Of a stretch of DNA of 64,000 bases, positions 1-64,000 are shown piece after piece. Position 1 is the first letter of the stretch, and each line of letters begins with the position of its first letter. The notes under the pieces were generated by a model. It made no database searches and had not been told where the DNA came from. It worked only from the letters and a program-made list of their open reading frames with translations. Made by a program: the position numbers and the translations under genes. This DNA is from Mitsuaria sp. GD03876 (GTDB lineage Bacteria; Pseudomonadota; Gammaproteobacteria; Burkholderiales; Burkholderiaceae_C). Location: assembly GCF_029840635.1 (NCBI RefSeq), contig NZ_JAOCCU010000024.1, positions 29,659-93,658 of the forward strand, written 5' to 3'.

Positions 1-1553
1 CGGACTCCGGGACGATCGCCATCGAGGTGCGCACGCCCGCGAGCTCCAGCCTGGAGTACGCGCGGCTGAAGATGGCCGCGGGCTCGGCGCTGGCGCGCCA
101 GCTGCCCGAGACCAAGGCCACCAACGAGTACGTGAACGTCAGCGGCGGCCGCATCTACGTCGACCTGGGCAAGAGCACCGAGCGCAAGCGCGGCGCCCCC
201 GAGATCGCCGCCGACCTGCGCAGCCGCGTGTCGCGGCTGGTGGGCGCGGAGTACGTGGTGCTGGACGACCTGAACAACGGCGCGCAGAAGCCGGTGCAGA
301 TCCGCTTCCACGGCACCGAGTCGCGCAAGCTGATGGAGATCACCACCGAGTACATGGCCAAGCTGCGCAACGTGCCGGGCGCGGTGGACGTCGGCCTGTC
401 GGAGCAGGACCCGCAGGACGAGCTGCAGATCGAGCTCAACCGCGGGCTGGCCAATTCGCTGGGCATCTCGGTGGGCGACGCCGCCAGCGCGCTGCGCGTG
501 GCCTTCGCCGGCGTGGAGGTGGGCGACTGGGTCGACCCCAGCGGCGAGACCCGCGACGTGGCGGTGCGCCTGGCGCCGGCCGACCGCGTCGACGCCAGCA
601 ACATCGAGCGGCTGCCGATCGCCGTGTCGGGCGCCGGCGTGATGGTGCCGCTGGAGCAGATCGCCAAGGTGTCGATGGGCAAGGGCCCGGCCAAGATCCA
701 GCACTCGGACGGCAAGCGGATGATCGCGGTGTCGGCCAACGCGCACGGCCGCTCGCCGGGCGAGGTGACCAAGGACGCGGTGAAGCTGGCCAAGTCGATC
801 AACTTCCCGCAGGGCTACGGCATCGAGCTGGCCGGCGCGTCCAAGGACCAGGAAGAGGTCTTCGGCGCGATGTTCATCGCGCTGTTCTCGGGCATCGCGC
901 TGATGTACCTGATCCTGGTGATGCAGTTCGGCAGCTTCGCCGCGCCGATCGGGGTGATGTACTCGCTGCCGCTGGCGCTGATCGGCGTGGTGGTGGCGCT
1001 GCTGATCACCAAGGGCACGCTGAACCTGATGAGCTTCATCGGCATCATCATGCTGGCCGGCCTGGTGGCGAAGAACGCCATCCTGCTGCTGGACGCCGCG
1101 CGCCAGGAGGAGAACGCCGGCGTGCCGCGCGAGGAGGCGCTGATGCACGCGGGCCGCAAGCGCTTCCGGCCGATCCTGATGACGACCTTCGCGCTGGTGG
1201 CGGGCATGCTGCCGGTGGCGATCGGCGTGGGCGAGGGCGGCGAGTTCTACCGCCCGATGGCCGTGGCCATCATCGGCGGGACGATCACCTCGACCTTCCT
1301 GACGCTGCTCATGATCCCGTGCTTCTACGACAGCATCGAGCTCTTCTTCGAGCGGCTCAAGGCCAACTTCCCGCGCCGCGCGCAGCGCTTCACCGCGGGC
1401 GGCGCCTGGGCGCTGAGCATCCTGCAGACCATCGTGGTCGCGCTGGCCTACCTGAGCTGGCTGCTGTTCGTGTTCTGGATCCTGGAGTGGGTGTACCGGC
1501 GCTTCAAGCCGGCACCGGCCCAGTCCTTCGCGCCGCAAGGCAGCGACGACTGA
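1..1553 (+). CDS. Efflux RND transporter permease, C-terminal part (cut by window edge)
   Basis: The frame is already open at base 3 and runs to a TGA at 1551-1553, so only the last ~517 residues of a protein that is normally ~1030 long are visible. The visible part contains the second periplasmic porter segment followed by a block of hydrophobic helices (LFSGIALMYLILVMQFGSF, then SFIGIIMLAGLVAKNAILLLD and the FRPILMTT motif), which is typical of the C-terminal half of HAE/HME-type RND pumps. Such pumps use the proton gradient to export drugs or metals through a tripartite complex; the substrate cannot be told from this fragment. The extra C-terminal helix pair after the usual end is unremarkable. 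Its stop codon abuts the stop of the convergent sensor kinase. Confidence 0.9.
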   Translation, partial: DSGTIAIEVRTPASSSLEYARLKMAAGSALARQLPETKATNEYVNVSGGRIYVDLGKSTERKRGAPEIAADLRSRVSRLVGAEYVVLDDLNNGAQKPVQIRFHGTESRKLMEITTEYMAKLRNVPGAVDVGLSEQDPQDELQIELNRGLANSLGISVGDAASALRVAFAGVEVGDWVDPSGETRDVAVRLAPADRVDASNIERLPIAVSGAGVMVPLEQIAKVSMGKGPAKIQHSDGKRMIAVSANAHGRSPGEVTKDAVKLAKSINFPQGYGIELAGASKDQEEVFGAMFIALFSGIALMYLILVMQFGSFAAPIGVMYSLPLALIGVVVALLITKGTLNLMSFIGIIMLAGLVAKNAILLLDAARQEENAGVPREEALMHAGRKRFRPILMTTFALVAGMLPVAIGVGEGGEFYRPMAVAIIGGTITSTFLTLLMIPCFYDSIELFFERLKANFPRRAQRFTAGGAWALSILQTIVVALAYLSWLLFVFWILEWVYRRFKPAPAQSFAPQGSDD

Positions 1554-4500
1554 TCAGCCGGCGCGTCGGCGGTTCCACCAGGCGCCGCCGCGCGCCGGGT
1601 TGCCGCCGCCGTCGCTCGTGTCGTAGGCGCGCGTGGCGGGCACGCACAGCTCGACCCGCGTGCCCGCGTCCGGCTCGGAGGCCAGGCGGTAGGTGGCGCC
1701 GGCCAGTTCGGCGCGCTCGCGCATGCCGGACAGGCCCCAGTGGCCGGGGCGGCCGCCGCGGGCCTGCACCTCGGCCGGCACGCCGACGCCGTCGTCCTGG
1801 ACGGTCAGCGAGAACGCGTCCTCGCCGTAGCGCACCGTCACCTCGATGCGGTTGGCCCGCGCATGCTGGAACGCGTTGAAGATCGCCTCGCGCGCGATCA
1901 GGCACAACGACGCCGACAGCGACGGCGCCAGCGGCCGCGGCGCGCCGTCGACGCGCAGCGCGAAGGCCGCGCCGTGCGTGTGCGACAGTTCGCGGCCGAG
2001 CGCCTCCAGCGTCTGCTCCAGCCGGTTGAGATCGGGCGGCGGCAGGCGCAGGTCGGTGACGCGGTCGCGGCCCTCGATCAGCAGGGCGTCGGCGTCGAGC
2101 AGCACGCGCTCCATCGCGGCGCGCTCGGTGCCCGGCAGGCGTCGCGCGATCGCCTCGAAGCGCAGGATCAGGCCGTAGACGCCCTGCAGCAGCGTGTCGT
2201 GCAGGTCGCGCGCGATGCGCTCGCGTTCCTGCACGCGGGCGGCGAGGCGGTCCTGCTCATGCGCGCGGCGCTGGCGGCCGCGCAGCGCGGCCAGGACGCC
2301 GAGCACGGCGATCCCGGCGAGCACCGCCGCCGCGCGGAACCACGCGTTCTGCGTCAGCGTCGGCGCGATCTCGAAGCGCATCGTGGCGGGCTCGGCGCTC
2401 CACGGACCGCCGTCCTGCGAGGCCTCGACGCGGAACTCGTAGGCGCCCGGGCCGAGGTTGGTGTAGAACGCGCGGCGCCGCGTGCCGGCCTCCTGCCAGT
2501 CGGCGTCCTGGCCGACCAGCCGGTAGCGGAAGCGGGTGCGCTCGGGCTGCGCGAGGCTGATCGCGGTGTAGGCGATCTCCAGGTCGCGCGTGCCGGGCGC
2601 CAGGCGCGGCAGGCCGCCCTCGGGCATCGGCACCGGCTCGCCGTGGATCAGCAGGCGCTGCGCGTCGACCGGTGGCGGCGCGACGTCGCCCTTGGGCAAG
2701 CGCGTGGGATCGATGCGCACGAGCCCGTTGCTGAGCGAGAACCACAGCCGTCCGTCCGGCGTGCGCGCCGCGGTCCGCAAGGGCCAGGACTGCTCGGCGC
2801 GGCCGCTGAGGCCGTCGGTCAGGTCGAAGCGCCGACCCGCGGGACGGGCGGCGGCCGGCGCGCGTGGCGCGTCCGGCATCCCCGACGTATTCGGCGTGGC
2901 GGCGCGTCCTGTGTCGGGCGCGACCTCGAGCGCGCGCCGGACCTCGTCCGCGGTGAGCCGCGTGATGCCGTTCGCGCCGTTCATCCACAACTCGCCCTCG
3001 GGCGTCTCGACGATGCCCGACACGCCGTCCAGCGCGTCGGGATCGGCCAGGCGCAGCACGGGCATCCCCGGCTCCGAGACCAACTGGACACCGCGGTCGC
3101 CGCCGATCCAGAGCCGCGTTCCCTGGCGCGCGATCACCTTGATCCCGCCGATCTTCAGCCCGTCGGCCGGGGTGAGCGCGATCGTCTTGTCGCCCTCGCG
3201 GCGCAGCAGCGTGCCGTCGCCGTAACCGATCCAGATCCGGCCGCGCGCGTCCGCGGCGATCGCGTCGGGGCCCTTGTAGGGGAAGCCGTCGCGGCCGGAC
3301 AGCCGCGTCACCTTGCCGTCGGCGTAGCGCATCAGGCCGTAGCGATGGCCGTTGAACCAGATCGAGCCGTCGGCGGCCTCGGTGATCTCGAAGACCGCCG
3401 CGAGCCAGGGCAGGCCGTCCGGCGTGGGCAACTGGACGAAGCGGTCGCCGTCCTGGCGCCACAAGCCCTTGCGCCCGCCGACCCAGAGCCGCCCGTGGCG
3501 ATCGACGTGGATGGCGGTGAAGGTCTCCATGCCTGGATCGGTGGGGACCTCCTCGAGCGTGGCGCCACTGGGTGCCAGGCGCCGCACCGTGTCGCCGGAC
3601 GCGACCCAGAGGGCGCCGGCGTCGTCGGTGGCCATCGCGATGCTGGCGCTGCGGTTGGGCAGGTCGATGCGGTCGACCGCGGCGCCTCGGAAGCGGTCGA
3701 GTCCGCCGTTGGTGCCGACCCAGATCGCGCCGTCACGGTCCTGGAAGACGCGCATCACCAGCTCGCCCGACAGGCCCTTGTCGGTGCCCAGGAACTGGTG
3801 GGTCGCCCCGGCCGCCTCGGGCGTGCCGGAGACGTCGAGGCGGTTGAGCCCGTCCTTCGCGCCGTACCAGAGCAGGCCGCGGCGGTCGAACGCGGGCATG
3901 AAGAAGCTCCTCGGCACGGGGTAGGGCGCGGCCATGGCCGGCGCTCCCGGTGCCGCCGATGCCGACGACGATGCCGATGCCGATGCCGATGCCGATGCCG
4001 ACGACGATGCCGATGCCGATGCCGATGCCGATGCCGATGCCGACGACGCCGACGACGCGGGCGATGCGGGCGATGCGGGCGATGCGGGCGATGCGGGCGA
4101 TGCGAGCGATGCGAGCGATGCGGACAAGGGCGGCGGCAGCCGCATGAGGCCGCGCACCGCGCCCGACATGTCGTTGGCCCAGGCGTTGCCGTCGGCGCCG
4201 ATGACGAGCTGGGTGAGGCCCAGCGCCGGCACCTCGGTGGCGACGAAGCGCGCGCTGCCGGCGGCCTTCACGAACACGGTGCGGTCGGTGACGACCCAGA
4301 CGTTGTCGCGGCCGTCGACGTCGACCTTGAGCGTCGGCGGCGCGTGGCCACTGCCGTCGTCGTAGCCGGATTCAGGACCGATCGCGACCCAGCCCTCGCC
4401 CTGGTGCCTGAGCAGGGCGCGGCCGGTGGCGGTCCACAGCGTGCCATCCCGTTCCGCGGCGAAGGCGCGGGTGGAGGTCACGAAGTGCCCGGTCGGCGGA

Positions 4501-4913
4501 TCGACATGAAGCACGCGGCCCTGGCGGACGAACGCCGTGCCGCCGTCGAGCAGCCCGACCCACAAGCCGTTGTCCTTGGTGGCGAAGAGCGACAGCACCT
4601 GCCGGCTGGGCAAGGCCTGGCCGGCGATCGTGTCGAAGCGCTCGAAGCGCAGGCCATCGAAGCGATACAGCCCGGCGCCCGTGCCCAGCCACAGGTAGCC
4701 GTCGGTGGTCTGCGCGATGGCCATGACCGGGCCGGGCATGCCGTCCTTCAGCGTCCAGGTCGTGTGCTGCAGGTGCGCGAGCGGCTGCTCGGACGGCGTC
4801 GAGGACTGGGCGTGCGCGGGCCACGGCGCCCAGGCGGCGATCAATGCGATCGCCAGCGCGGCGGGCGCGAACGGCGATGGAAAGGGAAAGCGAACCGGGC
4901 GCGGGAAGGACAT
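1554..4913 (-). CDS. Two-component-propeller sensor histidine kinase
   Basis: 1119 residues. A signal peptide ending near AHAQ is followed by ligand-binding beta-propeller repeats (W-x-G-T/DG-type blades from about residue 45 to 700), a Y_Y_Y domain, one membrane helix near 858-878, and a HisKA_3 kinase core with phospho-acceptor His905 (ARDLHDTLLQ) and an HATPase domain with DDGVGV and GLSGMRERA. There is no receiver or DNA-binding domain, so it must signal to a separate LuxR-type regulator, which is not adjacent. The propeller is interrupted at about residues 262-322 by a pure Ala/Ser/Pro low-complexity stretch encoded by 6- and 9-base tandem repeats, an unusual insertion inside a folded domain. 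The ligand is unknown; related kinases often sense carbohydrates. Confidence 0.88.
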   Translation of the reverse strand: MSFPRPVRFPFPSPFAPAALAIALIAAWAPWPAHAQSSTPSEQPLAHLQHTTWTLKDGMPGPVMAIAQTTDGYLWLGTGAGLYRFDGLRFERFDTIAGQALPSRQVLSLFATKDNGLWVGLLDGGTAFVRQGRVLHVDPPTGHFVTSTRAFAAERDGTLWTATGRALLRHQGEGWVAIGPESGYDDGSGHAPPTLKVDVDGRDNVWVVTDRTVFVKAAGSARFVATEVPALGLTQLVIGADGNAWANDMSGAVRGLMRLPPPLSASLASLASPASPASPASPASPASSASSASASASASASASSSASASASASASSSASAAPGAPAMAAPYPVPRSFFMPAFDRRGLLWYGAKDGLNRLDVSGTPEAAGATHQFLGTDKGLSGELVMRVFQDRDGAIWVGTNGGLDRFRGAAVDRIDLPNRSASIAMATDDAGALWVASGDTVRRLAPSGATLEEVPTDPGMETFTAIHVDRHGRLWVGGRKGLWRQDGDRFVQLPTPDGLPWLAAVFEITEAADGSIWFNGHRYGLMRYADGKVTRLSGRDGFPYKGPDAIAADARGRIWIGYGDGTLLRREGDKTIALTPADGLKIGGIKVIARQGTRLWIGGDRGVQLVSEPGMPVLRLADPDALDGVSGIVETPEGELWMNGANGITRLTADEVRRALEVAPDTGRAATPNTSGMPDAPRAPAAARPAGRRFDLTDGLSGRAEQSWPLRTAARTPDGRLWFSLSNGLVRIDPTRLPKGDVAPPPVDAQRLLIHGEPVPMPEGGLPRLAPGTRDLEIAYTAISLAQPERTRFRYRLVGQDADWQEAGTRRRAFYTNLGPGAYEFRVEASQDGGPWSAEPATMRFEIAPTLTQNAWFRAAAVLAGIAVLGVLAALRGRQRRAHEQDRLAARVQERERIARDLHDTLLQGVYGLILRFEAIARRLPGTERAAMERVLLDADALLIEGRDRVTDLRLPPPDLNRLEQTLEALGRELSHTHGAAFALRVDGAPRPLAPSLSASLCLIAREAIFNAFQHARANRIEVTVRYGEDAFSLTVQDDGVGVPAEVQARGGRPGHWGLSGMRERAELAGATYRLASEPDAGTRVELCVPATRAYDTSDGGGNPARGGAWWNRRRAG
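3955..4121. repeat. Hexa- and nonanucleotide tandem repeats inside the sensor kinase gene
   Basis: On the + strand a block of GATGCC/GACGAC hexamers (about 3955-4044) is followed by GGCGATGCG and AGCGATGCG nonamers (about 4058-4121). Both units are multiples of three, so copy-number change would lengthen or shorten the Ala-Ser-Pro linker of the encoded propeller without shifting frame. Confidence 0.9.
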
Positions 4914-5026
4914 CGACGAGGCAGGGAAGGCGGGCGGCGCGCTCGGGCGCGGAAGCCGGCGGATTGTGCCTTCGCCATCCCGGCGCGACCTGCAAGCCGC
5001 GGTGACTTGCCTCTCTAAACGAACGA

Positions 5027-5044
5027 CCCCGGGTTGCCCCGGGG
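5027..5044 (-). terminator. Probable terminator of the FAD oxidoreductase gene
   Basis: Perfect 7-bp stem CCCCGGG/CCCGGGG with a four-base loop just after the stop at 5050; read on the minus strand it is followed by a partly T-rich TCGTTCGTTT. Confidence 0.55.
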
Positions 5045-5049
5045 CGGGC

Positions 5050-6462
5050 TCAGACCACGCGTCCCGGGTTCAGCAGTCCGCGCGGATCCAGCGCCTGCTT
5101 GATCTGGCGCATCAGCTGCATCGCCACCGGGCTCTTGCGCTGCGCGAGCTCGTCGCGCTTGAGTTGGCCGATGCCGTGCTCGGCCGAGATCGACCCGCCA
5201 TGGGCCGTCACCTGGTCGTAGACGATCTCGTTGACCGCCGCCTCGTGCTCGCGCAGGAAGTCGGCGGCGGCCACGCCCTCGGGCGCCTGCAGGTTGTAGT
5301 GCAGGTTGCCGTCGCCCAGGTGGCCGAAGTCCACCAGCCGCGCGCCCGGGAAGCGCTCGGCGAGCAGCGCGTCGCAGCGCTCGACGAAGTCCGGGATCCG
5401 CGACACCGGCAGCGCGATGTCGTGCTTGATGTTCAGGCCTTCCTCGCTCTGCGCCAGCGGGATGGACTCGCGCAGGTGCCACATCGCCTGGCTTTGCGAC
5501 AGGCTTTCCGCCACCGCCGCGTCGTCGATCGCGCCGCGCTCCAGCGCGTCCTCGAGCAGCGACTCGAACTGGGTGCGGGCGTGTTCCTCGCCCTCGCTGT
5601 CCGAGAGTTCCAGCAGCACCGTCCATGGCCGCGGGCCCAGCGGCTGCGCCAGTTGCGGGAAGTGCTTGGCGACCAGCGCCAGCGACAGCGCGTTCATCAC
5701 CTCAAAGCCGGTCAGCGCCGCGCCGCAACGCGACTGCGCCAGCCCGAGCAGCGTCACCGCGTCGCGCAGCGTGTCGCAGGCCGCCAGCGCCGTCATCCGC
5801 GCGCGCGGCAGCGGATGCAGCTTCAGCGTCGCGGCGGTGATCACGCCCAGCGTGCCTTCGGAGCCGATGAACAGGTCGCGCAGGTCGTAGCCGGTGTTGT
5901 CCTTGCGCAGCCCGGACAGGCCGTCCCAGACGGTGCCGTCGGCGGTCACGACCTCCAGGCCCAGGCACAGCTCGCGCGCGTTGCCGTAGCGCAGCACCTG
6001 CGTGCCGCCGGCATTGGTCGCGAGGTTGCCGCCGATCGTGCAGCTGCCTTCGGCGGCCAGGCTCAGCGGGAACAGCAGCCCCGCGTCGCGCGCGGCCTGC
6101 TGGACGTTCTGCAGCACGCAGCCGGCCTCGGCCGTCATCGTCAGGTTGGACGGGTCGATCTGGCGGATCCGGTTCAGCCGCTGCAGGCTCAGCAGCAGCT
6201 GCGTGCCCGAGCCGTCCGGCACGCCGCCGCCGACCAGCCCGGTGTTGCCGCCTTGCGGCACCAGCGGCACGCGGTGCTCGCGGGCCAGCGCGACGACCGC
6301 GGCGACCTGCGCCGTGTCGGCCGGCCGCACGACCGCGAGCGCGCGGCCGGCGTAGCGCTTGCGCCAGTCGCGCTCATAGGCGGACAGGTCCTGCGCGGCG
6401 GGCAGCAGCACCTGGGCCTCGCCCAACTGGGCGCGCAGCGCGTCGATCAGGGCGGCGCTCAT
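5050..6462 (-). CDS. FAD-linked 2-hydroxyacid dehydrogenase (GlcD/D-lactate/D-2-hydroxyglutarate type)
   Basis: 470 residues, the usual length. The N-terminal half is an FAD_binding_4 (PCMH) domain: the flavin-binding segment PQGGNTGLVGGGVP lies near residues 73-86, with EGSCTIGGNLATNAGG further on. The C-terminal half is an FAD-oxidase_C domain with the SAEHGIGQLKRDEL signature that contributes the active-site histidine. The enzyme oxidises a D-2-hydroxyacid and passes electrons to a quinone or cytochrome; the substrate (lactate, glycolate or 2-hydroxyglutarate) cannot be fixed from sequence. It starts immediately after the stop of the DUF2069 gene, so the two are probably cotranscribed. Confidence 0.88.
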   Translation of the reverse strand: MSAALIDALRAQLGEAQVLLPAAQDLSAYERDWRKRYAGRALAVVRPADTAQVAAVVALAREHRVPLVPQGGNTGLVGGGVPDGSGTQLLLSLQRLNRIRQIDPSNLTMTAEAGCVLQNVQQAARDAGLLFPLSLAAEGSCTIGGNLATNAGGTQVLRYGNARELCLGLEVVTADGTVWDGLSGLRKDNTGYDLRDLFIGSEGTLGVITAATLKLHPLPRARMTALAACDTLRDAVTLLGLAQSRCGAALTGFEVMNALSLALVAKHFPQLAQPLGPRPWTVLLELSDSEGEEHARTQFESLLEDALERGAIDDAAVAESLSQSQAMWHLRESIPLAQSEEGLNIKHDIALPVSRIPDFVERCDALLAERFPGARLVDFGHLGDGNLHYNLQAPEGVAAADFLREHEAAVNEIVYDQVTAHGGSISAEHGIGQLKRDELAQRKSPVAMQLMRQIKQALDPRGLLNPGRVV

Positions 6463-6885
6463 TCAGGCGTCCTTCGGTGTGTCGCCGGCCTGCCGGGCCT
6501 GGGCCAGCCGCAGCCGGATCTGCGCGGCGCAGGCGATGAAGATCGTCACCGACAGCACCACCTCGACCCAGGCCAGCGCCATGCCGATGCCACGTTCGGA
6601 GGTGCCGCGCACCAGGCCCTCGGTGACATAGAGCCAGATCATCAGGCTGACCCAGCGGTAGGTGTACATGCGGTAGCGCCACAGGCCCGCCAGCGGCATC
6701 AGCAGCGGCAGCGCCTTGATCGCCAGCGTGCCGCGGCCGGTCGGCGCGAGCCACAGTTCCCAGGCCAGGCAGACCAGCGCCAGCGCCAGCGTCGCGAGGA
6801 AGGCCAGGTGGCGGCTGCCGCGCTCGCGCGGGGTGGGCTCGGTGCGCGGGGACGGCATCTCGGGAGCGGCGGCGAGGGTTGACAT
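6463..6885 (-). CDS. DUF2069 membrane protein
   Basis: About 140 residues with four hydrophobic helices (LAFLATLALALVCLAWELWL and following, then VSLMIWLYVTEGLV and WVEVVLSVTIFIACAA), matching the small DUF2069 inner-membrane family. Two further ATG codons lie 9 and 12 bases upstream, so the exact start is uncertain. Its stop abuts the start of the FAD dehydrogenase, and its 5' end is 19 bases from the divergent yihY-type gene. No function is established for the family. Confidence 0.8.
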   Translation of the reverse strand: MSTLAAAPEMPSPRTEPTPRERGSRHLAFLATLALALVCLAWELWLAPTGRGTLAIKALPLLMPLAGLWRYRMYTYRWVSLMIWLYVTEGLVRGTSERGIGMALAWVEVVLSVTIFIACAAQIRLRLAQARQAGDTPKDA

Positions 6886-6904
6886 GGCTGGCATCATAGC
6901 CAGC

Positions 6905-8170
6905 ATGATCAAGCGAGAAGAGGCCCAGACGCAGAGCTGGAAAGAGGGAGTGCGGGAGCTCGGGCGGGAGCTGTTGAAGTGGCCGTACGCGCGCACGCTG
7001 CGCCTGTTCGTGCAGCGTTTCCGGGAGGAGCGCCTGGGCCTGACCGCCGGCAGCCTGACCTTCACGACGTTGATCTCGCTGGTGCCGCTGCTGACCGTGG
7101 CGCTGGCGCTGTTCACCGCGTTCCCGATGTTCTCCAGCTTCCAGTCGGCGCTGGAGAAGTACTTCCTGAAGTCGCTGATCCCCGACAACATCGCGCGCCC
7201 GGTGCTGATGTCGCTGACGCAGTTCGCGGCCAAGGCGAACCGGCTCGGCGTGGTCGGCCTGATCGTGCTGGCGGTGACCGCGCTGTCGCTGATGCTGACC
7301 ATCGACCGCACGCTCAACCAGATCTGGCGCGTGCAGCGGCCGCGCCCGATCGCGCAGCGCGTGCTGGTGTACTGGGCCGCGCTGACGCTGGGCCCGCTGC
7401 TGCTGGGCGGCAGCCTGACCGTTACCAGCGTGCTGATCACGGCCAGCCGCGACCTGGTCGACAACATGCCGCGCGGGCTGGTGGTGTTGCTGAACTCGGT
7501 GGACCTGCTGGTGCTGTGGGGTGCGATCGCGGCGCTGTTCCATTACGTGCCCAACACCGACGTGCGCTGGCGCCACGCGCTGACCGGCGCGGCCTTCGTC
7601 GCGGTGGCCTTCCACGGCGCCAAGCAGGCGCTGGCCTGGTACCTGAAGCTGGTGCCGACGTATTCGACGCTCTACGGCGCGTTCGCGGCGGTGCCGATCT
7701 TCCTGATCTGGATCTATGTCGGCTGGTCGATCGTGCTGCTCGGCGCGATCTTGGCGGCCAACGCGCCGGCGCTGGCCGGCGGCGTGGCGGTGCGCCGCAA
7801 CGCGCCCGGCATGCCGATGGCGCTGGCGCTGGATGTCGTCCGGGAGCTGGACGCGGCGCGCGTGGGCGGCGAGTCGGGGCTGTCGATGATCCTGATGTCG
7901 CAGCGGATGCGGGTCGATCCGCTGCAGCTCGAACCGGTGATCCAGCAGCTGCAGAAGCTGGACTGGGTCGGCCGCCTGGAGGAGGACGGCGCGCAGCGGC
8001 TGGTGCTGCTGTGCGACCCGTCGTCGACGATGGCGGAGCCGCTGATCCGCGCGTTGCTGGCCGAGCGCCAGGACGGCCTGTCGGCGCTGTGGGAGAAGGC
8101 CGGCTGGGAGCAGACGACGCTGGGCGTCCTGATCGGGCGCGAGGCGCCGCTGGCTATCGCAGGAACGTGA
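6905..8170 (+). CDS. YihY/BrkB family inner-membrane protein
   Basis: 421 residues. The N-terminal ~290 residues carry the six-helix YihY core (LTAGSLTFTTLISLVPLLTVALAL, NRLGVVGLIVLAVTALSLML, the IWRVQ motif, and YGAFAAVPIFLIWIYVGWSIVLLGA). The C-terminal ~120 residues are soluble and resemble a winged-helix-like extension common in proteobacterial members. Family members are often annotated as virulence factor BrkB or, wrongly, RNase BN; the function is unknown. The last 17 bases overlap the end of the convergent small membrane-protein gene. Confidence 0.85.
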   Translation: MIKREEAQTQSWKEGVRELGRELLKWPYARTLRLFVQRFREERLGLTAGSLTFTTLISLVPLLTVALALFTAFPMFSSFQSALEKYFLKSLIPDNIARPVLMSLTQFAAKANRLGVVGLIVLAVTALSLMLTIDRTLNQIWRVQRPRPIAQRVLVYWAALTLGPLLLGGSLTVTSVLITASRDLVDNMPRGLVVLLNSVDLLVLWGAIAALFHYVPNTDVRWRHALTGAAFVAVAFHGAKQALAWYLKLVPTYSTLYGAFAAVPIFLIWIYVGWSIVLLGAILAANAPALAGGVAVRRNAPGMPMALALDVVRELDAARVGGESGLSMILMSQRMRVDPLQLEPVIQQLQKLDWVGRLEEDGAQRLVLLCDPSSTMAEPLIRALLAERQDGLSALWEKAGWEQTTLGVLIGREAPLAIAGT

Positions 8171-8474
8171 AGGCCGCGCCGCCGATCACCGCCGCTAGCG
8201 CCACCACGGAATAGATCGCGCGCCGGTACGCCGGCTTGGGCCGCGTGTGGCCGGTCGGCTTCATGCCGTACTTGGGCGTCGCGCCCAGGGGCAGGGCGGC
8301 CTTGTCGATCAGCGGTGAGGCGCGGTGCTCGCGGGCACGCTGCTCGGCCACGCGCAGGCGCGCCGAACCGTCGAGCAGCTGGAGCTGCTTCGCCTGGGTC
8401 TCGGTGTCGACGGTGGCCGGTTGGGTCGGGGTGGGAATGTGGGGGTGCTTCTCTGAAAACGAGCGCTGCTGCAT
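8154..8474 (-). CDS. Small hypothetical protein with C-terminal membrane helix
   Basis: 106 residues from ATG at 8474. A charged soluble part (KQLQLLDGSARLRVAEQRAR) is followed by one C-terminal hydrophobic helix (AIYSVVALAAVIGGAAFTF), suggesting a tail-anchored inner-membrane protein. I recognise no family. The gene overlaps the yihY end by 17 bases in convergent orientation. Confidence 0.6.
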   Translation of the reverse strand: MQQRSFSEKHPHIPTPTQPATVDTETQAKQLQLLDGSARLRVAEQRAREHRASPLIDKAALPLGATPKYGMKPTGHTRPKPAYRRAIYSVVALAAVIGGAAFTFLR

Positions 8475-8613
8475 GGATGTACTGCCTCTGATGCTGGGAA
8501 CGCTCCCTCGCCTCCGCGAATCGCGCGATTGTCGGCATGTGACCGCGAGGGTCAAGTAACAGGAGGTGTGGTCGCGATGCGGTCCGGCCGATCCCGGCGG
8601 AGCGCGGCGGAGG

Positions 8614-9192
8614 TCAGGCGTGCAGCACCACCAGCAGCGCGGTGGCCGCCTTCTTCGACAGGTTGCGGATCGCGTGCGCGCCGTCGACCGCGTAGCGCGC
8701 GGTCTCGCCCGTCTTCACCAGCTGCCGGCTGCCGCCGGCGGTGACCTCGAGCTCGCCGCCCAGCACGCTCAGGTGCTCCCGCGACCCCGGCTCGTGCGCG
8801 GCCGATTCCAGCGCGCCGCCCGGCTGCACCGTCAGCTCGTACCACTCGAAGTTGCCGGCCAGGTCGATCGGCCCGAGGATGCGCAGCCGGCACAGGCCGT
8901 CCGGGCTCGACAGGCCCGGCGTCGCGTGCGAGGCGACGATCTCGATCGGCGGGGCGGCCGGGCGCTCGCCGCCGAGCAGCTCCGACAACTCCACCCGCAG
9001 CGCATTGGCAAGCCGCCACACCACGGCCACCGTGGGATTGGCCTGGTTGCGCTCGATCTGCGAGAGCATCGACTTGGACACGCCCGCCCGCCGCGACAAC
9101 TCGTCCAGCGACAGGCCCTGCGCTTGCCGCAGCGCCTGCAGCGTGGCGCCGACGCGCGGAGGTTCTAGCTTTTCAGTCGGAATGGCGGACAT
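8614..9192 (-). CDS. XRE-family regulator with C-terminal cupin domain
   Basis: 192 residues. Residues ~14-70 form a lambda-repressor-like HTH (LRQAQGLSLDELSRRAGVSK, MLSQIERNQANPTV), and residues ~100-190 a cupin fold (GSREHLSVLGGELEV, GETARYAVDGAHAIRN). Such proteins sense a small ligand in the cupin and repress or activate adjacent catabolic genes. It is transcribed divergently from kbl-tdh with 141 bases between the starts, and that space contains a perfect palindrome and a direct repeat overlapping the kbl -10 box. The simplest reading is that it controls threonine/glycine catabolism; this is inference from position. Confidence 0.88.
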   Translation of the reverse strand: MSAIPTEKLEPPRVGATLQALRQAQGLSLDELSRRAGVSKSMLSQIERNQANPTVAVVWRLANALRVELSELLGGERPAAPPIEIVASHATPGLSSPDGLCRLRILGPIDLAGNFEWYELTVQPGGALESAAHEPGSREHLSVLGGELEVTAGGSRQLVKTGETARYAVDGAHAIRNLSKKAATALLVVLHA

Positions 9193-9264
9193 CGGCGGCA
9201 AGGCGAGGGCGGTGGGGGAGCGGTCAGCCAGGGAGGCGGCGCCTTGACCGGCCACCGCTCTTCC

Positions 9265-9292
9265 TTGATACTGCACGGCTGTTCGATATAAC
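9265..9292 (+). promoter_or_regulatory. Sigma-70 type promoter of kbl-tdh
   Basis: TTGATA (9265-9270), 16-base spacer, TATAAC (9287-9292), with the kbl ATG 42 bases downstream of the -10. The -10 lies inside the putative operator. Confidence 0.6.
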
Positions 9293-9311
9293 GAACGCGT
9301 TCGATTTAACG
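9282..9311. promoter_or_regulatory. Putative operator for the cupin regulator
   Basis: Two direct copies of TTCGATWTAACG (9282-9293 and 9300-9311, one mismatch, 18 bases apart) flank a perfect 12-base palindrome CGAACGCGTTCG (9292-9303). The cluster overlaps the -10 box and likely start site of kbl, as expected for a repressor site. Confidence 0.6.
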
Positions 9312-9333
9312 GATTGTGCCGCAGGAGCACCGC

Positions 9334-10551
9334 ATGACCAACATCGCTCAACCGACCGCCGACGACTTCTACCGTCACCTGCAGAACGAGCTGCAGGGCA
9401 TCCGGGACGCGGGGCTCTACAAGAGCGAACGCATCATCACCAGCCCGCAGGGCGCGATCGTGCGCACGAACGACGGCCGCGAGGTGATCAACCTGTGCGC
9501 CAACAACTACCTGGGCCTGTCGGCTCATCCGCGGGTGCTGGAAGCGGCTCATGAGGCGCTGCGCACGCATGGCTACGGCCTGTCGTCGGTGCGCTTCATC
9601 TGCGGCACGCAGGACATCCACAAGGAACTGGAGCAGCGGATCGCGCGTTTCCTCGGCACCGAGGACACGATCCTGTACGCGGCGGCGTTCGACGCCAACG
9701 GCGGGCTGTTCGAGCCGCTGCTGGGCGAGCAGGACGCGATCGTCAGCGACGAGCTGAACCACGCGTCGATCATCGACGGCATCCGGCTGTGCAAGGCCAA
9801 GCGCTATCGCTACAAGCACAACGACATGGCCGACCTGGACGCGCAGCTGGTCGCCGCCCGCGCGGCCGGCGCGCGCCACGTGCTGGTGTTCACCGACGGC
9901 GTGTTCTCGATGGACGGCACGATCGCGCAGCTCGACAGGATCCGCGAGATCACCGACCGCCACGGCGCGCTGCTGGGCATCGACGAGTGCCATGCCAGCG
10001 GCTTCATGGGCAAGACCGGCCGCGGCACGCATGAGCATCGCGGCGTCTTCGGCAAGGTCGACATCATCACCGGCACGCTGGGCAAGGCGCTGGGCGGCGC
10101 CTCCGGCGGCTTCACCACCGGCCGCAAGGAAGTCATCGAGCTGCTGCGCCAGCGCTCGCGGCCCTACCTGTTCTCCAACACCGTGGCGCCGAGCATCGTC
10201 GGCGCGTCGATCGCCGTGCTGGACCTGCTGGAAGGCAGCACCGCGCTGCGCGACAAGCTCGAGGCCAACACGACCTATTTCCGCGAGGCGATCCAGCAAG
10301 CCGGTTTCCAGATCAAGCCGGGCACCCACCCGATCGTGCCGGTGATGCTGTTCGACGCGGTCAAGGCGCAGCAGCTCAGCGCGCGGTTGCTGGAGCTGGG
10401 CGTCTACGCAGTCGGTTTCTTCTACCCGGTCGTGCCCAAGGAGCAGGCGCGGGTGCGGGTGCAGATCTCGGCGGTGCATGAGCGCGAGCACCTGGAGAAG
10501 GCGGTGGCGGCGTTCGCGCAGGCGGGCCGCGAGCTGGGCCTGGTGAAGTAA
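9334..10551 (+). CDS. kbl: Glycine C-acetyltransferase (2-amino-3-ketobutyrate CoA ligase)
   Basis: 405 residues, close to the family norm of ~398. It is a fold-type I PLP enzyme of the alpha-oxoamine synthase group: LCANNYLGLSAHP near the N-terminus, DECHASGFMG, and the PLP lysine in GTLGKALGGASGGF. It cleaves 2-amino-3-ketobutyrate with CoA to glycine and acetyl-CoA. ATG 9334 is chosen because AGGAG lies 7 bases upstream. The next gene, 21 bases on, makes its substrate, so the two form the threonine dehydrogenase pathway. Confidence 0.96.
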   Translation: MTNIAQPTADDFYRHLQNELQGIRDAGLYKSERIITSPQGAIVRTNDGREVINLCANNYLGLSAHPRVLEAAHEALRTHGYGLSSVRFICGTQDIHKELEQRIARFLGTEDTILYAAAFDANGGLFEPLLGEQDAIVSDELNHASIIDGIRLCKAKRYRYKHNDMADLDAQLVAARAAGARHVLVFTDGVFSMDGTIAQLDRIREITDRHGALLGIDECHASGFMGKTGRGTHEHRGVFGKVDIITGTLGKALGGASGGFTTGRKEVIELLRQRSRPYLFSNTVAPSIVGASIAVLDLLEGSTALRDKLEANTTYFREAIQQAGFQIKPGTHPIVPVMLFDAVKAQQLSARLLELGVYAVGFFYPVVPKEQARVRVQISAVHEREHLEKAVAAFAQAGRELGLVK

Positions 10552-10572
10552 GGCGTCGAGAAGAAGATCCCC

Positions 10573-11544
10573 ATGACGACGAAGATCCTGTTGATCGGCG
10601 CGAACGGCCAGATCGGTTCGGAACTGGCGGTGGAGCTGGCCAAGCGGCACGGCAACGCCAACGTGATCACCAGCGATGTGGCCCCGCAGGGCCGCGTGCC
10701 GCAGCTGACGCACGAGATGCTGGACGTGACGGATGCCGCCGCGCTGGCGGCGGTGGTCAAGCGCCATGGCATCACGCAGGTCTACCACCTGGCGGCGGCG
10801 CTGTCGGCCACCGGCGAGAAGCACCCGATGTGGGCCTGGGACCTGAACATGAAGGGCCTGCTCAACGTGCTGGAGCTGGCGCGCACGGTGAAGCTGGAGC
10901 GGGTGTTCTGGCCGAGCTCGATCGCCGCCTTCGGACCCCAGACGCCCAAGCGCGAGACGCCGCAGACCACGGTGATGGATCCGACGACGATCTACGGCAT
11001 CTCCAAGCTGGCCGGCGAGGGCTGGTGCCGCTGGTACCACGCCAACCATGGCGTGGACGTGCGCAGCCTGCGGTATCCGGGCCTGATCAGCTGGAAGACG
11101 CCGCCGGGTGGCGGCACGACCGACTACGCGGTCGAGATCTTCCACGAGGCGCTCAAGCAGGGCCGCTACACCTGCTTCCTGCGGGAAGACCAGGCGCTGC
11201 CGATGATGTACATGCCGGACGCGCTGCGCGCGACGATCGAGCTGATGGAAGCGCCGGCGGAGCGGATCACCGAGTGGGGCAGCTACAACCTGGCGGGCGT
11301 GAGCTTCACGCCGGAGCAGATCGCGGCGTCGATCCGCCGCCGGATTGCCGGTTTCGCGATCGACTACGCGCCGGACTTCCGCCAGAACATCGCGGCGAGC
11401 TGGCCGCAGTCGATCGACGACGCGGTCGCGCAGCGCGACTGGGGCTGGAAGCTGGGCTACGACCTGGACGCGATGGTCGACGACATGCTGGCCTCGCTGA
11501 AGGCGCAGGCCGAGCAGCAGGCGGCCGCGGCGACGCAGGCGTGA
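10573..11544 (+). CDS. tdh: L-threonine 3-dehydrogenase, short-chain (SDR) type
   Basis: 323 residues. Rossmann motif GANGQIG at the N-terminus, catalytic YGISK (YxxxK) near residue 140, and PGLISWKTPPGGGTTDYAVEIFHEAL, all typical of the SDR threonine dehydrogenase described in Cupriavidus and animals, not the zinc-dependent E. coli Tdh. It oxidises threonine with NAD to 2-amino-3-ketobutyrate, the substrate of the preceding Kbl. Confidence 0.93.
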   Translation: MTTKILLIGANGQIGSELAVELAKRHGNANVITSDVAPQGRVPQLTHEMLDVTDAAALAAVVKRHGITQVYHLAAALSATGEKHPMWAWDLNMKGLLNVLELARTVKLERVFWPSSIAAFGPQTPKRETPQTTVMDPTTIYGISKLAGEGWCRWYHANHGVDVRSLRYPGLISWKTPPGGGTTDYAVEIFHEALKQGRYTCFLREDQALPMMYMPDALRATIELMEAPAERITEWGSYNLAGVSFTPEQIAASIRRRIAGFAIDYAPDFRQNIAASWPQSIDDAVAQRDWGWKLGYDLDAMVDDMLASLKAQAEQQAAAATQA

Positions 11545-11585
11545 GGACGTAGAGTCCGGGGCTGCCGCAACGCTCCGAACTGCCC

Positions 11586-12311
11586 GTGTCCCGATTCGCC
11601 GCCGAATTCCAACGCCTCTACGCCGCCGGTCCCGAGGGATCGGCGCGCGCGCTCGTGCTCGATGTGGGGCGGCCGTCGGATTGGGACCTGATGGGGGCCG
11701 TCTGGCGGGGCGTGCAGCTCGAACTCTCGCTGCCCGCGCCGGGTATCGCCATCGCCGGGGAGAACAGCTATCAGCTGTGGTTCTCGCTCGAGCGCGGTGT
11801 CGCGCCGGACGAGGCGAAGGCGTTCTTCGACGGGATCCAGGCGCGCTTCCTGGCCGGCGTGGCTGCGTCGCGCATCCGCTGGCTGACGGCGATTCCCGAG
11901 GTGCCGGCCGAGGTCCGGGAGGACCAATGGTCCGCCTTCGTCGCGCCGGACCTGGCACCGGTGTTCGTGGAGGCCACCTGGCTGGACATTCCACCCGGGC
12001 TCGAGGGGCAGGCCGATCTGCTCAAGGGGCTGAAGCGCATCACGCCGTCGGCGTGGGAGGTGGCGCTCGAACAGCTCGCCGCGAGCAAGCCGACGGCGTC
12101 GGCAACGCCGGTCGCCGCGTCGTCGGGGCCTTCGACGTCCCCGGCATCGACGCCCGAAGCGCCCGCCGTCTTCGCCCCCGCGACCCGCTTCACCGATCCG
12201 CGGGAGTTCCTGCTGCAGGTGATGAACGACGCGTCGGTGCCGATGGCGCTGAGGATCGAGGCGGCGAAGGGGTTGCTGTCTTCCGGGGGAGTGAATCGCA
12301 CCGAAGGGTGA
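11586..12311 (+). CDS. Conserved hypothetical protein
   Basis: 241 residues from GTG 11586. The first ~165 residues look like a compact alpha/beta domain (ALVLDVGRPSDWDLMGAVWRGVQ, YQLWFSLERGVAPDEAKAFF). A Ser/Ala/Pro linker (~168-195) leads to a short C-terminal segment (TDPREFLLQVMNDASVPMAL). No membrane helix, signal peptide or motif I can name. It follows tdh by 41 bases but no functional link is evident. Confidence 0.65.
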   Translation: MSRFAAEFQRLYAAGPEGSARALVLDVGRPSDWDLMGAVWRGVQLELSLPAPGIAIAGENSYQLWFSLERGVAPDEAKAFFDGIQARFLAGVAASRIRWLTAIPEVPAEVREDQWSAFVAPDLAPVFVEATWLDIPPGLEGQADLLKGLKRITPSAWEVALEQLAASKPTASATPVAASSGPSTSPASTPEAPAVFAPATRFTDPREFLLQVMNDASVPMALRIEAAKGLLSSGGVNRTEG

Positions 12312-12396
12312 GCCGGATGCGATTCACATGCATAGGTCAATGACGGGCGCGGCGTCGACGGACAGAGTCACCGCCTTCCTTCCGGAGGTGCCGTCC

Positions 12397-12615
12397 ATGT
12401 CTCTCTTCGCCGCAGCTGGCTCGCTCATCGTCAGCGAATACAACCTGCTCTGGGAGGCGCTGAAGCTTTACGAGCAGCACCTTCAAAAGGTGTCGTCCGA
12501 GTCGTCCGACGAGGATGAGCAACTCTTCGCGGATGAGAAGCTCATGAAGCTCGACGGCATGCTCAAGGACGTGCGCGTCGCGGCGAGGGAGGACTGGGGC
12601 TTGGAGCTGCCCTAG
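12397..12615 (+). CDS. Small acidic hypothetical protein
   Basis: 72 residues from ATG 12397, chosen because GGAGG lies 8 bases upstream; an in-frame ATG at 12328 lacks such a site. The sequence is helical and acidic (SSESSDEDEQLFADEKLMKL). No recognised family. Confidence 0.55.
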   Translation: MSLFAAAGSLIVSEYNLLWEALKLYEQHLQKVSSESSDEDEQLFADEKLMKLDGMLKDVRVAAREDWGLELP

Positions 12616-12621
12616 CTCGTT

Positions 12622-12981
12622 TCAGAACGGGATCTTCCCCGTCCAGATGTCCTTGTACATGACCCAGTCGCCCATGAAGCTGTACAGCGGGCGCTTGAAC
12701 GAGGCCGGCTTGTTCTTCTCGAAGCCGAAGTGCCCGATCCACGCGAACGCGTAGCCGCACAGCAAGCCCACCAGCACGAAGCCCCAGCGCTGCGTCGCCA
12801 GCGCGTACGCCAGGCACAGCAGTCCCAGCGTGGACCCGACGAAGTGCAGCCGCCGGCAGGTCCGGTTGCGGTGCTCGCCGAGGTAGAACGGATAGAACTC
12901 CGCGAAGCTGCGCATCGCCTTCACGCGATCCGCGGTCGAATCGCCCTCGTGCGGCGCGTGGGGCAGGGGGCTGGTGCTCAT
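12622..12981 (-). CDS. DUF962 / Mpo1-like membrane protein
   Basis: 119 residues. It contains FAEFYPFYLGEHRNRTCRRLHFVG, then two hydrophobic helices and WIGHFGFEKNKPASFKRPLYSFMGDW, the hallmark of the Mpo1-like (DUF962) family; yeast Mpo1 is a 2-hydroxy fatty acid dioxygenase of the ER. Conserved histidines of the family are present (LHF, GHFGFE). The bacterial role is unknown. Confidence 0.85.
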   Translation of the reverse strand: MSTSPLPHAPHEGDSTADRVKAMRSFAEFYPFYLGEHRNRTCRRLHFVGSTLGLLCLAYALATQRWGFVLVGLLCGYAFAWIGHFGFEKNKPASFKRPLYSFMGDWVMYKDIWTGKIPF

Positions 12982-13047
12982 GGGCGTCTCCTGGCGAGGC
13001 CCTCGTCGACGATCGCGGGGCCTTCTGCTCGGTCGATTGAACGGCGC

Positions 13048-13875
13048 TCAGCCGAGCGCCGCCTTCAGCGCATTCAACATCCCTTCCGGCGCCTCGGTCA
13101 TCAGTGAATGCCCGGCGGGCAGCGTCTGCACGCGCGCCTGCAGCATCTCCGCCAACGCCTTCGCGGCCTTGGGCGGCGTCATCGCGTCCTTCGCGCCGAG
13201 GATCAGGTGCGCCGGCACGCCCGCGGCCGTCATCTGGGCGACAGCGTCCGGCGCGCCCTGGTAGCGATCGCAGACGAGGAAGTCGTGCTCGAACAGGTTG
13301 CCGTCGGCGTACCCGTCCTGCATCCGCTCCATCAGCGCCTGGTTGCCGCCGTGCATCCACGCGCCCGGTCCCGGATACGAGGGCTTGCCCGCCGTCGTCG
13401 AGTGCGAGAACGCGTTGACCATCGCCATCGCCGCCTTCGGCCGTTCTCGCGAGGTGCTCAGCAACGCGTCCGAGACCTTCATCGGCCAGGCGGTGGCGAC
13501 CAGGGCCAGCCGCGCCACGCGCGCCGGGCGCTGCGCCGCCGCCTCGAGCGCGATCAGCGAGCCCATCGAATGGCCGACCAGCGAGACCGCGCCGTCGCCG
13601 ACAACGCCGGCCGTGTCGAGCAACGCGTTGATCCAGCCGCCGAGCGCGGCCACGTCGGCGAGCGCCGGCCCGGCGCTGCGGCCGTGGCCCGGCAGGTCGA
13701 CCGCGAGCACGCTGCGCCCGTGGTGGGCGAAGTAGCGCGCCAGCAGCGTCCACACGCTGTGGTCATGCAGCGCGCCGTGGATGAACACGACGCAGGGCAG
13801 CGTGGCGTCGAACGCCTTGCCGCCGGTGTAGGCGTAGGCCGTCCGGCCTTGCACGTCGAATGTCGTCCTGCTCAT
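13048..13875 (-). CDS. Alpha/beta hydrolase
   Basis: 275 residues. Oxyanion/HG motif FIHGALHDHSVW, nucleophile elbow GHSMGS, acid in GAKDAM and catalytic His in PAGHSLMTEAP complete a Ser-Asp-His triad. The substrate is unknown. It overlaps the end of metY by the 4-base ATGA arrangement, so translation is coupled; an esterase step linked to O-acyl homoserine metabolism is possible but not shown. Confidence 0.85.
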   Translation of the reverse strand: MSRTTFDVQGRTAYAYTGGKAFDATLPCVVFIHGALHDHSVWTLLARYFAHHGRSVLAVDLPGHGRSAGPALADVAALGGWINALLDTAGVVGDGAVSLVGHSMGSLIALEAAAQRPARVARLALVATAWPMKVSDALLSTSRERPKAAMAMVNAFSHSTTAGKPSYPGPGAWMHGGNQALMERMQDGYADGNLFEHDFLVCDRYQGAPDAVAQMTAAGVPAHLILGAKDAMTPPKAAKALAEMLQARVQTLPAGHSLMTEAPEGMLNALKAALG

Positions 13876-15185
13876 TTGGCGGCCACCTTCAGCGCGGATT
13901 TCAGGTCGGCGATCAGGTCGTCGGGGTCCTCCAGTCCGATGGACAGGCGGATCGTCCCGGCGCCGATGCCCGAGGCGGCCAGCGCCGCGTCGTCCATGCG
14001 GAAGTGCGTCGTCGATGCCGGATGAATCACCAGCGACCGCGCGTCGCCGACATTGGCGAGGTGCGAGAACAGCCGCAGCGACTCGATGAAGCGCCGGCCC
14101 GGCTCGCGTCCGCCCTTCAGGTCGAAGCTGAACACCGCGCCGGCGCCCTTGGGCAGCAGCCGCTGCGCCAGCGCGTGATCGCGGTGCGAGGCCAGGCCGG
14201 GGTAGTTGACGCGCTCGACGATGTCCTGCGCCTCGAGGAACTCGGCCACCCGCTGCGCGTTGCTCACGTGGCGCTGCATCCGCAGCGGCAGCGTCTCGAT
14301 GCCCTGCAGCATCAGCCAGGCGGTGTGCGGGCTCATGCAGGCGCCGAAGTCGCGCAGGCCTTCGCGGCGGGCGCGCAGCAGGAACGCGCCGACCGTGCTT
14401 TCCTCGGTGAACACCATGCTGTGGAAGCCGTCGTAGGGTTCGGACAGTTCCGAGAAGCGGCGAAGGTCGCCGCTGGCCGCATGGGCGCGGTCCCAGTCGA
14501 AGCGGCCGCCGTCCACGAGCAGGCCGCCCACGACGGTCCCATGCCCGCACAGGAACTTCGTCGCCGAGTGATGCACCAGGTCCGCGCCCAGCGCGATCGG
14601 CTGCTGCAGGTAGGGCGTCGCGAAGGTCGCGTCGACCAGCAGCGGGCGGTGGGCCTCGTGCGCGATCTGCGCGATGGACGGGATGTCCAGCACGTCCAGG
14701 CCGGGGTTGCCGAGGCTCTCGCCCAGCAGCAGCTTCGTCCGCGGACGGATCGCGGCGCGCCAGGCGTCGAGGTCGCCGGGACGCACGAAGGTCGTCTCGA
14801 TGCCGAAGCGCTTGAGCGTGTAGTGCAGCAGGTTGTGCGAGCCGCCGTACAGCGCGCTCGAGGCGACGACGTGGTCGCCGGCGCCCGCGATGGTGGCGAT
14901 CGCCAGGTGCAGCGCGGCCTGGCCGCTGGCGGTGGCGATCGCGCCGACGCCGCCGTCCAGGGCGGCGATGCGTTCCTCGAGCACGGCGGTGGTCGGATTG
15001 GACAGCCGGGAGTAGACGTGCCCGCTGCGTTCCATGTTGAACAGGCCGGCGGCCTGCTCGGCGCTTTCGAACACGAACGAGGTCGTCAGGTGCAGGGGGA
15101 CGGCGCGGGCGCCGGTGGTGGGATCGGGGGCGGCGCCGGCGTGTAGCGCCAAGGTATCAAAGCCGGGGTCCGAGGGACCTGCCAT
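13872..15185 (-). CDS. metY: O-acetylhomoserine sulfhydrylase (Cys/Met metabolism PLP enzyme)
   Basis: 437 residues, the length typical of MetY rather than the shorter (~390) MetB/MetC/MetZ. It has TTSFVFESAEQAAGLFN, YSRLSNPTTAVLEERIAALDGG and the PLP lysine in HSATKFLCGHG. It would form homocysteine from O-acetylhomoserine and sulfide. First gene of a two-gene operon with the alpha/beta hydrolase. Confidence 0.88.
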   Translation of the reverse strand: MAGPSDPGFDTLALHAGAAPDPTTGARAVPLHLTTSFVFESAEQAAGLFNMERSGHVYSRLSNPTTAVLEERIAALDGGVGAIATASGQAALHLAIATIAGAGDHVVASSALYGGSHNLLHYTLKRFGIETTFVRPGDLDAWRAAIRPRTKLLLGESLGNPGLDVLDIPSIAQIAHEAHRPLLVDATFATPYLQQPIALGADLVHHSATKFLCGHGTVVGGLLVDGGRFDWDRAHAASGDLRRFSELSEPYDGFHSMVFTEESTVGAFLLRARREGLRDFGACMSPHTAWLMLQGIETLPLRMQRHVSNAQRVAEFLEAQDIVERVNYPGLASHRDHALAQRLLPKGAGAVFSFDLKGGREPGRRFIESLRLFSHLANVGDARSLVIHPASTTHFRMDDAALAASGIGAGTIRLSIGLEDPDDLIADLKSALKVAAK

Positions 15186-15273
15186 GGGTGTCTCCTGCCT
15201 GTAGTCGTGACGAGTGGTGTCTGGCGCCGGGCATTGTGTGCTATGTTCACCGCCAACTTTTTCTCAGGCGGCC

Positions 15274-15729
15274 ATGAAAGTCTCCGACATCCTGCGCGTC
15301 AAGGGCAGCACGCTCTTCACGGTCTCTCCCGACCAACCCCTGGCCCATGCCGCGGAGACGATGGCCGAGCGCGACATCGGTTCGCTGGTGGTGATGGAGT
15401 TCGGCGACCTGGTGGGCATGCTGACCTTCCGCGAGGTCATCCAGGCGGTGGTCGGCAACGGCGGCAGCGTCGGGACCCGGCTGGTGCGCAGCGTGATGGA
15501 CGACGCACCGCTGACCTGCACCCCGGAGACCGAGATCGACGAGGTCCGCCGGATGATGCTGGGGCGCCATGCGCGCTACATGCCGGTGCTCAACGGCAAG
15601 CAGTTGATGGGCGTGATCTCGTTCTACGACGTGGCCAAGACCGTGGTCGACGCGCAGGACTTCGAGAACCGCATGCTGAAGGCCTACATCCGCGACTGGC
15701 CGAGCGAGGATGGCGCGAACGCCGCCTGA
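15274..15729 (+). CDS. Two-CBS-domain protein
   Basis: 151 residues made almost entirely of a tandem CBS pair (residues ~8-60, FTVSPDQPLAHAAETMAERDIGSLVVM; ~75-130, TCTPETEIDEVRRMMLGRHARYMPVL). Stand-alone CBS pairs bind adenine nucleotides and regulate partner proteins; the partner is unknown. A strong bidirectional terminator follows. Confidence 0.9.
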   Translation: MKVSDILRVKGSTLFTVSPDQPLAHAAETMAERDIGSLVVMEFGDLVGMLTFREVIQAVVGNGGSVGTRLVRSVMDDAPLTCTPETEIDEVRRMMLGRHARYMPVLNGKQLMGVISFYDVAKTVVDAQDFENRMLKAYIRDWPSEDGANAA

Positions 15730-15749
15730 TCGCCGCCACCCACGCACGA

Positions 15750-15778
15750 AAAAACGCCCCGAACTCCGGGGCGTTTTT
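15750..15778. terminator. Bidirectional intrinsic terminator
   Basis: Stem CGCCCCG (15755-15761)/CGGGGCG (15767-15773) with five-base loop, extended by A-run upstream and T-run downstream so that it works in either direction. Confidence 0.88.
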
Positions 15779-15800
15779 CATTGCAGCCTGCGAAACCGTA

Positions 15801-15925
15801 TGTGATGCCTGCCGCGGTGCCGAGTTGGGATGCGCGGCTAGGCGCAGACCGGAGCCATAGCGGCGCTATGGCGAGGATCTGCAACGCCGCCGGGCGCCCA
15901 ACTCGGCGCCGCGGCGGGCGTCACA
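15801..15925. repeat. Long imperfect palindrome (REP-like element)
   Basis: A 29-base arm at 15801-15829 matches the reverse complement of 15897-15925 with three mismatches. The centre holds a perfect 8-bp hairpin GCCATAGC/GCTATGGC (15854-15872). The transcript would fold into a ~125-base hairpin. It looks like a dispersed intergenic palindrome. Its right arm supplies the stop codon of the PRC-barrel gene. Confidence 0.8.
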
Positions 15926-16262
15926 TCCAAGCTACTCCGTAGTAGTCGTAGACCTTGCGGCCGTATTCGTCGGTGTACTCGGGGCGGTCGGTCTGCGCGT
16001 AGCGCGGCGCCTTCTCGAGCTGGTCCTCGCGCAGCGGGACGACGTAGCCATCGAGGCTGGTGTCGTACTTCAGCATGTTCCACGGGATCGGATACCGGTC
16101 CGTGCCGATGCCCAGGAAACCGCCGAACTCGAGCGCCGCGTAGCGGACCAGGCCCGAGCGCTTGTCGATCACCAGGTTGTCGATGGTGCCGAGCTTGTCG
16201 CCGTTGCCGTTGTAGACCTTCGTGCCTTCGACGCGGTCCGAAGCGATGGTGGTGCTGGCCAT
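15921..16262 (-). CDS. PRC-barrel domain protein
   Basis: 113 residues with the PRC-barrel pattern VYNGNGDKLGTIDNLVIDKRSG, VRYAALEFGGFLGIGTDRYPIPW. Cytoplasmic, no membrane helix. Stand-alone PRC-barrel proteins are frequent among proteobacterial stress-induced genes; the molecular role is not known. A -24/-12 promoter lies 38 bases upstream. The TGA is contributed by the adjacent palindromic element. Confidence 0.88.
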   Translation of the reverse strand: MASTTIASDRVEGTKVYNGNGDKLGTIDNLVIDKRSGLVRYAALEFGGFLGIGTDRYPIPWNMLKYDTSLDGYVVPLREDQLEKAPRYAQTDRPEYTDEYGRKVYDYYGVAWM

Positions 16263-16299
16263 GAGGGGAGCTCCTAGTCAGTTGAGATAGGAACCACGA

Positions 16300-16315
16300 G
16301 GCAAATCGCGTGCCG
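16300..16315 (-). promoter_or_regulatory. Sigma-54 promoter of PRC-barrel gene
   Basis: CGGCACGCGATTTGCC on the minus strand: GG and GC separated by exactly 10 bases; predicted start near 16289. Confidence 0.75.
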
Positions 16316-16331
16316 AAGCGCAGTTCGCCCC

Positions 16332-16347
16332 GGGAATTTCCCTTGCC
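16332..16347 (+). promoter_or_regulatory. Sigma-54 promoter of second yihY gene
   Basis: GGGAATTTCCCTTGCC, GG-N10-GC spacing; good -12 element, -24 element GGAA rather than GGCA. Divergent from the PRC-barrel promoter 16 bases away. Confidence 0.6.
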
Positions 16348-16407
16348 TGGACAACGGAATCCGCTTCAGCCTCCGACGGCCGCGACACGCCTCGCGGCCC
16401 ACCGCGC

Positions 16408-17322
16408 ATGCCCAAGCTGCCCCCCGCCGTCCACGAAGCCGTCGAGATCGTCAGCGAGGCCGCGCAGGGCTGGAGCGACGACAACGCCCCCAGCATGGGC
16501 GCCGCGCTCGCGTACTACACGCTGTTCTCGATCGCGCCGCTGTTGCTGATCGTGATCAGCGTCGCCGGCATCGTCTTCGGCGAGCAGGCCGCCCGCGGCG
16601 AGGTCATGGACCAACTCTCCGACCTGATCGGCGTGCAGGGCGCCATGGCCGTCGAGGACCTGCTCAAGCGCGTCAACCGGCCGGAGGAGGGCGGCTGGGC
16701 CGCGGTCATCGGCACCGTCGTGCTGCTGGTCGGCGCGACCTCGGTGTTCGCGGAACTGCAGAACGCCCTCAACCGGATCTGGAAGGCGCCCACCCTGCGC
16801 GAAGGCCCCGTCTGGCGCGGCGTGCTCACGCTGCTGCGCAAGCGGCTGCTGTCGCTCGGCCTGATCCTCGGCCTGGGGTTCCTGTCGATGGTGTCGATGG
16901 TCGCCAGCGCCGCGCTCGCCGCGATCAGCAAGTGGTGGACGCCATGGCTGGGATCGGAGTTCGTGCTGCTGGCGCAGATCCTCAACGCGACGCTCGCCTA
17001 CGCGCTGATCACCGTGATGTTCGCCGTCATCTACAAGTGGGTGCCCGATGTCCCGGTCCGCTGGCGCGACGTCTGGGTCGGCGCGCTGATCACGTCCGCG
17101 CTGTTCAGCCTGGGCAAGGCGCTGATCGGGCTGTACATCGGCCGCAGCGGCGTCAGTTCCGCCTACGGCGCGGCCGCGTCGCTGGTGGTCATGATGCTGT
17201 GGGTCTATTACTCGACCCAGGTGTTCCTGATGGGCGCCGAACTCAGCTGGGCCTTCGCCAAGCGCCACAGCCTGCGGGAGCAGGCCGCGGCCACCGCCAC
17301 GCGAACACTGCGCGAGGGCTGA
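16408..17322 (+). CDS. YihY/UPF0761 family membrane protein (second copy type)
   Basis: 304 residues with the complete six-helix YihY core: NAPSMGAALAYYTLFSIAPLLLIVISVAG, a 90s-region helix with VFAELQNALNRIWKAP, and YGAAASLVVMMLWVYYSTQVFLMGAELSWAFA. It lacks the soluble C-terminal extension of the 6905-8170 protein and belongs to the YhjD/BrkB-like subgroup. Preceded by a -24/-12 promoter shared back-to-back with the PRC-barrel gene, which suggests stress induction. Confidence 0.87.
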   Translation: MPKLPPAVHEAVEIVSEAAQGWSDDNAPSMGAALAYYTLFSIAPLLLIVISVAGIVFGEQAARGEVMDQLSDLIGVQGAMAVEDLLKRVNRPEEGGWAAVIGTVVLLVGATSVFAELQNALNRIWKAPTLREGPVWRGVLTLLRKRLLSLGLILGLGFLSMVSMVASAALAAISKWWTPWLGSEFVLLAQILNATLAYALITVMFAVIYKWVPDVPVRWRDVWVGALITSALFSLGKALIGLYIGRSGVSSAYGAAASLVVMMLWVYYSTQVFLMGAELSWAFAKRHSLREQAAATATRTLREG

Positions 17323-17375
17323 TCGACGACAGGCCCGATGAACAGGGATATCCCGGCGATCAGGCGTGCGGTGGA

Positions 17376-17391
17376 AGGCATGGTGCTTGCC
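17376..17391 (+). promoter_or_regulatory. Sigma-54 promoter of glycine-rich protein gene
   Basis: AGGCATGGTGCTTGCC, exact GG-N10-GC spacing, strong -24 (GGCATG) and -12 (TTGC). Confidence 0.78.
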
Positions 17392-17462
17392 TGTTCCCTT
17401 GTGATTCGGCGGCGCGTGTCGCCGGGTTTGTTCAACCGGCCAAACGGCTGAAAGGAAGTGCC

Positions 17463-18626
17463 ATGAACCAGTATGGGCAACGAGGACGACAGGACCAGCG
17501 TCAAGAGAGCCAATGGGATCAGAGCGACCGCGATCGCCCGAACTACGGCGCGCAGTCTGGCAGCTACCGGTCGCAGGATCGCTCGCGCGACGGGGACCAG
17601 GCGGCCTACCAGGGCTCGAGCTTCCAGGCCGATCGCGACGAGCAGCGCGGCAGCGGCTATGGCGGCTACGGCGGCGGGCGCGAGTCCCGCGACGAGTACC
17701 GCCAGGACTACCGCGGCCACGGCGACCTGCAGAGCCAGGGCGGTTATCGCGGCGGTTATGAGAACGAAGGCTGGGGCGGCGACCGCGGTCGCTCGATGAG
17801 CGGCAACTACGGCGGCGGCAGCCAGGGCGGCTCCGGCGGTTACGGCGGCTACAGCGGCTCCGGCAACTACGGCAGCAGCAGCTACGGCGCGTCCAGCGGC
17901 TATGGCCAGGGCAGTTCCGGCGGCGGCGGCTACCGCGACCAGGGGCCGCGCCAGGAAGGCTGGCGCGAGGACGCCGGCCGCCGCGGCGACTACGGCGGCA
18001 TGGCCGGCGGCAGCGCCAGCAGCAGCTACGGCAGCACGCTGGGCGAGCACTACGGCGGCAGCCAGGGCTGGCACGGCGGTTCGCATGAAGGCCGCGGCTA
18101 CCAGGGCGGCAGCTATCAAGGCGGCGGCTACGGCGGCGGCCCGGGCGATACCTATCGAGGCGGGCAGGGCGGCTACCAAGGCAGCTCGCAAGGCGGTTCG
18201 CAGGCCCAACACCACCACGACCCCGACTACCAGCAGTGGCGCGCCGAGCAGATGCGCAACCTCGACGACGACTATCACAGCTGGCGCCAGGACCGGTACC
18301 AGAAGTTCTCCGACGACTTCAACAAGTGGCGCACGGAGCGCTCGTCGCGCCAGGGATCGAGCAGCGGCACCGGCGGCGCGGCCGGAACGCTGGGCGCGTC
18401 GTCCGGCACGTCCTCCAGCCAGTACGCCGGGCAGCAGGACACGTCCGACTCGACGCGCTACGGCCAGGGCGGCAACTCCCTGGGCAGCGGCACCGGCACG
18501 CACGAGGGCAGCCTGTCCACGTCGACCGGCTCGTCGAGCCTGTCCAGCGGCTCCACCGGCACCACGCCGAACGCGTCCGGCACGTCCTCGGGCTCGTCCG
18601 GCTCGTCGTCCGGCAAGACCAAGTGA
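17463..18626 (+). CDS. Glycine/serine-rich repeat protein with WRxE core
   Basis: 387 residues, cytoplasmic by lack of signal peptide. About residues 60-255 are Gly-Tyr-Ser-Gln repeats of GGYGG/GGSYQGG type. A short conserved charged core follows (DYQQWRAEQMRNLDDDYHSW, then RQDRYQKFSDDFNKWRTER), then a Ser/Thr/Gly-rich tail. Only the core looks folded; it recurs in Burkholderiales proteins of unknown function. Low complexity of this type could form condensates or coat structures, but nothing here proves that. It is the first gene after a strong -24/-12 promoter. Confidence 0.82.
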   Translation: MNQYGQRGRQDQRQESQWDQSDRDRPNYGAQSGSYRSQDRSRDGDQAAYQGSSFQADRDEQRGSGYGGYGGGRESRDEYRQDYRGHGDLQSQGGYRGGYENEGWGGDRGRSMSGNYGGGSQGGSGGYGGYSGSGNYGSSSYGASSGYGQGSSGGGGYRDQGPRQEGWREDAGRRGDYGGMAGGSASSSYGSTLGEHYGGSQGWHGGSHEGRGYQGGSYQGGGYGGGPGDTYRGGQGGYQGSSQGGSQAQHHHDPDYQQWRAEQMRNLDDDYHSWRQDRYQKFSDDFNKWRTERSSRQGSSSGTGGAAGTLGASSGTSSSQYAGQQDTSDSTRYGQGGNSLGSGTGTHEGSLSTSTGSSSLSSGSTGTTPNASGTSSGSSGSSSGKTK

Positions 18627-18638
18627 CCTCGTCCTGAC

Positions 18639-18656
18639 GGCCCCCGCGAGGGGGCC
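18639..18656 (+). terminator. Possible terminator hairpin
   Basis: Perfect 7-bp stem GGCCCCC/GGGGGCC with GCGA tetraloop 13 bases after the stop at 18626; no T-run. Confidence 0.45.
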
Positions 18657-18719
18657 GGCGTCGCCCTCGACGCGAGCGGGCGATCACGCGGCAGGCCGCG
18701 CCGATCCTCGTTCTCCGTC

Positions 18720-18735
18720 CGGCATGCCGCTTGCC
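18720..18735 (+). promoter_or_regulatory. Sigma-54 promoter of GT9 gene
   Basis: CGGCATGCCGCTTGCC, exact spacing. Predicted start is ~18746, one base before the ATG. Confidence 0.72.
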
Positions 18736-18746
18736 CGACAAGCGCC

Positions 18747-19808
18747 ATGATCGCGACGTCCCTCGAACAGCGCGCCCGCCCGCCGAGTCCTCCGGGACCC
18801 GACGAGGCGGGCGTGCCCGTGTTCGAGGGCCCGGCGCCGCTCGACGCCCGCCTGCTCGCCGAGGAGCGCCATCGCCGCTGGTGCAACGTGCGCCGCGTGC
18901 TGCTGGTGCGGCTGGACGGGGTGGCGGGCGTGCTGGCCTCGACGGCCGCGTTCGCGGCCTTGCACGAAACCATGCCCTGGACCCATCGCACGCTGCTGGC
19001 GGCGCCCGAGGCGCTGGTGCTGCGGCCGCACCTGCAGTCGGTGGACGACGTGATGAGCTTCAACGCGCCCTGGACCGCCTCGGGCGCCGCGGCGCTCAAC
19101 GCCGAGCCGTCGACGATGCGCGGCGATGCCGAGATGCACCTGGTGCGCAAGCTGCGCCGCAGCCATTTCGACGCGGCGGTGCTGTTCTGCCCCTCCGCCC
19201 AGAGCGCCTTGCCCGCGGCGCTGCTGTGCCGCATGGCCGGCATCCCCTTGACGCTGGCGCATGTGCGCGAACCGGCGCACGGGCTGCTCAGCGACGAGGT
19301 CGCGGACGACGGCGCCGCCCACGACGACACCCGGCGCCAGCTGGACCTGGTCGACCACATCGGCATGCAAACCGCCGACGAGCGGCCGCGGCTGCGGCTG
19401 CTGCCCAAGGACAGCCACCAGATGCGGAACGCCTTGCAGCAAGCGGGGCTGGGCTTCGGTCAGCGCTACGTGCTGGTGTGCCCGGGCGGCGGCGGCGCGC
19501 GGCACTGCCCGGCCGCGGCCTTCGCGGCGGCGGCGGACGTGCTGCTGGACGCCTGGGCCGACGACACCGCGGTCGTGCTCTGCGCGCGGCCGGGCGACGA
19601 GGCGGCGCTGGCGGAACTCCGGGCCGCGATGCCGGCGCGGGGCCAGGTCTTGCCGCCGGTGGCGTCGATCGGCGAGCTCGCGGCGCTGATGGCGAGCGCG
19701 CGCGTGCTGATCGCCGTCGACGACCTGCCGCTGACCATCGCCGCGGCCACGCGCGTGCCGGCGGTGCTGCCCGGCGAGGCGCTGCGCCGAGAGCGGCTCC
19801 TGGGCTGA
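18747..19808 (+). CDS. Glycosyltransferase family 9 (heptosyltransferase-like) protein
   Basis: 353 residues. After a ~45-residue N-terminal extension, RRVLLVRLDGVAGVLAS starts the GT-B N-terminal Rossmann domain, and YVLVCPGGGGARHCPAAAFAAA with VASIGELAALMASARVLIAVDD forms the nucleotide-sugar half. GT9 enzymes add heptose to lipopolysaccharide core, but the canonical acceptor-side residues are not clear here and no LPS genes are adjacent, so another acceptor is possible. The ATG lies at the predicted +2 of the -24/-12 promoter; a GTG at 18813 is an alternative start. Confidence 0.78.
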   Translation: MIATSLEQRARPPSPPGPDEAGVPVFEGPAPLDARLLAEERHRRWCNVRRVLLVRLDGVAGVLASTAAFAALHETMPWTHRTLLAAPEALVLRPHLQSVDDVMSFNAPWTASGAAALNAEPSTMRGDAEMHLVRKLRRSHFDAAVLFCPSAQSALPAALLCRMAGIPLTLAHVREPAHGLLSDEVADDGAAHDDTRRQLDLVDHIGMQTADERPRLRLLPKDSHQMRNALQQAGLGFGQRYVLVCPGGGGARHCPAAAFAAAADVLLDAWADDTAVVLCARPGDEAALAELRAAMPARGQVLPPVASIGELAALMASARVLIAVDDLPLTIAAATRVPAVLPGEALRRERLLG

Positions 19809-19864
19809 TTGCCACTTTCCGCTGTCCCGCGAACCGGTGCGAAATCGTCACCGAACGTTGCGCC

Positions 19865-19880
19865 GGGCACGGTGCTTGCC
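19865..19880 (+). promoter_or_regulatory. Sigma-54 promoter of small exported protein gene
   Basis: GGGCACGGTGCTTGCC, exact spacing, near-consensus in both elements; leader of about 100 bases. Confidence 0.78.
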
Positions 19881-19992
19881 TCCTGTGCCGGGCCGCGCGC
19901 GAACGCGCGGCGCTCGCCCCGGCTGGACGGATGTCCGGCCAGGGCCGATCGCGCCGATCCCGGCCGGTCGTTTCCAACACAGGAGATCTTTC

Positions 19993-20340
19993 ATGCACCT
20001 GCGCAAGCTCGCCTGGGCGATGCCGCTGATGCTCGCCGCGACCGCGGCGCACGCGGATGGCTCCGGCAGTTTCCTGGAGGGTGCCAAGCTCGCGGCGCTG
20101 GCCCGACCGGAGGCCGCGGCCCCGGCGAACAGCCCCTCCCATCGTCCCCCGGCCGCCCCTCGGAACGCCTCCCAGGGCCAGGCGCCGGCCACGTCCACCA
20201 CCGCCTTGCCGACCTCGTCCGCCGTCCTCGACGCGGATGCCGAGGTGGCCGGCGCTTCGTTCGAGATCCGCAACTTCCTCACCCTGGTCGTCGCCTTGGC
20301 CTTGGTGGGCTGGATCCAGCGCCGCCGTCGGGATGCCTGA
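19993..20340 (+). CDS. Small exported protein with C-terminal membrane anchor
   Basis: 115 residues. Signal peptide MHLRKLAWAMPLMLAATAAHA, a Pro/Ala/Ser-rich middle, then a C-terminal hydrophobic helix (FLTLVVALALVGWI) ending in RRRRDA. The helix-plus-arginine tail resembles the tripartite C-terminal sorting signals of the PEP-CTERM type, but the short signature motif before the helix is not recognisable. AGGAG sits 7 bases before the ATG. Function unknown. Confidence 0.7.
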   Translation: MHLRKLAWAMPLMLAATAAHADGSGSFLEGAKLAALARPEAAAPANSPSHRPPAAPRNASQGQAPATSTTALPTSSAVLDADAEVAGASFEIRNFLTLVVALALVGWIQRRRRDA

Positions 20341-20644
20341 ACCCGCTCCCGACGTCCTCCGGTCCTTGACCGTCCTCCGGCACCGGCGCGATCCGCGGAT
20401 CGTGGACCGGTGCCGTTCTTTCGTGGGTGTTGTTCGTATGTCGTCTGGCTCGGTACGCCTCTCGCCATCTCGTCACCGGAATTTTTTTCAAATCGATTCG
20501 CGCGGGGGGCTGGCAAGCGGTCAGCTTGCTGCAAGAATGAGTTAGGGAGGCTTGGAAGACTTTCCTCACGAATCCCCCAGTGACGCGCCGCAGAGCGCGA
20601 CGGCGCCCAGGCGCCTCTCCCTTTACACAACGAAGGATGTACCG
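20341..20644. other. Leader region of the response-regulator gene
   Basis: 304 bases without a gene. It holds the terminator at 20379-20414, an AT-rich patch (about 20480-20500) and GC hairpins such as GGCGCC-CA-GGCGCC. An in-frame TTG at 20552 exists but its purine stretch is only two bases away, so the leader is taken as non-coding. Confidence 0.5.
20379..20414 (+). terminator. Intrinsic terminator after the exported protein gene
   Basis: Outer stem GGCACCGG/CCGGTGCC enclosing a palindrome CGATCCGCGGATCG, followed by GTTCTTTC. Confidence 0.65.
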
Positions 20645-22102
<1,458 letters not shown>

Positions 22103-22144
22103 CTCCGCCCGGCAAGGCCCGCGCGGCGCTTTCTCTTCTCTTCT

Positions 22145-22169
22145 CCCTCTCCCGCACTGCGGGAGAGGG
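22145..22169. repeat. REP-type palindrome
   Basis: CCCTCTCCCGCA/TGCGGGAGAGGG, 12-bp perfect stem with a one-base loop, followed by GGGTGAGGG. This is a very common dispersed intergenic repeat in proteobacteria; here it may also end the regulator transcript. Confidence 0.75.
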
Positions 22170-22184
22170 CTGGGGTGAGGGTCT

Positions 22185-22200
22185 TGGCATGCCGCCTGCC
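22185..22200 (+). promoter_or_regulatory. Sigma-54 promoter of topoisomerase IB gene
   Basis: TGGCATGCCGCCTGCC, exact GG-N10-GC; -12 is CTGC instead of TTGC. Predicted start ~22211, just before the ribosome-binding site. Confidence 0.62.
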
Positions 22201-22223
22201 TCGGGAGAGGCAGGAGGATGTGT

Positions 22224-23417
22224 ATGTCACTGCGTTGGGTGTCCGATTGCGAGCCCGGCCTGCGCCGCCGGCGCGCGGCCAAGGGCTTCCGTTACGTCGA
22301 TGCCGACGGGCGACCGGTCAAGGACGCCGCGACCTTGCGGCGCATCCGCGCGCTGGCGATCCCGCCGGCCTACGTCGACGTCTGGATCTGCGCCCGCGAC
22401 GACGGCCACATCCAGGCCACGGCGCGTGACGCGCGCGGCCGCAAGCAGTACCGCTATCACGCCGACTGGATGGCGCTGCGCGGCGAGAACAAGTTCGGGC
22501 TGCTGTTGGACTTCGGCCAGCGCCTGCCGCGCCTGCGACGCCAGGTCGCGCGGCGCCTGCGCGAGGGCGGGCTCGACCGCGAACGCGTCATCGCCGCGCT
22601 GGTGCGGCTGCTCGACCGCACCTGGATGCGGATCGGTCACCGCGAGTACGCCCGCAGCAACGGCTCCTACGGGCTGAGCACGCTGCTGTCGCGGCACGTG
22701 AAGGTCCAGGGCGACGCGCTGCTGCTGAGCTTTCCCGGCAAGAGCGGCGTGCGCCACCAGCTCGCCGTGCGCGACGACCGGGTGGCCGCGCTGGTGCGCC
22801 GCTGCCGCGACCTGCCGGGCCAGGAACTCTTCGGCTACGAGGACGAAGCGGGCGAGCCGCACCGCATCGATGCCTCCGACGTGAACGACTGGCTCGCCAG
22901 CGCGGGCGGCCCGACCTGCAGCGCCAAGGTCTTCCGCACCTGGCATGCCAGCGTGCTGGCCCTGGACCTGCTGCTGGGCCACGCGCGCGCCGGCACCGCG
23001 CCGGTCGACGCGCTCAAGCGCACGGTGGCCGATGTCGCCACGCGCCTGGGCAACACCGTGGCGGTCTGCCGCAAGTCGTACATCCATCCGGCGGTGCTCG
23101 CCTGGGGTCAGTCGGACCGGCTGGCCGAGCTGCCGTCGCAGCGCTGGATGCGGGCGCCGCCGGCGGGCCAGGGACTGAGCATCGCGGAACGGCGCCTGAT
23201 GGGCCTGCTCAAGACCCAGCCGCGGGTGGAGGTCGCTACGCCGGCGCCTGCACCGTCGACGACGGGCCCGGCGACGGGCCGATCGCGTCGCAGATCGAGT
23301 CCAGCGGATCGGCCGTCGACGCGTCCGGGTCGTCCGGCGCGCTCGCCGCGAGCAGCGCCGCGTCCGTCGTCGCGGCCGCGCGCAGCAGGTGATCGGTCAG
23401 CGACGGCCAGTCGCTGA
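22224..23417 (+). CDS. DNA topoisomerase IB
   Basis: 397 residues. ATG 22224 is preferred to ATG 22218 because AGGAGG ends at 22217, only suitable for the later codon. N-terminal domain with GFRYVDADGRPV and PPAYVDVWIC; catalytic domain with GNTVAVCRKSYIHPAVL, where Tyr286 is the nucleophile, plus RTWHASVLAL supplying conserved Arg/His. Poxvirus-like bacterial enzymes relax supercoils without ATP. The last ~60 residues are a basic Ser/Pro/Arg tail overlapping the convergent HAD gene by 182 bases. A -24/-12 promoter puts it with the stress genes. Confidence 0.9.
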   Translation: MSLRWVSDCEPGLRRRRAAKGFRYVDADGRPVKDAATLRRIRALAIPPAYVDVWICARDDGHIQATARDARGRKQYRYHADWMALRGENKFGLLLDFGQRLPRLRRQVARRLREGGLDRERVIAALVRLLDRTWMRIGHREYARSNGSYGLSTLLSRHVKVQGDALLLSFPGKSGVRHQLAVRDDRVAALVRRCRDLPGQELFGYEDEAGEPHRIDASDVNDWLASAGGPTCSAKVFRTWHASVLALDLLLGHARAGTAPVDALKRTVADVATRLGNTVAVCRKSYIHPAVLAWGQSDRLAELPSQRWMRAPPAGQGLSIAERRLMGLLKTQPRVEVATPAPAPSTTGPATGRSRRRSSPADRPSTRPGRPARSPRAAPRPSSRPRAAGDRSATASR

Positions 23418-24018
23418 ACACGCCGTCGGGCTCCCGTAGCGGCGAACGTCGCCAGGCGGTCTCGCCGCCGGTGTCCAGCAGCAGGCCCGCCGCGCCGGCG
23501 CGATGGCCGGCCTCGACGTCGTCGAGCAGGTCGCCCACCATCCACGACCGCGCCAGGTCCAGGCCGTGCGCCCGCGCAGCGCGGGTCAGCATGCCGGGCG
23601 CGGGCTTGCGGCACAGGCAGGCCGGACGGCCTTGCGCGTCCGGCGCGTGCGGGCAGACGGCCACGTCCGTCAGCGTCACGCCGAATTCCTCCTGCAGCCG
23701 GCGCAGCAGCGCGCCCTGCAGCCGCGCGAACTGGGCGCGGGTGAAGGCGCCGCGCGCGATGCCGCTCTCGTTGGTGACCAGCACCAGCGCCAGGCCCGCC
23801 GCGCCCAGCCGCGCGAGCGCCTCGCCCGCGCCCGGCACCAGCCGCAGGCGGTTGGGATCGGCGACGGCGGCGTCGTCCGGCTCGACCAGCGTGCCGTCCT
23901 TGTCGAGGAACACGGCCGGCCGCAGCCGCGCGCGCGAGGCCACTTCCCGCTGTTCGCGGGAGAAGTCCAGGTCGTGGAGGGAGAGGGTGGTGAGCGGTGC
24001 GTCGAGCCAGGCGGTCAC
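23236..24018 (-). CDS. HAD-IIIA phosphatase, GmhB-like
   Basis: 260 residues. FLDKDGTLV gives the HAD nucleophile Asp39 and acid Asp41. VLVTNESGIARGAF and the Cys-rich loop with CPHAPDAQGRPACLCRKPAP (zinc ligands) are typical of D,D-heptose-1,7-bisphosphate phosphatase and histidinol phosphatase relatives. A ~45-residue C-terminal tail is poorly conserved in appearance and lies in the 182-base overlap with topoisomerase IB. It starts 22 bases after the response-regulator gene in the same direction, so it probably shares that promoter. Confidence 0.82.
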   Translation of the reverse strand: MTAWLDAPLTTLSLHDLDFSREQREVASRARLRPAVFLDKDGTLVEPDDAAVADPNRLRLVPGAGEALARLGAAGLALVLVTNESGIARGAFTRAQFARLQGALLRRLQEEFGVTLTDVAVCPHAPDAQGRPACLCRKPAPGMLTRAARAHGLDLARSWMVGDLLDDVEAGHRAGAAGLLLDTGGETAWRRSPLREPDGVFSDWPSLTDHLLRAAATTDAALLAASAPDDPDASTADPLDSICDAIGPSPGPSSTVQAPA

Positions 24019-24040
24019 GGGGGTGGCCTCCTTGGCGCGA

Positions 24041-24583
24041 TCAGCGCATCCAGCCGTAGTCGGTCTGGCGCGGCGCCAGCGACTGCTTGTGCCGGGCCAT
24101 CATCCCGGGCTCTCGTCGCGTGCCTTCGGTGGCGGGGTCGATCACGACACCGCCGGACGGGGCCGCCGTCTCGATCGCGCCGGCCGAGCGAGCGGCAGGC
24201 AGATGCGCCAGCCTGGGCGGCGGCAGCAGTTCGGCCAGGCGGTCCAGGGTCTTGCGCACGTCCAGCGGCTTGGCCCACAGCTCGAGGAAGCCGCAGCCGA
24301 TCGCATCGAAGTCGGAATCGGCCGTCACCGCGATCGCCGGCACCTGCGCCCAGCCGCGCCGCATGCGCAGCAGCTTCAGCAGGTCGGAGCCGTGGCAATC
24401 GGGCAGGTTGAGGTCCACCAGCAGCAGCGACGGCTGCAGCTTCGCGCTCAGGCGCCAGGCCGGCATGCCGGCTTCGGCGACATGCAGGCGCAGGTCGCGA
24501 CGCTGTTCGAACATTGCCTCCATCACGATGACGTTGAGGGGGCTGTCTTCGATGTACAGCACCGAGCTGAGGCCGTCATTCAT
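24041..24583 (-). CDS. Single-domain response regulator with C-terminal tail
   Basis: 180 residues from ATG 24583 with GGAAGGAG upstream. Receiver fold with SVLYIEDSPLNVIVMEAMFE, phospho-acceptor in LLLVDLNLPDCHGSDLL, and WAKPLD; a ~50-residue disordered tail follows. No output domain, so it acts by protein contact, as in CheY-like or phosphorelay shuttles. A strong -24/-12 promoter precedes it, suggesting it is itself part of the stress response, possibly as a feedback element. Confidence 0.87.
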   Translation of the reverse strand: MNDGLSSVLYIEDSPLNVIVMEAMFEQRRDLRLHVAEAGMPAWRLSAKLQPSLLLVDLNLPDCHGSDLLKLLRMRRGWAQVPAIAVTADSDFDAIGCGFLELWAKPLDVRKTLDRLAELLPPPRLAHLPAARSAGAIETAAPSGGVVIDPATEGTRREPGMMARHKQSLAPRQTDYGWMR

Positions 24584-24625
24584 CGTTCGCTCCTTCCCTG
24601 TTCTGATCAGTTGGTCGCGAAAAAG

Positions 24626-24641
24626 GGCAATCGCCGTGCCC
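24626..24641 (-). promoter_or_regulatory. Sigma-54 promoter of response regulator gene
   Basis: GGGCACGGCGATTGCC on the minus strand, near-consensus; predicted start ~24615. Confidence 0.8.
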
Positions 24642-24752
24642 GTGAGGCTCCCCAGGGTTGGGGATTCCACGGAGGGATTCAGCGCGTCCGGTGTAACCGG
24701 CGGATGACCCCCGCGTCAACGGGGGCGACACGATGACGGGGCTTTGGGCGGC

Positions 24753-24767
24753 GATCGCTTCGCGATC
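24753..24767. promoter_or_regulatory. Inverted repeat between two sigma-54 promoters
   Basis: GATCGC-TTC-GCGATC, perfect, located 22 bases upstream of the 24789 promoter and ~110 bases upstream of the 24641 promoter. A candidate activator site, unproven. Confidence 0.35.
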
Positions 24768-24788
24768 CGCAAAGGCGCGAGCGGCGAT

Positions 24789-24804
24789 GGGTATGAGGCT
24801 TGCC
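24789..24804 (+). promoter_or_regulatory. Sigma-54 promoter of 24845 gene
   Basis: GGGTATGAGGCTTGCC, exact spacing. Confidence 0.7.
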
Positions 24805-24844
24805 TTGGTGGGGAAGGGTCCTTTGGACTTTCAAGGAGGTCGAC

Positions 24845-25345
24845 ATGGCCACGAGCATCCGTTCCGGCGCTGCCGGCAGTGACGACGAGCGTCCCACCAG
24901 TTTTGGCGTGCACAAGCCGGTGGATCACCTGGTGATCAGTTTCGCGGACGCGACGCAGGCGGCGCAGGCCCGGGCGGCGCTGAGCGCGCACGGCATCGCG
25001 GATGGCGACCTGCATGCGGTGGGGGATCGCGAGATGGTGGCGCTGGTGGAGCGCGACCTGAAGCGCGCGAGTCCGCTGGCGGCGATCGGCCAGGAGATCA
25101 ACTTGTTGCGCAGCCACGGCGAGCTGGCCGAGCGCGGTTATCACTTCCTGGTCGTGAAGGCCAAGGACGACGCGCAGGCGCGGGAGATCGCCGAGATCGC
25201 GCGCCGCAATCGTGCCGAGCGCGCGCAGTACTACGGTCACTTCATCATCGAGGAGATGTTGGAGCCGGAGGGCGGCCGCCCGCAGGTGGCGGAGTCGCCG
25301 CACCGCGGCCTGGACGCGCACCCGAAGCCGCCGCTCCCGCGCTGA
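24845..25345 (+). CDS. Conserved hypothetical protein, probable stress protein
   Basis: 166 residues from ATG 24845 with AAGGAGG at 24833-24839. An alpha/beta protein without membrane helix: VDHLVISFADATQAAQARAA looks like a small ferredoxin-like repeat that recurs as FLVVKAKDDAQAREIAEIA, suggesting two copies of one fold separated by a helical segment. I do not recognise a named family. The -24/-12 promoter and the neighbours suggest stress induction. Confidence 0.7.
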   Translation: MATSIRSGAAGSDDERPTSFGVHKPVDHLVISFADATQAAQARAALSAHGIADGDLHAVGDREMVALVERDLKRASPLAAIGQEINLLRSHGELAERGYHFLVVKAKDDAQAREIAEIARRNRAERAQYYGHFIIEEMLEPEGGRPQVAESPHRGLDAHPKPPLPR

Positions 25346-25413
25346 CGACCGCCCGCGCAGCGTCGCGCCGCGCCGCAGCGCACCACGGCTCCCCTCGTCG
25401 ACTGTCTCGCTGT

Positions 25414-25516
25414 GGGTGAAGCGGAGGGAAACCGGTGCCCCCTGGAGCGAATTCCGAGCGGCGAGGAGGAAATTGAGCGCAAGGGGGCACCGGTTTTCCT
25501 CCGCGATCGCTCACCC
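25414..25516. repeat. Large inverted repeat between 24845 gene and DUF883 operon
   Basis: Left arm 25414-25442 and right arm 25483-25516 share GGGTGA and a nearly perfect ~22-base core (GCGGAGG, AAACCGGTGCCCCC) around a 40-base centre that is itself partly self-complementary. No gene inside. Probably a dispersed palindromic element or the end structure of the upstream transcript. Confidence 0.65.
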
Positions 25517-25536
25517 GTGCGAGTGGTGCGGATGGA

Positions 25537-25552
25537 GGGAACGCTCCTTGCC
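25537..25552 (+). promoter_or_regulatory. Sigma-54 promoter of DUF883 operon
   Basis: GGGAACGCTCCTTGCC, exact GG-N10-GC, good -12. Confidence 0.65.
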
Positions 25553-25607
25553 ATCAACGAGTCCACCTTCCACTGCCTTGCCGAGCATCAAGAAAGGAAT
25601 TTGAGTC

Positions 25608-25979
25608 ATGAGCACCACTCCCAACAACGAGAAGAGCGACAAGACTGTGCCGTTCACGACGTCCGAGGACGCTGCCAAGGCTTCGAACGGTGCGGGCGCC
25701 GCGCCGTCGAGCACCGCCGCGGTCGACATGGTGAATCGCGTGGCCGACAAGGCGCACGCGACGATCGATCGGCTGGCGACGTCGGCGGCCCCGGCGGCGC
25801 AGCATTTGCAGAAGAGCCTGGAGGATACGAACGATCTGCTGCACGAGCGTGCCGAGCGTTTGCGCACGACGGGCAACGAGTGGTGTGACAGTTTGCGCGA
25901 CAACGTGCGCGAGCATCCGCTGATGGCGGTGGGCACGGCGCTGGCGGTTGGCATGCTGATCGCGCGGCTGACGCGTTGA
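25608..25979 (+). CDS. DUF883 (YqjD/ElaB-like) membrane-anchored protein
   Basis: 123 residues: disordered N-terminus, amphipathic helix (VADKAHATIDRLATSA, LHERAERLRTTGNEW) and C-terminal hydrophobic segment HPLMAVGTALAVGMLIARL. The architecture matches YqjD/ElaB, which anchor in the inner membrane and bind ribosomes in stationary phase in E. coli. First gene of a yqjD-yqjE-yqjK-like operon, 13 bases before the next start, behind a -24/-12 promoter. Confidence 0.82.
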   Translation: MSTTPNNEKSDKTVPFTTSEDAAKASNGAGAAPSSTAAVDMVNRVADKAHATIDRLATSAAPAAQHLQKSLEDTNDLLHERAERLRTTGNEWCDSLRDNVREHPLMAVGTALAVGMLIARLTR

Positions 25980-25992
25980 GCGCGGCGCGCCC

Positions 25993-26532
25993 ATGAGCGA
26001 CAGCGCTGCTTCGTCCGCGTTCTCCGCGTCTTCCGCTTCCGCGACCGGACCCGGGGACGGCATGCCGCCGTTCCCTCCGCCGCCGGCGCCGCCCTCCGGG
26101 GCGCCGCCGCGCGGCGAGTTGCCGCCCGACGCGGGATGGCTGGGGGAGTTGCAGGGCATGGCCCGCGCGGCGCGCGGAATGTTGTCGGGCCGCCTGCTGC
26201 TGCTGGCGCTCGAGCTGCGCCGCGCGCGGCACGGGCTGGTGAGCCTGGCGATCCTGGGCGTCGTCGCCGCGATCGCCGGCGCGACGGCCTGGCTGGCGCT
26301 GTGGGCGCTGCTGGCCGCGCTGGCGGTGCACTTCGGCCTGAGCTGGCCGTGGGCGTTCGGCGGCGTGCTGGTGCTCAACCTGCTGGTGCTGCTGTGGGTC
26401 GTCGCGGCGATGAAGGCGCTGGCGCCGATGCTGTCGCTGCCGGCCTCCCGTCGCCAGTTCCACTGGCTGTTCAACGATCCGATGGATCCCGAGGAACCGA
26501 GCGCCGATGCCCGCACCGCCCCCACGCCCTGA
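25993..26532 (+). CDS. YqjE/holin-superfamily-like membrane protein
   Basis: 179 residues. A Pro-rich N-terminus (to ~45) precedes an amphipathic helix and two strong membrane helices (VSLAILGVVAAIAGATAWLA, FGGVLVLNLLVLLWVVAAM), with a Pro-rich cytoplasmic tail. This is the plan of the YqjE (phage holin superfamily III-related) proteins that follow yqjD. Role probably in envelope stress, undefined. Confidence 0.78.
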   Translation: MSDSAASSAFSASSASATGPGDGMPPFPPPPAPPSGAPPRGELPPDAGWLGELQGMARAARGMLSGRLLLLALELRRARHGLVSLAILGVVAAIAGATAWLALWALLAALAVHFGLSWPWAFGGVLVLNLLVLLWVVAAMKALAPMLSLPASRRQFHWLFNDPMDPEEPSADARTAPTP

Positions 26533-27064
26533 TCCCCGCCGCATTCCCGACGTCCCCGATCGCGCCGACCTGCCGGAGACGATCGAGGACCTGACGCTGC
26601 GCATCGAGATGGCCGAACTGCGCGTCGTCCGGCGCGACCTGGAGTTTCAGCTGCACTGGGACGCGCTGCACAAGCGCGGGAAGGCGGTGCTGGTGCCGAG
26701 CCGCTGGTTGCTGCCGGCGCTGGGCACCGGCGCCAGCTGGTTGTTCTGGCGGCTGATCCGTGGCCGGCGCCCTGGGCGCGGGCACCACGACCGGCATGCC
26801 GGTCGCGGGCGGCATGCTTTCCACGGCGCGGCACCGGCGGCGGGCGACGGGCAGGGCCCGGCGCATGGCGAGAACGCCGCGCGTCCGGAGTTCGGCACGC
26901 TGCAGCTGCTGACGATGCTGTGGGGGCTGATGCCGCTGAGCATCCGCGGCAAGCTCGGCCCGGAGGTGTCCCAGCTGCTGCTGGGCGTGATCGCCGGGTT
27001 CATGCACGGGCGCAAGCAGAAGCGCGAGGCGTCACGCGAGGACGATCCCGCGGCGCCGCGCTGA
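26507..27064 (+). CDS. Third gene of the YqjDE operon, hypothetical
   Basis: 185 residues, start overlapping the preceding gene by 26 bases. A helical segment with TIEDLTLRIEMAELRVVRRDLEF resembles a coiled coil, followed by GTGASWLFWRLIRGRR and a later hydrophobic patch (GTLQLLTMLWGLMPLSI). Position corresponds to yqjK in enteric operons but sequence similarity is not evident to me. Confidence 0.65.
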   Translation: MPAPPPRPDPRRIPDVPDRADLPETIEDLTLRIEMAELRVVRRDLEFQLHWDALHKRGKAVLVPSRWLLPALGTGASWLFWRLIRGRRPGRGHHDRHAGRGRHAFHGAAPAAGDGQGPAHGENAARPEFGTLQLLTMLWGLMPLSIRGKLGPEVSQLLLGVIAGFMHGRKQKREASREDDPAAPR

Positions 27065-27083
27065 CGCGCGGCGCCTTCTTGCC

Positions 27084-27542
27084 TTACACCTTCTCGGCGT
27101 TGCGCGCCTGGTCGCGCAGCAGCTTCACCTGGTCGTGGTTGCGCAGCGCGCCGGCGAGCTGTCGCTGGACCACTTCCAGCACGCCGGCCGGCAGGTCCTT
27201 CTGCGCCGCCTTGCGATAGCGGCCCACGGCCGCGTCCTCGCCGCGCTCGCATTCCTCGAGCATCGCCTTGTCGCTGTAGCCGGTCAGCGTGCCCTTGACG
27301 GCCACCCAGCCGCGATGCATCGCGCCGCTGGTGCTGCCTTCGTCCTCGGGCTGGCCGCCGTGCTGCCGCACCAGCTGCTGCAATTCCGCGCAGGCCTGGC
27401 GGCAGTCCGCGGCGCGCTGCGCGAAGACCTCGCGCAGGCTGGTGCTTTTGACGTGCTCGGCGCAGCTCAGGAAGCCGTACTCGCCGTCCTTGCAGGTCTC
27501 GATCAGCGTGTTCAGTTCGTCGATGACGTCCTTGTTGTCCAT
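27084..27542 (-). CDS. DUF2383 four-helix-bundle protein (PA2169 type)
   Basis: 152 residues, all helical: VIDELNTLIETCKDGEYGFL, CAEHVKSTSLREVFAQRAA, then CERGEDAAVGRYRKAAQKDL. This is the PA2169/DUF2383 ferritin-like bundle, a frequent stress-response protein of unknown activity. Convergent with the YqjDE-like operon. Its -24/-12 promoter lies partly inside the end of the upstream hybrid kinase gene. Confidence 0.88.
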   Translation of the reverse strand: MDNKDVIDELNTLIETCKDGEYGFLSCAEHVKSTSLREVFAQRAADCRQACAELQQLVRQHGGQPEDEGSTSGAMHRGWVAVKGTLTGYSDKAMLEECERGEDAAVGRYRKAAQKDLPAGVLEVVQRQLAGALRNHDQVKLLRDQARNAEKV

Positions 27543-27584
27543 GGCAGTCCTTTCCGAAAGGGGGAGTGGAGATGCCAGGGATTC

Positions 27585-27600
27585 AGCAAGTCACGTACCC
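27585..27600 (-). promoter_or_regulatory. Sigma-54 promoter of DUF2383 gene
   Basis: GGGTACGTGACTTGCT on the minus strand, exact spacing, overlapping the last codons of the hybrid kinase gene. Confidence 0.72.
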
Positions 27601-29957
27601 GTGGGCAGCCCCATCGCGCGCCGCAGCGCCTCCAGGATCTGCGACGGCGACGCCGGCTTGCGCAGCACGATGAACGAGGACTCGGCCGTCAGCGCCTCGC
27701 TGAAGCCGCTGATCAGCACGATCGGCAGCCCGGCGCGGCGCGTGCGCAGCTCGCGGGCCAGCGCCTGGCCGTCCATCGAGCCCGGCATCACCACGTCCGA
27801 CAACACCACGTCCACCGCCGCGCCGCTGCCGAACAGCTGCAGCGCCTCGTCCGCGTCCTTGGCCGACAGCACCTGGCAGGAGAAGCTGCGCAGCAGGCTG
27901 GCGGTGACGCGGTTGAGTTCCTCGTTGTCCTCCACCAGCAGCACCCGCGCGCCGGCCAGGCTGTTGGCGCGCGCGTCCTCGCGCGGCTGGTCGGGCCGGG
28001 CGCGCACCGGCGCGCTGGCCTGCGACGGCAGCAGCAGCGTCACCGTCGTGCCCGCGCCGAGCTGGCTGGCGATGCGCGCCGTGCCGCCGGCCTGCACGCA
28101 GAAGCCCATCACCTGGCTCAGCCCCAGGCCGGTGCCCTTGCCGACCTGCTTGGTGGTGAAGAAGGGCTCGAAGACGCGTCCCAGGATGTCGTCCGGGATG
28201 CCCGGGCCGCGGTCGGTGAAGGTGATGGCCACGTACTCGCCGGGCGCCAGGTCCTGCACGTCGCCCGGCGACGCGCGGCCGGCCTCGAGCGTGATCTCGC
28301 CCATGCCGTTGGTCGCGTCGCGCGCGTTCAGCGCGATGTTGATCAGCGCGAGCTCCAGCTCCGACGGATCGACCCGCACGCTGGGCAGGTCCGGCGCCAT
28401 CGTCGTCGTCAGCTGCATCCGCTTGCCCAGCACCGTGGCCAGCAGCTCGTTCATCTCGCCCAGCGTCGAGCGCAGGTCGATCACCTGCGGATGCACCGGC
28501 TGGCGTCCCGACACGCGCAGCAGATGCTGCGTCAACCGGCTGCCGACATCGACCGACCGCATGATCGCGCCCAGCGGCATCGCCATCGACTCGGCATGCG
28601 GGCTGCGCTGGATCAGGTGCGCGCTGTTGCTGATCACGCCCAGCAGGTTGTTGAAGTCGTGCGCGACGCCGCCGGTCAGCCGGCCCAGCGCGGCGATGCG
28701 CTGCGCGCGCGAGCTCAGCTGTTCCGCCTCGCGGGTGCGGTCGATCGCCTCGTTGACGCGGTCCTCCAGCTCCGAGCGCCCCTGGCGGATCGCGGCGCTG
28801 GCATCCTCGAGCGCCAGGGCCACCTCGTCGCATTCGAGCATGCCGGTCCTGGGCGCGCGCACCGGCTCGCCGGCGCGCAGCGCGTTGGCGATCTCGTTGA
28901 GCGCGTGGATCGGGCCCGAGATGCGGCGGCTGATCCACAGCGCGCCGAACATGCCCACCAGCACCAGCAGCAGCGCGCCCACGGCGATCGGCTGCAGCGC
29001 GGTGCTGCCGCCCAGGCCCGCCAGGCCTGACACCCGCGGCACCGCGGTGACCACGGTCCAGCCCTGCGGCGACTTGCTGAAGTAGCCCAGCACCGGCTTG
29101 CCGTCGAGGTTGACCGACTCGAACTGGGCCTCGTCCCGCGTCGCCATCAGCCGCTTGAGGTCGTCGGTGGCGGGGCGCCCGGCGTAGCTGATGCCGCCGG
29201 GGTGACGGGCGACGATGGTGCCGCTGCCGTCCATGATCGTCGCGGTCCAGTCGCCGGGCAGGCGCTGCGCGTCGATGATCTGCTGCAGCTCCTGCGGCAG
29301 CACGGTGATCGTCATGTTCAGCCAGACATGGCCGCCGCGCTCGATCGGCTGGACGATCTGCGCGCGCAGCTGGCCGGTGGCGCGGTCCGGGCCGAGGTCG
29401 CCGATCACCGCCTGCTCCGACAGTGGCACCGACTCGCGCACCAGCACCGGCCGCGAGGCGGCCCGCGTGGGCAGGCCCGGCGGGACGGTGGCCGCCGACG
29501 TGGCGGCGGCCGAGGCGCCGGTGGCGGGCGGGAAGGCGACGGGTGGCGCGAGCGGCGCGGCGGGAACCGCGCCCGTCGGCGGCGTGTCCGCCACCCGCCC
29601 GGCGGCAAGCCGCGTGCTGAACAGCGTCCGGTCCGGCGCGGCCAGCTCGACCCAGCCGGCCAGTCCCTGCATCGCGCGGCGCGACTGCAGTTCCAGCATC
29701 GCCAGGTCGTCGGCCGGGATCTGCGGCGAGCTGTCCAGGATCTGCGACAGCGACAGCACCCGCGCGATGTTGGCCCGGCGCGCCAGTTCCTTGTCCACCA
29801 CCATCGACAGCGCGCGCGTGCTGTCGCGCATGTGGCGCACGGTGGCTTCCTGCTCGTCGCTCCAGGTCTGCCAACTGACCCACAGCGCCGCGATGATGCC
29901 GGGCAGCATCACGGACAGGACGAGCACGAGCAGGCGGGAACGGATCGGCAGGGGCAT
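27591..29957 (-). CDS. Hybrid sensor histidine kinase with C-terminal receiver
   Basis: 788 residues from ATG 29957; a TTG at 30059 would add a basic, unlikely extension before the first membrane helix. Membrane helix at the N-terminus, periplasmic Cache-like sensor (to ~330) with a Pro/Ala insertion, second helix (ALLLVLVGMFGALWI), HAMP, HisKA with His433 in GGVAHDFNNLLG, HATPase (NARDA, DRGPGIP, GTGLGLSQV) and a receiver (VLSDVVMPG). The internal receiver implies a phosphorelay through an Hpt protein not seen here. It follows the AI-2E-type exporter gene and may share its promoter. Confidence 0.9.
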   Translation of the reverse strand: MPLPIRSRLLVLVLSVMLPGIIAALWVSWQTWSDEQEATVRHMRDSTRALSMVVDKELARRANIARVLSLSQILDSSPQIPADDLAMLELQSRRAMQGLAGWVELAAPDRTLFSTRLAAGRVADTPPTGAVPAAPLAPPVAFPPATGASAAATSAATVPPGLPTRAASRPVLVRESVPLSEQAVIGDLGPDRATGQLRAQIVQPIERGGHVWLNMTITVLPQELQQIIDAQRLPGDWTATIMDGSGTIVARHPGGISYAGRPATDDLKRLMATRDEAQFESVNLDGKPVLGYFSKSPQGWTVVTAVPRVSGLAGLGGSTALQPIAVGALLLVLVGMFGALWISRRISGPIHALNEIANALRAGEPVRAPRTGMLECDEVALALEDASAAIRQGRSELEDRVNEAIDRTREAEQLSSRAQRIAALGRLTGGVAHDFNNLLGVISNSAHLIQRSPHAESMAMPLGAIMRSVDVGSRLTQHLLRVSGRQPVHPQVIDLRSTLGEMNELLATVLGKRMQLTTTMAPDLPSVRVDPSELELALINIALNARDATNGMGEITLEAGRASPGDVQDLAPGEYVAITFTDRGPGIPDDILGRVFEPFFTTKQVGKGTGLGLSQVMGFCVQAGGTARIASQLGAGTTVTLLLPSQASAPVRARPDQPREDARANSLAGARVLLVEDNEELNRVTASLLRSFSCQVLSAKDADEALQLFGSGAAVDVVLSDVVMPGSMDGQALARELRTRRAGLPIVLISGFSEALTAESSFIVLRKPASPSQILEALRRAMGLPTGT

Positions 29958-30039
29958 GGGCGAGGGGGCGGCGGAGGAACGGGCGTGGCGCCGCGGCCAG
30001 AAGGCGGCGGCGCGGACGCGGGAGCGTCGAGGCGGCAGA

Positions 30040-31260
30040 TTATGGGCGGTGCTGTTCAAGGGGGTCCGAGCGTGGGGTGGGGCGGCCGGCGGCGGTGGCG
30101 CCGCCTGGGGAGACGGGACCGGCGGGGCCGTCGGGATGGGGACGCAGCAAGGCGCTCAACGGCGGGCAGGGGCGGTCGCTGCCGCGCAGGTAGACGGCGA
30201 CCGGACGCATGCGGCGGTTGCGCTGGCTGAGGCTGCGCAGGCAGATCAGCAGCGGCACCGCGAGCACCGCGCCGGCCACGCCCCAGAGCCAGCCCCAGAA
30301 CATCACCGACAGCAGCACCGACAGCGGATTCATCGACAGCCGCTTGCCGATCACCATCGGCGTGATGACGTTGGATTCGACCGCGTGGATGCACAGGTAG
30401 GCCGCCACCGGCGCCAGCAGCGACCCGACCCCGGCATCGCCCAGCGACGAGGCGAGCGCGGCCGCCAGCAGCAGCCCCGACATGATCAGCGGACCGAGGT
30501 AGGGCACGAAGTTCAGCAGGCCGGCCACCGCGCCCCACAGGCCGGGATTGGGCAGGTCCACCAGCCACATCGTGCCGGCCACCACCAGCCCCATGACGAG
30601 GTTGATCGCCGAGACCGAGACCACGTAGCGCGAGATGTCGCGCTGCGCCGCGCGCAGCCCGCCGAGCACCACCGCGCGCAGCCGCTGCCGGTGCGGCAGC
30701 AGCTCGATGCAGCGCGACAGCACCCAGTGCTCCGACGCCAGGAGGAAATACAGCAGGATCGTCGTCGCGGCGGCCGACACCAGGAACTTCACGCCGGTGC
30801 CCAGCACCTGCGCCGTCAGCGCGACACCCTCGCTGGCCAGCCGCTCCCGCAAGGGATCGTTCGGCGGCGTCGCCGCGGCCGCGCGTCCCGCGCGACGCTC
30901 CACCGGCGGACCGAAACCCGGAATCGCCGCCCGCCACCGGTCCACCCGGTTCAAGGCCTGCGACACCGCCACCGGCGCCCGCTGCCACCAGTCCGCCACC
31001 GGCTCGGCCAGCAAGGCCACGCTCAATACCGTGCAGCCCACCAGCGTCGTCACCAACATCGCGGCGCTCACCGCCTCCGGCATGCCGTGATGCCGCATCG
31101 TCCGCACCGCCGGCGCCAGCACGAAGGTCAGGATCAACGCCACCAGCACCGGCAACACGATCGCGCTCGCCTCCTTCAGCAGGAAGACCAGCGCGATCAA
31201 CAGCAGGCCCCGCGTCGCCCAGCGGCGCATCGAGGTCGGGGGCAGGGGGGCGGAACGCAA
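30040..31260 (-). CDS. AI-2E family transporter (TqsA/PerM type)
   Basis: 406 residues from TTG 31260; ATG 31230 is an alternative. Eight hydrophobic segments in the AI-2E pattern, with ILTFVLAPAVRTM near the N-terminus and NFVPYLGPLIMSG plus VESNVITPMVIGKRLSMNPL, the family signature, in the second half. Members export autoinducer-2 or act as Na/H antiporters; the substrate is not predictable. A Pro/Arg-rich cytoplasmic tail (~355-406) overlaps the upstream part of the kinase gene. A -24/-12 sequence lies 43 bases upstream. Confidence 0.86.
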   Translation of the reverse strand: MRSAPLPPTSMRRWATRGLLLIALVFLLKEASAIVLPVLVALILTFVLAPAVRTMRHHGMPEAVSAAMLVTTLVGCTVLSVALLAEPVADWWQRAPVAVSQALNRVDRWRAAIPGFGPPVERRAGRAAAATPPNDPLRERLASEGVALTAQVLGTGVKFLVSAAATTILLYFLLASEHWVLSRCIELLPHRQRLRAVVLGGLRAAQRDISRYVVSVSAINLVMGLVVAGTMWLVDLPNPGLWGAVAGLLNFVPYLGPLIMSGLLLAAALASSLGDAGVGSLLAPVAAYLCIHAVESNVITPMVIGKRLSMNPLSVLLSVMFWGWLWGVAGAVLAVPLLICLRSLSQRNRRMRPVAVYLRGSDRPCPPLSALLRPHPDGPAGPVSPGGATAAGRPTPRSDPLEQHRP

Positions 31261-31736
31261 GATGGTAAGGATGACGAAATGCGAGGGCGGTCACTGCGGC
31301 GAAGCAAGGGACGGGCCAACCGCGTTGGCGACGTGGGTACAGGGGGTTACCTCGGGCCTGTCTTGCGTGGGTTGGCGATGCACCGCCCAACTGCTCGACG
31401 CCAAGCGCGGACCCTCCACGAGGCATGGGGGATCCCTCCTGGACCCCCAAGCCTCATTCCGGTCCCAGTAGCGCCCGCGGCCTTCGCTTTCTTCTTGGCG
31501 GGGGGAGCGAGGGGCCTCGCATCGGTAAAGGATGCCGAAAGCCTTGCCTGGGAAGGGCCGGGGGACGGCATGGCGCGTCCGCGATGCGGACGGACGGCGG
31601 GCGGGCTGAGGAGGAGACGGGGTCAGGCCTCGCCGTCGACGATTCCCCGGCAGGCCCCGTGCCCAGTGGGTTTGCGGCGATCGGGCAGGCACGCCGGATG
31701 ACGCGGTCTTCGCGATGTGAAACCTCGAAGCGGCGA
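31261..31736. other. Non-coding region between AI-2E transporter and rpoN
   Basis: No reading frame here looks like a real protein. The segment holds a hairpin GGGGGATCC-CTCCT-GGACCCCC (31427-31448), a GTCCGC/GCGGAC stem near 31577-31592 and the transporter promoter. A structured leader or small RNA is possible but unsupported. Confidence 0.4.
31303..31318 (-). promoter_or_regulatory. Sigma-54 promoter of AI-2E transporter gene
   Basis: TGGCCCGTCCCTTGCT on the minus strand, exact GG-N10-GC; consensus T first and W last. Predicted start ~31292. Confidence 0.65.
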
Positions 31737-31752
31737 TGGCATGGTCCTTGCG
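31737..31752 (+). promoter_or_regulatory. Sigma-54 promoter upstream of rpoN itself
   Basis: TGGCATGGTCCTTGCG, one of the best matches in the window; predicted start ~31763, leader ~110 bases. Confidence 0.78.
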
Positions 31753-31873
31753 CTGTGGGTTCCATCAGGCCGGTCACCGGCACTGCCTACAAGCCGTTCC
31801 CGGCCTTGCGCATCGCGGGAGGAACGGAACGGGTTGCAGGCGGTTTCACCCCCTTTCGACAGGAGTCTCACAA

Positions 31874-33286
31874 GTGGGAGCAATGGAACTCAGGCACGAG
31901 CACAAGCAGACGCAGACGCTGTCGCCTCGCCTCCAGCACGCCGTGCGGCTGCTGCAGATGTCGTCGCTGGACTTCTCCACGATGGTCACCGACATGCTGG
32001 GGCGCAATCCCTTCCTGGAGGTCACCGAAGGCTCGGACGACGCGCTGCCGCTGGACGCGGACGTGCCGGTCGCGCCGGGACCGGTGATGTCCGACGCTCC
32101 GGAGCCGCTGCCCGACGACCGCGAGATCTGGCGCGCCGAGAGCTCCGGATCGATGCGCCGCGCCGAGGACGGCGAGCTCAGCGCGCTGGAGATGACCGCC
32201 GCGCAGACCTGCCTGCGCGAACACCTGCGCAGCCAGCTCAACGTGCTGCGCCTGTCCCCGCGCGACCTGGTGCTGGCGACGATCGTGGCCGAGTCGGTCG
32301 ACGACGACGGCTACCTGCGCAGCTCGCTCGAGGAACTCGCGGCGGTCGCCCAGATGCAGCCGCCGGTGGCGATCGAGGAGATGCAAATCGCGCTCAAGCG
32401 CGTGCAGGCGCTCGATCCGCTGGGCGTCGGGGCGCGCAGCGTCGCCGAATGCCTGCTGCTGCAGCTGCCCAAGATCGAGGACGCCCGCAGCCGGACGCTG
32501 GCCGAGCGGATCATCACGCAACACCTGAACCTGCTGGCCTCGCGCGACGTGCCGGCGCTGGCGCAGCTGCTGGACGTGAGCGTGGCCGAGGCCGAATCCG
32601 TCTGCCTGAAGCTGCGCCGCTTCGACCCCCGCCCGGGCTGGCGCTACGAGACCACGCAGGCCGCGTACATCGTGCCGGACGTGCTGACGACCAAGGTGCG
32701 CGGCCAGTGGCGCGTGCAGCTCAATCCGGCCGTGATCCCGAAGGTGCGGATGAACCAGGTCTACGCCGAGCTGTTCCAGCGTCACCGCCAGCAGGGCCAT
32801 GCCGAGATGGCCAACCACCTGCAGGAAGCCCGCTGGACGATGCGCAACATCGAGCAGCGCTTCTCCACCATCCTGGACGTGGCCAACGCGATCGTGCGCC
32901 GCCAGCGGCACTTCCTGGAATTCGGCGCGATGGCGATGAAGCCGCTGGGCCTCAAGGAGATCGCCGACGAGGTCGGCATCCACGAGTCGACGGTCTCGCG
33001 CGTGACCAACAACAAGTACCTGGCGACGCCGACTGGCGTGTACGAGCTGAAGTACTTCTTCTCCCGCGCGATCGTCAGCAGCAACGGCAGCGCCTGCTCG
33101 GGCACCGCGATCCGCGGGCTGATCAAGGACATCATCGAGGCCGAGCGCGCGGACAACCCGCTGTCCGACGCCGAGATCACCCGCCAGCTCGCCCGCCAGG
33201 GCCTGGTGGTGGCGCGGCGCACGGTGACCAAGTACCGCCAGATGCTGCGCATCGACGCCGTCGAGCGCCGCCGCCAGCACAGCTGA
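31874..33286 (+). CDS. rpoN: RNA polymerase sigma-54 factor, probable second paralogue
   Basis: 470 residues from GTG 31874, chosen because AGGAG lies 8 bases upstream; the ATG at 31883 has only a 2-base gap to a GGGAG. Region I (LSPRLQHAVRLLQMSSLDFS), core-binding domain, HTH (LKEIADEVGIHESTVSRVTN) and the RpoN box ARRTVTKYRQ near residues 447-456 are all present. Region I opens with ELRHEHKQTQ rather than the common LxLKLSQxLxLTPQLQ, and the usual downstream genes of the main rpoN locus (hpf, ptsN) are absent, so I read it as a second, specialised RpoN. It is preceded by a -24/-12 promoter, i.e. likely autoregulated. Confidence 0.92.
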   Translation: MGAMELRHEHKQTQTLSPRLQHAVRLLQMSSLDFSTMVTDMLGRNPFLEVTEGSDDALPLDADVPVAPGPVMSDAPEPLPDDREIWRAESSGSMRRAEDGELSALEMTAAQTCLREHLRSQLNVLRLSPRDLVLATIVAESVDDDGYLRSSLEELAAVAQMQPPVAIEEMQIALKRVQALDPLGVGARSVAECLLLQLPKIEDARSRTLAERIITQHLNLLASRDVPALAQLLDVSVAEAESVCLKLRRFDPRPGWRYETTQAAYIVPDVLTTKVRGQWRVQLNPAVIPKVRMNQVYAELFQRHRQQGHAEMANHLQEARWTMRNIEQRFSTILDVANAIVRRQRHFLEFGAMAMKPLGLKEIADEVGIHESTVSRVTNNKYLATPTGVYELKYFFSRAIVSSNGSACSGTAIRGLIKDIIEAERADNPLSDAEITRQLARQGLVVARRTVTKYRQMLRIDAVERRRQHS

Positions 33287-33321
33287 CGACCCGGATCTTC
33301 CCGAGGCGCGATGGAGACAAG

Positions 33322-33345
33322 GACGGGGCCCGACGAGGCCCCGTC
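33322..33345 (+). terminator. Terminator of rpoN
   Basis: Perfect 9-bp stem GACGGGGCC/GGCCCCGTC with six-base loop, followed by GTCATTTTC; 36 bases after the rpoN stop. Confidence 0.8.
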
Positions 33346-33346
33346 G

Positions 33347-33787
33347 TCATTTTCGGCGCGGCGCCGACGGCGGGGTCTGCGGGCCGGCGTCCTTGACCAG
33401 CCGGTCCCGGCGCTCCGCGTCCAGCCGGTCCCGGCGCTCCGCGTCCAGGCCGGGCGTGCCGCGCAGGTCGGTGTCGACCTGGCCCTGCGCCAGGTCCTCG
33501 CGCGCCTGGCCGATGACCTCGCGCTGGTTCTCGCCGGCGGCGCCGGTGCCATGGCCGCCCGTCGAATCGCCACCGACGCTCTGGTCGCGTTCGTGCGGCA
33601 GCTGCACGTCGTCGTTGTGGCGAGGGGCCTCGTCGGGCGGGACCGTGCCGGGCGACACCGGGGCCTTGTCGAGCATGCGGCGGGGCGCGGCGGAGGCGTC
33701 GCCGGCGCCGCCCGCGCGCCCTTCGTCGCCGCGGCCGGCATCGCCGTTGTCGCCGGGACGCGGGGTTCCGTCTTGCGCGGTGGTCAT
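33347..33787 (-). CDS. Conserved disordered hypothetical protein
   Basis: 146 residues, highly charged, no folded domain visible. It carries NDDVQLPHERDQSV, which recurs in small Burkholderiales proteins of unknown function, and an exact internal duplication LDAERRDR-LDAERRDR caused by a 24-base tandem repeat. A -24/-12-type sequence lies 35 bases upstream. Confidence 0.7.
   Translation of the reverse strand: MTTAQDGTPRPGDNGDAGRGDEGRAGGAGDASAAPRRMLDKAPVSPGTVPPDEAPRHNDDVQLPHERDQSVGGDSTGGHGTGAAGENQREVIGQAREDLAQGQVDTDLRGTPGLDAERRDRLDAERRDRLVKDAGPQTPPSAPRRK
33397..33444. repeat. Exact 24-base tandem duplication
   Basis: 33397-33420 is repeated identically at 33421-33444, inside the 146-residue protein gene; in frame (eight residues). 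Confidence 0.9.
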
Positions 33788-33821
33788 GAGCACTCTCCTG
33801 AAGTTCTTCTTGCCCCGGTTC

Positions 33822-33837
33822 GGCAATCCGCCGGCCT
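33822..33837 (-). promoter_or_regulatory. Sigma-54-like promoter of the disordered protein gene
   Basis: AGGCCGGCGGATTGCC on the minus strand; exact spacing and good -12, weak -24 beyond GGC. Confidence 0.5.
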
Positions 33838-33913
33838 GCGGCGAGGCCACCCGGGGCCACTCACGGCCGCTGTCCCGGGCCCTTCGTCCGGGGGCTTTCC
33901 AGGAGAAGTTCTC

Positions 33914-34723
33914 ATGCATCCCATCAACGGCCGCGGCGCATGCCCCGATCACCCCATGCCTCCCGAGGCCCACCCCGGCGGTGAGGCGGCGCCAGCACGC
34001 GTGCCGACTGACCAATCCTTGAGGGGCTTCCTTTTCGAGGGATTGCCGTCGGCGAAAGACCTGACCCTCGACCGGCTCCAGGCCTCGGTCGACATGCTGT
34101 CGGCGGCATGCCTCTACCTGGAGGAACAGCTGCGGCAGAACGTGATGTCGGCGCCTTGCCGACCGCGCATGGACCGGCTGAAAGGGGCCCTGGCCGAGGC
34201 CCAGGAGAGCTTGACCTCGCTGAAGAGTGGGGCCGGGCACGCCGGCGGGCAGGCGCAAGCCGCGCCGGCCGTCCCGCGCTTCACGCTCGGGCAGGTGCAT
34301 GAGCGCGTGGAGCAAGCGATGGAGGGCGGCGTGGCCCTGTCCCGGGCGCTCCGCCTCATTGGCGAAGGGGGACGCGACGCGACCTGGTTGAGCCTGTCGT
34401 TGAACAACATGGAGGAGCACCTGAGCCGGGCCGGGTCTGCCATCAAGCGTGGCGGAACGACCGGCGATGCCCACCAGCTGCAGGACCTGGCCCGGAAATT
34501 CGACCGGTTCGCACCGGAGCTCGTCGTCACGCCCGAGTTCGCCAACGAGTTCGTCGACGCGCTGCACGCGCTGCAGCGACCGTCGGCCGCCGCCCACGGG
34601 CTGACCGCGCTGCCTGCGCCGCGACCGGACGACCCCACGTGGCACGAGCTGTCGCGACAGGAGGCCGGGGAACTCCGCGCCGAGTTGGCCCAGGGACCCT
34701 TGCCGCTGTTCGAGCGCCGCTGA
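33914..34723 (+). CDS. Unrecognised helical protein
   Basis: 269 residues from ATG 33914, AGGAGAAG at 33901-33908. No signal peptide or membrane helix. A polar, Pro/Gly-rich N-terminus (~1-35) precedes a long helical region (LDRLQASVDMLSAACLYLEE, VHERVEQAMEGGVALSRALR, LSLSLNNMEEHLSRAGSAIK). I know no homologue. Together with the 35954, 49984, 53371 and 55063 genes it belongs to a set of soluble, orphan-looking proteins with polar N-termini in this region; secreted effector is one possibility, without direct evidence. Confidence 0.6.
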   Translation: MHPINGRGACPDHPMPPEAHPGGEAAPARVPTDQSLRGFLFEGLPSAKDLTLDRLQASVDMLSAACLYLEEQLRQNVMSAPCRPRMDRLKGALAEAQESLTSLKSGAGHAGGQAQAAPAVPRFTLGQVHERVEQAMEGGVALSRALRLIGEGGRDATWLSLSLNNMEEHLSRAGSAIKRGGTTGDAHQLQDLARKFDRFAPELVVTPEFANEFVDALHALQRPSAAAHGLTALPAPRPDDPTWHELSRQEAGELRAELAQGPLPLFERR

Positions 34724-34737
34724 CCCGACGCGCCGGC

Positions 34738-34753
34738 CGGAACGGCGCTTGCC
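34738..34753 (+). promoter_or_regulatory. Sigma-54 promoter of mechanosensitive channel gene
   Basis: CGGAACGGCGCTTGCC, exact spacing; predicted start ~34764, one base before the ATG. Confidence 0.68.
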
Positions 34754-34764
34754 GCCTGGCGGAC

Positions 34765-35886
34765 ATGAACGACTGGACATCCCGCCTCGCGGCGTACGAC
34801 GGCACCCTCCTGCTGTGGGGCCAGCTCTTGCTCGGCGCGCTGGTGATCGTCGCCGGCGCGCTGCTGCTGCACGCGATCCTCAAGCCGATCGCGTTGCGCC
34901 TGACGCGCTTCTCGTCGCTGCTGACCTCGGTCGTGCAGCGCTGCGCCAATCCGATGCGCTGGGCGATGCCCGTCGCCGGCCTGCTGATCGCCGCGCAGGG
35001 CGTGCCCGACACGGTGCCCGGGATCGACGGCGTGCAGCATCTGCTGGGCGTGCTGACCATCGTGGCCATCGGCGCGGTCGCCAGCGGCGCGATCACCGGC
35101 GTGGCCAACGGCGTCGCCGCGATGCACCGCGTGGACGTCGAGGACAACCTCGAGGCCCGCCGCATCCAGACGCAGACCAAGGTGCTGGCCCGCATCGCCA
35201 AGGGCGCGGTGATGCTGACCGCGCTGGCCTTCGTGCTGATGACCTTCCCGCGCGCCAAGCAAGTCGGCGCCAGCCTGCTGGCCTCGGCGGGCATCGCCGG
35301 GCTGGTGTTCGGCCTGGCCGCGCGCTCGGTGTTCGGCAACCTGCTGGCCGGCCTGCAGATCGCGATGGCGCAGCCGATCCGGCTCGACGACGTGCTGATC
35401 ATCCAGGGCGAGTGGGGCCGGGTGGAGGAGATCACCTCCACCTACGTCGTGCTCAAGGTCTGGGACGAACGCCGGCTGGTGATCCCGCTGCAGTGGTTCA
35501 TCGAGAACCCGTTCCAGAACTGGACCCGCACCAGCGCCAGCATCCTCGGCACGGTGATGCTGTGGGTGGACTTCACGTTGCCGGTGTCGGAACTGCGCGA
35601 GAAGGCCGCGGCCATGTGCAAGGCCTCGGCGCACTGGGACGGGCGGGTGTGCGGCGTGCAGGTCGTCGAGACCACCGAACGCACGATGCAGATCCGCGTG
35701 CTGGTCAGCGCGAAGGACTCGGGCAAGGCCTTCGACCTGCGCTGCGAGTTGCGCGAAGGGTTGATCGCCTGGCTGCAGAAGACGCATCCGCAGTCGCTGC
35801 CGCGGGTCAGGGCGCTGGTGGAGGACATCCCCGCGCCGTCGGCGCCGGTGGTCAAGCCGTCGTTGCCGCCGTCGCCGGCGCCTTGA
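34765..35886 (+). CDS. Mechanosensitive ion channel (MscS family)
   Basis: 373 residues. Four N-terminal hydrophobic segments end in the pore helix ASLLASAGIAGLVFGLAARSVFGNLLAGLQIAMAQ region (~170-205), followed by the beta domain (PIRLDDVLIIQGEWGRVEEI, RRLVIPLQWFIENPFQNWTR) and an alpha/beta C-terminal domain. It would release solutes on osmotic downshock. The predicted sigma-54 start leaves almost no leader. Pairing with trehalose genes nearby fits osmoprotection. Confidence 0.9.
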   Translation: MNDWTSRLAAYDGTLLLWGQLLLGALVIVAGALLLHAILKPIALRLTRFSSLLTSVVQRCANPMRWAMPVAGLLIAAQGVPDTVPGIDGVQHLLGVLTIVAIGAVASGAITGVANGVAAMHRVDVEDNLEARRIQTQTKVLARIAKGAVMLTALAFVLMTFPRAKQVGASLLASAGIAGLVFGLAARSVFGNLLAGLQIAMAQPIRLDDVLIIQGEWGRVEEITSTYVVLKVWDERRLVIPLQWFIENPFQNWTRTSASILGTVMLWVDFTLPVSELREKAAAMCKASAHWDGRVCGVQVVETTERTMQIRVLVSAKDSGKAFDLRCELREGLIAWLQKTHPQSLPRVRALVEDIPAPSAPVVKPSLPPSPAP

Positions 35887-35897
35887 GCACGGACGCG

Positions 35898-35925
35898 GGA
35901 ACCGGGGCAGGCCGGAGGCAACTCA
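35898..35925 (+). promoter_or_regulatory. Hrp-box-like sequence before 35954 gene
   Basis: GGAACC (35898-35903), 15 bases, CAACTCA (35919-35925), against the HrpL-type consensus GGAACC-N15/16-CCACNNA; one mismatch. Start codon 28 bases downstream, a normal distance. A single match, so weak. Confidence 0.3.
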
Positions 35926-35953
35926 ACGGCCTTTCCATCGAGGAGACTGCGCG

Positions 35954-36850
35954 ATGTACGACAGGCCGATCAACGCGACCATGGCGGGCCCAGGCATGTG
36001 TATCGAGTTCGAATCGACAGCGGGCGCGCCCTTGCCGGCGGGGGCGGATTGGGTGGCTCTCGACAGGCACGGCCAGACGACGGTGGATTACGTGAAGGCG
36101 TTGCCGCTGGCGCAGGGCATGTTCGCGAAGTCGTCGGCCCTGGCCGAGAAGCCGGGGCCGCTCCAGCACGAATGGGCGATGCAACGCGACGCCTGGGCGA
36201 CGTGGGAACGGGCGATCATGCGCGACCTCGCGCCCGCCAGGGCAGCGATCGAGCACGAGAAGCAGGCCGGGCAGGCCTCCGCGACAACACCGGTCCGCGA
36301 GATCCGGGCCCTGGCCCAGGGCGTGACCGCGGCGAACTTCCTGCACGACCGTCGGAAGTTCGAGCAACTGAGCGCGAAGGCCTGGGCCGGCGATCTTCAG
36401 GACGTGGCTCGCGCACCGGTCGCGGTCGCGGCACCGAGGGCGACACCGAGGGCGACGGCGATGGACACCTCGCGCCCGGTGATCGACTCGGACCACGTGG
36501 TCTGGCCACCGCAACGGCTGCCGTCCCCGACGCCGATCAGTCCCGCCGCGAGGGCCGCCATCGAACGGCTTCAGAAAGCCCATGGCGAGTTGAAGCACCT
36601 CAAGGCCGCGCTCATGCCCGTGGACGGCACGCGGTCGCGGCCGCTGTCCACCGAGATCGACAAGGCGCACAACGCGCTCGGGCAGGCCGTCAAGGCGTTC
36701 GAGCGCAAGGACTTCAGCGCGGTCGACCTCGCCACGAACGAGAGCCTGATGCACTGCGCCGCGGCGGAGGACCTGGCCGCCGTGCTGGCGATGCGAGCGG
36801 AGGCCGCGGCGAAGCGGTCGTCGCCGCTCAACCGATTCGATCGAGCATGA
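35954..36850 (+). CDS. Unrecognised soluble protein
   Basis: 298 residues from ATG 35954, GAGGAGA upstream. Polar N-terminus, a first helical domain (~60-140, AWATWERAIMRDLAPARAAI), an Ala/Pro/Thr linker (~150-190) and a second helical domain (AAIERLQKAHGELKHLKAAL, NALGQAVKAFERKDFSAVDL). No membrane segment. No family recognised. Its last 23 bases overlap the convergent otsB. An hrp-box-like sequence upstream makes a secreted effector conceivable. Confidence 0.6.
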   Translation: MYDRPINATMAGPGMCIEFESTAGAPLPAGADWVALDRHGQTTVDYVKALPLAQGMFAKSSALAEKPGPLQHEWAMQRDAWATWERAIMRDLAPARAAIEHEKQAGQASATTPVREIRALAQGVTAANFLHDRRKFEQLSAKAWAGDLQDVARAPVAVAAPRATPRATAMDTSRPVIDSDHVVWPPQRLPSPTPISPAARAAIERLQKAHGELKHLKAALMPVDGTRSRPLSTEIDKAHNALGQAVKAFERKDFSAVDLATNESLMHCAAAEDLAAVLAMRAEAAAKRSSPLNRFDRA

Positions 36851-37589
36851 GCCGCAGCACGTCGTCGATCTCGGCCTGCTCGTTCAGGTAGTAGCGCGCA
36901 TGGCTGTGGTCCAGCCGGGGACCCACGCGCACGGTCACCCAGGTGTCGTGCGCGCGCTCGAACGCCGGTTCGTCGTTGGTGTCGTCGCCGATGTAGAAAC
37001 CGGCGTCGGTGCCGTAGCGGGCCGCCAGGCGTAGCAACGCCTGGCCCTTGTCCGGCGCGCCGGCCGCGAGCACGTTGACGACCCGCTTGCCGGGCTCGGT
37101 GTCGATGCCCGGCGGCAGGTCCCGCATCAACGCGTCGATCGCCTCGCGCGCCAGCGCCGGATTGGGCGCCATCCGGTAGTGGATCGCGATCGACGCCCCC
37201 TTGTCCTCGATCGTCGCGCCCGCGGCGTTCAGCGCCGGCTCCATGCGCTTGGCGCGCTCCCGGAAGGCGGCCAGCGTCGCCACCACGCGCGGATCGGGCC
37301 CGTCGAACTCGTCCTCCGCGCCGTGGTTGCCGACGATATGCGTCGGCTTGAAGCCCAGCCGGTGCCGCACGTCCAGCACCTGGCGGCCGCTGACGACCGC
37401 CACCGGCAGCCGCGCGGCCAGCTGTTCCAGCAGCCGGGCGGTGTGCTCCGGGATACGCGCCTCGTCCGGGTGCATCACGATGGGGGCGAGGGTGCCGTCG
37501 AAGTCGAACCCCAGCAGCGGGCGCCGCGCCAGCAGCCGATCGATCGCCGCGCGTCCCTCGGCGTCGAGCAGGTAGCGGGTCGGCATCAT
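36828..37589 (-). CDS. otsB: Trehalose-6-phosphate phosphatase
   Basis: 253 residues, standard length. HAD motifs: LLGFDFDGTLAP (Asp29/Asp31), VVSGRQV, GASIAIHYR and GDDTNDEPAF. It removes phosphate from trehalose-6-phosphate to give trehalose. The start overlaps the otsA stop (ATGA), so the two are translationally coupled. Confidence 0.95.
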   Translation of the reverse strand: MMPTRYLLDAEGRAAIDRLLARRPLLGFDFDGTLAPIVMHPDEARIPEHTARLLEQLAARLPVAVVSGRQVLDVRHRLGFKPTHIVGNHGAEDEFDGPDPRVVATLAAFRERAKRMEPALNAAGATIEDKGASIAIHYRMAPNPALAREAIDALMRDLPPGIDTEPGKRVVNVLAAGAPDKGQALLRLAARYGTDAGFYIGDDTNDEPAFERAHDTWVTVRVGPRLDHSHARYYLNEQAEIDDVLRLMLDRIG

Positions 37590-39880
37590 GGGAGCAATGC
37601 CTCCTCGCCCGACTCGCGCGAGCGGCGCTGCACGCGCCGCGTGATGCGCTCGCGCAGCCGCCATTGGCCCGCGTCGGCCAGCATGCGGCCGGCCCAGCGG
37701 TAGACGTTGAACTCCCGCACCGTCATGCGCAGGCTGGCCATGCGCTCGCGCTGCTCCTGCGCCGGCATCGTGGCCGCGCGGTGCAAGGCGTCCGTGGTCT
37801 CCTCGACGTGGTACGGATTGATCACCAGCGCCTCCGGCAGCTCGCGCGCCGCGCCGGCGAAGCGGCTCAGGATCAGCACGCCCTGGTCGTCGTCGCGCGC
37901 CGCGATGAACTCCTTGCACACCAGGTTCATGCCGTCGTGCAGGCTGGTCACCACGCACATGTGCGCCGCGCGGTACAGCGACATCAGCGCCGAATGGTCG
38001 TGGTGCTCGGCCAGCAGCAGCACCGGCTTGTAGCCCGCGCCGCCGAAGCGCAAATTGATGCGCTCGGTGACCCGGTGGATGCGGTCCTGGAACTCGCGGT
38101 ACTCCTCCAGCGCGCTGCGCGTCGGCGCCGCGACCTGGACCAGCACGAAGCGCCCCTGCCATTGCGGGTACTTCTCCAGCAGGCGCTCGACCGCGTGCAG
38201 CCGCTCCAGGATGCCCTTGGTGTAGTCGAAGCGGTCCACGCCGACGGCCATCACCGTGTCCGGCGCCAGGTTCAGCCGCTCGAACACCGCCGCGCGCGCA
38301 TCGGCCGGCGAGGGCCAGCCGGCGCGTTCCTCGTCGGTCGGCCAGGCGATGGAGATCGGATAGCTCTGCACCAGCGTCGGCTCGCCCTGGTAGCTGATCG
38401 TCGAGTGCTCGTGCTCGATGCGCGCCTCCAGGTAGCGGTCCACCGTCTCGGTGAAGTTCTTGCAGTGGAAGCGGGTGTGGAAGCCCAGGATGGTGCTGCC
38501 CAGCATGCCCTGCAGCAGCTCGCGCCGCCACGGGCAGATGCCGAAGGACTCGGGGTTGGGCCAGGGGATGTGCCAGAAGGTGATGATGGTCGCCTTGGGC
38601 AGCTTCTCCCGCACCATCGCCGGCAACAGCGCGAAGTGATAGTCCTGCACCAGCACCACCGGATCGTCGCCGCGCGCCTCGGCCACCACCGCGTCGGCGA
38701 AGCGCTGGTTCACCGCGCGGTACTGCGCCCAGTCGGACTCGCGGAACACCGGCCGCACGTGCGCCACGTGGCACAGCGGCCACAGGCCCTCGTTGGCGAA
38801 GCCCTGGTAGTAGCCGCGCTCTTCCTCGTCGGTCAGCCAGATGCGGCGCAGCACGTATTCGCGGGTGTCCGGCGGCACCGCGACGCGGTCGTTGGCGTCG
38901 ACGACGTCATGGTCCGCCGTGCCGCTGCCATGCGCGATCCAGGTGCCGGAACACGCGCGCATCACCGGCTCCACCGCGGTCACCAGGCCGCTGGCGGGAC
39001 GGCTGACGGAGATGCCGTCCGGGCCGCGCTGGTGGATGTAGGGCTCGCGGTTGGAGACCACGATCACCTGGTCCCCGCGCAGCTGCGTGCGCAGCAGGCC
39101 GCGCAGGCGCTCCGGGTCCCAGGGCGTGAGCGGGCCGTGCTCGCGGTAGAGGTTGTCCTCGAGCTCGCGGATGTGCTGCCGGATCTCGACCTCCAGCGGC
39201 TGCAGCTCGGGCGGCGCGCTCTGCGGGCCGCCGCGTTCCGCGCCGGTGCCGGTGCCCAGCAGCGGCCGCACGAGGCCTTCGCCGCGCAGGATCGCGCGCA
39301 TGCCCGAGACCCAGCCGCGCCAGCTCAGCTGCGCCACGATCATCGTGATGCCCGCCACCGCCAGGCCCAGCACGGTGATGAAGATGATCATGTAGCGCCG
39401 CGTGTCCAGGCTGCGGCGGTCGGGCAGGCTGAGGTCGTGCAGCAGCACCAGCCGGTCGGAGTCCGCCTGCTGCGGATTGACCGGGAACACGCCCACGTGC
39501 ACCGCGCCGCTGGCCAGTTCCAGCCGCGGGTCCTTCTGGCGGGCGGTGAGCTCGGCCTCCTTGCAGCCCAGCGTGTCGGGGAAGCCCTTGGTGCTGAGCA
39601 CCTGCGTGCCGTCGGCCGCGCACATCGCGATGCCGACCAGGCGTTCGTCGAGCACGCCGCGCTCGAGCAGGTTGCGCAGACGGTCGCGCTTGGCGGTGGG
39701 CTCGATGTCGGCGATGGCGACCGACAGGGTCTTGGCCACCATCTCGCCGCGCGCGCTCAGGTCGCGCGAGAACCAGCGCAGCGTCATCCGGTCCAGCAGC
39801 GGCAGCGCCAGCAGCGCCGCGACGGTCAGCGTGATCAGCAGCGGGACGAGGAAACGGATCTGGAGGTGCAGCGACTTCAT
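37586..39880 (-). CDS. otsA: Trehalose-6-phosphate synthase with membrane sensor-like N-terminal domain
   Basis: 764 residues, about 280 longer than classical OtsA. Residues 8-30 and 172-195 are membrane helices enclosing an ~140-residue extracytoplasmic domain (LSVAIADIEPTAKRDRLRNL, VGIAMCAADGTQVLSTKGF), followed by a HAMP-like or linker stretch and then the complete GT20 domain (VIVVSNREPYIHQ from ~283, VQDYHFALLP, GVDRFDYTKGI, SLHDGMNLVCKEFIA). The catalytic part makes trehalose-6-phosphate from UDP-glucose and glucose-6-phosphate. The fusion suggests an enzyme anchored in the membrane and possibly controlled by an external signal. Confidence 0.93.
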   Translation of the reverse strand: MKSLHLQIRFLVPLLITLTVAALLALPLLDRMTLRWFSRDLSARGEMVAKTLSVAIADIEPTAKRDRLRNLLERGVLDERLVGIAMCAADGTQVLSTKGFPDTLGCKEAELTARQKDPRLELASGAVHVGVFPVNPQQADSDRLVLLHDLSLPDRRSLDTRRYMIIFITVLGLAVAGITMIVAQLSWRGWVSGMRAILRGEGLVRPLLGTGTGAERGGPQSAPPELQPLEVEIRQHIRELEDNLYREHGPLTPWDPERLRGLLRTQLRGDQVIVVSNREPYIHQRGPDGISVSRPASGLVTAVEPVMRACSGTWIAHGSGTADHDVVDANDRVAVPPDTREYVLRRIWLTDEEERGYYQGFANEGLWPLCHVAHVRPVFRESDWAQYRAVNQRFADAVVAEARGDDPVVLVQDYHFALLPAMVREKLPKATIITFWHIPWPNPESFGICPWRRELLQGMLGSTILGFHTRFHCKNFTETVDRYLEARIEHEHSTISYQGEPTLVQSYPISIAWPTDEERAGWPSPADARAAVFERLNLAPDTVMAVGVDRFDYTKGILERLHAVERLLEKYPQWQGRFVLVQVAAPTRSALEEYREFQDRIHRVTERINLRFGGAGYKPVLLLAEHHDHSALMSLYRAAHMCVVTSLHDGMNLVCKEFIAARDDDQGVLILSRFAGAARELPEALVINPYHVEETTDALHRAATMPAQEQRERMASLRMTVREFNVYRWAGRMLADAGQWRLRERITRRVQRRSRESGEEALLP

Positions 39881-40434
39881 GCCCGGCCGCTCGCGCGACG
39901 GGGCGCGAGATCTGCCAGGACGCCGAAGTCCTCGTCGTAGTCGGCCGCATCGCCCGGGTCGTCGTCCCGCGCCGGCGCGTCCCGCAGCGCGTGCAGGCCG
40001 CCCAGCGCCAGGCCGGCGGCGAAGCCGCCGTAGACCATCAGCAGGCTCATGGCCGACGGCGGCCGCGTGCCGGAGGCCGTCGCGCGCTTGTCCGCGCCGG
40101 GCGTCAGCACGCTGGGCGTGACCACGCGGTCGACGCCGACCGCGACCGCGGTCAGCAGCAGCGCGTCGGTGATCGCGTTGGCCGGGGTGGGGCGCTGGCG
40201 CATCGCGCGCACGCGGTCGTAGAGCGCGCCCCAGACCAGGCCGGTGGCGGCGTGCAGCGCGATGTCGGCGGCGGAGGATTTCAGCGGCGGGCGGCCGACG
40301 CGGTACTCGGATCGGCCGACCAGGTGAGCCAGGTCGGACCGGCTGCCGCGCAACAGCGCCAGTCCTGAGAACAGGCTGGCCAACACGCCGTCGGCGCATG
40401 CCCGGCGCAGCGCCGGGAGCAGCAATGCATTCAA
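39877..40434 (-). CDS. Hypothetical membrane protein, first gene of the otsAB operon
   Basis: 185 residues from TTG 40434, chosen because AGGAG lies 7 bases upstream and because the ATG at 40479 would lie upstream of the predicted sigma-54 start (~40464). Weak hydrophobic helices (VLASLFSGLALLR, LHAATGLVWGALYDRV, SAMSLLMVYGGFAAGLALGGL) suggest an integral membrane protein resembling uncharacterised YagU/DUF1440-like proteins. It overlaps otsA by four bases. Confidence 0.72.
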   Translation of the reverse strand: MNALLLPALRRACADGVLASLFSGLALLRGSRSDLAHLVGRSEYRVGRPPLKSSAADIALHAATGLVWGALYDRVRAMRQRPTPANAITDALLLTAVAVGVDRVVTPSVLTPGADKRATASGTRPPSAMSLLMVYGGFAAGLALGGLHALRDAPARDDDPGDAADYDEDFGVLADLAPRRASGRA

Positions 40435-40474
40435 AGGCGACTCCTGTGACAGAGGGAAACAAGCCCCTCCGAGA

Positions 40475-40490
40475 GGCAATCGCCGTGCCG
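40475..40490 (-). promoter_or_regulatory. Sigma-54 promoter of the otsAB operon
   Basis: CGGCACGGCGATTGCC on the minus strand, near-consensus; identical over 15 of 16 bases to the 24626-24641 promoter. Confidence 0.8.
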
Positions 40491-40494
40491 CCCT

Positions 40495-40707
40495 TCAGTT
40501 CACCGCGGTGGGCGGCGGCATGTAGGGCGGCTCGCGCACGGGCACCGGGTTCTCGCCCGGGATGGGCGGGTCGATGACGTCGGGCGGATCGGTGTCGGGC
40601 TCCGGCGCGGGGCCGTGCGGCGGCGGCGGCACGAAGGGCACCTCGTTGGGATGCGGGGGCGACGGCGGCACCGTGTGGGCACGCAACGGCAGGGCGAATG
40701 GCGTCAT
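40495..40707 (-). CDS. Small proline-rich protein
   Basis: 70 residues, Pro ~40 percent (PPSPPHPNEVPFVPPPPHGP, PPYMPPPTAVN), with AAGGA 6 bases before the ATG. No signal peptide. Similar short Pro-rich proteins occur in related genomes without known role. Own -24/-12 promoter, divergent from the SDR gene. Confidence 0.6.
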   Translation of the reverse strand: MTPFALPLRAHTVPPSPPHPNEVPFVPPPPHGPAPEPDTDPPDVIDPPIPGENPVPVREPPYMPPPTAVN

Positions 40708-40734
40708 GGGTGGTCCTTGTTCTGCCGGCCCGCC

Positions 40735-40750
40735 TGCAAGCGGCGCGCCC
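40735..40750 (-). promoter_or_regulatory. Sigma-54 promoter of proline-rich protein gene
   Basis: GGGCGCGCCGCTTGCA on the minus strand, exact spacing and consensus W at the end. Confidence 0.65.
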
Positions 40751-40788
40751 GATGGCCTCGGCGTTCGCGGGCGATGCGCGCCGGCGCA

Positions 40789-40804
40789 CGGTCCGCCCCT
40801 TGCC
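40789..40804 (+). promoter_or_regulatory. Sigma-54-like promoter of SDR gene
   Basis: CGGTCCGCCCCTTGCC, exact spacing; -24 lacks the CA after GG. Confidence 0.5.
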
Positions 40805-40842
40805 GATTCCCGGTATCGACGACCGACCCGAGGAGCCCCGCG

Positions 40843-41835
40843 ATGACCAGCAAGACGCCCAAGGACACGACGGACAAGCAGCGCCATGTCCAGCACCAGC
40901 AGGACGTGAAGGACCAGGAGGCCGCCGCGAAGGACGGCGGCAGGAAGCCGGCGAAGGGCGAGCCGGTGCAGGCCGGCGCCCGCGAGGAGCCGAGCCGCTT
41001 TCCCGCGCAACACCTGGACAAGCCCGGCCACGAGGGCGACCTGTCGACCGCGCCGCGCTTCCTCGCCCCGGACTACCGCGGCAGCGGCAAGCTCGACGGG
41101 CTCGCCGCGATCGTCACCGGCGGCGACTCCGGCATCGGCCGCGCGGTGGCGGTGCTGTTCGCCCGCGAGGGCGCGGACGTCGCGATCGTCTACCTCGACG
41201 AGGACGACGACGCGCGCCAGACCGCCAGCCATGTCGAGGCCGAGGGCCGTCGGTGCGAGCTGATCAAGGGCGACGTGCAGGACCGGGAGTTCTGTCTGCA
41301 AGCGGTGCAGAAGGTCGTGCAGCGCTTCGGCCGGCTCGACGTGCTGGTCAACAACGCCGCGTTCCAGGAGCACGCCAAGGAGATCGGCGACATCACCGAG
41401 GAGCGGCTGGAACTGACCTTCCGGACCAACATCTTCGGCTACTTCCACATGGCGCAGGCCGCGCTGCCGCACCTGAAGCCGGGCGCGAGCATCGTCAACA
41501 CCGGCTCGGTCGTCGGCCTGAAGGGGAGCGCGACGCTGCTCGACTACGCCTCGACCAAGGGCGCGATCCACGCCTTCACCAAGTCGCTGGCGCAGAACCT
41601 GCTGCCGCGGGGGATCCGCGTCAACGCGGTCGCGCCCGGGCCGGTGTGGACGCCGTTGAATCCGGCCGACGCGCCGGCGGAGAAGGTGCCGGAGTTCGGC
41701 GCGACCAGCGACATGAAACGCGCCGCGCAGCCTGAGGAGCTGTCGCCGGCCTACGTGTTCCTGGCCTCGCCGGTGTGTTCGGGCTACGTCACCGGCATCG
41801 TGCTGCCGGTGACCGGCAGCGTCGGCGCGATCTGA
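40843..41835 (+). CDS. Short-chain dehydrogenase (YghA-like)
   Basis: 330 residues, RBS AGGAG at 40831. A charged ~80-residue N-terminal extension (KDTTDKQRHVQHQQDVKDQE) precedes an SDR core with GGDSGIGRAVAVLFAREGA, NNAA, catalytic YASTKG and PGPVWTPL. The extension and length match the YghA/general-stress-39 type aldehyde or alcohol reductases that are stress-induced in many bacteria; substrate unknown. Confidence 0.9.
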   Translation: MTSKTPKDTTDKQRHVQHQQDVKDQEAAAKDGGRKPAKGEPVQAGAREEPSRFPAQHLDKPGHEGDLSTAPRFLAPDYRGSGKLDGLAAIVTGGDSGIGRAVAVLFAREGADVAIVYLDEDDDARQTASHVEAEGRRCELIKGDVQDREFCLQAVQKVVQRFGRLDVLVNNAAFQEHAKEIGDITEERLELTFRTNIFGYFHMAQAALPHLKPGASIVNTGSVVGLKGSATLLDYASTKGAIHAFTKSLAQNLLPRGIRVNAVAPGPVWTPLNPADAPAEKVPEFGATSDMKRAAQPEELSPAYVFLASPVCSGYVTGIVLPVTGSVGAI

Positions 41836-41879
41836 CCCGTTCCGGTGCCGTGGGGTCGCCCGTGTCCCCTGGCCCGGGA

Positions 41880-41895
41880 CGGCACCCGGATTGCC
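41880..41895 (+). promoter_or_regulatory. Sigma-54 promoter of the hemerythrin operon
   Basis: CGGCACCCGGATTGCC, exact spacing, GGCAC -24 and TTGC -12; predicted start ~41906, before AAGGAG. Confidence 0.75.
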
Positions 41896-41921
41896 GGCAG
41901 GCCCTCAAGGAGTGCAGTTCC

Positions 41922-42194
41922 ATGGATGACAAGGCTTTCGAGACGTCCTGGCCGCCGGCCTGGCGCGGCGACCCGGCGAGCCGGCCGCCGCTGGAGGCCG
42001 GCGCCGCGCCCAAGCCCGGTCCGGGGCCGCGCACCGACGAGGACCAGCCGGCCGAGCCGCCGGCCCCCGGCCCCGAGCAGGCGCCGCACGAGCATCCCGA
42101 CGATCCCGGCGTGCATCCCGATGGGCCGCGCCGGTATCACGACGACCACGCGACGCCGGCGCGCCAAAGCGCCGAGGAAGGAGTGCCGGCATGA
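41922..42194 (+). CDS. Small acidic proline-rich protein
   Basis: 90 residues from ATG 41922 with AAGGAG upstream. Disordered: Pro, Glu, Asp, His rich (EHPDDPGVHPDGPRRYHDDH). The histidine/acid clusters could bind metal, but that is speculation. It overlaps the hemerythrin start by four bases. Confidence 0.62.
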   Translation: MDDKAFETSWPPAWRGDPASRPPLEAGAAPKPGPGPRTDEDQPAEPPAPGPEQAPHEHPDDPGVHPDGPRRYHDDHATPARQSAEEGVPA

Positions 42195-42754
42195 GGTCCC
42201 ACGTCCTGCCGCAGAGCGAGATCCGATCGGACCTGGTGGCGCGCGACGAGGTCGTCGCGCTGCTGGTCGACGACCACCAGCGCGCGCAGCACGCGTTCCA
42301 CCAGTTCGACCGGCTGTGGGCGCAAGGCGACGCCGAGTCCTGCGAGACGCTGGTGCGCCGCACCTGCGCGCTGCTGACGCTGCACGCGACGCTGGAGGAA
42401 GAGCTGTTCTATCCGGCGGTGCGCAAGTGCCCGGAGATCGGCGCGGTCGAGCGCCGCCTGATCAACGAGGCCGAGATCGAGCACCTGGTGGTGCGCATCC
42501 TGATGTCGCAGCTGCGGCGCATGCGCGCCGACGACACGCAGTTCGCGCCGCTGGTCGGCGTGCTGGGACGCTACGTCAGCCATCACGCCAAGGACGTGGA
42601 GCAGGGCATCCTGCCGCGGCTCACGCATGCGTCGTCGGTGGACTGGCGATCGCTGTCGACGTCCATGCGCCGCCGCCGCGACGAGCTCGACCGCCAGTGG
42701 CGCGACGAGCTCACGCTGGAGAGCGTGGAGTACGAGCGCCAGCAGGACGCCTGA
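42191..42754 (+). CDS. Hemerythrin-like HHE domain protein
   Basis: 187 residues. Iron-binding pattern in a four-helix bundle: LLVDDHQRAQHAFHQF, LLTLHATLEEELFYPAV, EAEIEHLVVRILM and YVSHHAKDVEQGILP supply the histidines and carboxylates of a di-iron site. HHE proteins bind oxygen or act in redox/NO stress. Translationally coupled to the small protein before it, both behind a -24/-12 promoter. Confidence 0.9.
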   Translation: MRSHVLPQSEIRSDLVARDEVVALLVDDHQRAQHAFHQFDRLWAQGDAESCETLVRRTCALLTLHATLEEELFYPAVRKCPEIGAVERRLINEAEIEHLVVRILMSQLRRMRADDTQFAPLVGVLGRYVSHHAKDVEQGILPRLTHASSVDWRSLSTSMRRRRDELDRQWRDELTLESVEYERQQDA

Positions 42755-42793
42755 GCGCGCGGGCGATTCCGCGGCGACCCCGCGGCCGGCGCC

Positions 42794-44269
42794 TCAATCG
42801 CCGGCGAGACCGACTGGGTCGACCGGGTCCGCTCGGTCCACTGGGCCCGCTGGGTCCGCTTGGTCGGCCCGACCGGCCATCCGCGCCGCCGCGCGCTCGG
42901 CGCGCCGGGCCAGCGACTGGATCATCCGGTGCTGCATGAAGTGCGACAGGAGTCGCTGCTTCTGGGCGTCGGTCAGCGCCGACGCGTCGATCATCGCCGG
43001 CCAGTGGTCGAAGGCCGCCTTCACGCATCGCATCACGGCCTGCTCGGCCGGCTTGAAGGTCAGGCCGGCTTCGTCGCAGAAGATCCTCAGCAGTTGAGGC
43101 CCCAGGGCCTGGCGCTCGGCCGGCGTCGCGTGCCGCATCTCGCCGCGGTCAGGCGCCATCGCCTCGGGCACGGTGCGCAGCGCGTGGCCGCGGATGCGGT
43201 GGTAGACGGCGTAGGCCACGAGGTCGTAGGCCGGCGACAGGGTCGGCGTGACGCCGTCGAGATAACGCACGCCGATGTTCTTGAGATGCATGTCGGGGTT
43301 GCCGACCAGCTCGTTGACGACCAGCCGCCGCAGCAGCTCGTGCACGGCGGCTTCGCCCAGCGAGGGCTGCGTCATCATCGCCAGGGCCAGGTCGACGTAG
43401 CTGATCGCCGGCCCGTCCGGTCCGGCGCCGTACTTGTCCTCGGGCATGCGGCTGAAGATCTGCGCGAAGTCCTCGACATGGATCCGCCCCGCCGGCGAGC
43501 GGTCGAAACGCGTCACCGCCAGGAAATGCGTGCTGGCATCGGCATCGCCCAGGTCGTAGTCGTGCGCGATGCCGAGCCGCGACAGCGGCTCCAGCGTCGC
43601 CTCGCAGGCGTCGACGCCGGCCGCCCGCGCCAGGCGCAGGGTCAGTTCCTCCACCTCCGGCAGCCGCGGCTGTCCCACCACCGGCAGCTTCGCGATGATG
43701 TGGGTGTCCTGGTCCTTGGTCCGCCCGACATAGCGGTCGCCGTCGCGGACCACGCCCAGCTTGGGCTGCACGCCGGACAGCGAGACTCCCTCGTCCAGCG
43801 GATCCGCCGTCACCGACATCTCCAGGGCGTCCTGGCCTTGCGTCACGCAGCGCGCCAGTTCGTCGCGGGACAGGGCCACCGGCAGCGCGTGCACGTTGCC
43901 GGGCAGGTCCTTGCCGCAGGCGGCGAGCATCTCGAAATGGTCGGTCGGCGAGCAGTCGCGCAGCGCCGCGACGTGGTCGCGGAAGACGCCTTCGGGAAGC
44001 AGGTTCTGGAAGAAGGCCGGCAGCAGCCATCCGCCTCGGCTCGAATGGCGGCCGTTGAAGCTCCGGGACAGCACGTCGCGCCAGACGGCGGCCTGCGCCT
44101 GCGGGCTCGAGGCGCGCAGCGACAGCGACAGGGTGGGCGTCGCGTCGCCGGCGCCCAGCGCGTCGTCGGCGACGAACCGGTTCACCACCGTGTCCGCCGA
44201 GAGCGTGTACTGGAAGAGCACGCCCAGGCGGGTCGTGCCGAGATGGATCGCGAGGGCCTTGACGTTCAT
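42794..44269 (-). CDS. hipA: HipA-type toxin kinase
   Basis: 491 residues. HipA N-terminal domain (LGVLFQYTLSADTVVNRFV), then the kinase domain with SLSGVQPKLGVV (P-loop region), catalytic NELVGNPDMHLKNIG and metal-binding SPAYDLVAYA. HipA phosphorylates a translation-related target (glutamyl-tRNA synthetase in E. coli) and is neutralised by HipB. The C-terminal ~25 residues are an Asp-Pro-rich tail from degenerate 9-base repeats and are probably dispensable. Overlaps hipB by four bases. Confidence 0.9.
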   Translation of the reverse strand: MNVKALAIHLGTTRLGVLFQYTLSADTVVNRFVADDALGAGDATPTLSLSLRASSPQAQAAVWRDVLSRSFNGRHSSRGGWLLPAFFQNLLPEGVFRDHVAALRDCSPTDHFEMLAACGKDLPGNVHALPVALSRDELARCVTQGQDALEMSVTADPLDEGVSLSGVQPKLGVVRDGDRYVGRTKDQDTHIIAKLPVVGQPRLPEVEELTLRLARAAGVDACEATLEPLSRLGIAHDYDLGDADASTHFLAVTRFDRSPAGRIHVEDFAQIFSRMPEDKYGAGPDGPAISYVDLALAMMTQPSLGEAAVHELLRRLVVNELVGNPDMHLKNIGVRYLDGVTPTLSPAYDLVAYAVYHRIRGHALRTVPEAMAPDRGEMRHATPAERQALGPQLLRIFCDEAGLTFKPAEQAVMRCVKAAFDHWPAMIDASALTDAQKQRLLSHFMQHRMIQSLARRAERAAARMAGRADQADPAGPVDRADPVDPVGLAGD

Positions 44270-44589
44270 CGTCCTGAAGTCCTGGTCGCGGCATCGCGGC
44301 GGGCCTGTGCCGCCTCCAACGCCTCATTGATCACGGATCGCACCGGCGGGCCGGCGGGCTCTCCGACGGCCAATCCGGCGCCCGCGCCCTTGGGGAGAAG
44401 CACGAGCTCCAGGCCGAGCCGGTTGGCCAGCGCCATCAGCGTCGAGACCCGGTAGTCCTCCTGGCCGCTGAACACGTGGGTCAGCGTGCGGGGAGACACG
44501 CCGGCGGCATCGGCCAGGCGAGCCTGCGTCATCCCGTTGCGGCGGGCGGCGTCTCTGAGACTCTCGGCGATGTCGGGCATGGTCATCAT
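44266..44589 (-). CDS. hipB: HipB-type antitoxin
   Basis: 107 residues from ATG 44589 (44586 and 44580 are alternatives). XRE HTH: MTQARLADAAGVSPRTLTHVFSG region with VSTLMALANRLGLELVLLP. A Gly/Ala linker and helical C-terminus (INEALEAAQARRD) would contact HipA. The upstream region contains three related palindromic half-operators, consistent with autorepression. Confidence 0.88.
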   Translation of the reverse strand: MMTMPDIAESLRDAARRNGMTQARLADAAGVSPRTLTHVFSGQEDYRVSTLMALANRLGLELVLLPKGAGAGLAVGEPAGPPVRSVINEALEAAQARRDAATRTSGR

Positions 44590-44667
44590 GGTAATAAAGT
44601 GCGTAATCACGGCTGAATGGAACTTTAGTTCCAAACGGCGCCAAAGGGAAATGGAATTAAAGTGCCA
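44589..44667 (-). promoter_or_regulatory. hipBA operator array
   Basis: In an AT-rich patch: perfect inverted repeat TGGAACTTTAGTTCCA (44618-44633); a near copy read on the opposite strand as TGGCACTTTAATTCCA (44652-44667), two differences; and a weaker third, TGGTAATAAAGTGCGT (44589-44604), overlapping the hipB start. Expected for cooperative HipB binding; the sequence differs from the E. coli operator. Confidence 0.72.
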
Positions 44668-44673
44668 AAACAA

Positions 44674-44704
44674 TAAAAAACAGCACCATATTGCCATGGT
44701 GCTG
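44674..44704 (-). terminator. Intrinsic terminator of katE
   Basis: Perfect 9-bp stem CAGCACCAT/ATGGTGCTG with loop ATTGCC; read on the minus strand it is followed by TTTTTTATTG. Ends 40 bases after katE. Confidence 0.92.
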
Positions 44705-44743
44705 CCGTGGAGGTCGGACGACGGAAGGATCGTGGCGCCGGTC

Positions 44744-47284
44744 TCAGACCAACACCGGCTCCTGCTCCCGGTCGAAGCGCCGGTGCTGGCCCAGCGCGAT
44801 GACGAAGGCCTCGATCGCGCCGGCGGCGCCGCCGTCCTGGAAGAACAGCAGCGCGTCGCCGGTGGCCTCGTCGGCCGAGCCCGGCGCCCGGGCCGCTTCC
44901 AGCAGCGCGCTCTCGGCGCCCAGCACCAGGATCGGCTTGCAGTGCCGGTAGACGTCCTGCACGAAGTTCACCGCCGGTGTCGACGTCGACAGCGTCGGCA
45001 GGTCGTCCGCCTCGCCCGGCACGACGACCGCGTCCCACACCGGGCCCGGCGCCGTGTCCAGGGTGACCTCGACCTGGATCGGATCGCCGGACGCCGGCAT
45101 CACGTCGCCCAGCCGGTGCCCGACGAACCGCGGCACGCCGCCGGCCTCGAGCACCGCCTGGTGCGCCGCGCGCAAGCCGTCGGCATCCACGCCCTGGTGG
45201 ACCAGCAGCGCCACCTTGCGCCCCTGCAGCGAGCCGTCACCCGGATGCGCCGTCAGCGACAGCGCCGTCGACTTGCGCACCTCCGGCGCCTGCACCGAGC
45301 CCTCGACCGGCGCGCCCACGGCGGTCGCCGGCAGCAGGTCGGGCGCCGGGGCCGGCAGTTCCATGCCCAGGCCCTCGGCCACCCGCGCGGCCAGGCCCGC
45401 GTCGACGCGCAGCAGGTTGGACAGCATCCGCTGCCGGATCGCCGGCACCTGCACCTTGGTCAGCTCGAAGCGGAAGGCGTTGGCGATGTGCTGCTGCTCG
45501 GCCTCGCTCTGGCTGTTCCAGAACAGCGTCGCCTGCGCGAAGTGCTCGGCGAAGCGCTCCGGCTTGCCGCGCAGCGACTCGCCGTCGACCGTCTGCGGGA
45601 AGGACACGAAGCCGCTGGCGCCGGCCTGGAACGGACAGCCGCCGCCCAGCGAGTTGGGCTCATACGCCACGCGGCCGCGATGCAGCGCCTGCCGGTGCAT
45701 GCCGTCGCGCTGGTTGTTGTGCACCGGCGCGACCGGCGTGTTGATCGGGATCTCGTGGAAGTTGGGTCCGCCCAGGCGCGAGATCTGCGTGTCCACGTAC
45801 GAATGGATGCGGCCGTGCAGCAGCGGGTCGTTGGTGAAGTCGAGGCCGGGAATGATGTGCGCGGCGCAGAACGCGACCTGCTCGGTCTCGGCGAAGAAGT
45901 TGTCGGGATTGCGCGTCAGCACCAGGCGCCCGACCGGGCGCAGCGGCACCAGTTCCTCGGGGACGATCTTGGTCGGATCGAGGATGTCGAAGGACCAGCC
46001 CTCGGCCTGCTCCTCGGTGAAGACCTGCAGCGCGAGTTCCCATTCCGGCTGCAGCCCGCCCTCGATCGCCTCCCACAGGTCGCGGCGATGGAAGTCGGGA
46101 TCGGCGCCGGCGATCTTGACCGCCTCGTCCCACACCAGCGAATGCGTGCCGGCCTTGGGCGTCCAGTGGAACTTCACGAACTGCGACTGGCCCTTGGCGT
46201 TGACCAGCCGGAAGGTGTGCACGCCGAAGCCCTGCATCATCCGGTAGCTGCGCGGGATGGCGCGGTCCGACATCACCCACATCAGCATGTGGGTGGACTC
46301 CGGCATCAGCGAGACGAAGTCCCAGAAGGTGTCGTGCGCGCTGGCCGCCTGCGGCATGCCGTGGTGCGGCTCGGGCTTGACCGCGTGGACCAGGTCCGGG
46401 AACTTCATCGCGTCCTGGATGAAGAACACCGGGATGTTGTTGCCCACCAGGTCCCAGTTGCCTTCGTCCGTGTAGAACTTGACCGCGAAGCCGCGCACGT
46501 CGCGCGCGGTGTCGACCGAGCCGCGCTCTCCCGCCACGGTGGAGAAGCGCACGAACACCGGCGTGCGCTTGCCCGCGGCGGCGAACGGCGCCGCCACCGT
46601 CAGGTCGTCCAGCGCGTCGTAGCACTCGAAGTAGCCGTGCGCGCCGGAACCCCGCGCATGCACGATGCGCTCCGGGATGCGCTCATGGTCGAAGTGGGTG
46701 ATCTTCTCGCGGAGGATGAAGTCCTCCATCAGCGTCGGGCCGCGCAGCCCCGCCTTCAGCGAGTTCTGGTTGTCGGCCACGCGCACGCCCTGGTTGGTCG
46801 TCAGCGGCTGGCCGCCGCTGTCCACGCGCACGCGGTCCAGCGATTCGGTGGTGGCGTTGTAGCCGGCCTCGGGCAGGCCGTCGCCGACCTTGTCGGAGGC
46901 GAAGTCCTCGGTGACCGTGCTGCCGGCGACCACGTCGTCGCTCGGCCCGGTGGCGGCGCCGGGCACTGGGTTGATCGCGTTCTCCCGGCCGTGCTCGACG
47001 GCCTTGAGCGGATTGGCCGGCATCGCCTCGGCCAGCGCGGCGGTGCCGCCGGCCTTGCGGGCCAGCCGCACCTGCGATTCGGTCAGGCCCGCCGCGGTGC
47101 TGAGCTCGGCCCGCGCGGGTCCGCCGAAGGTGCTCAGCGCGGAGCCCAGGCCCTCGTTGGACGGGCCCGTGCCCGCCGCCGGCACGCCGGGCGCGGTGCC
47201 GTGGCCGTTGGATTTCTTCGAGGACCGGGAAGACTTGCCGGCGGCGGCGGGCGCGGCGGCGGAGGCGGTTTTCTTCGTGACCAT
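44744..47284 (-). CDS. katE: Large-subunit catalase, HPII type
   Basis: 846 residues, a clade 2 catalase. A ~110-residue N-terminal extension, then the core with [15 protein letters not shown] (catalytic His), [20 protein letters not shown], the heme region, and [15 protein letters not shown] containing the heme-ligand Tyr; the last ~150 residues form the GATase1-like flavodoxin domain ([14 protein letters not shown]). It dismutates hydrogen peroxide. Expression is predicted from a -24/-12 promoter, unlike RpoS control in E. coli. Confidence 0.95.
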
Positions 47285-47375
47285 GGGGCTTCCTGAGGGG
47301 ATGGCGATGGAGGGCGGCGGCGGGCGGCGAGGGCCCGCGGCGGGCGATGGCGGCGCAGCCGTCGCCAGGCAGTTC

Positions 47376-47391
47376 GGCAATCGCGATGCCA
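47376..47391 (-). promoter_or_regulatory. Sigma-54 promoter of katE
   Basis: TGGCATCGCGATTGCC on the minus strand; near-consensus, predicted start ~47365. Confidence 0.8.
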
Positions 47392-47396
47392 CCGCA

Positions 47397-47412
47397 CGGC
47401 ATGCGGGTTGCC
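47397..47412 (+). promoter_or_regulatory. Sigma-54 promoter of small basic protein gene
   Basis: CGGCATGCGGGTTGCC, exact spacing; its -24 GG lies 7 bases from that of the katE promoter, back-to-back. Confidence 0.75.
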
Positions 47413-47449
47413 GCTCCCAGGGCATGCAACGACGCTGAAAGGAACCGTC

Positions 47450-47644
47450 ATGACCGCGCGATACGGCAAGAAGGCCCAGGACGAAGTGCACAAGGCCATG
47501 CACGAGGAGAAACACGGCGAGCTCAAGAGCGGCCGCAGCGGCAAGAAGGTGACCAACCCGAAGCAGGCCGTCGCCATCGGGCTGTCCAAGGCCCGCAAGG
47601 CCGGCGCGAAGGTGCCGGCCAAACGCAAGACGACCCACCACTGA
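47450..47644 (+). CDS. Small basic DUF6496-like protein
   Basis: 64 residues, very basic (YGKKAQDEVHKAMHEEKHGE, KSGRSGKKVTNPKQAVAIGL). The pattern of ExKHGxLKSGRSGKKVTNxKQAxAIGLSxAR is shared by a widespread small protein family of unknown role in stress islands. AAAGGAA precedes the ATG. It could bind nucleic acid by charge; not shown. Confidence 0.78.
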   Translation: MTARYGKKAQDEVHKAMHEEKHGELKSGRSGKKVTNPKQAVAIGLSKARKAGAKVPAKRKTTHH

Positions 47645-47659
47645 CGGCGGGTCGTCCCC

Positions 47660-47690
47660 GCGCCCCGGTGGCCCGTCGCCGGGGCGCTTT
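47660..47690 (+). terminator. Terminator of small basic protein gene
   Basis: Perfect 9-bp stem GCGCCCCGG/CCGGGGCGC, 10-base loop, then TTT; 15 bases after the stop. Confidence 0.75.
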
Positions 47691-47742
47691 GCCGCGTGAC
47701 GCCGGGCGCGTCACGCGGCAAGGTCAACGCGGCAAGGTCAAC
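47691..47742. repeat. Hairpin and 14-base tandem repeat at a convergent gene junction
   Basis: An 11-bp stem GCCGCGTGACG/CGTCACGCGGC (47691-47719) is followed by two copies of GCGGCAAGGTCAAC (47715-47728, 47729-47742); the second copy contains the stop codon of the sorbosone dehydrogenase gene. Probably its terminator. Confidence 0.7.
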
Positions 47743-49168
47743 GCGACGCCGGCGTGCTGGCGGCTCCCGCCGCCGCGGGGAAGGCCGCGTTCGGACCGGC
47801 GGCGCCGGTCGCCGTGACGCGCCAGATCACGTTGCCGACGTCGTCGGCCACCAGCAGCGCGCCGCGGCGGTCGAGCGCGACGCCCACCGGGCGGCCCATC
47901 GCCTCGCCCTTGTCGTTGAGGAAGCCGGTCAGCACGTCCACCGGCATGCCGCTGGGCTTGGCGCCGACGAAGGGCACGAAGATCACCTTGTAGCCCGCCG
48001 GCACCTTGCGATTCCAGGAACCGTGCTGGCCCACGAACATGCCGTGGGCGAAGTCCTGCGTCAGCTTGTTGCCGTCCGCGGACGCGAGCCCCAGCGACGC
48101 GGTGTGCGCGCCGACCGCGTAGTCCGGCACGATCGCCTTCTCGACGAGTTCCGGCCGCTGCGGCTTCACCCGCTCGTCGACGTGCTTGCCGTACCAGCTG
48201 TAGGGCCAGCCGTAGAAGCCGCCGTCCTGGACCGAGGTGATGTAGTCCGGCACCAGGTCGTCGCCGAGCTCGTCGCGTTCGTTCACCGACACCCACAGTG
48301 CCTTGCCGGTCGGCTCCCAGGCCAGGCCGACCGGATTGCGCAGACCCGACGCGAACACGCGGGTCGTGCCGGCCTGCAGGTCGATCTCCAGGATCGCCGC
48401 GCGGCGCTGCTCGTTCTCGATGCCGTTCTCGGCGACGTTGCTGTTGGAGCCGATGCCGGCGTAGAGCTTGGTCCCTTCGGCATTGGCGATCAGGCTCTTG
48501 GTCCAGTGGTGGTTGATCGAGCCGCCGGGCAGGTCCGCGACCTTGACCGGCTGGCCGCCCAGCCGGGTCTGGCCGTTCGCATAGGGGAACCGCACCACCG
48601 CGTCGGTGTTGGCGACGTAGAGCATGTTGCCCACCAGCGCCATGCCGAACGGCGAGTGCAGGCCCTCGGCGAACGCGAAGCGCTGGTCGGCGACGCCGTC
48701 GCCATCGGTGTCGCGCAGCAGCGTGATGCGGTTGGCGCTCTTGGGCGTCGCGCCGGCCTTCTTCTGGAACTGCTTGGTGATCCAGGCCTTGGGGCCCTTG
48801 CCGTCGTCGGGGCGCACCGGGGCGTTCGTCTCGGCCACCAGCACGTCGCCGTTGGGCAGCGTGTAGACCCAGCGCGGATGGTCCAGCTTGTCGGCGAAGC
48901 GCGCGACCGCCAGGCCGGTGGCGGCCTGCGGCTTCGCGCCCGCCGGCCAGCCGACCGCCTTGGCGACGTTGATCGTCGGCAGCAGGCCCTTCTGGGGCTC
49001 CGGCAGCGCGGGGTTGGGGCCGTAGCCGGGCGGCGTGGCGGGCTGGGCCTCCAGCGCGCGCACCGTCGGGATGCCGCAGGCGGCCAGGGCGGCGAGGGCG
49101 GCGGACGCCAGGGCGATCCGGGTGCGCCGGCGACGGGATCGCGCGGGCGCGGGCATGTTGTTGTTCAT
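47738..49168 (-). CDS. Sorbosone dehydrogenase-family (PQQ-type propeller) lipoprotein
   Basis: 476 residues. Signal peptide with lipobox LAAC (Cys at ~31), then a six-bladed beta-propeller of the soluble glucose/sorbosone dehydrogenase family: DHPRWVYTLPNGDVLVAET, GLRNPVGLAWEP, DGGFYGWPYSW, GQHGSWNRK. Family members oxidise aldoses or sugar aldehydes with PQQ; substrate unknown. A -24/-12 promoter lies 54 bases upstream. Confidence 0.87.
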   Translation of the reverse strand: MNNNMPAPARSRRRRTRIALASAALAALAACGIPTVRALEAQPATPPGYGPNPALPEPQKGLLPTINVAKAVGWPAGAKPQAATGLAVARFADKLDHPRWVYTLPNGDVLVAETNAPVRPDDGKGPKAWITKQFQKKAGATPKSANRITLLRDTDGDGVADQRFAFAEGLHSPFGMALVGNMLYVANTDAVVRFPYANGQTRLGGQPVKVADLPGGSINHHWTKSLIANAEGTKLYAGIGSNSNVAENGIENEQRRAAILEIDLQAGTTRVFASGLRNPVGLAWEPTGKALWVSVNERDELGDDLVPDYITSVQDGGFYGWPYSWYGKHVDERVKPQRPELVEKAIVPDYAVGAHTASLGLASADGNKLTQDFAHGMFVGQHGSWNRKVPAGYKVIFVPFVGAKPSGMPVDVLTGFLNDKGEAMGRPVGVALDRRGALLVADDVGNVIWRVTATGAAGPNAAFPAAAGAASTPASR

Positions 49169-49221
49169 CGGCTTCTCCAGGCAGGGGCCGCCCCGGCCGG
49201 GGCGGCGGCCCTGGCGGGAGC

Positions 49222-49237
49222 AGCAAGCGGGGTGCCT
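49222..49237 (-). promoter_or_regulatory. Sigma-54 promoter of sorbosone dehydrogenase-family gene
   Basis: AGGCACCCCGCTTGCT on the minus strand, exact spacing, near-consensus. Confidence 0.75.
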
Positions 49238-49282
49238 ACCCGGACATCGCCCCGTCGCCACGCGCCGGCGGGCGGCGGGCGG

Positions 49283-49984
49283 TCACCGCCCGGGACGGTC
49301 CGTCCGGAGCGGCCAGGTGCTCGTGCGGGGGGCGCCGGGCGCGGCCCGGAGGCGCTCGAGGTCCGGCGTCCAGCGTCGACGGCGACGTTGCCGGCGGATC
49401 CGGCTGGCCAATCCCGGCGCGCAGCAGGCCAGCAGCGAGAGCAGTCGCGTCGTCAGGCCACCGGACTCCGTCCAGCGAGTGGCCGACGCGCCTCGACGTC
49501 GCGCCGCGCGCAGCACGTCGAGGTAGCGCTGCGCGGCGTCGCGATCCTGCTGTCGCCGCATCGATGGCGCTTGCCCCTGCGTCGCCTGTCCCCGCGTCGT
49601 CTCGATGTAGGCCGTGGCGCGACGGTAAAGCGCGTCGGCGGCCTCGCCGCGCGGCCTCGCGCCCGCTTGCTGCCACTTCCCGTGCAGCGCGCGCACCTCC
49701 GAGAAGTTCACCGGCTTGGTCTTGGACCAGCCCGGCCGGTGCAGGACGGCGAAGGTCGACACCTGCGCGCGCGCGGCGGCCGTCCGGCGCGCCATCCACG
49801 ATCCCAGCCCGTCCAGGAAGCGCGCTTGCGCCGGGGTCTGCGCTTGTTCGTGCCGCGCGTGCCGCGCGGCCTCCGGGCCCGGTGCCGGGGCGGGGCCGAC
49901 AGTGCCCGAGGACGGCGGGCTCAGCCAGGGATCGGCGAAGGGATTGCCGACGAGGTCGGCCGTGAGATTGACGCGAGGAAACAT
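49283..49984 (-). CDS. Unrecognised basic protein
   Basis: 233 residues from ATG 49984 with AAGGA upstream. N-terminus NLTADLVGNPFADPWLSPPS is polar/Pro-rich; the middle is helical (FLDGLGSWMARRTAAARAQV, EAADALYRRATAYIETT); a short hydrophobic patch (LLSLLACCAPGLASRI) and a cluster RRQRRRRR follow. No family recognised. No -24/-12 promoter found, in contrast to its neighbours. Confidence 0.55.
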   Translation of the reverse strand: MFPRVNLTADLVGNPFADPWLSPPSSGTVGPAPAPGPEAARHARHEQAQTPAQARFLDGLGSWMARRTAAARAQVSTFAVLHRPGWSKTKPVNFSEVRALHGKWQQAGARPRGEAADALYRRATAYIETTRGQATQGQAPSMRRQQDRDAAQRYLDVLRAARRRGASATRWTESGGLTTRLLSLLACCAPGLASRIRRQRRRRRWTPDLERLRAAPGAPRTSTWPLRTDRPGR

Positions 49985-50157
49985 CGTCAGGATCCTTTTT
50001 TCATTCGAAGGGTTCGCATGGGGCGGGCAGGCCTGGCGTTGAGGGAGACTCCCGCGTCCGCCGCCGGCTCGATCGCCCTCGTCGGAGGGCCTGATCCGCT
50101 GGGTGGATCGCGCAGCGGCGACGCGGGCCATCGACAGGCCCGAGCTTCACGGCGCGC

Positions 50158-50173
50158 CGGCACCCCGCTTGCC
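50158..50173 (+). promoter_or_regulatory. Sigma-54 promoter of TonB-dependent receptor gene
   Basis: CGGCACCCCGCTTGCC, exact spacing, near-consensus; nearly identical to the 49222-49237 promoter. Confidence 0.75.
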
Positions 50174-50224
50174 CAAGCTGCGGCCTGCCCGCTGGGCGGA
50201 CCATCCATGACACCAGGGAGAACA

Positions 50225-52363
50225 ATGAAGTCCATGCTCGGACCGGCGTGCCTCGGCGCCGCCGCCTGCCTGCTGAGCCCCGCGGCGAAGTCGCAGGCGT
50301 CCGAACCGGCGGCGCTGCCGCCGGTGCTCGTGTCCGGCAGCGTCGGCGAGCGTCGGCTCGACGAGGCGCCTTATGCCGCCTCGGTGGTCGACGCCGACAC
50401 CTTGCGCGCCGCGGGACCGCGGATCAACCTGTCCGAGGCGCTGAGCCGCGTGCCCGGCCTCACCGCCAACAACCGCCAGAACTACGCGCAGGACCTGCAG
50501 CTGTCCTCGCGCGGTTTCGGCGCCCGGGCGCCGTTCGGCGTGCGCGGCCTGCGGCTCTACACCGACGGCATTCCCGCGACGATGCCCGACGGGCAGGGTC
50601 AGGTCACGCACTTCGACCTGGCGTCCGCGGCGCGGGTGGAGGTGCTGCGCGGGCCGTTCTCGGCGCTGTACGGCAACAGCTCGGGCGGCGTGATCGCGCT
50701 GGTGAGCGCGCCGGTGCGGGAGCGATTCGCCGGCGTCGATGTCGATGTCGGCGGCGACGGCCTGCGCCAGACGCGGCTGAGCGCCGGCACGCCGTTCGGC
50801 CAGGGCTGGGAGACGCGGTTCGGCGTGTCCCACCTGGAGACCGACGGCGCGCGGCCGCATGCCGCGGCGCGGCGCACGCTGGCCGACGGCCGGCTGGCCT
50901 GGACCGGCGCGCGCGACCAGGTGCTGGTGATGCTCAACCACCTCGAGCAGCGCGCGCAGGATCCGCTGGGCCTGACGGCCGCCCAGTTCGCCGCCGATCC
51001 GGACCAGACTGCGCCGCAGGCGGAGCAGTTCGACACCCGCAAGAACGCGCGCCAGACGCAGCTCGGCGCGCGCTGGCGCCATCGCGTCGAGGACGCCGGC
51101 GCGCTGGCCGAGACCGTCGTCGCCGCCTATGGGGGCCGGCGCTCGGTGACGCAGTGGCAGGCGATTCCGGTCGCGGCGCAGGCGCCGGCCGGCAGCGGCG
51201 GCGGGGTCGTCGACTTCAGCCGGCGGTATGAGGGCGTCGACGCCCGCGCGCTGTGGCGGATCGGCCCGGCGACGCTGGCCACCGGCGTGAACCTGGAGCG
51301 CCAGCGCGACGACCGCCAGGGCTACGAGAACTTCATCGGCTCGGGAACCGCGCAGCAGCTGGGCGTCACCGGCGCGCCGCGGCGCGACGAGGACAACGCG
51401 GCGACGACCCGTGAGGCCTACGCGCAGCTGGAATGGCCGGTCGCGACGGACTGGACGGCCAGCGCCGGCGTGCGCGCCGGGCGGGTGACGATGTCGGCGC
51501 GGGATCGGTTCCTGTCCAACGGCGACGACTCGGGATCGCTGCGCTACACGTACGCGAACCCGGCGGTGGGCGTCGGCTGGAAGCCGGTCCCGTCGCTGCT
51601 GCTGCACGCGGCGATCGGGCGCGGTTTCGAATCGCCCACGCTCAACGAACTGGCGTATCGCGCCGACGGGCAGGGCGGTTTCAACACGGCGCTGCGGCCG
51701 CAGAAGAGCCTGCAGCAGGAGATCGGCGCGAAGTGGCGTGGTGGCGATGTCGAGCTGGACGCGACCGCCTTCCATGTCGCGACGCGCGACGAGATCGGCG
51801 TGCTGTCCAACAGCGGCGGACGGTCGAGTTACCAGAACGTCGGCCGGACGCGGCGTCATGGGATCGAGGTGTCGGCGGGATGGCACTTCGCGCCGCGGTG
51901 GCGCGCGGGCATGGCCGTCGGCAGTTTGAAGGCGAGCTACCGGGACGGCTTCCTGACCTGCACCGGCACGCCGTGTCCGACGGCGAACGTGCCGGTGCCG
52001 GCCGGCAACCGGATCGCCGGCACGAACGGCGGCAGCGGCTTCGCGGAGCTGGCCTGGCGGCCCTTCGACACGGCGGCGGATGGGGAAGTCGCCGCCGAGT
52101 GGCGCGGTGCCCGGCGCACCGCGGTGAACGACCTCAACGGCGACTGGGCGGCCGGCTACGGCATCGTGAACCTGCGCGCCCGGCGCGGCTGGACCGTTGC
52201 CGGCCTGCGCGCCGAGCTGACCGCGCGCGTGGACAACATCGCCGGCCGCCGCTACGCGGGCAGCGTGATCGTCAACGACGGCAACGGCCGGTTCTTCGAG
52301 CCGGCACCCGGCCGGGCGTTCTGGGTCGGCCTGTCGCTGCGCGCGGCCGGCGCGGCGGACTGA
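50225..52363 (+). CDS. TonB-dependent receptor
   Basis: 712 residues. Signal peptide ending near SQA, plug domain (~45-155) with INLSEALSRVPGLTANNRQN, QLSSRGFGARAPFGVRGLRL and VEVLRGPFSALYGNSSGGVI, then a 22-strand barrel ending in the usual aromatic-containing strand (GRAFWVGLSLRAA). The type resembles siderophore/PQQ-linked receptors (PqqU-like plug sequence RGFGARAPFG). Substrate unproven; a PQQ receptor would fit the PQQ-type dehydrogenase whose nearly identical promoter lies 0.9 kb away. Confidence 0.88.
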   Translation: MKSMLGPACLGAAACLLSPAAKSQASEPAALPPVLVSGSVGERRLDEAPYAASVVDADTLRAAGPRINLSEALSRVPGLTANNRQNYAQDLQLSSRGFGARAPFGVRGLRLYTDGIPATMPDGQGQVTHFDLASAARVEVLRGPFSALYGNSSGGVIALVSAPVRERFAGVDVDVGGDGLRQTRLSAGTPFGQGWETRFGVSHLETDGARPHAAARRTLADGRLAWTGARDQVLVMLNHLEQRAQDPLGLTAAQFAADPDQTAPQAEQFDTRKNARQTQLGARWRHRVEDAGALAETVVAAYGGRRSVTQWQAIPVAAQAPAGSGGGVVDFSRRYEGVDARALWRIGPATLATGVNLERQRDDRQGYENFIGSGTAQQLGVTGAPRRDEDNAATTREAYAQLEWPVATDWTASAGVRAGRVTMSARDRFLSNGDDSGSLRYTYANPAVGVGWKPVPSLLLHAAIGRGFESPTLNELAYRADGQGGFNTALRPQKSLQQEIGAKWRGGDVELDATAFHVATRDEIGVLSNSGGRSSYQNVGRTRRHGIEVSAGWHFAPRWRAGMAVGSLKASYRDGFLTCTGTPCPTANVPVPAGNRIAGTNGGSGFAELAWRPFDTAADGEVAAEWRGARRTAVNDLNGDWAAGYGIVNLRARRGWTVAGLRAELTARVDNIAGRRYAGSVIVNDGNGRFFEPAPGRAFWVGLSLRAAGAAD

Positions 52364-52399
52364 CCGCGAGGCGCCCGCCGGCCGCGGCGAGGGTCAGCG

Positions 52400-53371
52400 T
52401 CAGTACTGGCTCGCGAACTCGATGACATGCTGCAGGGCGTTGAATCGCGCGGTCACGGCGCGGAGCTCGTTCTCGGCCGTGTCATCGAGCGCGTCCAGGT
52501 CAGCCTGCGCCTGCTCGCGCAGTTGGGAGGCCTCCGCCAGCAACGCGCGCGCGGCTTCGGTGGCGCTCGCGTCCTTGGGGCGCCCGTCCAACTCGCGGGC
52601 GCGGCCATGCAGCGATGCCAGGTCTTGCCCTTCCAGCGCCTGGCGCCATTCAGCCTCGAGCCCCTCGTCGAGTCGCCCTGCGCGATCGGTCGCGCGGGAC
52701 TCGGGGGTCAACTGGGGATAGGACGTGACCTGGGACGAGGATCGGGAGGATTGACACGAGGAGACGAGGGACAGGGAAGCGCGCGGCGAAGATCGCGGCG
52801 TGGAGCGTGGGCCAGAGGCCGCCGAAGATCGCTCGGACATGTTCCACATTGCTTGGTCAAAGTCGAGCGCCCATTCGCCCGATGTCTCGGAGAGGTGCAC
52901 GACGCCGCCACTGCCGCCACTGCTGTCGCGGCGCGCGCCGTCGCCGCTGTTGCTGTTGCTGCGCGAGCGCTGCTCGGCACGTTCCTGAAACAGCGCCTCC
53001 ACCGCTTCCCGGATCGTCTCGGCGCGCTCCAGATGCAGCCGGCGCTTCCGCTCGCCCCGATGGCGCTCGATATAGGTACCGACCGCGCCGTAGGCCTTGG
53101 CCGCCAGTTCCATCTCCTTGTCGGGGTCGGGGCTGGCCAGCGCCATCGCGGCCCTGCAGACCGCGATGAACTCGGTGTCGCCCTTGTGATCGGGGCCGAA
53201 GCGGCGCGGCCGGGGCTGCGCCTCGCGGCACCAGTCGAGCGCGAGGAACCAGGGGCTCATCGCGGCTCGGCCCGCGGTCATGTCGCGGTCCGGGGGAACT
53301 TCGACGTAGTCGTACTGCTCGATCAGGTTGTCGTCCGGCAAGCCGGATGCGTTGGCGTTCAGGTGAAACAT
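52400..53371 (-). CDS. Unrecognised Ser-rich protein
   Basis: 323 residues from ATG 53371 with AGGAGA 8 bases upstream. N-terminal part (~1-130) is a helical domain with PWFLALDWCREAQPRPRRFG and MELAAKAYGAVGTYIERHRG; then a Ser/Arg-rich disordered middle (~130-225, SRSNSNSGDGARRDSSGGSG); then a coiled-coil-like C-terminus (ALLAEASQLREQAQADLDAL). No signal peptide or membrane helix. It follows the 570-residue-class unknown gene by 66 bases, probably one operon. Modular, partly disordered architecture is compatible with a secreted effector; no direct evidence. Confidence 0.6.
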   Translation of the reverse strand: MFHLNANASGLPDDNLIEQYDYVEVPPDRDMTAGRAAMSPWFLALDWCREAQPRPRRFGPDHKGDTEFIAVCRAAMALASPDPDKEMELAAKAYGAVGTYIERHRGERKRRLHLERAETIREAVEALFQERAEQRSRSNSNSGDGARRDSSGGSGGVVHLSETSGEWALDFDQAMWNMSERSSAASGPRSTPRSSPRASLSLVSSCQSSRSSSQVTSYPQLTPESRATDRAGRLDEGLEAEWRQALEGQDLASLHGRARELDGRPKDASATEAARALLAEASQLREQAQADLDALDDTAENELRAVTARFNALQHVIEFASQY

Positions 53372-53437
53372 CAGGGGTCTCCTGGGGGTGAAGGAAGGTG
53401 TCCGGGCGGTCGCGGGGCGGTCCCGCGGCGGGGCGGG

Positions 53438-55063
53438 TCAGGGCAGCGGCGGTTCTTCGACCGGCGGCGCGAGCGGGATCGTCTCGAGCAGCCAGGCGAC
53501 CGAACTCCTCATGTCGGCGAACCGGCGCATGTCCTCGAATGCGTCGATGGCTTCGATGCCGTCGAGCGGCTCGTTCAACAGGCGGTCCTTGTGCTGGATC
53601 GCCTCGCGCGCCCAGGCGGCAATCTCGCCCGCGAGCCGCAAGGCGCGCGCCTGCGCCCCGGCGCCGGGCCACAGGCTCGCCGACGCCGCGACGTCGTCCA
53701 CCGCGGTGTGTCCGAGCGCCTCGGACAGCAGGAACTTCTCTCGTGCCGTCGGCTGGCATCGCGATGCCAGCGCCCGTTGCCGCTTCTCCAGGTCGAGGTC
53801 GGCGAGCGTCTGCAGCGCATCGGTTCGCATCGGCATCGGCTCGAACGTTTCGCTGGCGCCGGGCTCGGTGTCGCCCTGCCCGGCGTCGTCCGGGTCCGGG
53901 AAGCGACGCGCCGCCGCCAGGCTTCGCGCCTCCTCGTCGCTCGCCAGCAGGCGCTCCGGGTCCAGGAGCCATGGCTTGCCGTTGACGTCCACGAGGACCT
54001 CGGGCGGCGTCAGGTCCGCCCCGCCGCACAACAGCTTGACGAGAAGCAGCCGGTCCATGGCCTCGGGCGCCAGCCTGCCGTTGTGCCTCGCGACGATCAA
54101 ATCGCGCGCCACCTCGCCGTCCGGATTCCCGCTGGGCAGGCACAGGTCGAAGCCCGCCGGCGCAGGCATCAGGAGGCCGAGGGTTTCCGAGGGCTCCTCC
54201 GCCCCGAACAGCGCGGGACGGGTGGCATCGCCGGTGCCGGCGCACCAACGTCCCGGCATGGCGACGATCTGGGGCGCGGGTGCGCGCGGACCCGGGCAAA
54301 GGGCCGCTTCCACCGCGCGTTGGGTGTGTGAACCGCAGAGCGCGCGCGGCGCCCGTGCCGTCATCGCCTTGAAGGCATACGCCACGCGGCCGTTGGCGTC
54401 GAGGATGAAATCGATCCCCAGCGCCGCGGAGCGATGCACGCCGAAGAAGCGCGCCAGCATCCGGGCATGCTCGCGCAGCGCCATCGCGCGCACGGGGGCT
54501 CGCGCGTCAAGACGGTCGCGGTCGGCGGCCTTGAGGGCGCGCAGCGGACCGCCGAGCTCCTCCTGGAGCGTCAGGCCCGCCGCGAGGCGCATGGTCGCAG
54601 CGGCCTGTCGTGGCGTTTCCCTGGGGCTCGTGCTCGTCGTCAGGAAGGCATCCGCCGCGTCGCGCACGCGCAGGGCCGCCTGCATTCGGGCCGGTCGCCT
54701 GGCGACGAGCAACTCCAGCCCTCGGACGGTCAACTGGTCCCTCGCCCGATCCGGCTCGCTCTCGACGCCGCAGGCGTCCATCAGCGATTCAGCCCCGAAG
54801 ATCCTGCTGAACGCGGTGGGTCCCAGGGCGCGATCGCGCGCTTCCACGCAGTTGATGAAGGTCCTCTGCTCCTGGCTCAGCTCGCCCTTGGCGCGCGGGT
54901 CGATCACGTACTCCCATCCGTCGTCGTCCTCGAAGGACACCAGCAAGGGTTCCGCGGTCATCTTCAGCATCGTGGGAGGACCGTCGCCGGCCGACTGTTG
55001 AGAGACCGGTTTTGTCAACGGACCACCCGCCCTCCGTTTGACGCCGCGCTTGACGTCCGTCAT
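53438..55063 (-). CDS. Large unrecognised protein with kinase-like motif
   Basis: 541 residues from ATG 55063; GTG 55150 and ATG 54961 are other possible starts, none with a good ribosome-binding site. No signal peptide or membrane helix. Two places look enzyme-like: SAALGIDFILDANGRVAYAF and, later, LLLVKLLCGGADLTPPEVLV followed by DVNGKPWLLDPERLL. The second resembles the catalytic D-x-N / metal-binding D spacing of atypical (HipA or PI3K-like) kinases, but the asparagine is missing, so this is a weak analogy. Tandem repeats lie directly upstream. Function unknown. Confidence 0.6.
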   Translation of the reverse strand: MTDVKRGVKRRAGGPLTKPVSQQSAGDGPPTMLKMTAEPLLVSFEDDDGWEYVIDPRAKGELSQEQRTFINCVEARDRALGPTAFSRIFGAESLMDACGVESEPDRARDQLTVRGLELLVARRPARMQAALRVRDAADAFLTTSTSPRETPRQAAATMRLAAGLTLQEELGGPLRALKAADRDRLDARAPVRAMALREHARMLARFFGVHRSAALGIDFILDANGRVAYAFKAMTARAPRALCGSHTQRAVEAALCPGPRAPAPQIVAMPGRWCAGTGDATRPALFGAEEPSETLGLLMPAPAGFDLCLPSGNPDGEVARDLIVARHNGRLAPEAMDRLLLVKLLCGGADLTPPEVLVDVNGKPWLLDPERLLASDEEARSLAAARRFPDPDDAGQGDTEPGASETFEPMPMRTDALQTLADLDLEKRQRALASRCQPTAREKFLLSEALGHTAVDDVAASASLWPGAGAQARALRLAGEIAAWAREAIQHKDRLLNEPLDGIEAIDAFEDMRRFADMRSSVAWLLETIPLAPPVEEPPLP

Positions 55064-55139
55064 CCGCCGAGGCCGCGAGATGGAAATTCCTGCTGAACCC
55101 GCCGGGTTGTTCGATCGTCGGCGGACAAGCGACGCGGCG

Positions 55140-55200
<61 letters not shown>

Positions 55201-55207
55201 TGTGCGC

Positions 55208-55275
55208 GAGGGGCGATCCGAGGGGCGATCCGAGGGGCGATCCGAGGGGCGATCCGAGGGGCGATCCGAGGGGCG
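55208..55275. repeat. 12-base tandem repeat
   Basis: Five to six direct copies of GAGGGGCGATCC, adjacent to the hexanucleotide tract. Confidence 0.92.
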
Positions 55276-55302
55276 GGCGAGCGGCAGGCGAGGTGGCCTG
55301 GC

Positions 55303-55818
55303 TCAGGTTTTTCTTGGCGAGAAGGGGACCGGGGCACCCGCGTCGATGCCGAGGCGTCGCGCGAGCGCGGTGAGGGCGTCGTCGAGCTGGGCCTGCACGC
55401 CGAGGTCGACGAAGCCGTTGCGGTCCATCAGGTCGACCAGCTCATCCTGGGCGAACCGGGCGCGGCCATCGGCCATGTGGGTCCCGAGGCGCTGGAGCAC
55501 GTCCTCGCGGATCTCGCGGTCGGGCGCGGTTTCGGCGGCGTCGAGCAGTTCGATCAACGGGCCGTCGAACGCGTCGAGCAGCTTGTCCAGGTCGCCGATC
55601 GCGCCGTCGAGCGCCAGCGCCAGGCGGGTGCGTTCCGGATGCCGGTCGCAGCGATCGAGGACGACGCGGCGCAGGTCAGCCATCGCCAGGTGCAGCCGGC
55701 GGCGCATCTGGGACCAGGCCTGGCGCGGAGGCGGGAGCGCCGGTACGCCGCGCTGGGGCGGCGTGGCGCGTGGGGAGGCATCGACATCGGTCGGGCGAGG
55801 GCGGGGAACTTGTGGCAT
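55303..55818 (-). CDS. Unrecognised helical protein
   Basis: 171 residues from ATG 55818. Pro/Arg-rich N-terminus (~1-38), then helices (MRRRLHLAMADLRRVVLDRC, LDKLLDAFDGPLIELLDAAE, LDDALTALARRLGIDAGAP). Acidic middle could be a protein-binding bundle, e.g. a small chaperone-like protein for the larger unknown downstream, but that is a guess. Separated from that gene by two repeat tracts. Confidence 0.55.
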   Translation of the reverse strand: MPQVPRPRPTDVDASPRATPPQRGVPALPPPRQAWSQMRRRLHLAMADLRRVVLDRCDRHPERTRLALALDGAIGDLDKLLDAFDGPLIELLDAAETAPDREIREDVLQRLGTHMADGRARFAQDELVDLMDRNGFVDLGVQAQLDDALTALARRLGIDAGAPVPFSPRKT

Positions 55819-55890
55819 GCCGGTGTGTCGACCGGCAATGTCCCGCGGTTCGAGGGTGCGACAGGGCCGCCGGCCCGCTCGGCCCACCGG

Positions 55891-56010
55891 GCCTGCTCGA
55901 CCTACTCGGCCTGCTCGGCCTGCTCGGCCTGCTTGACCTGCTCGGCCTGCTCGGCCTGCTTGACCTGCTCGGCCTGCTCGGCCTGCTCGGCCTGCTTGAC
56001 CTGCTTGACC
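55891..56010. repeat. 9-base tandem repeat
   Basis: About thirteen copies of GCCTGCTCG with ACCTGCTTG variants, between the stop of the hybrid kinase gene (56051) and the 55818 start. It appears non-coding. Confidence 0.92.
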
Positions 56011-56050
56011 CGATGCGGTGCCGCTGCGTCCCCGCGCGGCCCGGCCGTCC

Positions 56051-58063
56051 TCAGCCGCCGGCCTGCTTGCCGGCGACCTGTTCGACCAGCCGCATCAGCA
56101 GCTGCGGCCGCAGCGGCTTGGCCAGGTGCGCGTCGAAGCCGGCCTGCAGCGCCTGCTGCCGGTCCACGTCGCGCGAGAACGCGGTCAGCGCGATCGCCGG
56201 CAGGCGTTCCCCGGGCGTCTCCAGCGCGCGGATGTCGCGCACCAGCTCGTAGCCGTCGCGGCCCGGCATGCCGATGTCGCTGATCAGCAGGTCGAACGCG
56301 TGGCCCGCCAGGGCCAGCAGGGCCTCGTCCGCGCCGTTCACCGCGGTGACCCGCGCGCCGCGGTCCACCAGGATCAGCTTGAGCATCGCCGCGGCATCGA
56401 CGTCGTCGTCGACGACCAGCACGCGCAGCCCCGCCAGCGACACCGGCGCCCCGTCCGGCCCGGAGGGGTCGACCGCCGGGCCGAGCGTGCCGAAGCTGCT
56501 CAGGCCGCCGGGCCCGGTGTCGTCCTCCAGCAGCGCCGGCGCGGTGTCGGCGCCGGGCAGCCAGAAGCGGATCGCCGTGCCGAGCCCGCGGCCCTCGCTG
56601 CGCACGTCGACCCAGCCACCATGCGCTTCGATCAGGCTCTTGACGATCGCCAGCCCCAGGCCGAGCCCGCCGTGCTGGCGGCTGCCGGCCGCGTCGCTCT
56701 GCGTGAAGCGGTCGAAGACGTGCGGCAGGAACTCCGGCGCGATGCCCTGGCCCTGGTCGCGGACCTCGAGCCGCACGCCCGCGTCGGCGGCGCGCATCGC
56801 CAGCGTGATCGTGCTGTCGCGCGGCGAGAACTTGGCCGCGTTGCCCAGCACGTTCCAGATCACCTGCTGCAGCCGCCCGCTGTCGGCCAGCAGCATCGTC
56901 GCCTCGTCCTCGAGGTCGAGCTCGAGCCGGTGGCCGCTGTCGTCCATCGTGTGCTGGATCGCGGCGACGGCGGCGCGCACGACCGCGCCGGCCTCCACGC
57001 GCTCGCGCGCCAGCGGCAGCTTGCCCAGGTTCAGCCGCGACATGTCCAGGATGTCCGCGATCATCCGCGCCTGGATCGACACGTTGCGGTCGATCGCGCC
57101 CAGGCCCTTGGCCAGCAGGTCCGGCGGACTGTGGCGCTGCAGCACGTGGGTCCAGCCCATGATCGCGTTCAGCGGCGTGCGCAACTCGTGCGACAGCACC
57201 GCGATCAGGTCGTCCTTCATCCGCGACAGCCGCTCGGCCTCGCCGCGGGCGCTGCGCTCGCGGTCCAGCAGCTCCTGGCGCTGCCGCGCGATCAGCAGCC
57301 GCTGCGACATGTCCGCCGCCATCGCCATGCACACGCCGGGCTCGATCGGCGGCGACGCGGTCCACTCGACCGGCACGGCCAGCGCCTGCGCCGATTGCAG
57401 CGGGAACTCGGACCGCAGCCCCTCGCTGCCCAGCGCCGCGACGAAGGCGCGCGCCGCCGCCAGGCCCGACGCCGGGACGAAGTCCGTCAGCGGCCGGCCG
57501 ACGATCGCCTGCGCCGCGTCGGCGCCCAGCCCGAGCAGCGCCAGCATCGCCGGATTGGCGTCCAGCACCGTGCCGTCGCCGGCCTTGAGCAGGCAGATGC
57601 CGCCGGGCGCCTGCGCGTAGACGGCGCGGAACTTGGCCTCGCTGCGGCGCATCGCCTCCTCGGCCGCGCGCGTGCGCACCAGCGCCTGGATCGTCGACAC
57701 CAGCACCGCCGGCTCCACCGGGTGCGTCAGGTAGGCGTCGGCGCCGGCATCCAGGCCGCGCACCTTGTCCTCGTCGGTCAGGTAGGCCGCCGTCAGGTGG
57801 ATGACCGGCAGCCGGAAGGTGGTCTCCTGCGCCCGCAGCCGGCGGCACAGCTCGAAGCCGTCGATGTCGGGCAGGTGGATGTCCAGCACCACCGCGGACG
57901 GCCGCTGGTCCGCGGCGAGCAGCGCCTCGGCGCCGGTGCCGGCCTCGATCGTCGGGAAACCGGCCGCGTTGAGCAGCCGCACCGTGGTGTAGCGGCCGAT
58001 CGGGTCGTCGTTGACCACCAGCAGCCGGTGCAGGGAACGGTCGATGGCGCGCGGTTCGTTCAT
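56051..58063 (-). CDS. Hybrid histidine kinase REC-PAS-HisKA-HATPase-REC
   Basis: 670 residues, soluble. N-terminal receiver with Asp61 (VVLDIHLPDIDGF) but His114 where the conserved Lys is expected (YLTHPVEP); PAS domain ~145-255; HisKA with His292 (VLSHELRTPLNA); HATPase (NVLGNAAKF, DQGQGIA, GLGLGLAIVKSL); C-terminal receiver (LLISDIGMPGRDGYEL, AKPLRP). Last gene of the rsbRST-spoIIE-kinase operon, overlapping the preceding kinase by four bases. It likely receives a signal from the stressosome branch and starts a phosphorelay. Confidence 0.92.
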   Translation of the reverse strand: MNEPRAIDRSLHRLLVVNDDPIGRYTTVRLLNAAGFPTIEAGTGAEALLAADQRPSAVVLDIHLPDIDGFELCRRLRAQETTFRLPVIHLTAAYLTDEDKVRGLDAGADAYLTHPVEPAVLVSTIQALVRTRAAEEAMRRSEAKFRAVYAQAPGGICLLKAGDGTVLDANPAMLALLGLGADAAQAIVGRPLTDFVPASGLAAARAFVAALGSEGLRSEFPLQSAQALAVPVEWTASPPIEPGVCMAMAADMSQRLLIARQRQELLDRERSARGEAERLSRMKDDLIAVLSHELRTPLNAIMGWTHVLQRHSPPDLLAKGLGAIDRNVSIQARMIADILDMSRLNLGKLPLARERVEAGAVVRAAVAAIQHTMDDSGHRLELDLEDEATMLLADSGRLQQVIWNVLGNAAKFSPRDSTITLAMRAADAGVRLEVRDQGQGIAPEFLPHVFDRFTQSDAAGSRQHGGLGLGLAIVKSLIEAHGGWVDVRSEGRGLGTAIRFWLPGADTAPALLEDDTGPGGLSSFGTLGPAVDPSGPDGAPVSLAGLRVLVVDDDVDAAAMLKLILVDRGARVTAVNGADEALLALAGHAFDLLISDIGMPGRDGYELVRDIRALETPGERLPAIALTAFSRDVDRQQALQAGFDAHLAKPLRPQLLMRLVEQVAGKQAGG

Positions 58064-59007
58064 GCGTCGGGCACCTCCGTCATCGGCGCGCGGCCGTCCG
58101 CGGGCACGGACGACGGCGCGTCGGGCAGCCGCAGCGGCAGCGTCAGCGAGAAGACCGAGCCCACGCCGGGCTCGCTGCGCAGGCCGACGCGGCCGCCGAG
58201 CAGCTCCGCCAGGCGCTTGCTCAGCGACAGGCCCAGCCCGGTCCCTCGCAGCCGCTTCTGGATCGGCGAGCCGATCTGGGTGAAGTCCTGGAAGATCGCG
58301 CCGTGGAACTCGGGCGCGATGCCGATGCCGGTGTCGCTGACGGCGAAGGTGATCTCGGGCTGGCCGCCGCCGTCAGCGCCGTCGCCCACCACCGCGCTGA
58401 CCCGCACCTCGCCCTGGGTCGTGAACTTGAGCGCGTTGGAGATGAAGTTGCGCAGGATCTGCGACAGCTTGGCGTCGTCGGTGAACAGCTGCGAGACGCC
58501 TTGCGGCTCCTCGAAGATCAGCTGCACGTCCGGGTTGACCAGCACCGGCTTGAACATGCCGCGCAACGCGGCGAACAGGTCCAGCAGCTCGAACCAGGCT
58601 GGGGAGATGTCGATGCGCCCGGCCTCGACCTTGGCCAGGTCGAGCAGGTCGTTGACCATGTCGGCGAATTCCTCCGAGGTGCGCTGGATGAAGGTGATCT
58701 GCTTGTCCTGCTCCTCGGTCAGCGGCCCGTCGACGCGGTCCAGCAGCAGCCGGGTGAGGCTGCGGATGGACGAGATCGGCGTGCGGAACTCGTGGCTCAT
58801 GTAGGCCAGGAAGCGGCTCTTGAGCTCGGTCGCCTGGCGCAGCTGCTGGGCCTGCGTGTCCAGCTCGGCGTACAGCGCGAGCACGCCGCGGTTGGTCTCG
58901 TCGATCTCGGTCTGCAAGGCCTCGACCTGCGCGCGCGACGCGGCCAGCGCGGCGCGCAGCGCGTCGGCGTCCGGCCCGGCGGCGGTCGTGTCGTCCATCG
59001 GCGTCAT
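58060..59007 (-). CDS. Soluble histidine kinase of the stressosome operon
   Basis: 315 residues from ATG 59007. N-terminal coiled coil (~15-65), HisKA with His72 (YMSHEFRTPISSIRSL), HATPase with NFISNALKF, DTGIGIAPEF and GTGLGLSLSKRL. No sensor domain, so its input is probably a protein, plausibly RsbT or the SpoIIE protein encoded just upstream. Four-base overlaps on both sides. Confidence 0.92.
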   Translation of the reverse strand: MTPMDDTTAAGPDADALRAALAASRAQVEALQTEIDETNRGVLALYAELDTQAQQLRQATELKSRFLAYMSHEFRTPISSIRSLTRLLLDRVDGPLTEEQDKQITFIQRTSEEFADMVNDLLDLAKVEAGRIDISPAWFELLDLFAALRGMFKPVLVNPDVQLIFEEPQGVSQLFTDDAKLSQILRNFISNALKFTTQGEVRVSAVVGDGADGGGQPEITFAVSDTGIGIAPEFHGAIFQDFTQIGSPIQKRLRGTGLGLSLSKRLAELLGGRVGLRSEPGVGSVFSLTLPLRLPDAPSSVPADGRAPMTEVPDA

Positions 59008-60065
59008 CCTCGTTCCCCCGGGCCCTCGTGCCGGCGCACGACCACCACGGTCGCGTCGTCGCGGCCGCGCAGGTGGTCCCGGACGATCCATCCGGCGATC
59101 ACCGCCGGGTCGGCCCGCAGCAGGCCGGGCGTGTCTTCCAACGACCAGCGGCTGACGATGCCGTCCGAATGCAGCACCAGCACCGCATGGGGCGGCCACT
59201 CGTAGACCGCGTCCTGCAAGCGCCGTACCTGCAGCCCGAGCGTGCCGTGCTGCGACATCAGCGAGCGGTCGGCGACGCCGGAGATCAGCCGGCCGGCGAT
59301 GTTGCCGGCCCCGCCGAACAGCAGCTGCGTGCCGTCCTCGGCCAGCGCGACGGCCGCGGCCGCGCAGCCGCGGGTGCTGCGCAGCGGATCGTGCGCGCGT
59401 TCGAGGAACGCGGCCGGGGAGCTCAGCGCGCCCGGCGCCGCCTGACCGAGCAGCAGCATGAGCTTGTCGGCCGCCGCGGCGGCGTCGGGGCCGTGGCCCA
59501 GCCCGTCGGCCATCGCCAGCGTCCCGCGCGCGCCGTCGCGGCGCCAGGCCCAGGCGTCGCCGCTGACCGATTCGCCGGGCGCGGCCAGCGACAGGCCGGC
59601 GACGTCGAAGGCGGGGGCGCGCACCGGCATGTGCGAGCGCTCGACCCGAGGCGCGAAACGCGCCGCGATGACCGTGCCGCGGCCTGGCGCCGAGAACGCG
59701 CCGAAGCGCGACGCCTGGCGGCTGATCGCGCCCAGGCCGGTGCCGGACGAACCGGCGGTGCTGTAGCCGTCGCGCAGGCAGCGTTCGACGTCCATGCCGT
59801 CGCCCCGGTCCAGCGACAGCACCTGCACGGCGTCGCCGTCCCGGCCGGGCTCGCCGCCGGTCTCGTCGCGACCGATCAGCAGCGCGGCCTCGCGGCCGGG
59901 TCCGACGTGGCGGAAGAGGTTGGTGCCCAGCTCGGTCACCGCCAGCGCGAGCCGGCCGGCGGCTTCCTCGTCGAAGGCCAGTTCCGCCGCCAGCGCCAGC
60001 GCCGCGCGGCGGGCCTCGCCGACCTGGCTGGCGTCGTCGACGGGAATGCGTCGATGCGCGCGCAC
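59004..60065 (-). CDS. ATPase-SpoIIE (PP2C) phosphatase of the stressosome
   Basis: 353 residues from GTG 60065, directly after the rsbT stop, with GGAAG upstream. N-terminal GHKL-type ATPase domain (LALAVTELGTNLFRHV, GTGLGAISRQASRF) fused to a SpoIIE/PP2C phosphatase (GDAWAWRRDGARGTLAMADG, LGHGPDAAAAADKL, DDATVVVVRR). It plays the RsbX-like role of removing phosphates from RsbR/RsbS and so resetting the stressosome; the fused ATPase domain may contact RsbT. Confidence 0.9.
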   Translation of the reverse strand: MRAHRRIPVDDASQVGEARRAALALAAELAFDEEAAGRLALAVTELGTNLFRHVGPGREAALLIGRDETGGEPGRDGDAVQVLSLDRGDGMDVERCLRDGYSTAGSSGTGLGAISRQASRFGAFSAPGRGTVIAARFAPRVERSHMPVRAPAFDVAGLSLAAPGESVSGDAWAWRRDGARGTLAMADGLGHGPDAAAAADKLMLLLGQAAPGALSSPAAFLERAHDPLRSTRGCAAAAVALAEDGTQLLFGGAGNIAGRLISGVADRSLMSQHGTLGLQVRRLQDAVYEWPPHAVLVLHSDGIVSRWSLEDTPGLLRADPAVIAGWIVRDHLRGRDDATVVVVRRHEGPGERG

Positions 60066-60067
60066 GG

Positions 60068-60475
60068 CTACTTCCAGCGCGTGATCGTCACGCGCGTGCC
60101 GCGTCCGGGCGCGGAGTCGATCTCGAAATCGTTGACCAGCCGCTTGCTGCCCGACAGGCCCATGCCCATCCCGTTGCCCGAGGTCCACCCGTCCTTCATC
60201 GCCAGCTCCATGTCCGGGATGCCCGGTCCCTGGTCGACGAAGGCAAGCCGCAGGCCCGTGCGCAGCCCGGCGGTCACGATCGCCCATTCCATGGTCCCGC
60301 CGCCGCCATAGACGACGGTGTTGCGCGACAGCTCGCTGGCCGCGGTGATCATCTTGGTCTGGTCCACCAGCGAGAACTTCAGCTCCTGCGTCAGCCGGCG
60401 CACCAGCTGGCGCGCCAGCACGATGTCGGGCTCGGCCTGCACCGGCATCGCGCCGGCGGTCTCAGCGGCCGGCAC
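60068..60475 (-). CDS. rsbT: RsbT-like switch kinase
   Basis: 135 residues. GHKL kinase with ITAASELSRNTVVYGGGG (N box), FVDQGPGIPDMELAM and GNGMGMGLSGSKRLVNDF. RsbT phosphorylates RsbS and RsbR and is released on stress to activate a downstream partner; here the partner is probably a kinase or phosphatase in the same operon, as no RsbU/sigma-B is present. Confidence 0.93.
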   Translation of the reverse strand: MPAAETAGAMPVQAEPDIVLARQLVRRLTQELKFSLVDQTKMITAASELSRNTVVYGGGGTMEWAIVTAGLRTGLRLAFVDQGPGIPDMELAMKDGWTSGNGMGMGLSGSKRLVNDFEIDSAPGRGTRVTITRWK

Positions 60476-60896
60476 GCGGGGGCTCCTCGCCGGCGCCGTC
60501 GGCCTCGCCGGACGGCTCTTCGGCGTCGGCCTCCGACGCGACGCCAGCCTCGCGCAGCAGCGCCATGCCGCGTTCCACGTCCAGCGCGGTGCGCACGCCG
60601 TGCAGCGACAGGCCCAGCTCCACCAGCGTGATCGCCACCGCCGGCTGCATGCCGACGACGACCGAGGTCGCGCCCAGCACCCGGGCGATGCTGGAGATGC
60701 CGGCCAGCATGCGGCCGATGAAGGAGTCCACGATCTCCAGCGCGGAGATGTCGATCAGCACGCCGGTCGCGCCGGTGTCCTGGATGCGGTTGGCCAGGTC
60801 GTCCTGCAGCGCCAGCGCGGTCTGGTCCTGCAGGTCGACCTGGATGGTCACCAGCAGCGTCCGGCCCATGCGCAGGATGGGGATGCGCGTGGTCAT
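60462..60896 (-). CDS. rsbS: RsbS-like STAS protein
   Basis: 144 residues. A single STAS domain with GVLIDISALEIVDSFIGRML, where Ser58 corresponds to the RsbT-phosphorylated serine of Bacillus RsbS. A ~25-residue acidic tail is extra. Core scaffold of the stressosome. Overlaps rsbT by 14 bases. Confidence 0.93.
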   Translation of the reverse strand: MTTRIPILRMGRTLLVTIQVDLQDQTALALQDDLANRIQDTGATGVLIDISALEIVDSFIGRMLAGISSIARVLGATSVVVGMQPAVAITLVELGLSLHGVRTALDVERGMALLREAGVASEADAEEPSGEADGAGEEPPRAGR

Positions 60897-61768
60897 GCGG
60901 CGGTACCCGCGCCGGCCGCGGGCCGGCCCTTGGTGACGACGAACCCGGCGCGCTTCATCGCCAGCGCCAGCGCGTCCGCCAGGGTCGCCTTGGTCGTGAT
61001 GCCTTCCAGGTCGATGCCCAGGTGCACGATGGTCTGCGCGATCTGCGGACGGATGCCGCTGATGATCGCGTCCGCGCCCATCAGCCGGATCGCCGTGACA
61101 GTCTTGATCAGGTGCTGCGCCACCAGCGTGTCGACGGTGGGCACGCCGGTGATGTCGATGATCGCCAGCCCGGAACCGGTCTCGACGATGCGCTGCAGCA
61201 GCGTCTCCATCACCAGCTGCGTGCGGCCGCTGTCCAGCGTGCCGATCATCGGCACCGCCAGCACGCCTTCCCACAACTTGACCACCGGCGTGGACAGCTC
61301 CAGCAGCTCCTGCTGCTGGCGCGCGATGATCTCCTCGCGGCTGCGCTGGTAGGTGGTGACGGTGTACTGCGCCATGTTGTCCAGCAGGGAGGAGATCTCC
61401 CAGGTGGCGTCCACCAGCGCCGCGGGCTGGTCGCCGAAGCGGCGCTGCAGGCCGGCGAACATCGGCTTCTTCAGCGCCAGCACGAAGCGGCTGGTGTCGG
61501 CGGCCGTCGAGCCCTGCGCCGCGCGCGAGCGCGACAGGCTGCCCAGCACTTCGCGCACATGGGCCCAGGGCGCGTCGTCGAAGTTCTCGGTGTTGCCGTT
61601 GGCGCGCACGCCGGCCAGGATGGCCTCCAGCAGCTCGCCGGTCTCGCGCAGTTCGCTGGTCAGGCTGCGGTTGCCGCCGCCGGCCGTCAGTTCGGCCTGC
61701 CACTCGGCAAGCACCCGGTCGCGTTGCGCGGACAGGAGGTCTTCGACGGCGGCGCTGTTCTGTTTCAT
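60893..61768 (-). CDS. rsbR: RsbR-like stressosome sensor
   Basis: 291 residues. N-terminal helical sensor domain (~1-155, non-heme-globin-like turret, VREVLGSLSRSRAAQGSTAA) and C-terminal STAS with IIDITGVPTVDTLVAQHLI (Thr214) and GIRPQIAQTIVHLG (Thr246), the two RsbT target threonines. It forms the mixed RsbR-RsbS particle. First gene of the operon; no -24/-12 promoter is seen before it, so the sensor may be made constitutively. Confidence 0.93.
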   Translation of the reverse strand: MKQNSAAVEDLLSAQRDRVLAEWQAELTAGGGNRSLTSELRETGELLEAILAGVRANGNTENFDDAPWAHVREVLGSLSRSRAAQGSTAADTSRFVLALKKPMFAGLQRRFGDQPAALVDATWEISSLLDNMAQYTVTTYQRSREEIIARQQQELLELSTPVVKLWEGVLAVPMIGTLDSGRTQLVMETLLQRIVETGSGLAIIDITGVPTVDTLVAQHLIKTVTAIRLMGADAIISGIRPQIAQTIVHLGIDLEGITTKATLADALALAMKRAGFVVTKGRPAAGAGTAA

Positions 61769-61928
61769 GGGTTCCTCTCGGGCGCGGGGAGGGCGGGGCG
61801 CCTCGGATTCAGCAAGGGGGAAAAGGGCCGCGACGGACCTCGCGGCGGGCGCGATCCTAACGTCGCCACAGCGTACGGCAGCGCTTCCCTGGGCGAGGAT
61901 CAGGGGCGGGTAAGTCCCGAGCCAGGGC

Positions 61929-61944
61929 GGGCACGCCGGTTGCC
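61929..61944 (+). promoter_or_regulatory. Sigma-54 promoter of the divergent REC-kinase gene
   Basis: GGGCACGCCGGTTGCC, exact spacing, near-consensus; predicted start ~61955. Confidence 0.75.
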
Positions 61945-61990
61945 CAATGGCCCTGTCCGACAAACCAAAGATCAACGGTGGGAGAACGAC

Positions 61991-63088
61991 GTGGTGGATG
62001 AGATCAGCGTGCTGGTGGTGGACGACAAGCCTCAGAACCTGCTCGCGATGAAAGCGCTGCTGGCCGATTCCGGCCTGCGCGTGCTGACGGCGGAAAGCGG
62101 ACCCGCCGCGCTGGAGTTGCTGCTGGTCCACGACGTGGTGCTGGCGCTGCTGGACGTGCAGATGCCGGGCATGGACGGCTTCGCGCTGGCCGAGCTGATG
62201 CGCGGCGCGGCGCGCACGCGCCACGTGCCGATCATCTTCCTGACCGCCGGCTCGCAGGAGGCGCAGCGCAGCTTCAAGGGCTACGAGGCCGGCGCCGTCG
62301 ACTTCATCTACAAGCCGGTGGACGCGCATGTGCTGCGCAGCAAGGTCGCCGTCTTCGCCGACCTGCATCGCCAGCGCCGCCTGCTGGCCGAGCGCATCGT
62401 CGAGCAGGAGCGCCTGGCGCGCGTCAACGCGCTGATGCTGAGCGCGCTCAGCCACGACATCCGCAGCCCGCTGTCGGTCATGATGCTCAACGCCGAGCTG
62501 CTGATCCGCCAGACCGAATCCCCGTCGCTGCAGAAGGCCGGCCAGCGCGTCAAGGCAGCGGCGACGCTGCTGGGCCGCCAGGTCGACCACCTGGGCAGCC
62601 TGGCGCGCCGGCCCTGCGAACTGCTGCAGGTGCAGGCGGTGCGCGGCGACCTCGCGGCGCTGGCCGCGCAGCGGCTCGACATCGAGAGCAACCAGACGGT
62701 GCTGTGGTCGCCGCCCGCCTTCGAGCGGATCGGCGACACCAGCGGCGACTTCGACCCCGAGCTGATGGCGCAGGCCATCGACCAGCTGCTGATGCAGGCC
62801 GCCACCCACGCCGGCGACAGCGCGCTGCGCATCCAGGTCGACGGCGGCGCGCAGCGCTCGCTGATGCTGCGCATCAGCTTCGACACGGTGCTCGATCCGG
62901 AAGCCACGCTGCACCTGTTCGGCGGCAACGAGCCGGTCTCGGGCATGTCGCCGGCGCAGGTCGGCCCCGGGCTGCAGGAGCCGGAGCGCGTCGCGCGGGC
63001 GCATGGCGGCTCGCTGATCGGCACGTCCCGGACGCGGCAGGGCACCCTGTTCGAGCTGCTGTTGCCGCGGCTCCAGTCCGAACGATGA
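61991..63088 (+). CDS. REC-histidine kinase-like protein with degenerate ATPase domain
   Basis: 365 residues from GTG 61991 with GGGAG 6 bases upstream. Receiver with Asp55 (LALLDVQMPGMDGF) and KPVD; HisKA-like dimerisation helices with His155 (SALSHDIRSPLSVMML). The C-terminal domain keeps the fold but not the motifs: the N box reads QLLMQAATH and the DxGxG position reads SFDTVLD, with only a remnant GPGLQEPERVARAHGG. It is probably unable to bind ATP and may act as a phosphate acceptor or decoy. Divergent from rsbR and under a -24/-12 promoter. Confidence 0.85.
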   Translation: MVDEISVLVVDDKPQNLLAMKALLADSGLRVLTAESGPAALELLLVHDVVLALLDVQMPGMDGFALAELMRGAARTRHVPIIFLTAGSQEAQRSFKGYEAGAVDFIYKPVDAHVLRSKVAVFADLHRQRRLLAERIVEQERLARVNALMLSALSHDIRSPLSVMMLNAELLIRQTESPSLQKAGQRVKAAATLLGRQVDHLGSLARRPCELLQVQAVRGDLAALAAQRLDIESNQTVLWSPPAFERIGDTSGDFDPELMAQAIDQLLMQAATHAGDSALRIQVDGGAQRSLMLRISFDTVLDPEATLHLFGGNEPVSGMSPAQVGPGLQEPERVARAHGGSLIGTSRTRQGTLFELLLPRLQSER

Positions 63089-63194
63089 ACGAGGCGGCAT
63101 GCCGTCCTACAGCGGTCGCCAGCGCGGCCCGACAGACCCGGGGCCCCGCGCGGTCCACAGTGGTGGCATCACACCAACCACGATGGGGACTGCC

Positions 63195-64000
63195 ATGACC
63201 CGTTGCTCCACACCCGTCTTCAAGCGCGCGATGAAGGTCGCCGTCGCGGCCGCCGCCTGCGCGCTGGCCGGCCAGGCGATGGCCGACATCACCTTCTACG
63301 AGCACGAACATTTCCGCGGCCGCTCGGCCGGCGCGGACTCGCAGGTCAATTTCCTCAAGGAGATCGGCTTCGACGACCGCGCGTCGTCGATCGAGGTCCG
63401 CGGCGAGCGCTGGGAGGTCTGCGCCGACCCGGGCTACAGCGGCCGCTGCCGCGTGCTGCAGCCCGGCAGCTATCCGTCGCTGCAGTCGATGGGGCTGGAC
63501 GACCGCATCAGCTCCGCGCGCCGCGTCGACGGCGGCGTCGACGTGGGCCGCGACCGCTACGGCCCCGATCCGCAGCCGACCTACTACCGCCGCGGCGACG
63601 AGGCGACCTTCCAGGCGCAGGTCGTGTCCGTGCGCGCGGTGATGGGCGACGCGCAGCAGCGCTGCTGGATCGAGCAGAAGGAAGTGCGCGACCGGCCCAA
63701 CGTCGGCGGCGCCGTCATCGGCGGCGTGCTGGGCGGCATCCTGGGCCACCAGTTCGGCGGCGGCTCCGGGCAGGCCGTGACGACGGCCGCCGGCGCGGTC
63801 GGCGGCGCGGTGGTCGGCAGCAACGTCAACCGCGACCGCGAGGTGCGCAACGTGCAGCGCTGCGGCGCGGCGCCCAACAACGGCAACCCCCAGTACTGGG
63901 ACGTGACCTATCGATTCAAGGGACAGGACCATTACATGCAGACCCGGCGACCGCCGGGAGCGACCGTGACCGTCAACGCGCGCGGCGAGCCGCGCGAATA
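63195..64000 (+). CDS. Beta/gamma-crystallin and glycine-zipper protein (runs to window end)
   Basis: 268 codons from ATG 63195 to the edge; the final two bases are TA, so a stop may follow at once. Signal peptide ending at ...GQAMA, then a beta/gamma-crystallin domain of two Greek keys (ITFYEHEHFRGRSAGADSQV; WEVCADPGYSGRCRVLQPGS, ISSARRVD), a linker, and a glycine-zipper segment of SlyB/17-kDa type (GGAVIGGVLGGILGHQFGGG, AAGAVGGAVVGSNVN) followed by VQRCGAAPNNGNPQYWDVTY. Probably an envelope protein; crystallin domains often bind calcium, but not all calcium motifs are evident here. Confidence 0.85.
   Translation, partial: MTRCSTPVFKRAMKVAVAAAACALAGQAMADITFYEHEHFRGRSAGADSQVNFLKEIGFDDRASSIEVRGERWEVCADPGYSGRCRVLQPGSYPSLQSMGLDDRISSARRVDGGVDVGRDRYGPDPQPTYYRRGDEATFQAQVVSVRAVMGDAQQRCWIEQKEVRDRPNVGGAVIGGVLGGILGHQFGGGSGQAVTTAAGAVGGAVVGSNVNRDREVRNVQRCGAAPNNGNPQYWDVTYRFKGQDHYMQTRRPPGATVTVNARGEPRE

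What the first reader, a model, noticed from the sequence alone, without database searches (positions are those of the whole stretch)
16300..61944. A dense sigma-54 regulon covering a stress-protection gene island
Twenty-three sequences with GG and GC exactly 10 bases apart, mostly NGGCAYGNNNNTTGCC, lie just upstream of and point toward: PRC-barrel, YihY, glycine-rich protein, GT9, exported protein, topoisomerase IB, response regulator, the 24845 protein, DUF883 operon, DUF2383, AI-2E exporter, rpoN, a disordered protein, MscS, the otsAB operon, Pro-rich protein, SDR, hemerythrin operon, katE, DUF6496-like, sorbosone dehydrogenase, TonB receptor and a REC-kinase. Ordinary genes in the first 15 kb lack them. 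In most bacteria such genes are under RpoS, sigma-B or EcfG; control by RpoN would be an unusual general stress response. First base is usually C/G and last base C, a variant of the classical TGGCACGNNNNTTGCW.
Basis: partly seen in the sequence, partly recalled or inferred. Interest (0 to 1): 0.95.

Follow-up and report, generated by a model that had tools for sequence, protein, structure and literature searches.

The report
Second sigma-54 runs stress-gene island
A Roseateles-like bacterium carries a second, altered copy of the gene-switching factor sigma-54 among twenty predicted promoter sites, most before stress-protection genes and most sharing one extra letter, and this copy with its partner activator likely drives them, a job usually left to quite different factors.

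Summary
The sites are real. GGCAYG-N4-TTGC occurs 62 times in the 6.36-Mb genome; 9 lie in this island (0.7% of it), all intergenic and pointing at genes. Eleven more have one mismatch. A 430-kb sample of the same genome has 0 exact sites.

The island's rpoN is a second, diverged copy (RpoN2): its own clade (100/100), an altered RpoN box (ARRTVTKYRQ; ordinary ARRT[V/I]AKYR[E/D]) and a linked NtrC-type activator. In 100 genera the activator's orthologue occurs in 18 of 20 genomes with RpoN2 and 0 of 80 without.

The telling letter follows TTGC (-11). In rpoN2 loci of many genera it is C at 81 of 83 target sites and at 0 of 31 rpoN2 promoters. In four relatives without RpoN2 it is C at 1 of 22. 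In several other genera, but not clearly in this one, the rpoN2 promoter also has a TTGCNGCAA dyad that targets lack.

Model: activator and, likely, ordinary RpoN1 turn on rpoN2; RpoN2 then likely reads the -11C promoters (catalase, trehalose, MscS, hemerythrin). RpoS is also encoded. Which sigma factor reads what, and stress induction, are untested. Nine literature searches listed no such system.

The parts
31883..33286 (+). rpoN2, diverged sigma-54 paralogue (467 aa; the longer ORF start at 31736 overlaps its own promoter)
   Evidence: Pfam Sigma54 AID/CBD/DBD; second copy in genome; own clade; RpoN box ARRTVTKYRQ
31738..31751 (+). rpoN2 promoter site GGCATGGTCCTTGC followed by G (-11 is not C)
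31672..31680 (.). TTGCGGCGA, one mismatch from the TTGCNGCAA dyad found upstream of rpoN2 promoters in other genera; weak enhancer candidate, not matched in 9 of 11 near relatives
20645..22102 (+). NtrC-type sigma-54 activator (REC + AAA+ with GAFTGA + HTH_8)
27591..29957 (-). membrane hybrid histidine kinase (kinase core nearest CckA/AtoS-type models, all below their cut-offs); candidate sensor for the activator, inferred
16301..16314 (-). -24/-12 site, -11C, PRC-barrel gene 15921-16262
17377..17390 (+). site, -11C, Gln/Gly-rich protein 17463-18626
18721..18734 (+). site, -11C, GT9 gene 18819-19808
19866..19879 (+). site, -11C, small gene ahead of the activator gene
22186..22199 (+). one-mismatch site, -11C, topoisomerase IB 22218-23417; 6 of 6 orthologues have a site
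24627..24640 (-). site, -11C, receiver-domain protein 24041-24583 (HAD gene follows); exact in 10 of 10 orthologues
24790..24803 (+). one-mismatch site, -11C, protein 24845-25345; 10 of 10
25538..25551 (+). one-mismatch site, -11C, DUF883-like gene 25608-25979 (Pfam score just under cut-off); 11 of 12
27586..27599 (-). one-mismatch site, -11T, DUF2383 gene 27084-27542; 9 of 14
31304..31317 (-). one-mismatch site, -11T, AI-2E-family transporter 30040-31230; 10 of 15
34739..34752 (+). one-mismatch site, -11C, MscS 34765-35886; 11 of 12
40476..40489 (-). site, -11C, gene run 39877-40434 + GT20 (otsA) 37586-39880 + trehalose phosphatase (otsB) 36828-37589; exact in 8 of 8
40736..40749 (-). one-mismatch site, -11A, 302 bp from gene 39877-40434; probably serves a Pro-rich reading frame in between that my gene models omit
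41881..41894 (+). one-mismatch site, -11C, hemerythrin gene 42191-42754 (297 bp away)
47377..47390 (-). one-mismatch site, -11C, katE 44744-47284
47398..47411 (+). site, -11C, small protein 47450-47644
49223..49236 (-). one-mismatch site, -11T, glucose/sorbosone dehydrogenase 47738-49168
50159..50172 (+). one-mismatch site, -11C, TonB receptor 50225-52363
61930..61943 (+). site, -11C, receiver/kinase gene 61991-63088
59004..61768 (-). stressosome-type genes RsbR, RsbS, RsbT and a HATPase+SpoIIE protein; no site of up to two mismatches within 300 bp upstream of rsbR; associated with the island, not core

Best explanation
The island holds a second, diverged sigma-54 gene (rpoN2), a co-inherited sigma-54 activator gene and twenty gene-directed -24/-12 sites, 15 of them with a C at -11, most of which RpoN2 with that activator likely reads as stress-gene promoters. 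The rpoN2 promoter itself has no C at -11 in any of the 31 cases seen, and in nine lineages of other genera it carries an exact TTGCNGCAA dyad at enhancer distance, so it is likely fired by the ordinary RpoN1 with an activator bound to that dyad. The result would be a two-step circuit: a membrane kinase (inferred) phosphorylates the activator; activator and RpoN1 polymerase make RpoN2; RpoN2 polymerase then transcribes the -11C promoters of catalase, trehalose synthesis, MscS, hemerythrin, DUF883-like, topoisomerase IB and further genes across the genome. Shown by calls: the sites, their direction, conservation, enrichment and -11 split, the RpoN2 clade with its altered signature residues, and co-inheritance with the activator. 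Inferred: which sigma factor reads which promoter, what the activator binds, the sensor, and the stress signal.
For: Enrichment and direction. Conservation. Separate RpoN2 clade (100/100). RpoN box ARRTVTKYRQ in 37 of 38 lineage rows (no box could be read in one) and in 18 of 18 further genomes, against ARRT[V/I]AKYR[E/D] in 68 of 68 and 11 of 11 ordinary copies. Activator orthologue (61-80% identity) in 18 of 20 RpoN2+ and 0 of 80 RpoN2- genomes, p 6e-18, on one contig with rpoN2 in 17 of the 18; two genomes have two such pairs. Exact sites: 127 in 34 rpoN2 loci (674 kb), 11 in 45 other rpoN loci (823 kb), reversed pattern 1 and 1. -11 base: C at 81 of 83 directed intergenic targets (99 of 105 with no filter), 0 of 31 rpoN2 promoters, p 7e-26; with one Roseateles only, 53 of 55 against 0 of 20. 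RpoN2- relatives 1 of 22; G196 and G144 (RpoN2+) 23 of 46; own genome 30 of 51. Exact TTGCNGCAA: 13 of 36 non-C promoters, 17 of 487 background upstreams, 2 of 93 C promoters. Outside the island, the genes after all 22 -11C sites and after 8 of 20 non-C sites were scanned: non-C include rtcB, a PEP-CTERM gene and a branched-chain transport permease; -11C include DJ-1/PfpI, YMGG glycine-zipper, baeRF12 and GFA genes.
Against: No transcript, binding or mutant data. Raw genome counts of SGGCAYGN4TTGCC are the same per Mb in RpoN2+ and RpoN2- genomes (3.01 and 2.98); searches put this down to coding DNA, but only part of the hits was resolved. Of the 20 island sites 3 have T and 1 has A at -11. 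Two -11C sites precede housekeeping-type genes (tyrosyl-tRNA synthetase, fumarylacetoacetase). G161 (two rpoN2) and G128 (a fragment) gave no activator; one search scored 15 candidates per genome. The dyad is missing, even with one mismatch, in 9 of 11 near relatives and inexact here. No dyad was found at the targets, which sits badly with an enhancer-bound activator there. Outside the rpoN2 islands the -11C excess in G196 and G144 is weaker (10 of 31, p 0.017). Exact sites within 700 bp upstream of the activator gene: 0 of 12 distant loci. Five of 45 ordinary rpoN loci also have some activator hit.
Confidence: 0.72

Rival explanations
1. The ordinary RpoN1 reads all these promoters, and the -11C marks weaker or GC-rich promoters; RpoN2 is a redundant or minor copy.
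For: The GG-N10-GC core is the same for both classes. In Bradyrhizobium DOA9 both sigma-54 proteins bound most promoters tested (PMC13207237, passages read).
Against: -11C is rare in relatives that have only RpoN1 (1 of 22) and absent at rpoN2's own promoter in the same GC-rich genomes (0 of 31). RpoN2 has clade-fixed changes in the RpoN box, DNA-binding domain and region I (odd second copies L119, L127, L131, L136 and L145 left out of that comparison).
Confidence: 0.15
2. The element is a near-symmetric operator (GGCA-N7-TGCC) for an ordinary regulator, not a sigma-54 promoter.
For: With -11C the element becomes a GGCA-N7-TGCC dyad, at 30.4 per 100 kb in the island and 1.2 per 100 kb in the genome sample.
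Against: The inner bases are asymmetric and the sites point with the genes 46 to 4 in tandem pairs. Of 100 intergenic dyads in rpoN2 loci that are not exact sigma-54 sites, 92 are one mismatch from one in one orientation or the other, and of 93 with a better orientation 71 point at a gene within 350 bp (chance expectation not computed).
Confidence: 0.06
3. The island is ruled by RpoS or by the stressosome genes at its right end, and the sigma-54 sites are a minor extra input.
For: RpoS is encoded. RsbR orthologues of 52% identity or more are commoner in RpoN2+ genomes (8 of 20 against 5 of 80, p 5e-4; with five weaker hits 8 of 20 against 10 of 80).
Against: RsbR is absent from 12 of 20 RpoN2+ genomes, and in the 7 others that have it, it lies on another contig or 571 kb away. 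No site was found upstream of rsbR. The -24/-12 element is the conserved block in the four upstream alignments made.
Confidence: 0.07

Closest known systems
RpoN1/RpoN2/RpoN3 of Cereibacter (Rhodobacter) sphaeroides with NifA, FleQ and AprX
   Same: Several sigma-54 paralogues, each with its own activator; promoter choice between RpoN1 and RpoN2 depends in part on the -11 base (PMC11999139, passages read, citing Poggio 2006, which I did not see).
   Different: That work concerns nitrogen fixation, flagella and xrpA in an alphaproteobacterium. Here the set is stress protection in Burkholderiales, the telling base is C, and the rpoN2 promoter itself stays in the other class.
RpoN2 of Ralstonia solanacearum
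   Same: A second betaproteobacterial rpoN whose expression depends on rpoN1; the authors call its role enigmatic and note second copies in many Burkholderiales (PMC4371752, passages read).
   Different: Orthology with this RpoN2 was not tested. Second copies sampled from other families (L119, L145, L127, L131, L136) fall outside this clade and have other RpoN boxes.
RpoNp of Bradyrhizobium sp. DOA9
   Same: A second sigma-54 tied to stress adaptation, with a motif shift TGG to CGG (PMC13207237, passages read).
   Different: Alphaproteobacterial megaplasmid copy; the other motif change is before the GC, not after it; no island of this kind in the passages read.
Sigma-54 control of stress genes in general
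   Same: The abstract of PMC12316311 (passages read) calls a sigma-54 role in stress responses of Pseudomonadota well established, and reports multiple rpoN copies in about 5% of organisms studied.
   Different: The passages read name no dedicated paralogue, activator and promoter class for a stress set; the word Burkholderiales does not occur in that text.
General stress responses under RpoS, SigB or EcfG
   Same: Gene content: catalase, trehalose, MscS, hemerythrin (general knowledge).
   Different: Those are sigma-70-family factors; sigma-54 needs an ATP-driven activator (general knowledge).
NCBIfam NF009118 (PRK12469 sigma-54 subfamily)
   Same: RpoN2 scores over its cut-off (490 against 396 bits).
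   Different: Not specific: the ordinary RpoN1 of this genome also passes (506 bits), and the best scorers tried were L119 and L145 (640 and 619 bits).

Membership tests
Sigma-54 (RpoN) family | AID, core-binding and DNA-binding domains with an RpoN box | tested here: met
   the box is present with two clade-fixed changes (A to T, E to Q)
Sigma-54 promoters | GG and GC ten bases apart in a GGCAYG-N4-TTGC context, upstream of genes and oriented | tested here: met
Sigma-54 promoters | Activator-binding enhancer upstream | tested here: inconclusive
   Exact dyad at 13 of 36 non-C (nearly all rpoN2) promoters in other genera, one-mismatch copy in this window, none enriched at targets (2 of 93)
NtrC-type activators of sigma-54 | REC, AAA+ with GAFTGA loop, Fis-type HTH | tested here: met
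Specialised sigma-54 paralogue (Cereibacter type) | Separate clade with its own co-inherited activator | tested here: met
Specialised sigma-54 paralogue (Cereibacter type) | Promoter class told apart at -11 | tested here: met
   (by sequence only)
Specialised sigma-54 paralogue (Cereibacter type) | Paralogue-specific transcription shown by mutants | not testable with these tools
   no expression data
General stress response regulon | Induction of many protective genes by several stresses | not testable with these tools
   only gene content supports it
General stress response regulon | Sigma-70-family stress sigma factor in charge | tested here: not met
   the only sigma gene seen in the scanned island genes is sigma-54; an RpoS gene lies elsewhere in the genome
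Ralstonia-type RpoN2 | Orthology to the R. solanacearum RpoN2 | not tested
   no Ralstonia record among the 40 of 221 plasmid rows shown; the megaplasmid was not fetched

The most novel reading that the evidence does not exclude
A sigma-54 general stress response with the enhancer moved one step up: the activator and its enhancer act only at the rpoN2 gene, read by ordinary RpoN1, and RpoN2 then fires dozens of -11C stress promoters that have no enhancer DNA. That would make sigma-54 behave like an ordinary stress sigma factor whose level sets the response.
Probability: 0.25. Interest if true: 0.93.

Novelty: new variant of a known kind. Interest (0 to 1): 0.83.

Why it matters
Second rpoN genes occur in many Burkholderiales and the role of one was called enigmatic in Ralstonia (PMC4371752, passages). 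Here one such lineage has a likely job, a partner, a target list and a one-letter promoter code that tells its targets from those of the ordinary sigma-54. It would mean that a stress regulon can be built on sigma-54, which needs ATP-driven activation, beside RpoS. It also gives a natural test of how the base at -11 sets sigma-54 specificity: two paralogues, two promoter classes and fixed RpoN-box changes in one cell.

Tried and rejected
Genome-wide count of SGGCAYGN4TTGCC as a mark of RpoN2: no difference between RpoN2+ and RpoN2- genomes. Most resolved hits of the shorter pattern in RpoN2- genomes proved to be coding (29 of 44, 17 of 28, 9 of 14), so I turned to intergenic sites.

Enhancer at the targets: dyad enumeration on 41 upstream regions put GGCA-N7-TGCC first, but most exact cases are the reverse of a neighbouring sigma-54 site. 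De novo dyads on 59 target upstreams gave nothing convincing.

Stressosome as core input: enriched, but in only 8 of 20 RpoN2+ genomes and unlinked outside this one; kept as associated only.

Symmetric operator and RpoN1-only readings: see rivals. An NCBIfam name for the lineage: NF009118 is not specific.

Literature: nine searches ran, open-licence full texts only; none listed a sigma-54 stress regulon of this kind in these genera. I read passages of four papers and only listings of the rest.

Limits and dropped rows: gene models come from my own codon-usage script, not a standard gene finder; topoisomerase IB was added by hand and the Pro-rich frame is missing. Near relatives are not independent, so one search was also counted with one Roseateles only. 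In one search, 17 intergenic sites with no gene start within 350 bp and 5 coding sites are outside the 83. In one search I resolved all 44 hits of G122, 28 of 61 of G186, 14 loci of G133 and G216 together (of 75 and 65 hits), 44 sites of G196 (74 hits) and 42 of G144 (69 hits); 9 undirected intergenic sites in the RpoN2- and 9 in the RpoN2+ genomes are outside the 22 and 46. The tree left out half of the loci L071-L115 and a partial row. The 'RpoN2+' set is the own genome, 18 with the ARRTVTKYRQ box and one fragment (G128, box not read); only 11 of the other 80 had their box read. G132 (43% activator hit) was not counted as an orthologue. I lowered the novel case from a first 0.3 to 0.25 on recheck because the dyad is not matched in 9 of 11 near relatives.


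Full report
What the window is. The window is the right end of contig C17 of a 6.36-Mb genome, 71.6% G+C in the window. RpoN2 is 97% identical over 467 residues to copies from Mitsuaria sp. PDC51 and Roseateles chitinivorans, so the host is taken as Roseateles/Mitsuaria-like.

The observation. Exact GGCAYG-N4-TTGC occurs 62 times in the genome, against 14 for the pattern read backwards. Nine are in the window, all at 16301-61943, far beyond chance for 0.7% of the genome (8e-10). My gene models put 53 of the 62 between genes and 51 of these upstream of a start on the same strand. Allowing one mismatch outside GG and GC, the island has 20 intergenic directed sites in 6.6 kb of intergenic DNA; the genome sample has 10, none exact, in 71 kb. 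At -11 the 20 sites have C (15), T (3), A (1) and, at rpoN2 itself, G.

Conservation. Upstream alignments of four genes over 8 to 12 rows show the element as the conserved block in DNA that otherwise aligns poorly, apart from coding stretches. Orthologues of ten site-bearing genes have a site of at most one mismatch in 90 of 103 cases; those of eight genes without a directed site in 4 of 61. Deviant letters tend to be kept gene by gene, such as GGTACG before the 24845 gene and GGAACG before MscS. In tandem gene pairs the -11C sites point with the genes 46 to 4.

RpoN2. The island rpoN is a second copy; the other is on C51. The tree separates the RpoN2 lineage (36 rows: Roseateles, Mitsuaria, Pelomonas, Aquabacterium, Hydrogenophaga, Variovorax, Comamonas, Delftia, Ramlibacter, Caldimonas and others) from the remaining 51 rows with 100/100 support. 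Thirty columns tell 36 RpoN2 rows from 68 ordinary rows, some without exception, including A to T and (67 of 68) E to Q in the RpoN box, FFGS to FFSR, and Q16R in region I (the odd second copies L119, L127, L131, L136 and L145 were left out). The box is ARRTVTKYRQ in 18 of 18 further genomes and canonical in 11 of 11 ordinary copies. The odd second copies from other families have yet other boxes.

The activator. Window 20645-22102 encodes REC, AAA+ with GAFTGA and HTH_8 and is 36-43% identical to the other activators of this genome. In 12 of 24 more distant rpoN2 loci its orthologue (52-69%) lies within 10 kb; 5 of 45 ordinary rpoN loci also show some activator hit. In 100 genera, 20 genomes have RpoN2 (one a fragment) and 18 of these have the activator (61-80% identity besides the own copy) against 0 of 80 others; G132 has a 43% hit not counted. 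In 17 of the 18 the two genes share a contig, at most 46 kb apart; the exception is a 620-contig assembly. G181 and G213 each have two rpoN2 genes, each with an activator nearby; G161 has two rpoN2 genes and none found. A Comamonadaceae plasmid carries the pair almost side by side, the activator 59% identical.

The -11 letter. In loci L037-L070 and the window, rpoN2 has an exact site within 260 bp in 31 of 35 cases; the base after TTGC there is G (24) or A (7). At 83 other intergenic directed sites it is C in 81; without any filter C in 99 of 105. In four RpoN2- relatives C is found at 1 of 22 intergenic directed sites; in G196 and G144 at 23 of 46 (10 of 31 outside the rpoN2 islands); in the own genome at 30 of 51 (22 of 42 outside the window). 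The earlier raw count showed no difference between the two sets of genomes; coding hits make up most of what I resolved in RpoN2- genomes. Outside the window I scanned the gene after all 22 -11C sites and after 8 of 20 non-C sites. Non-C: rtcB, PEP-CTERM, branched-chain transport permease, mdoG, HlyD, GNAT, MFS and one unknown. -11C: DJ-1/PfpI, glycine-zipper, baeRF12, GFA, KaiC-like, CRP-like, receiver and kinase genes, glucokinase, but also tyrosyl-tRNA synthetase and fumarylacetoacetase; five gave no Pfam family. That rtcB and PEP-CTERM genes are classical sigma-54 targets is recalled.

Enhancers. Upstream of rpoN2 promoters in several genera is TTGCNGCAA: exact in 13 of 36 non-C promoters (all 13 rpoN2's; 33 of the 36 are rpoN2's) against 17 of 487 upstream regions without a site and 2 of 93 C promoters. 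I count nine separate lineages among the 13. In the window's own group it is weak: one mismatch here at 31672-31680, no match of up to one mismatch in L037-L044 and L054, and only far ones in L045 and L046. No dyad is enriched at the targets. The activator gene has no exact site within 700 bp upstream in 12 of 12 distant loci; here a site at 19866 lies one gene ahead of it.

Model. See Best explanation. Each half has a precedent: in Cereibacter the -11 base helps to separate RpoN1 from RpoN2 promoters, and in Ralstonia rpoN2 expression needs rpoN1. What is new is the combination: a stress-protection set, -11C, an rpoN2 gene kept in the other promoter class, and a dyad seen only there.

Weak points. 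No expression data; homemade gene models; partial sampling; T, A and housekeeping exceptions; RpoS also encoded, so the share of each factor is open.

Noticed in passing
window 59004-61768: A stressosome-type set (RsbR, RsbS, RsbT, HATPase+SpoIIE) followed by two kinases in a betaproteobacterium; RsbR orthologues of 52% identity or more in 8 of 20 RpoN2+ and 5 of 80 RpoN2- genomes.
   Followed up: partly
window 47738-52363: A PqqU-like TonB receptor (570 bits, below the model's cut-off of 1200) lies near a glucose/sorbosone dehydrogenase, with a site upstream of each: possibly PQQ uptake for a PQQ enzyme within the stress set.
   Followed up: no
window 42794-44697: HipA-like gene with an HTH partner (toxin-antitoxin type) inside the island; no site of up to two mismatches within 300 bp of the hipA gene.
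   Followed up: no
G181, G213: Two rpoN2 genes each, each with its own nearby activator: the pair may have duplicated together.
   Followed up: no
L119, L145, L127, L131, L136: Second rpoN copies in other families of the order have their own RpoN-box changes at the same two positions (TKYRR, SKYRG, AKYRT, AKYRT, SKYRD): repeated change of sigma-54 specificity?
   Followed up: partly
window 31649-31663: GGCAGGCCCCGTGCC or a close form stands upstream of rpoN2 in the window and 11 near relatives; either a reversed weak sigma-54 site or a separate operator.
   Followed up: partly
L191, L196: -11C sites 115 and 48 bp upstream of tyrosyl-tRNA synthetase and fumarylacetoacetase genes, unexpected for a stress regulon.
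   Followed up: no
G000:C31:1-5567 (L176): An exact -11C site at the very start of contig C31 before a receiver gene, next to another NtrC-type activator.
   Followed up: no
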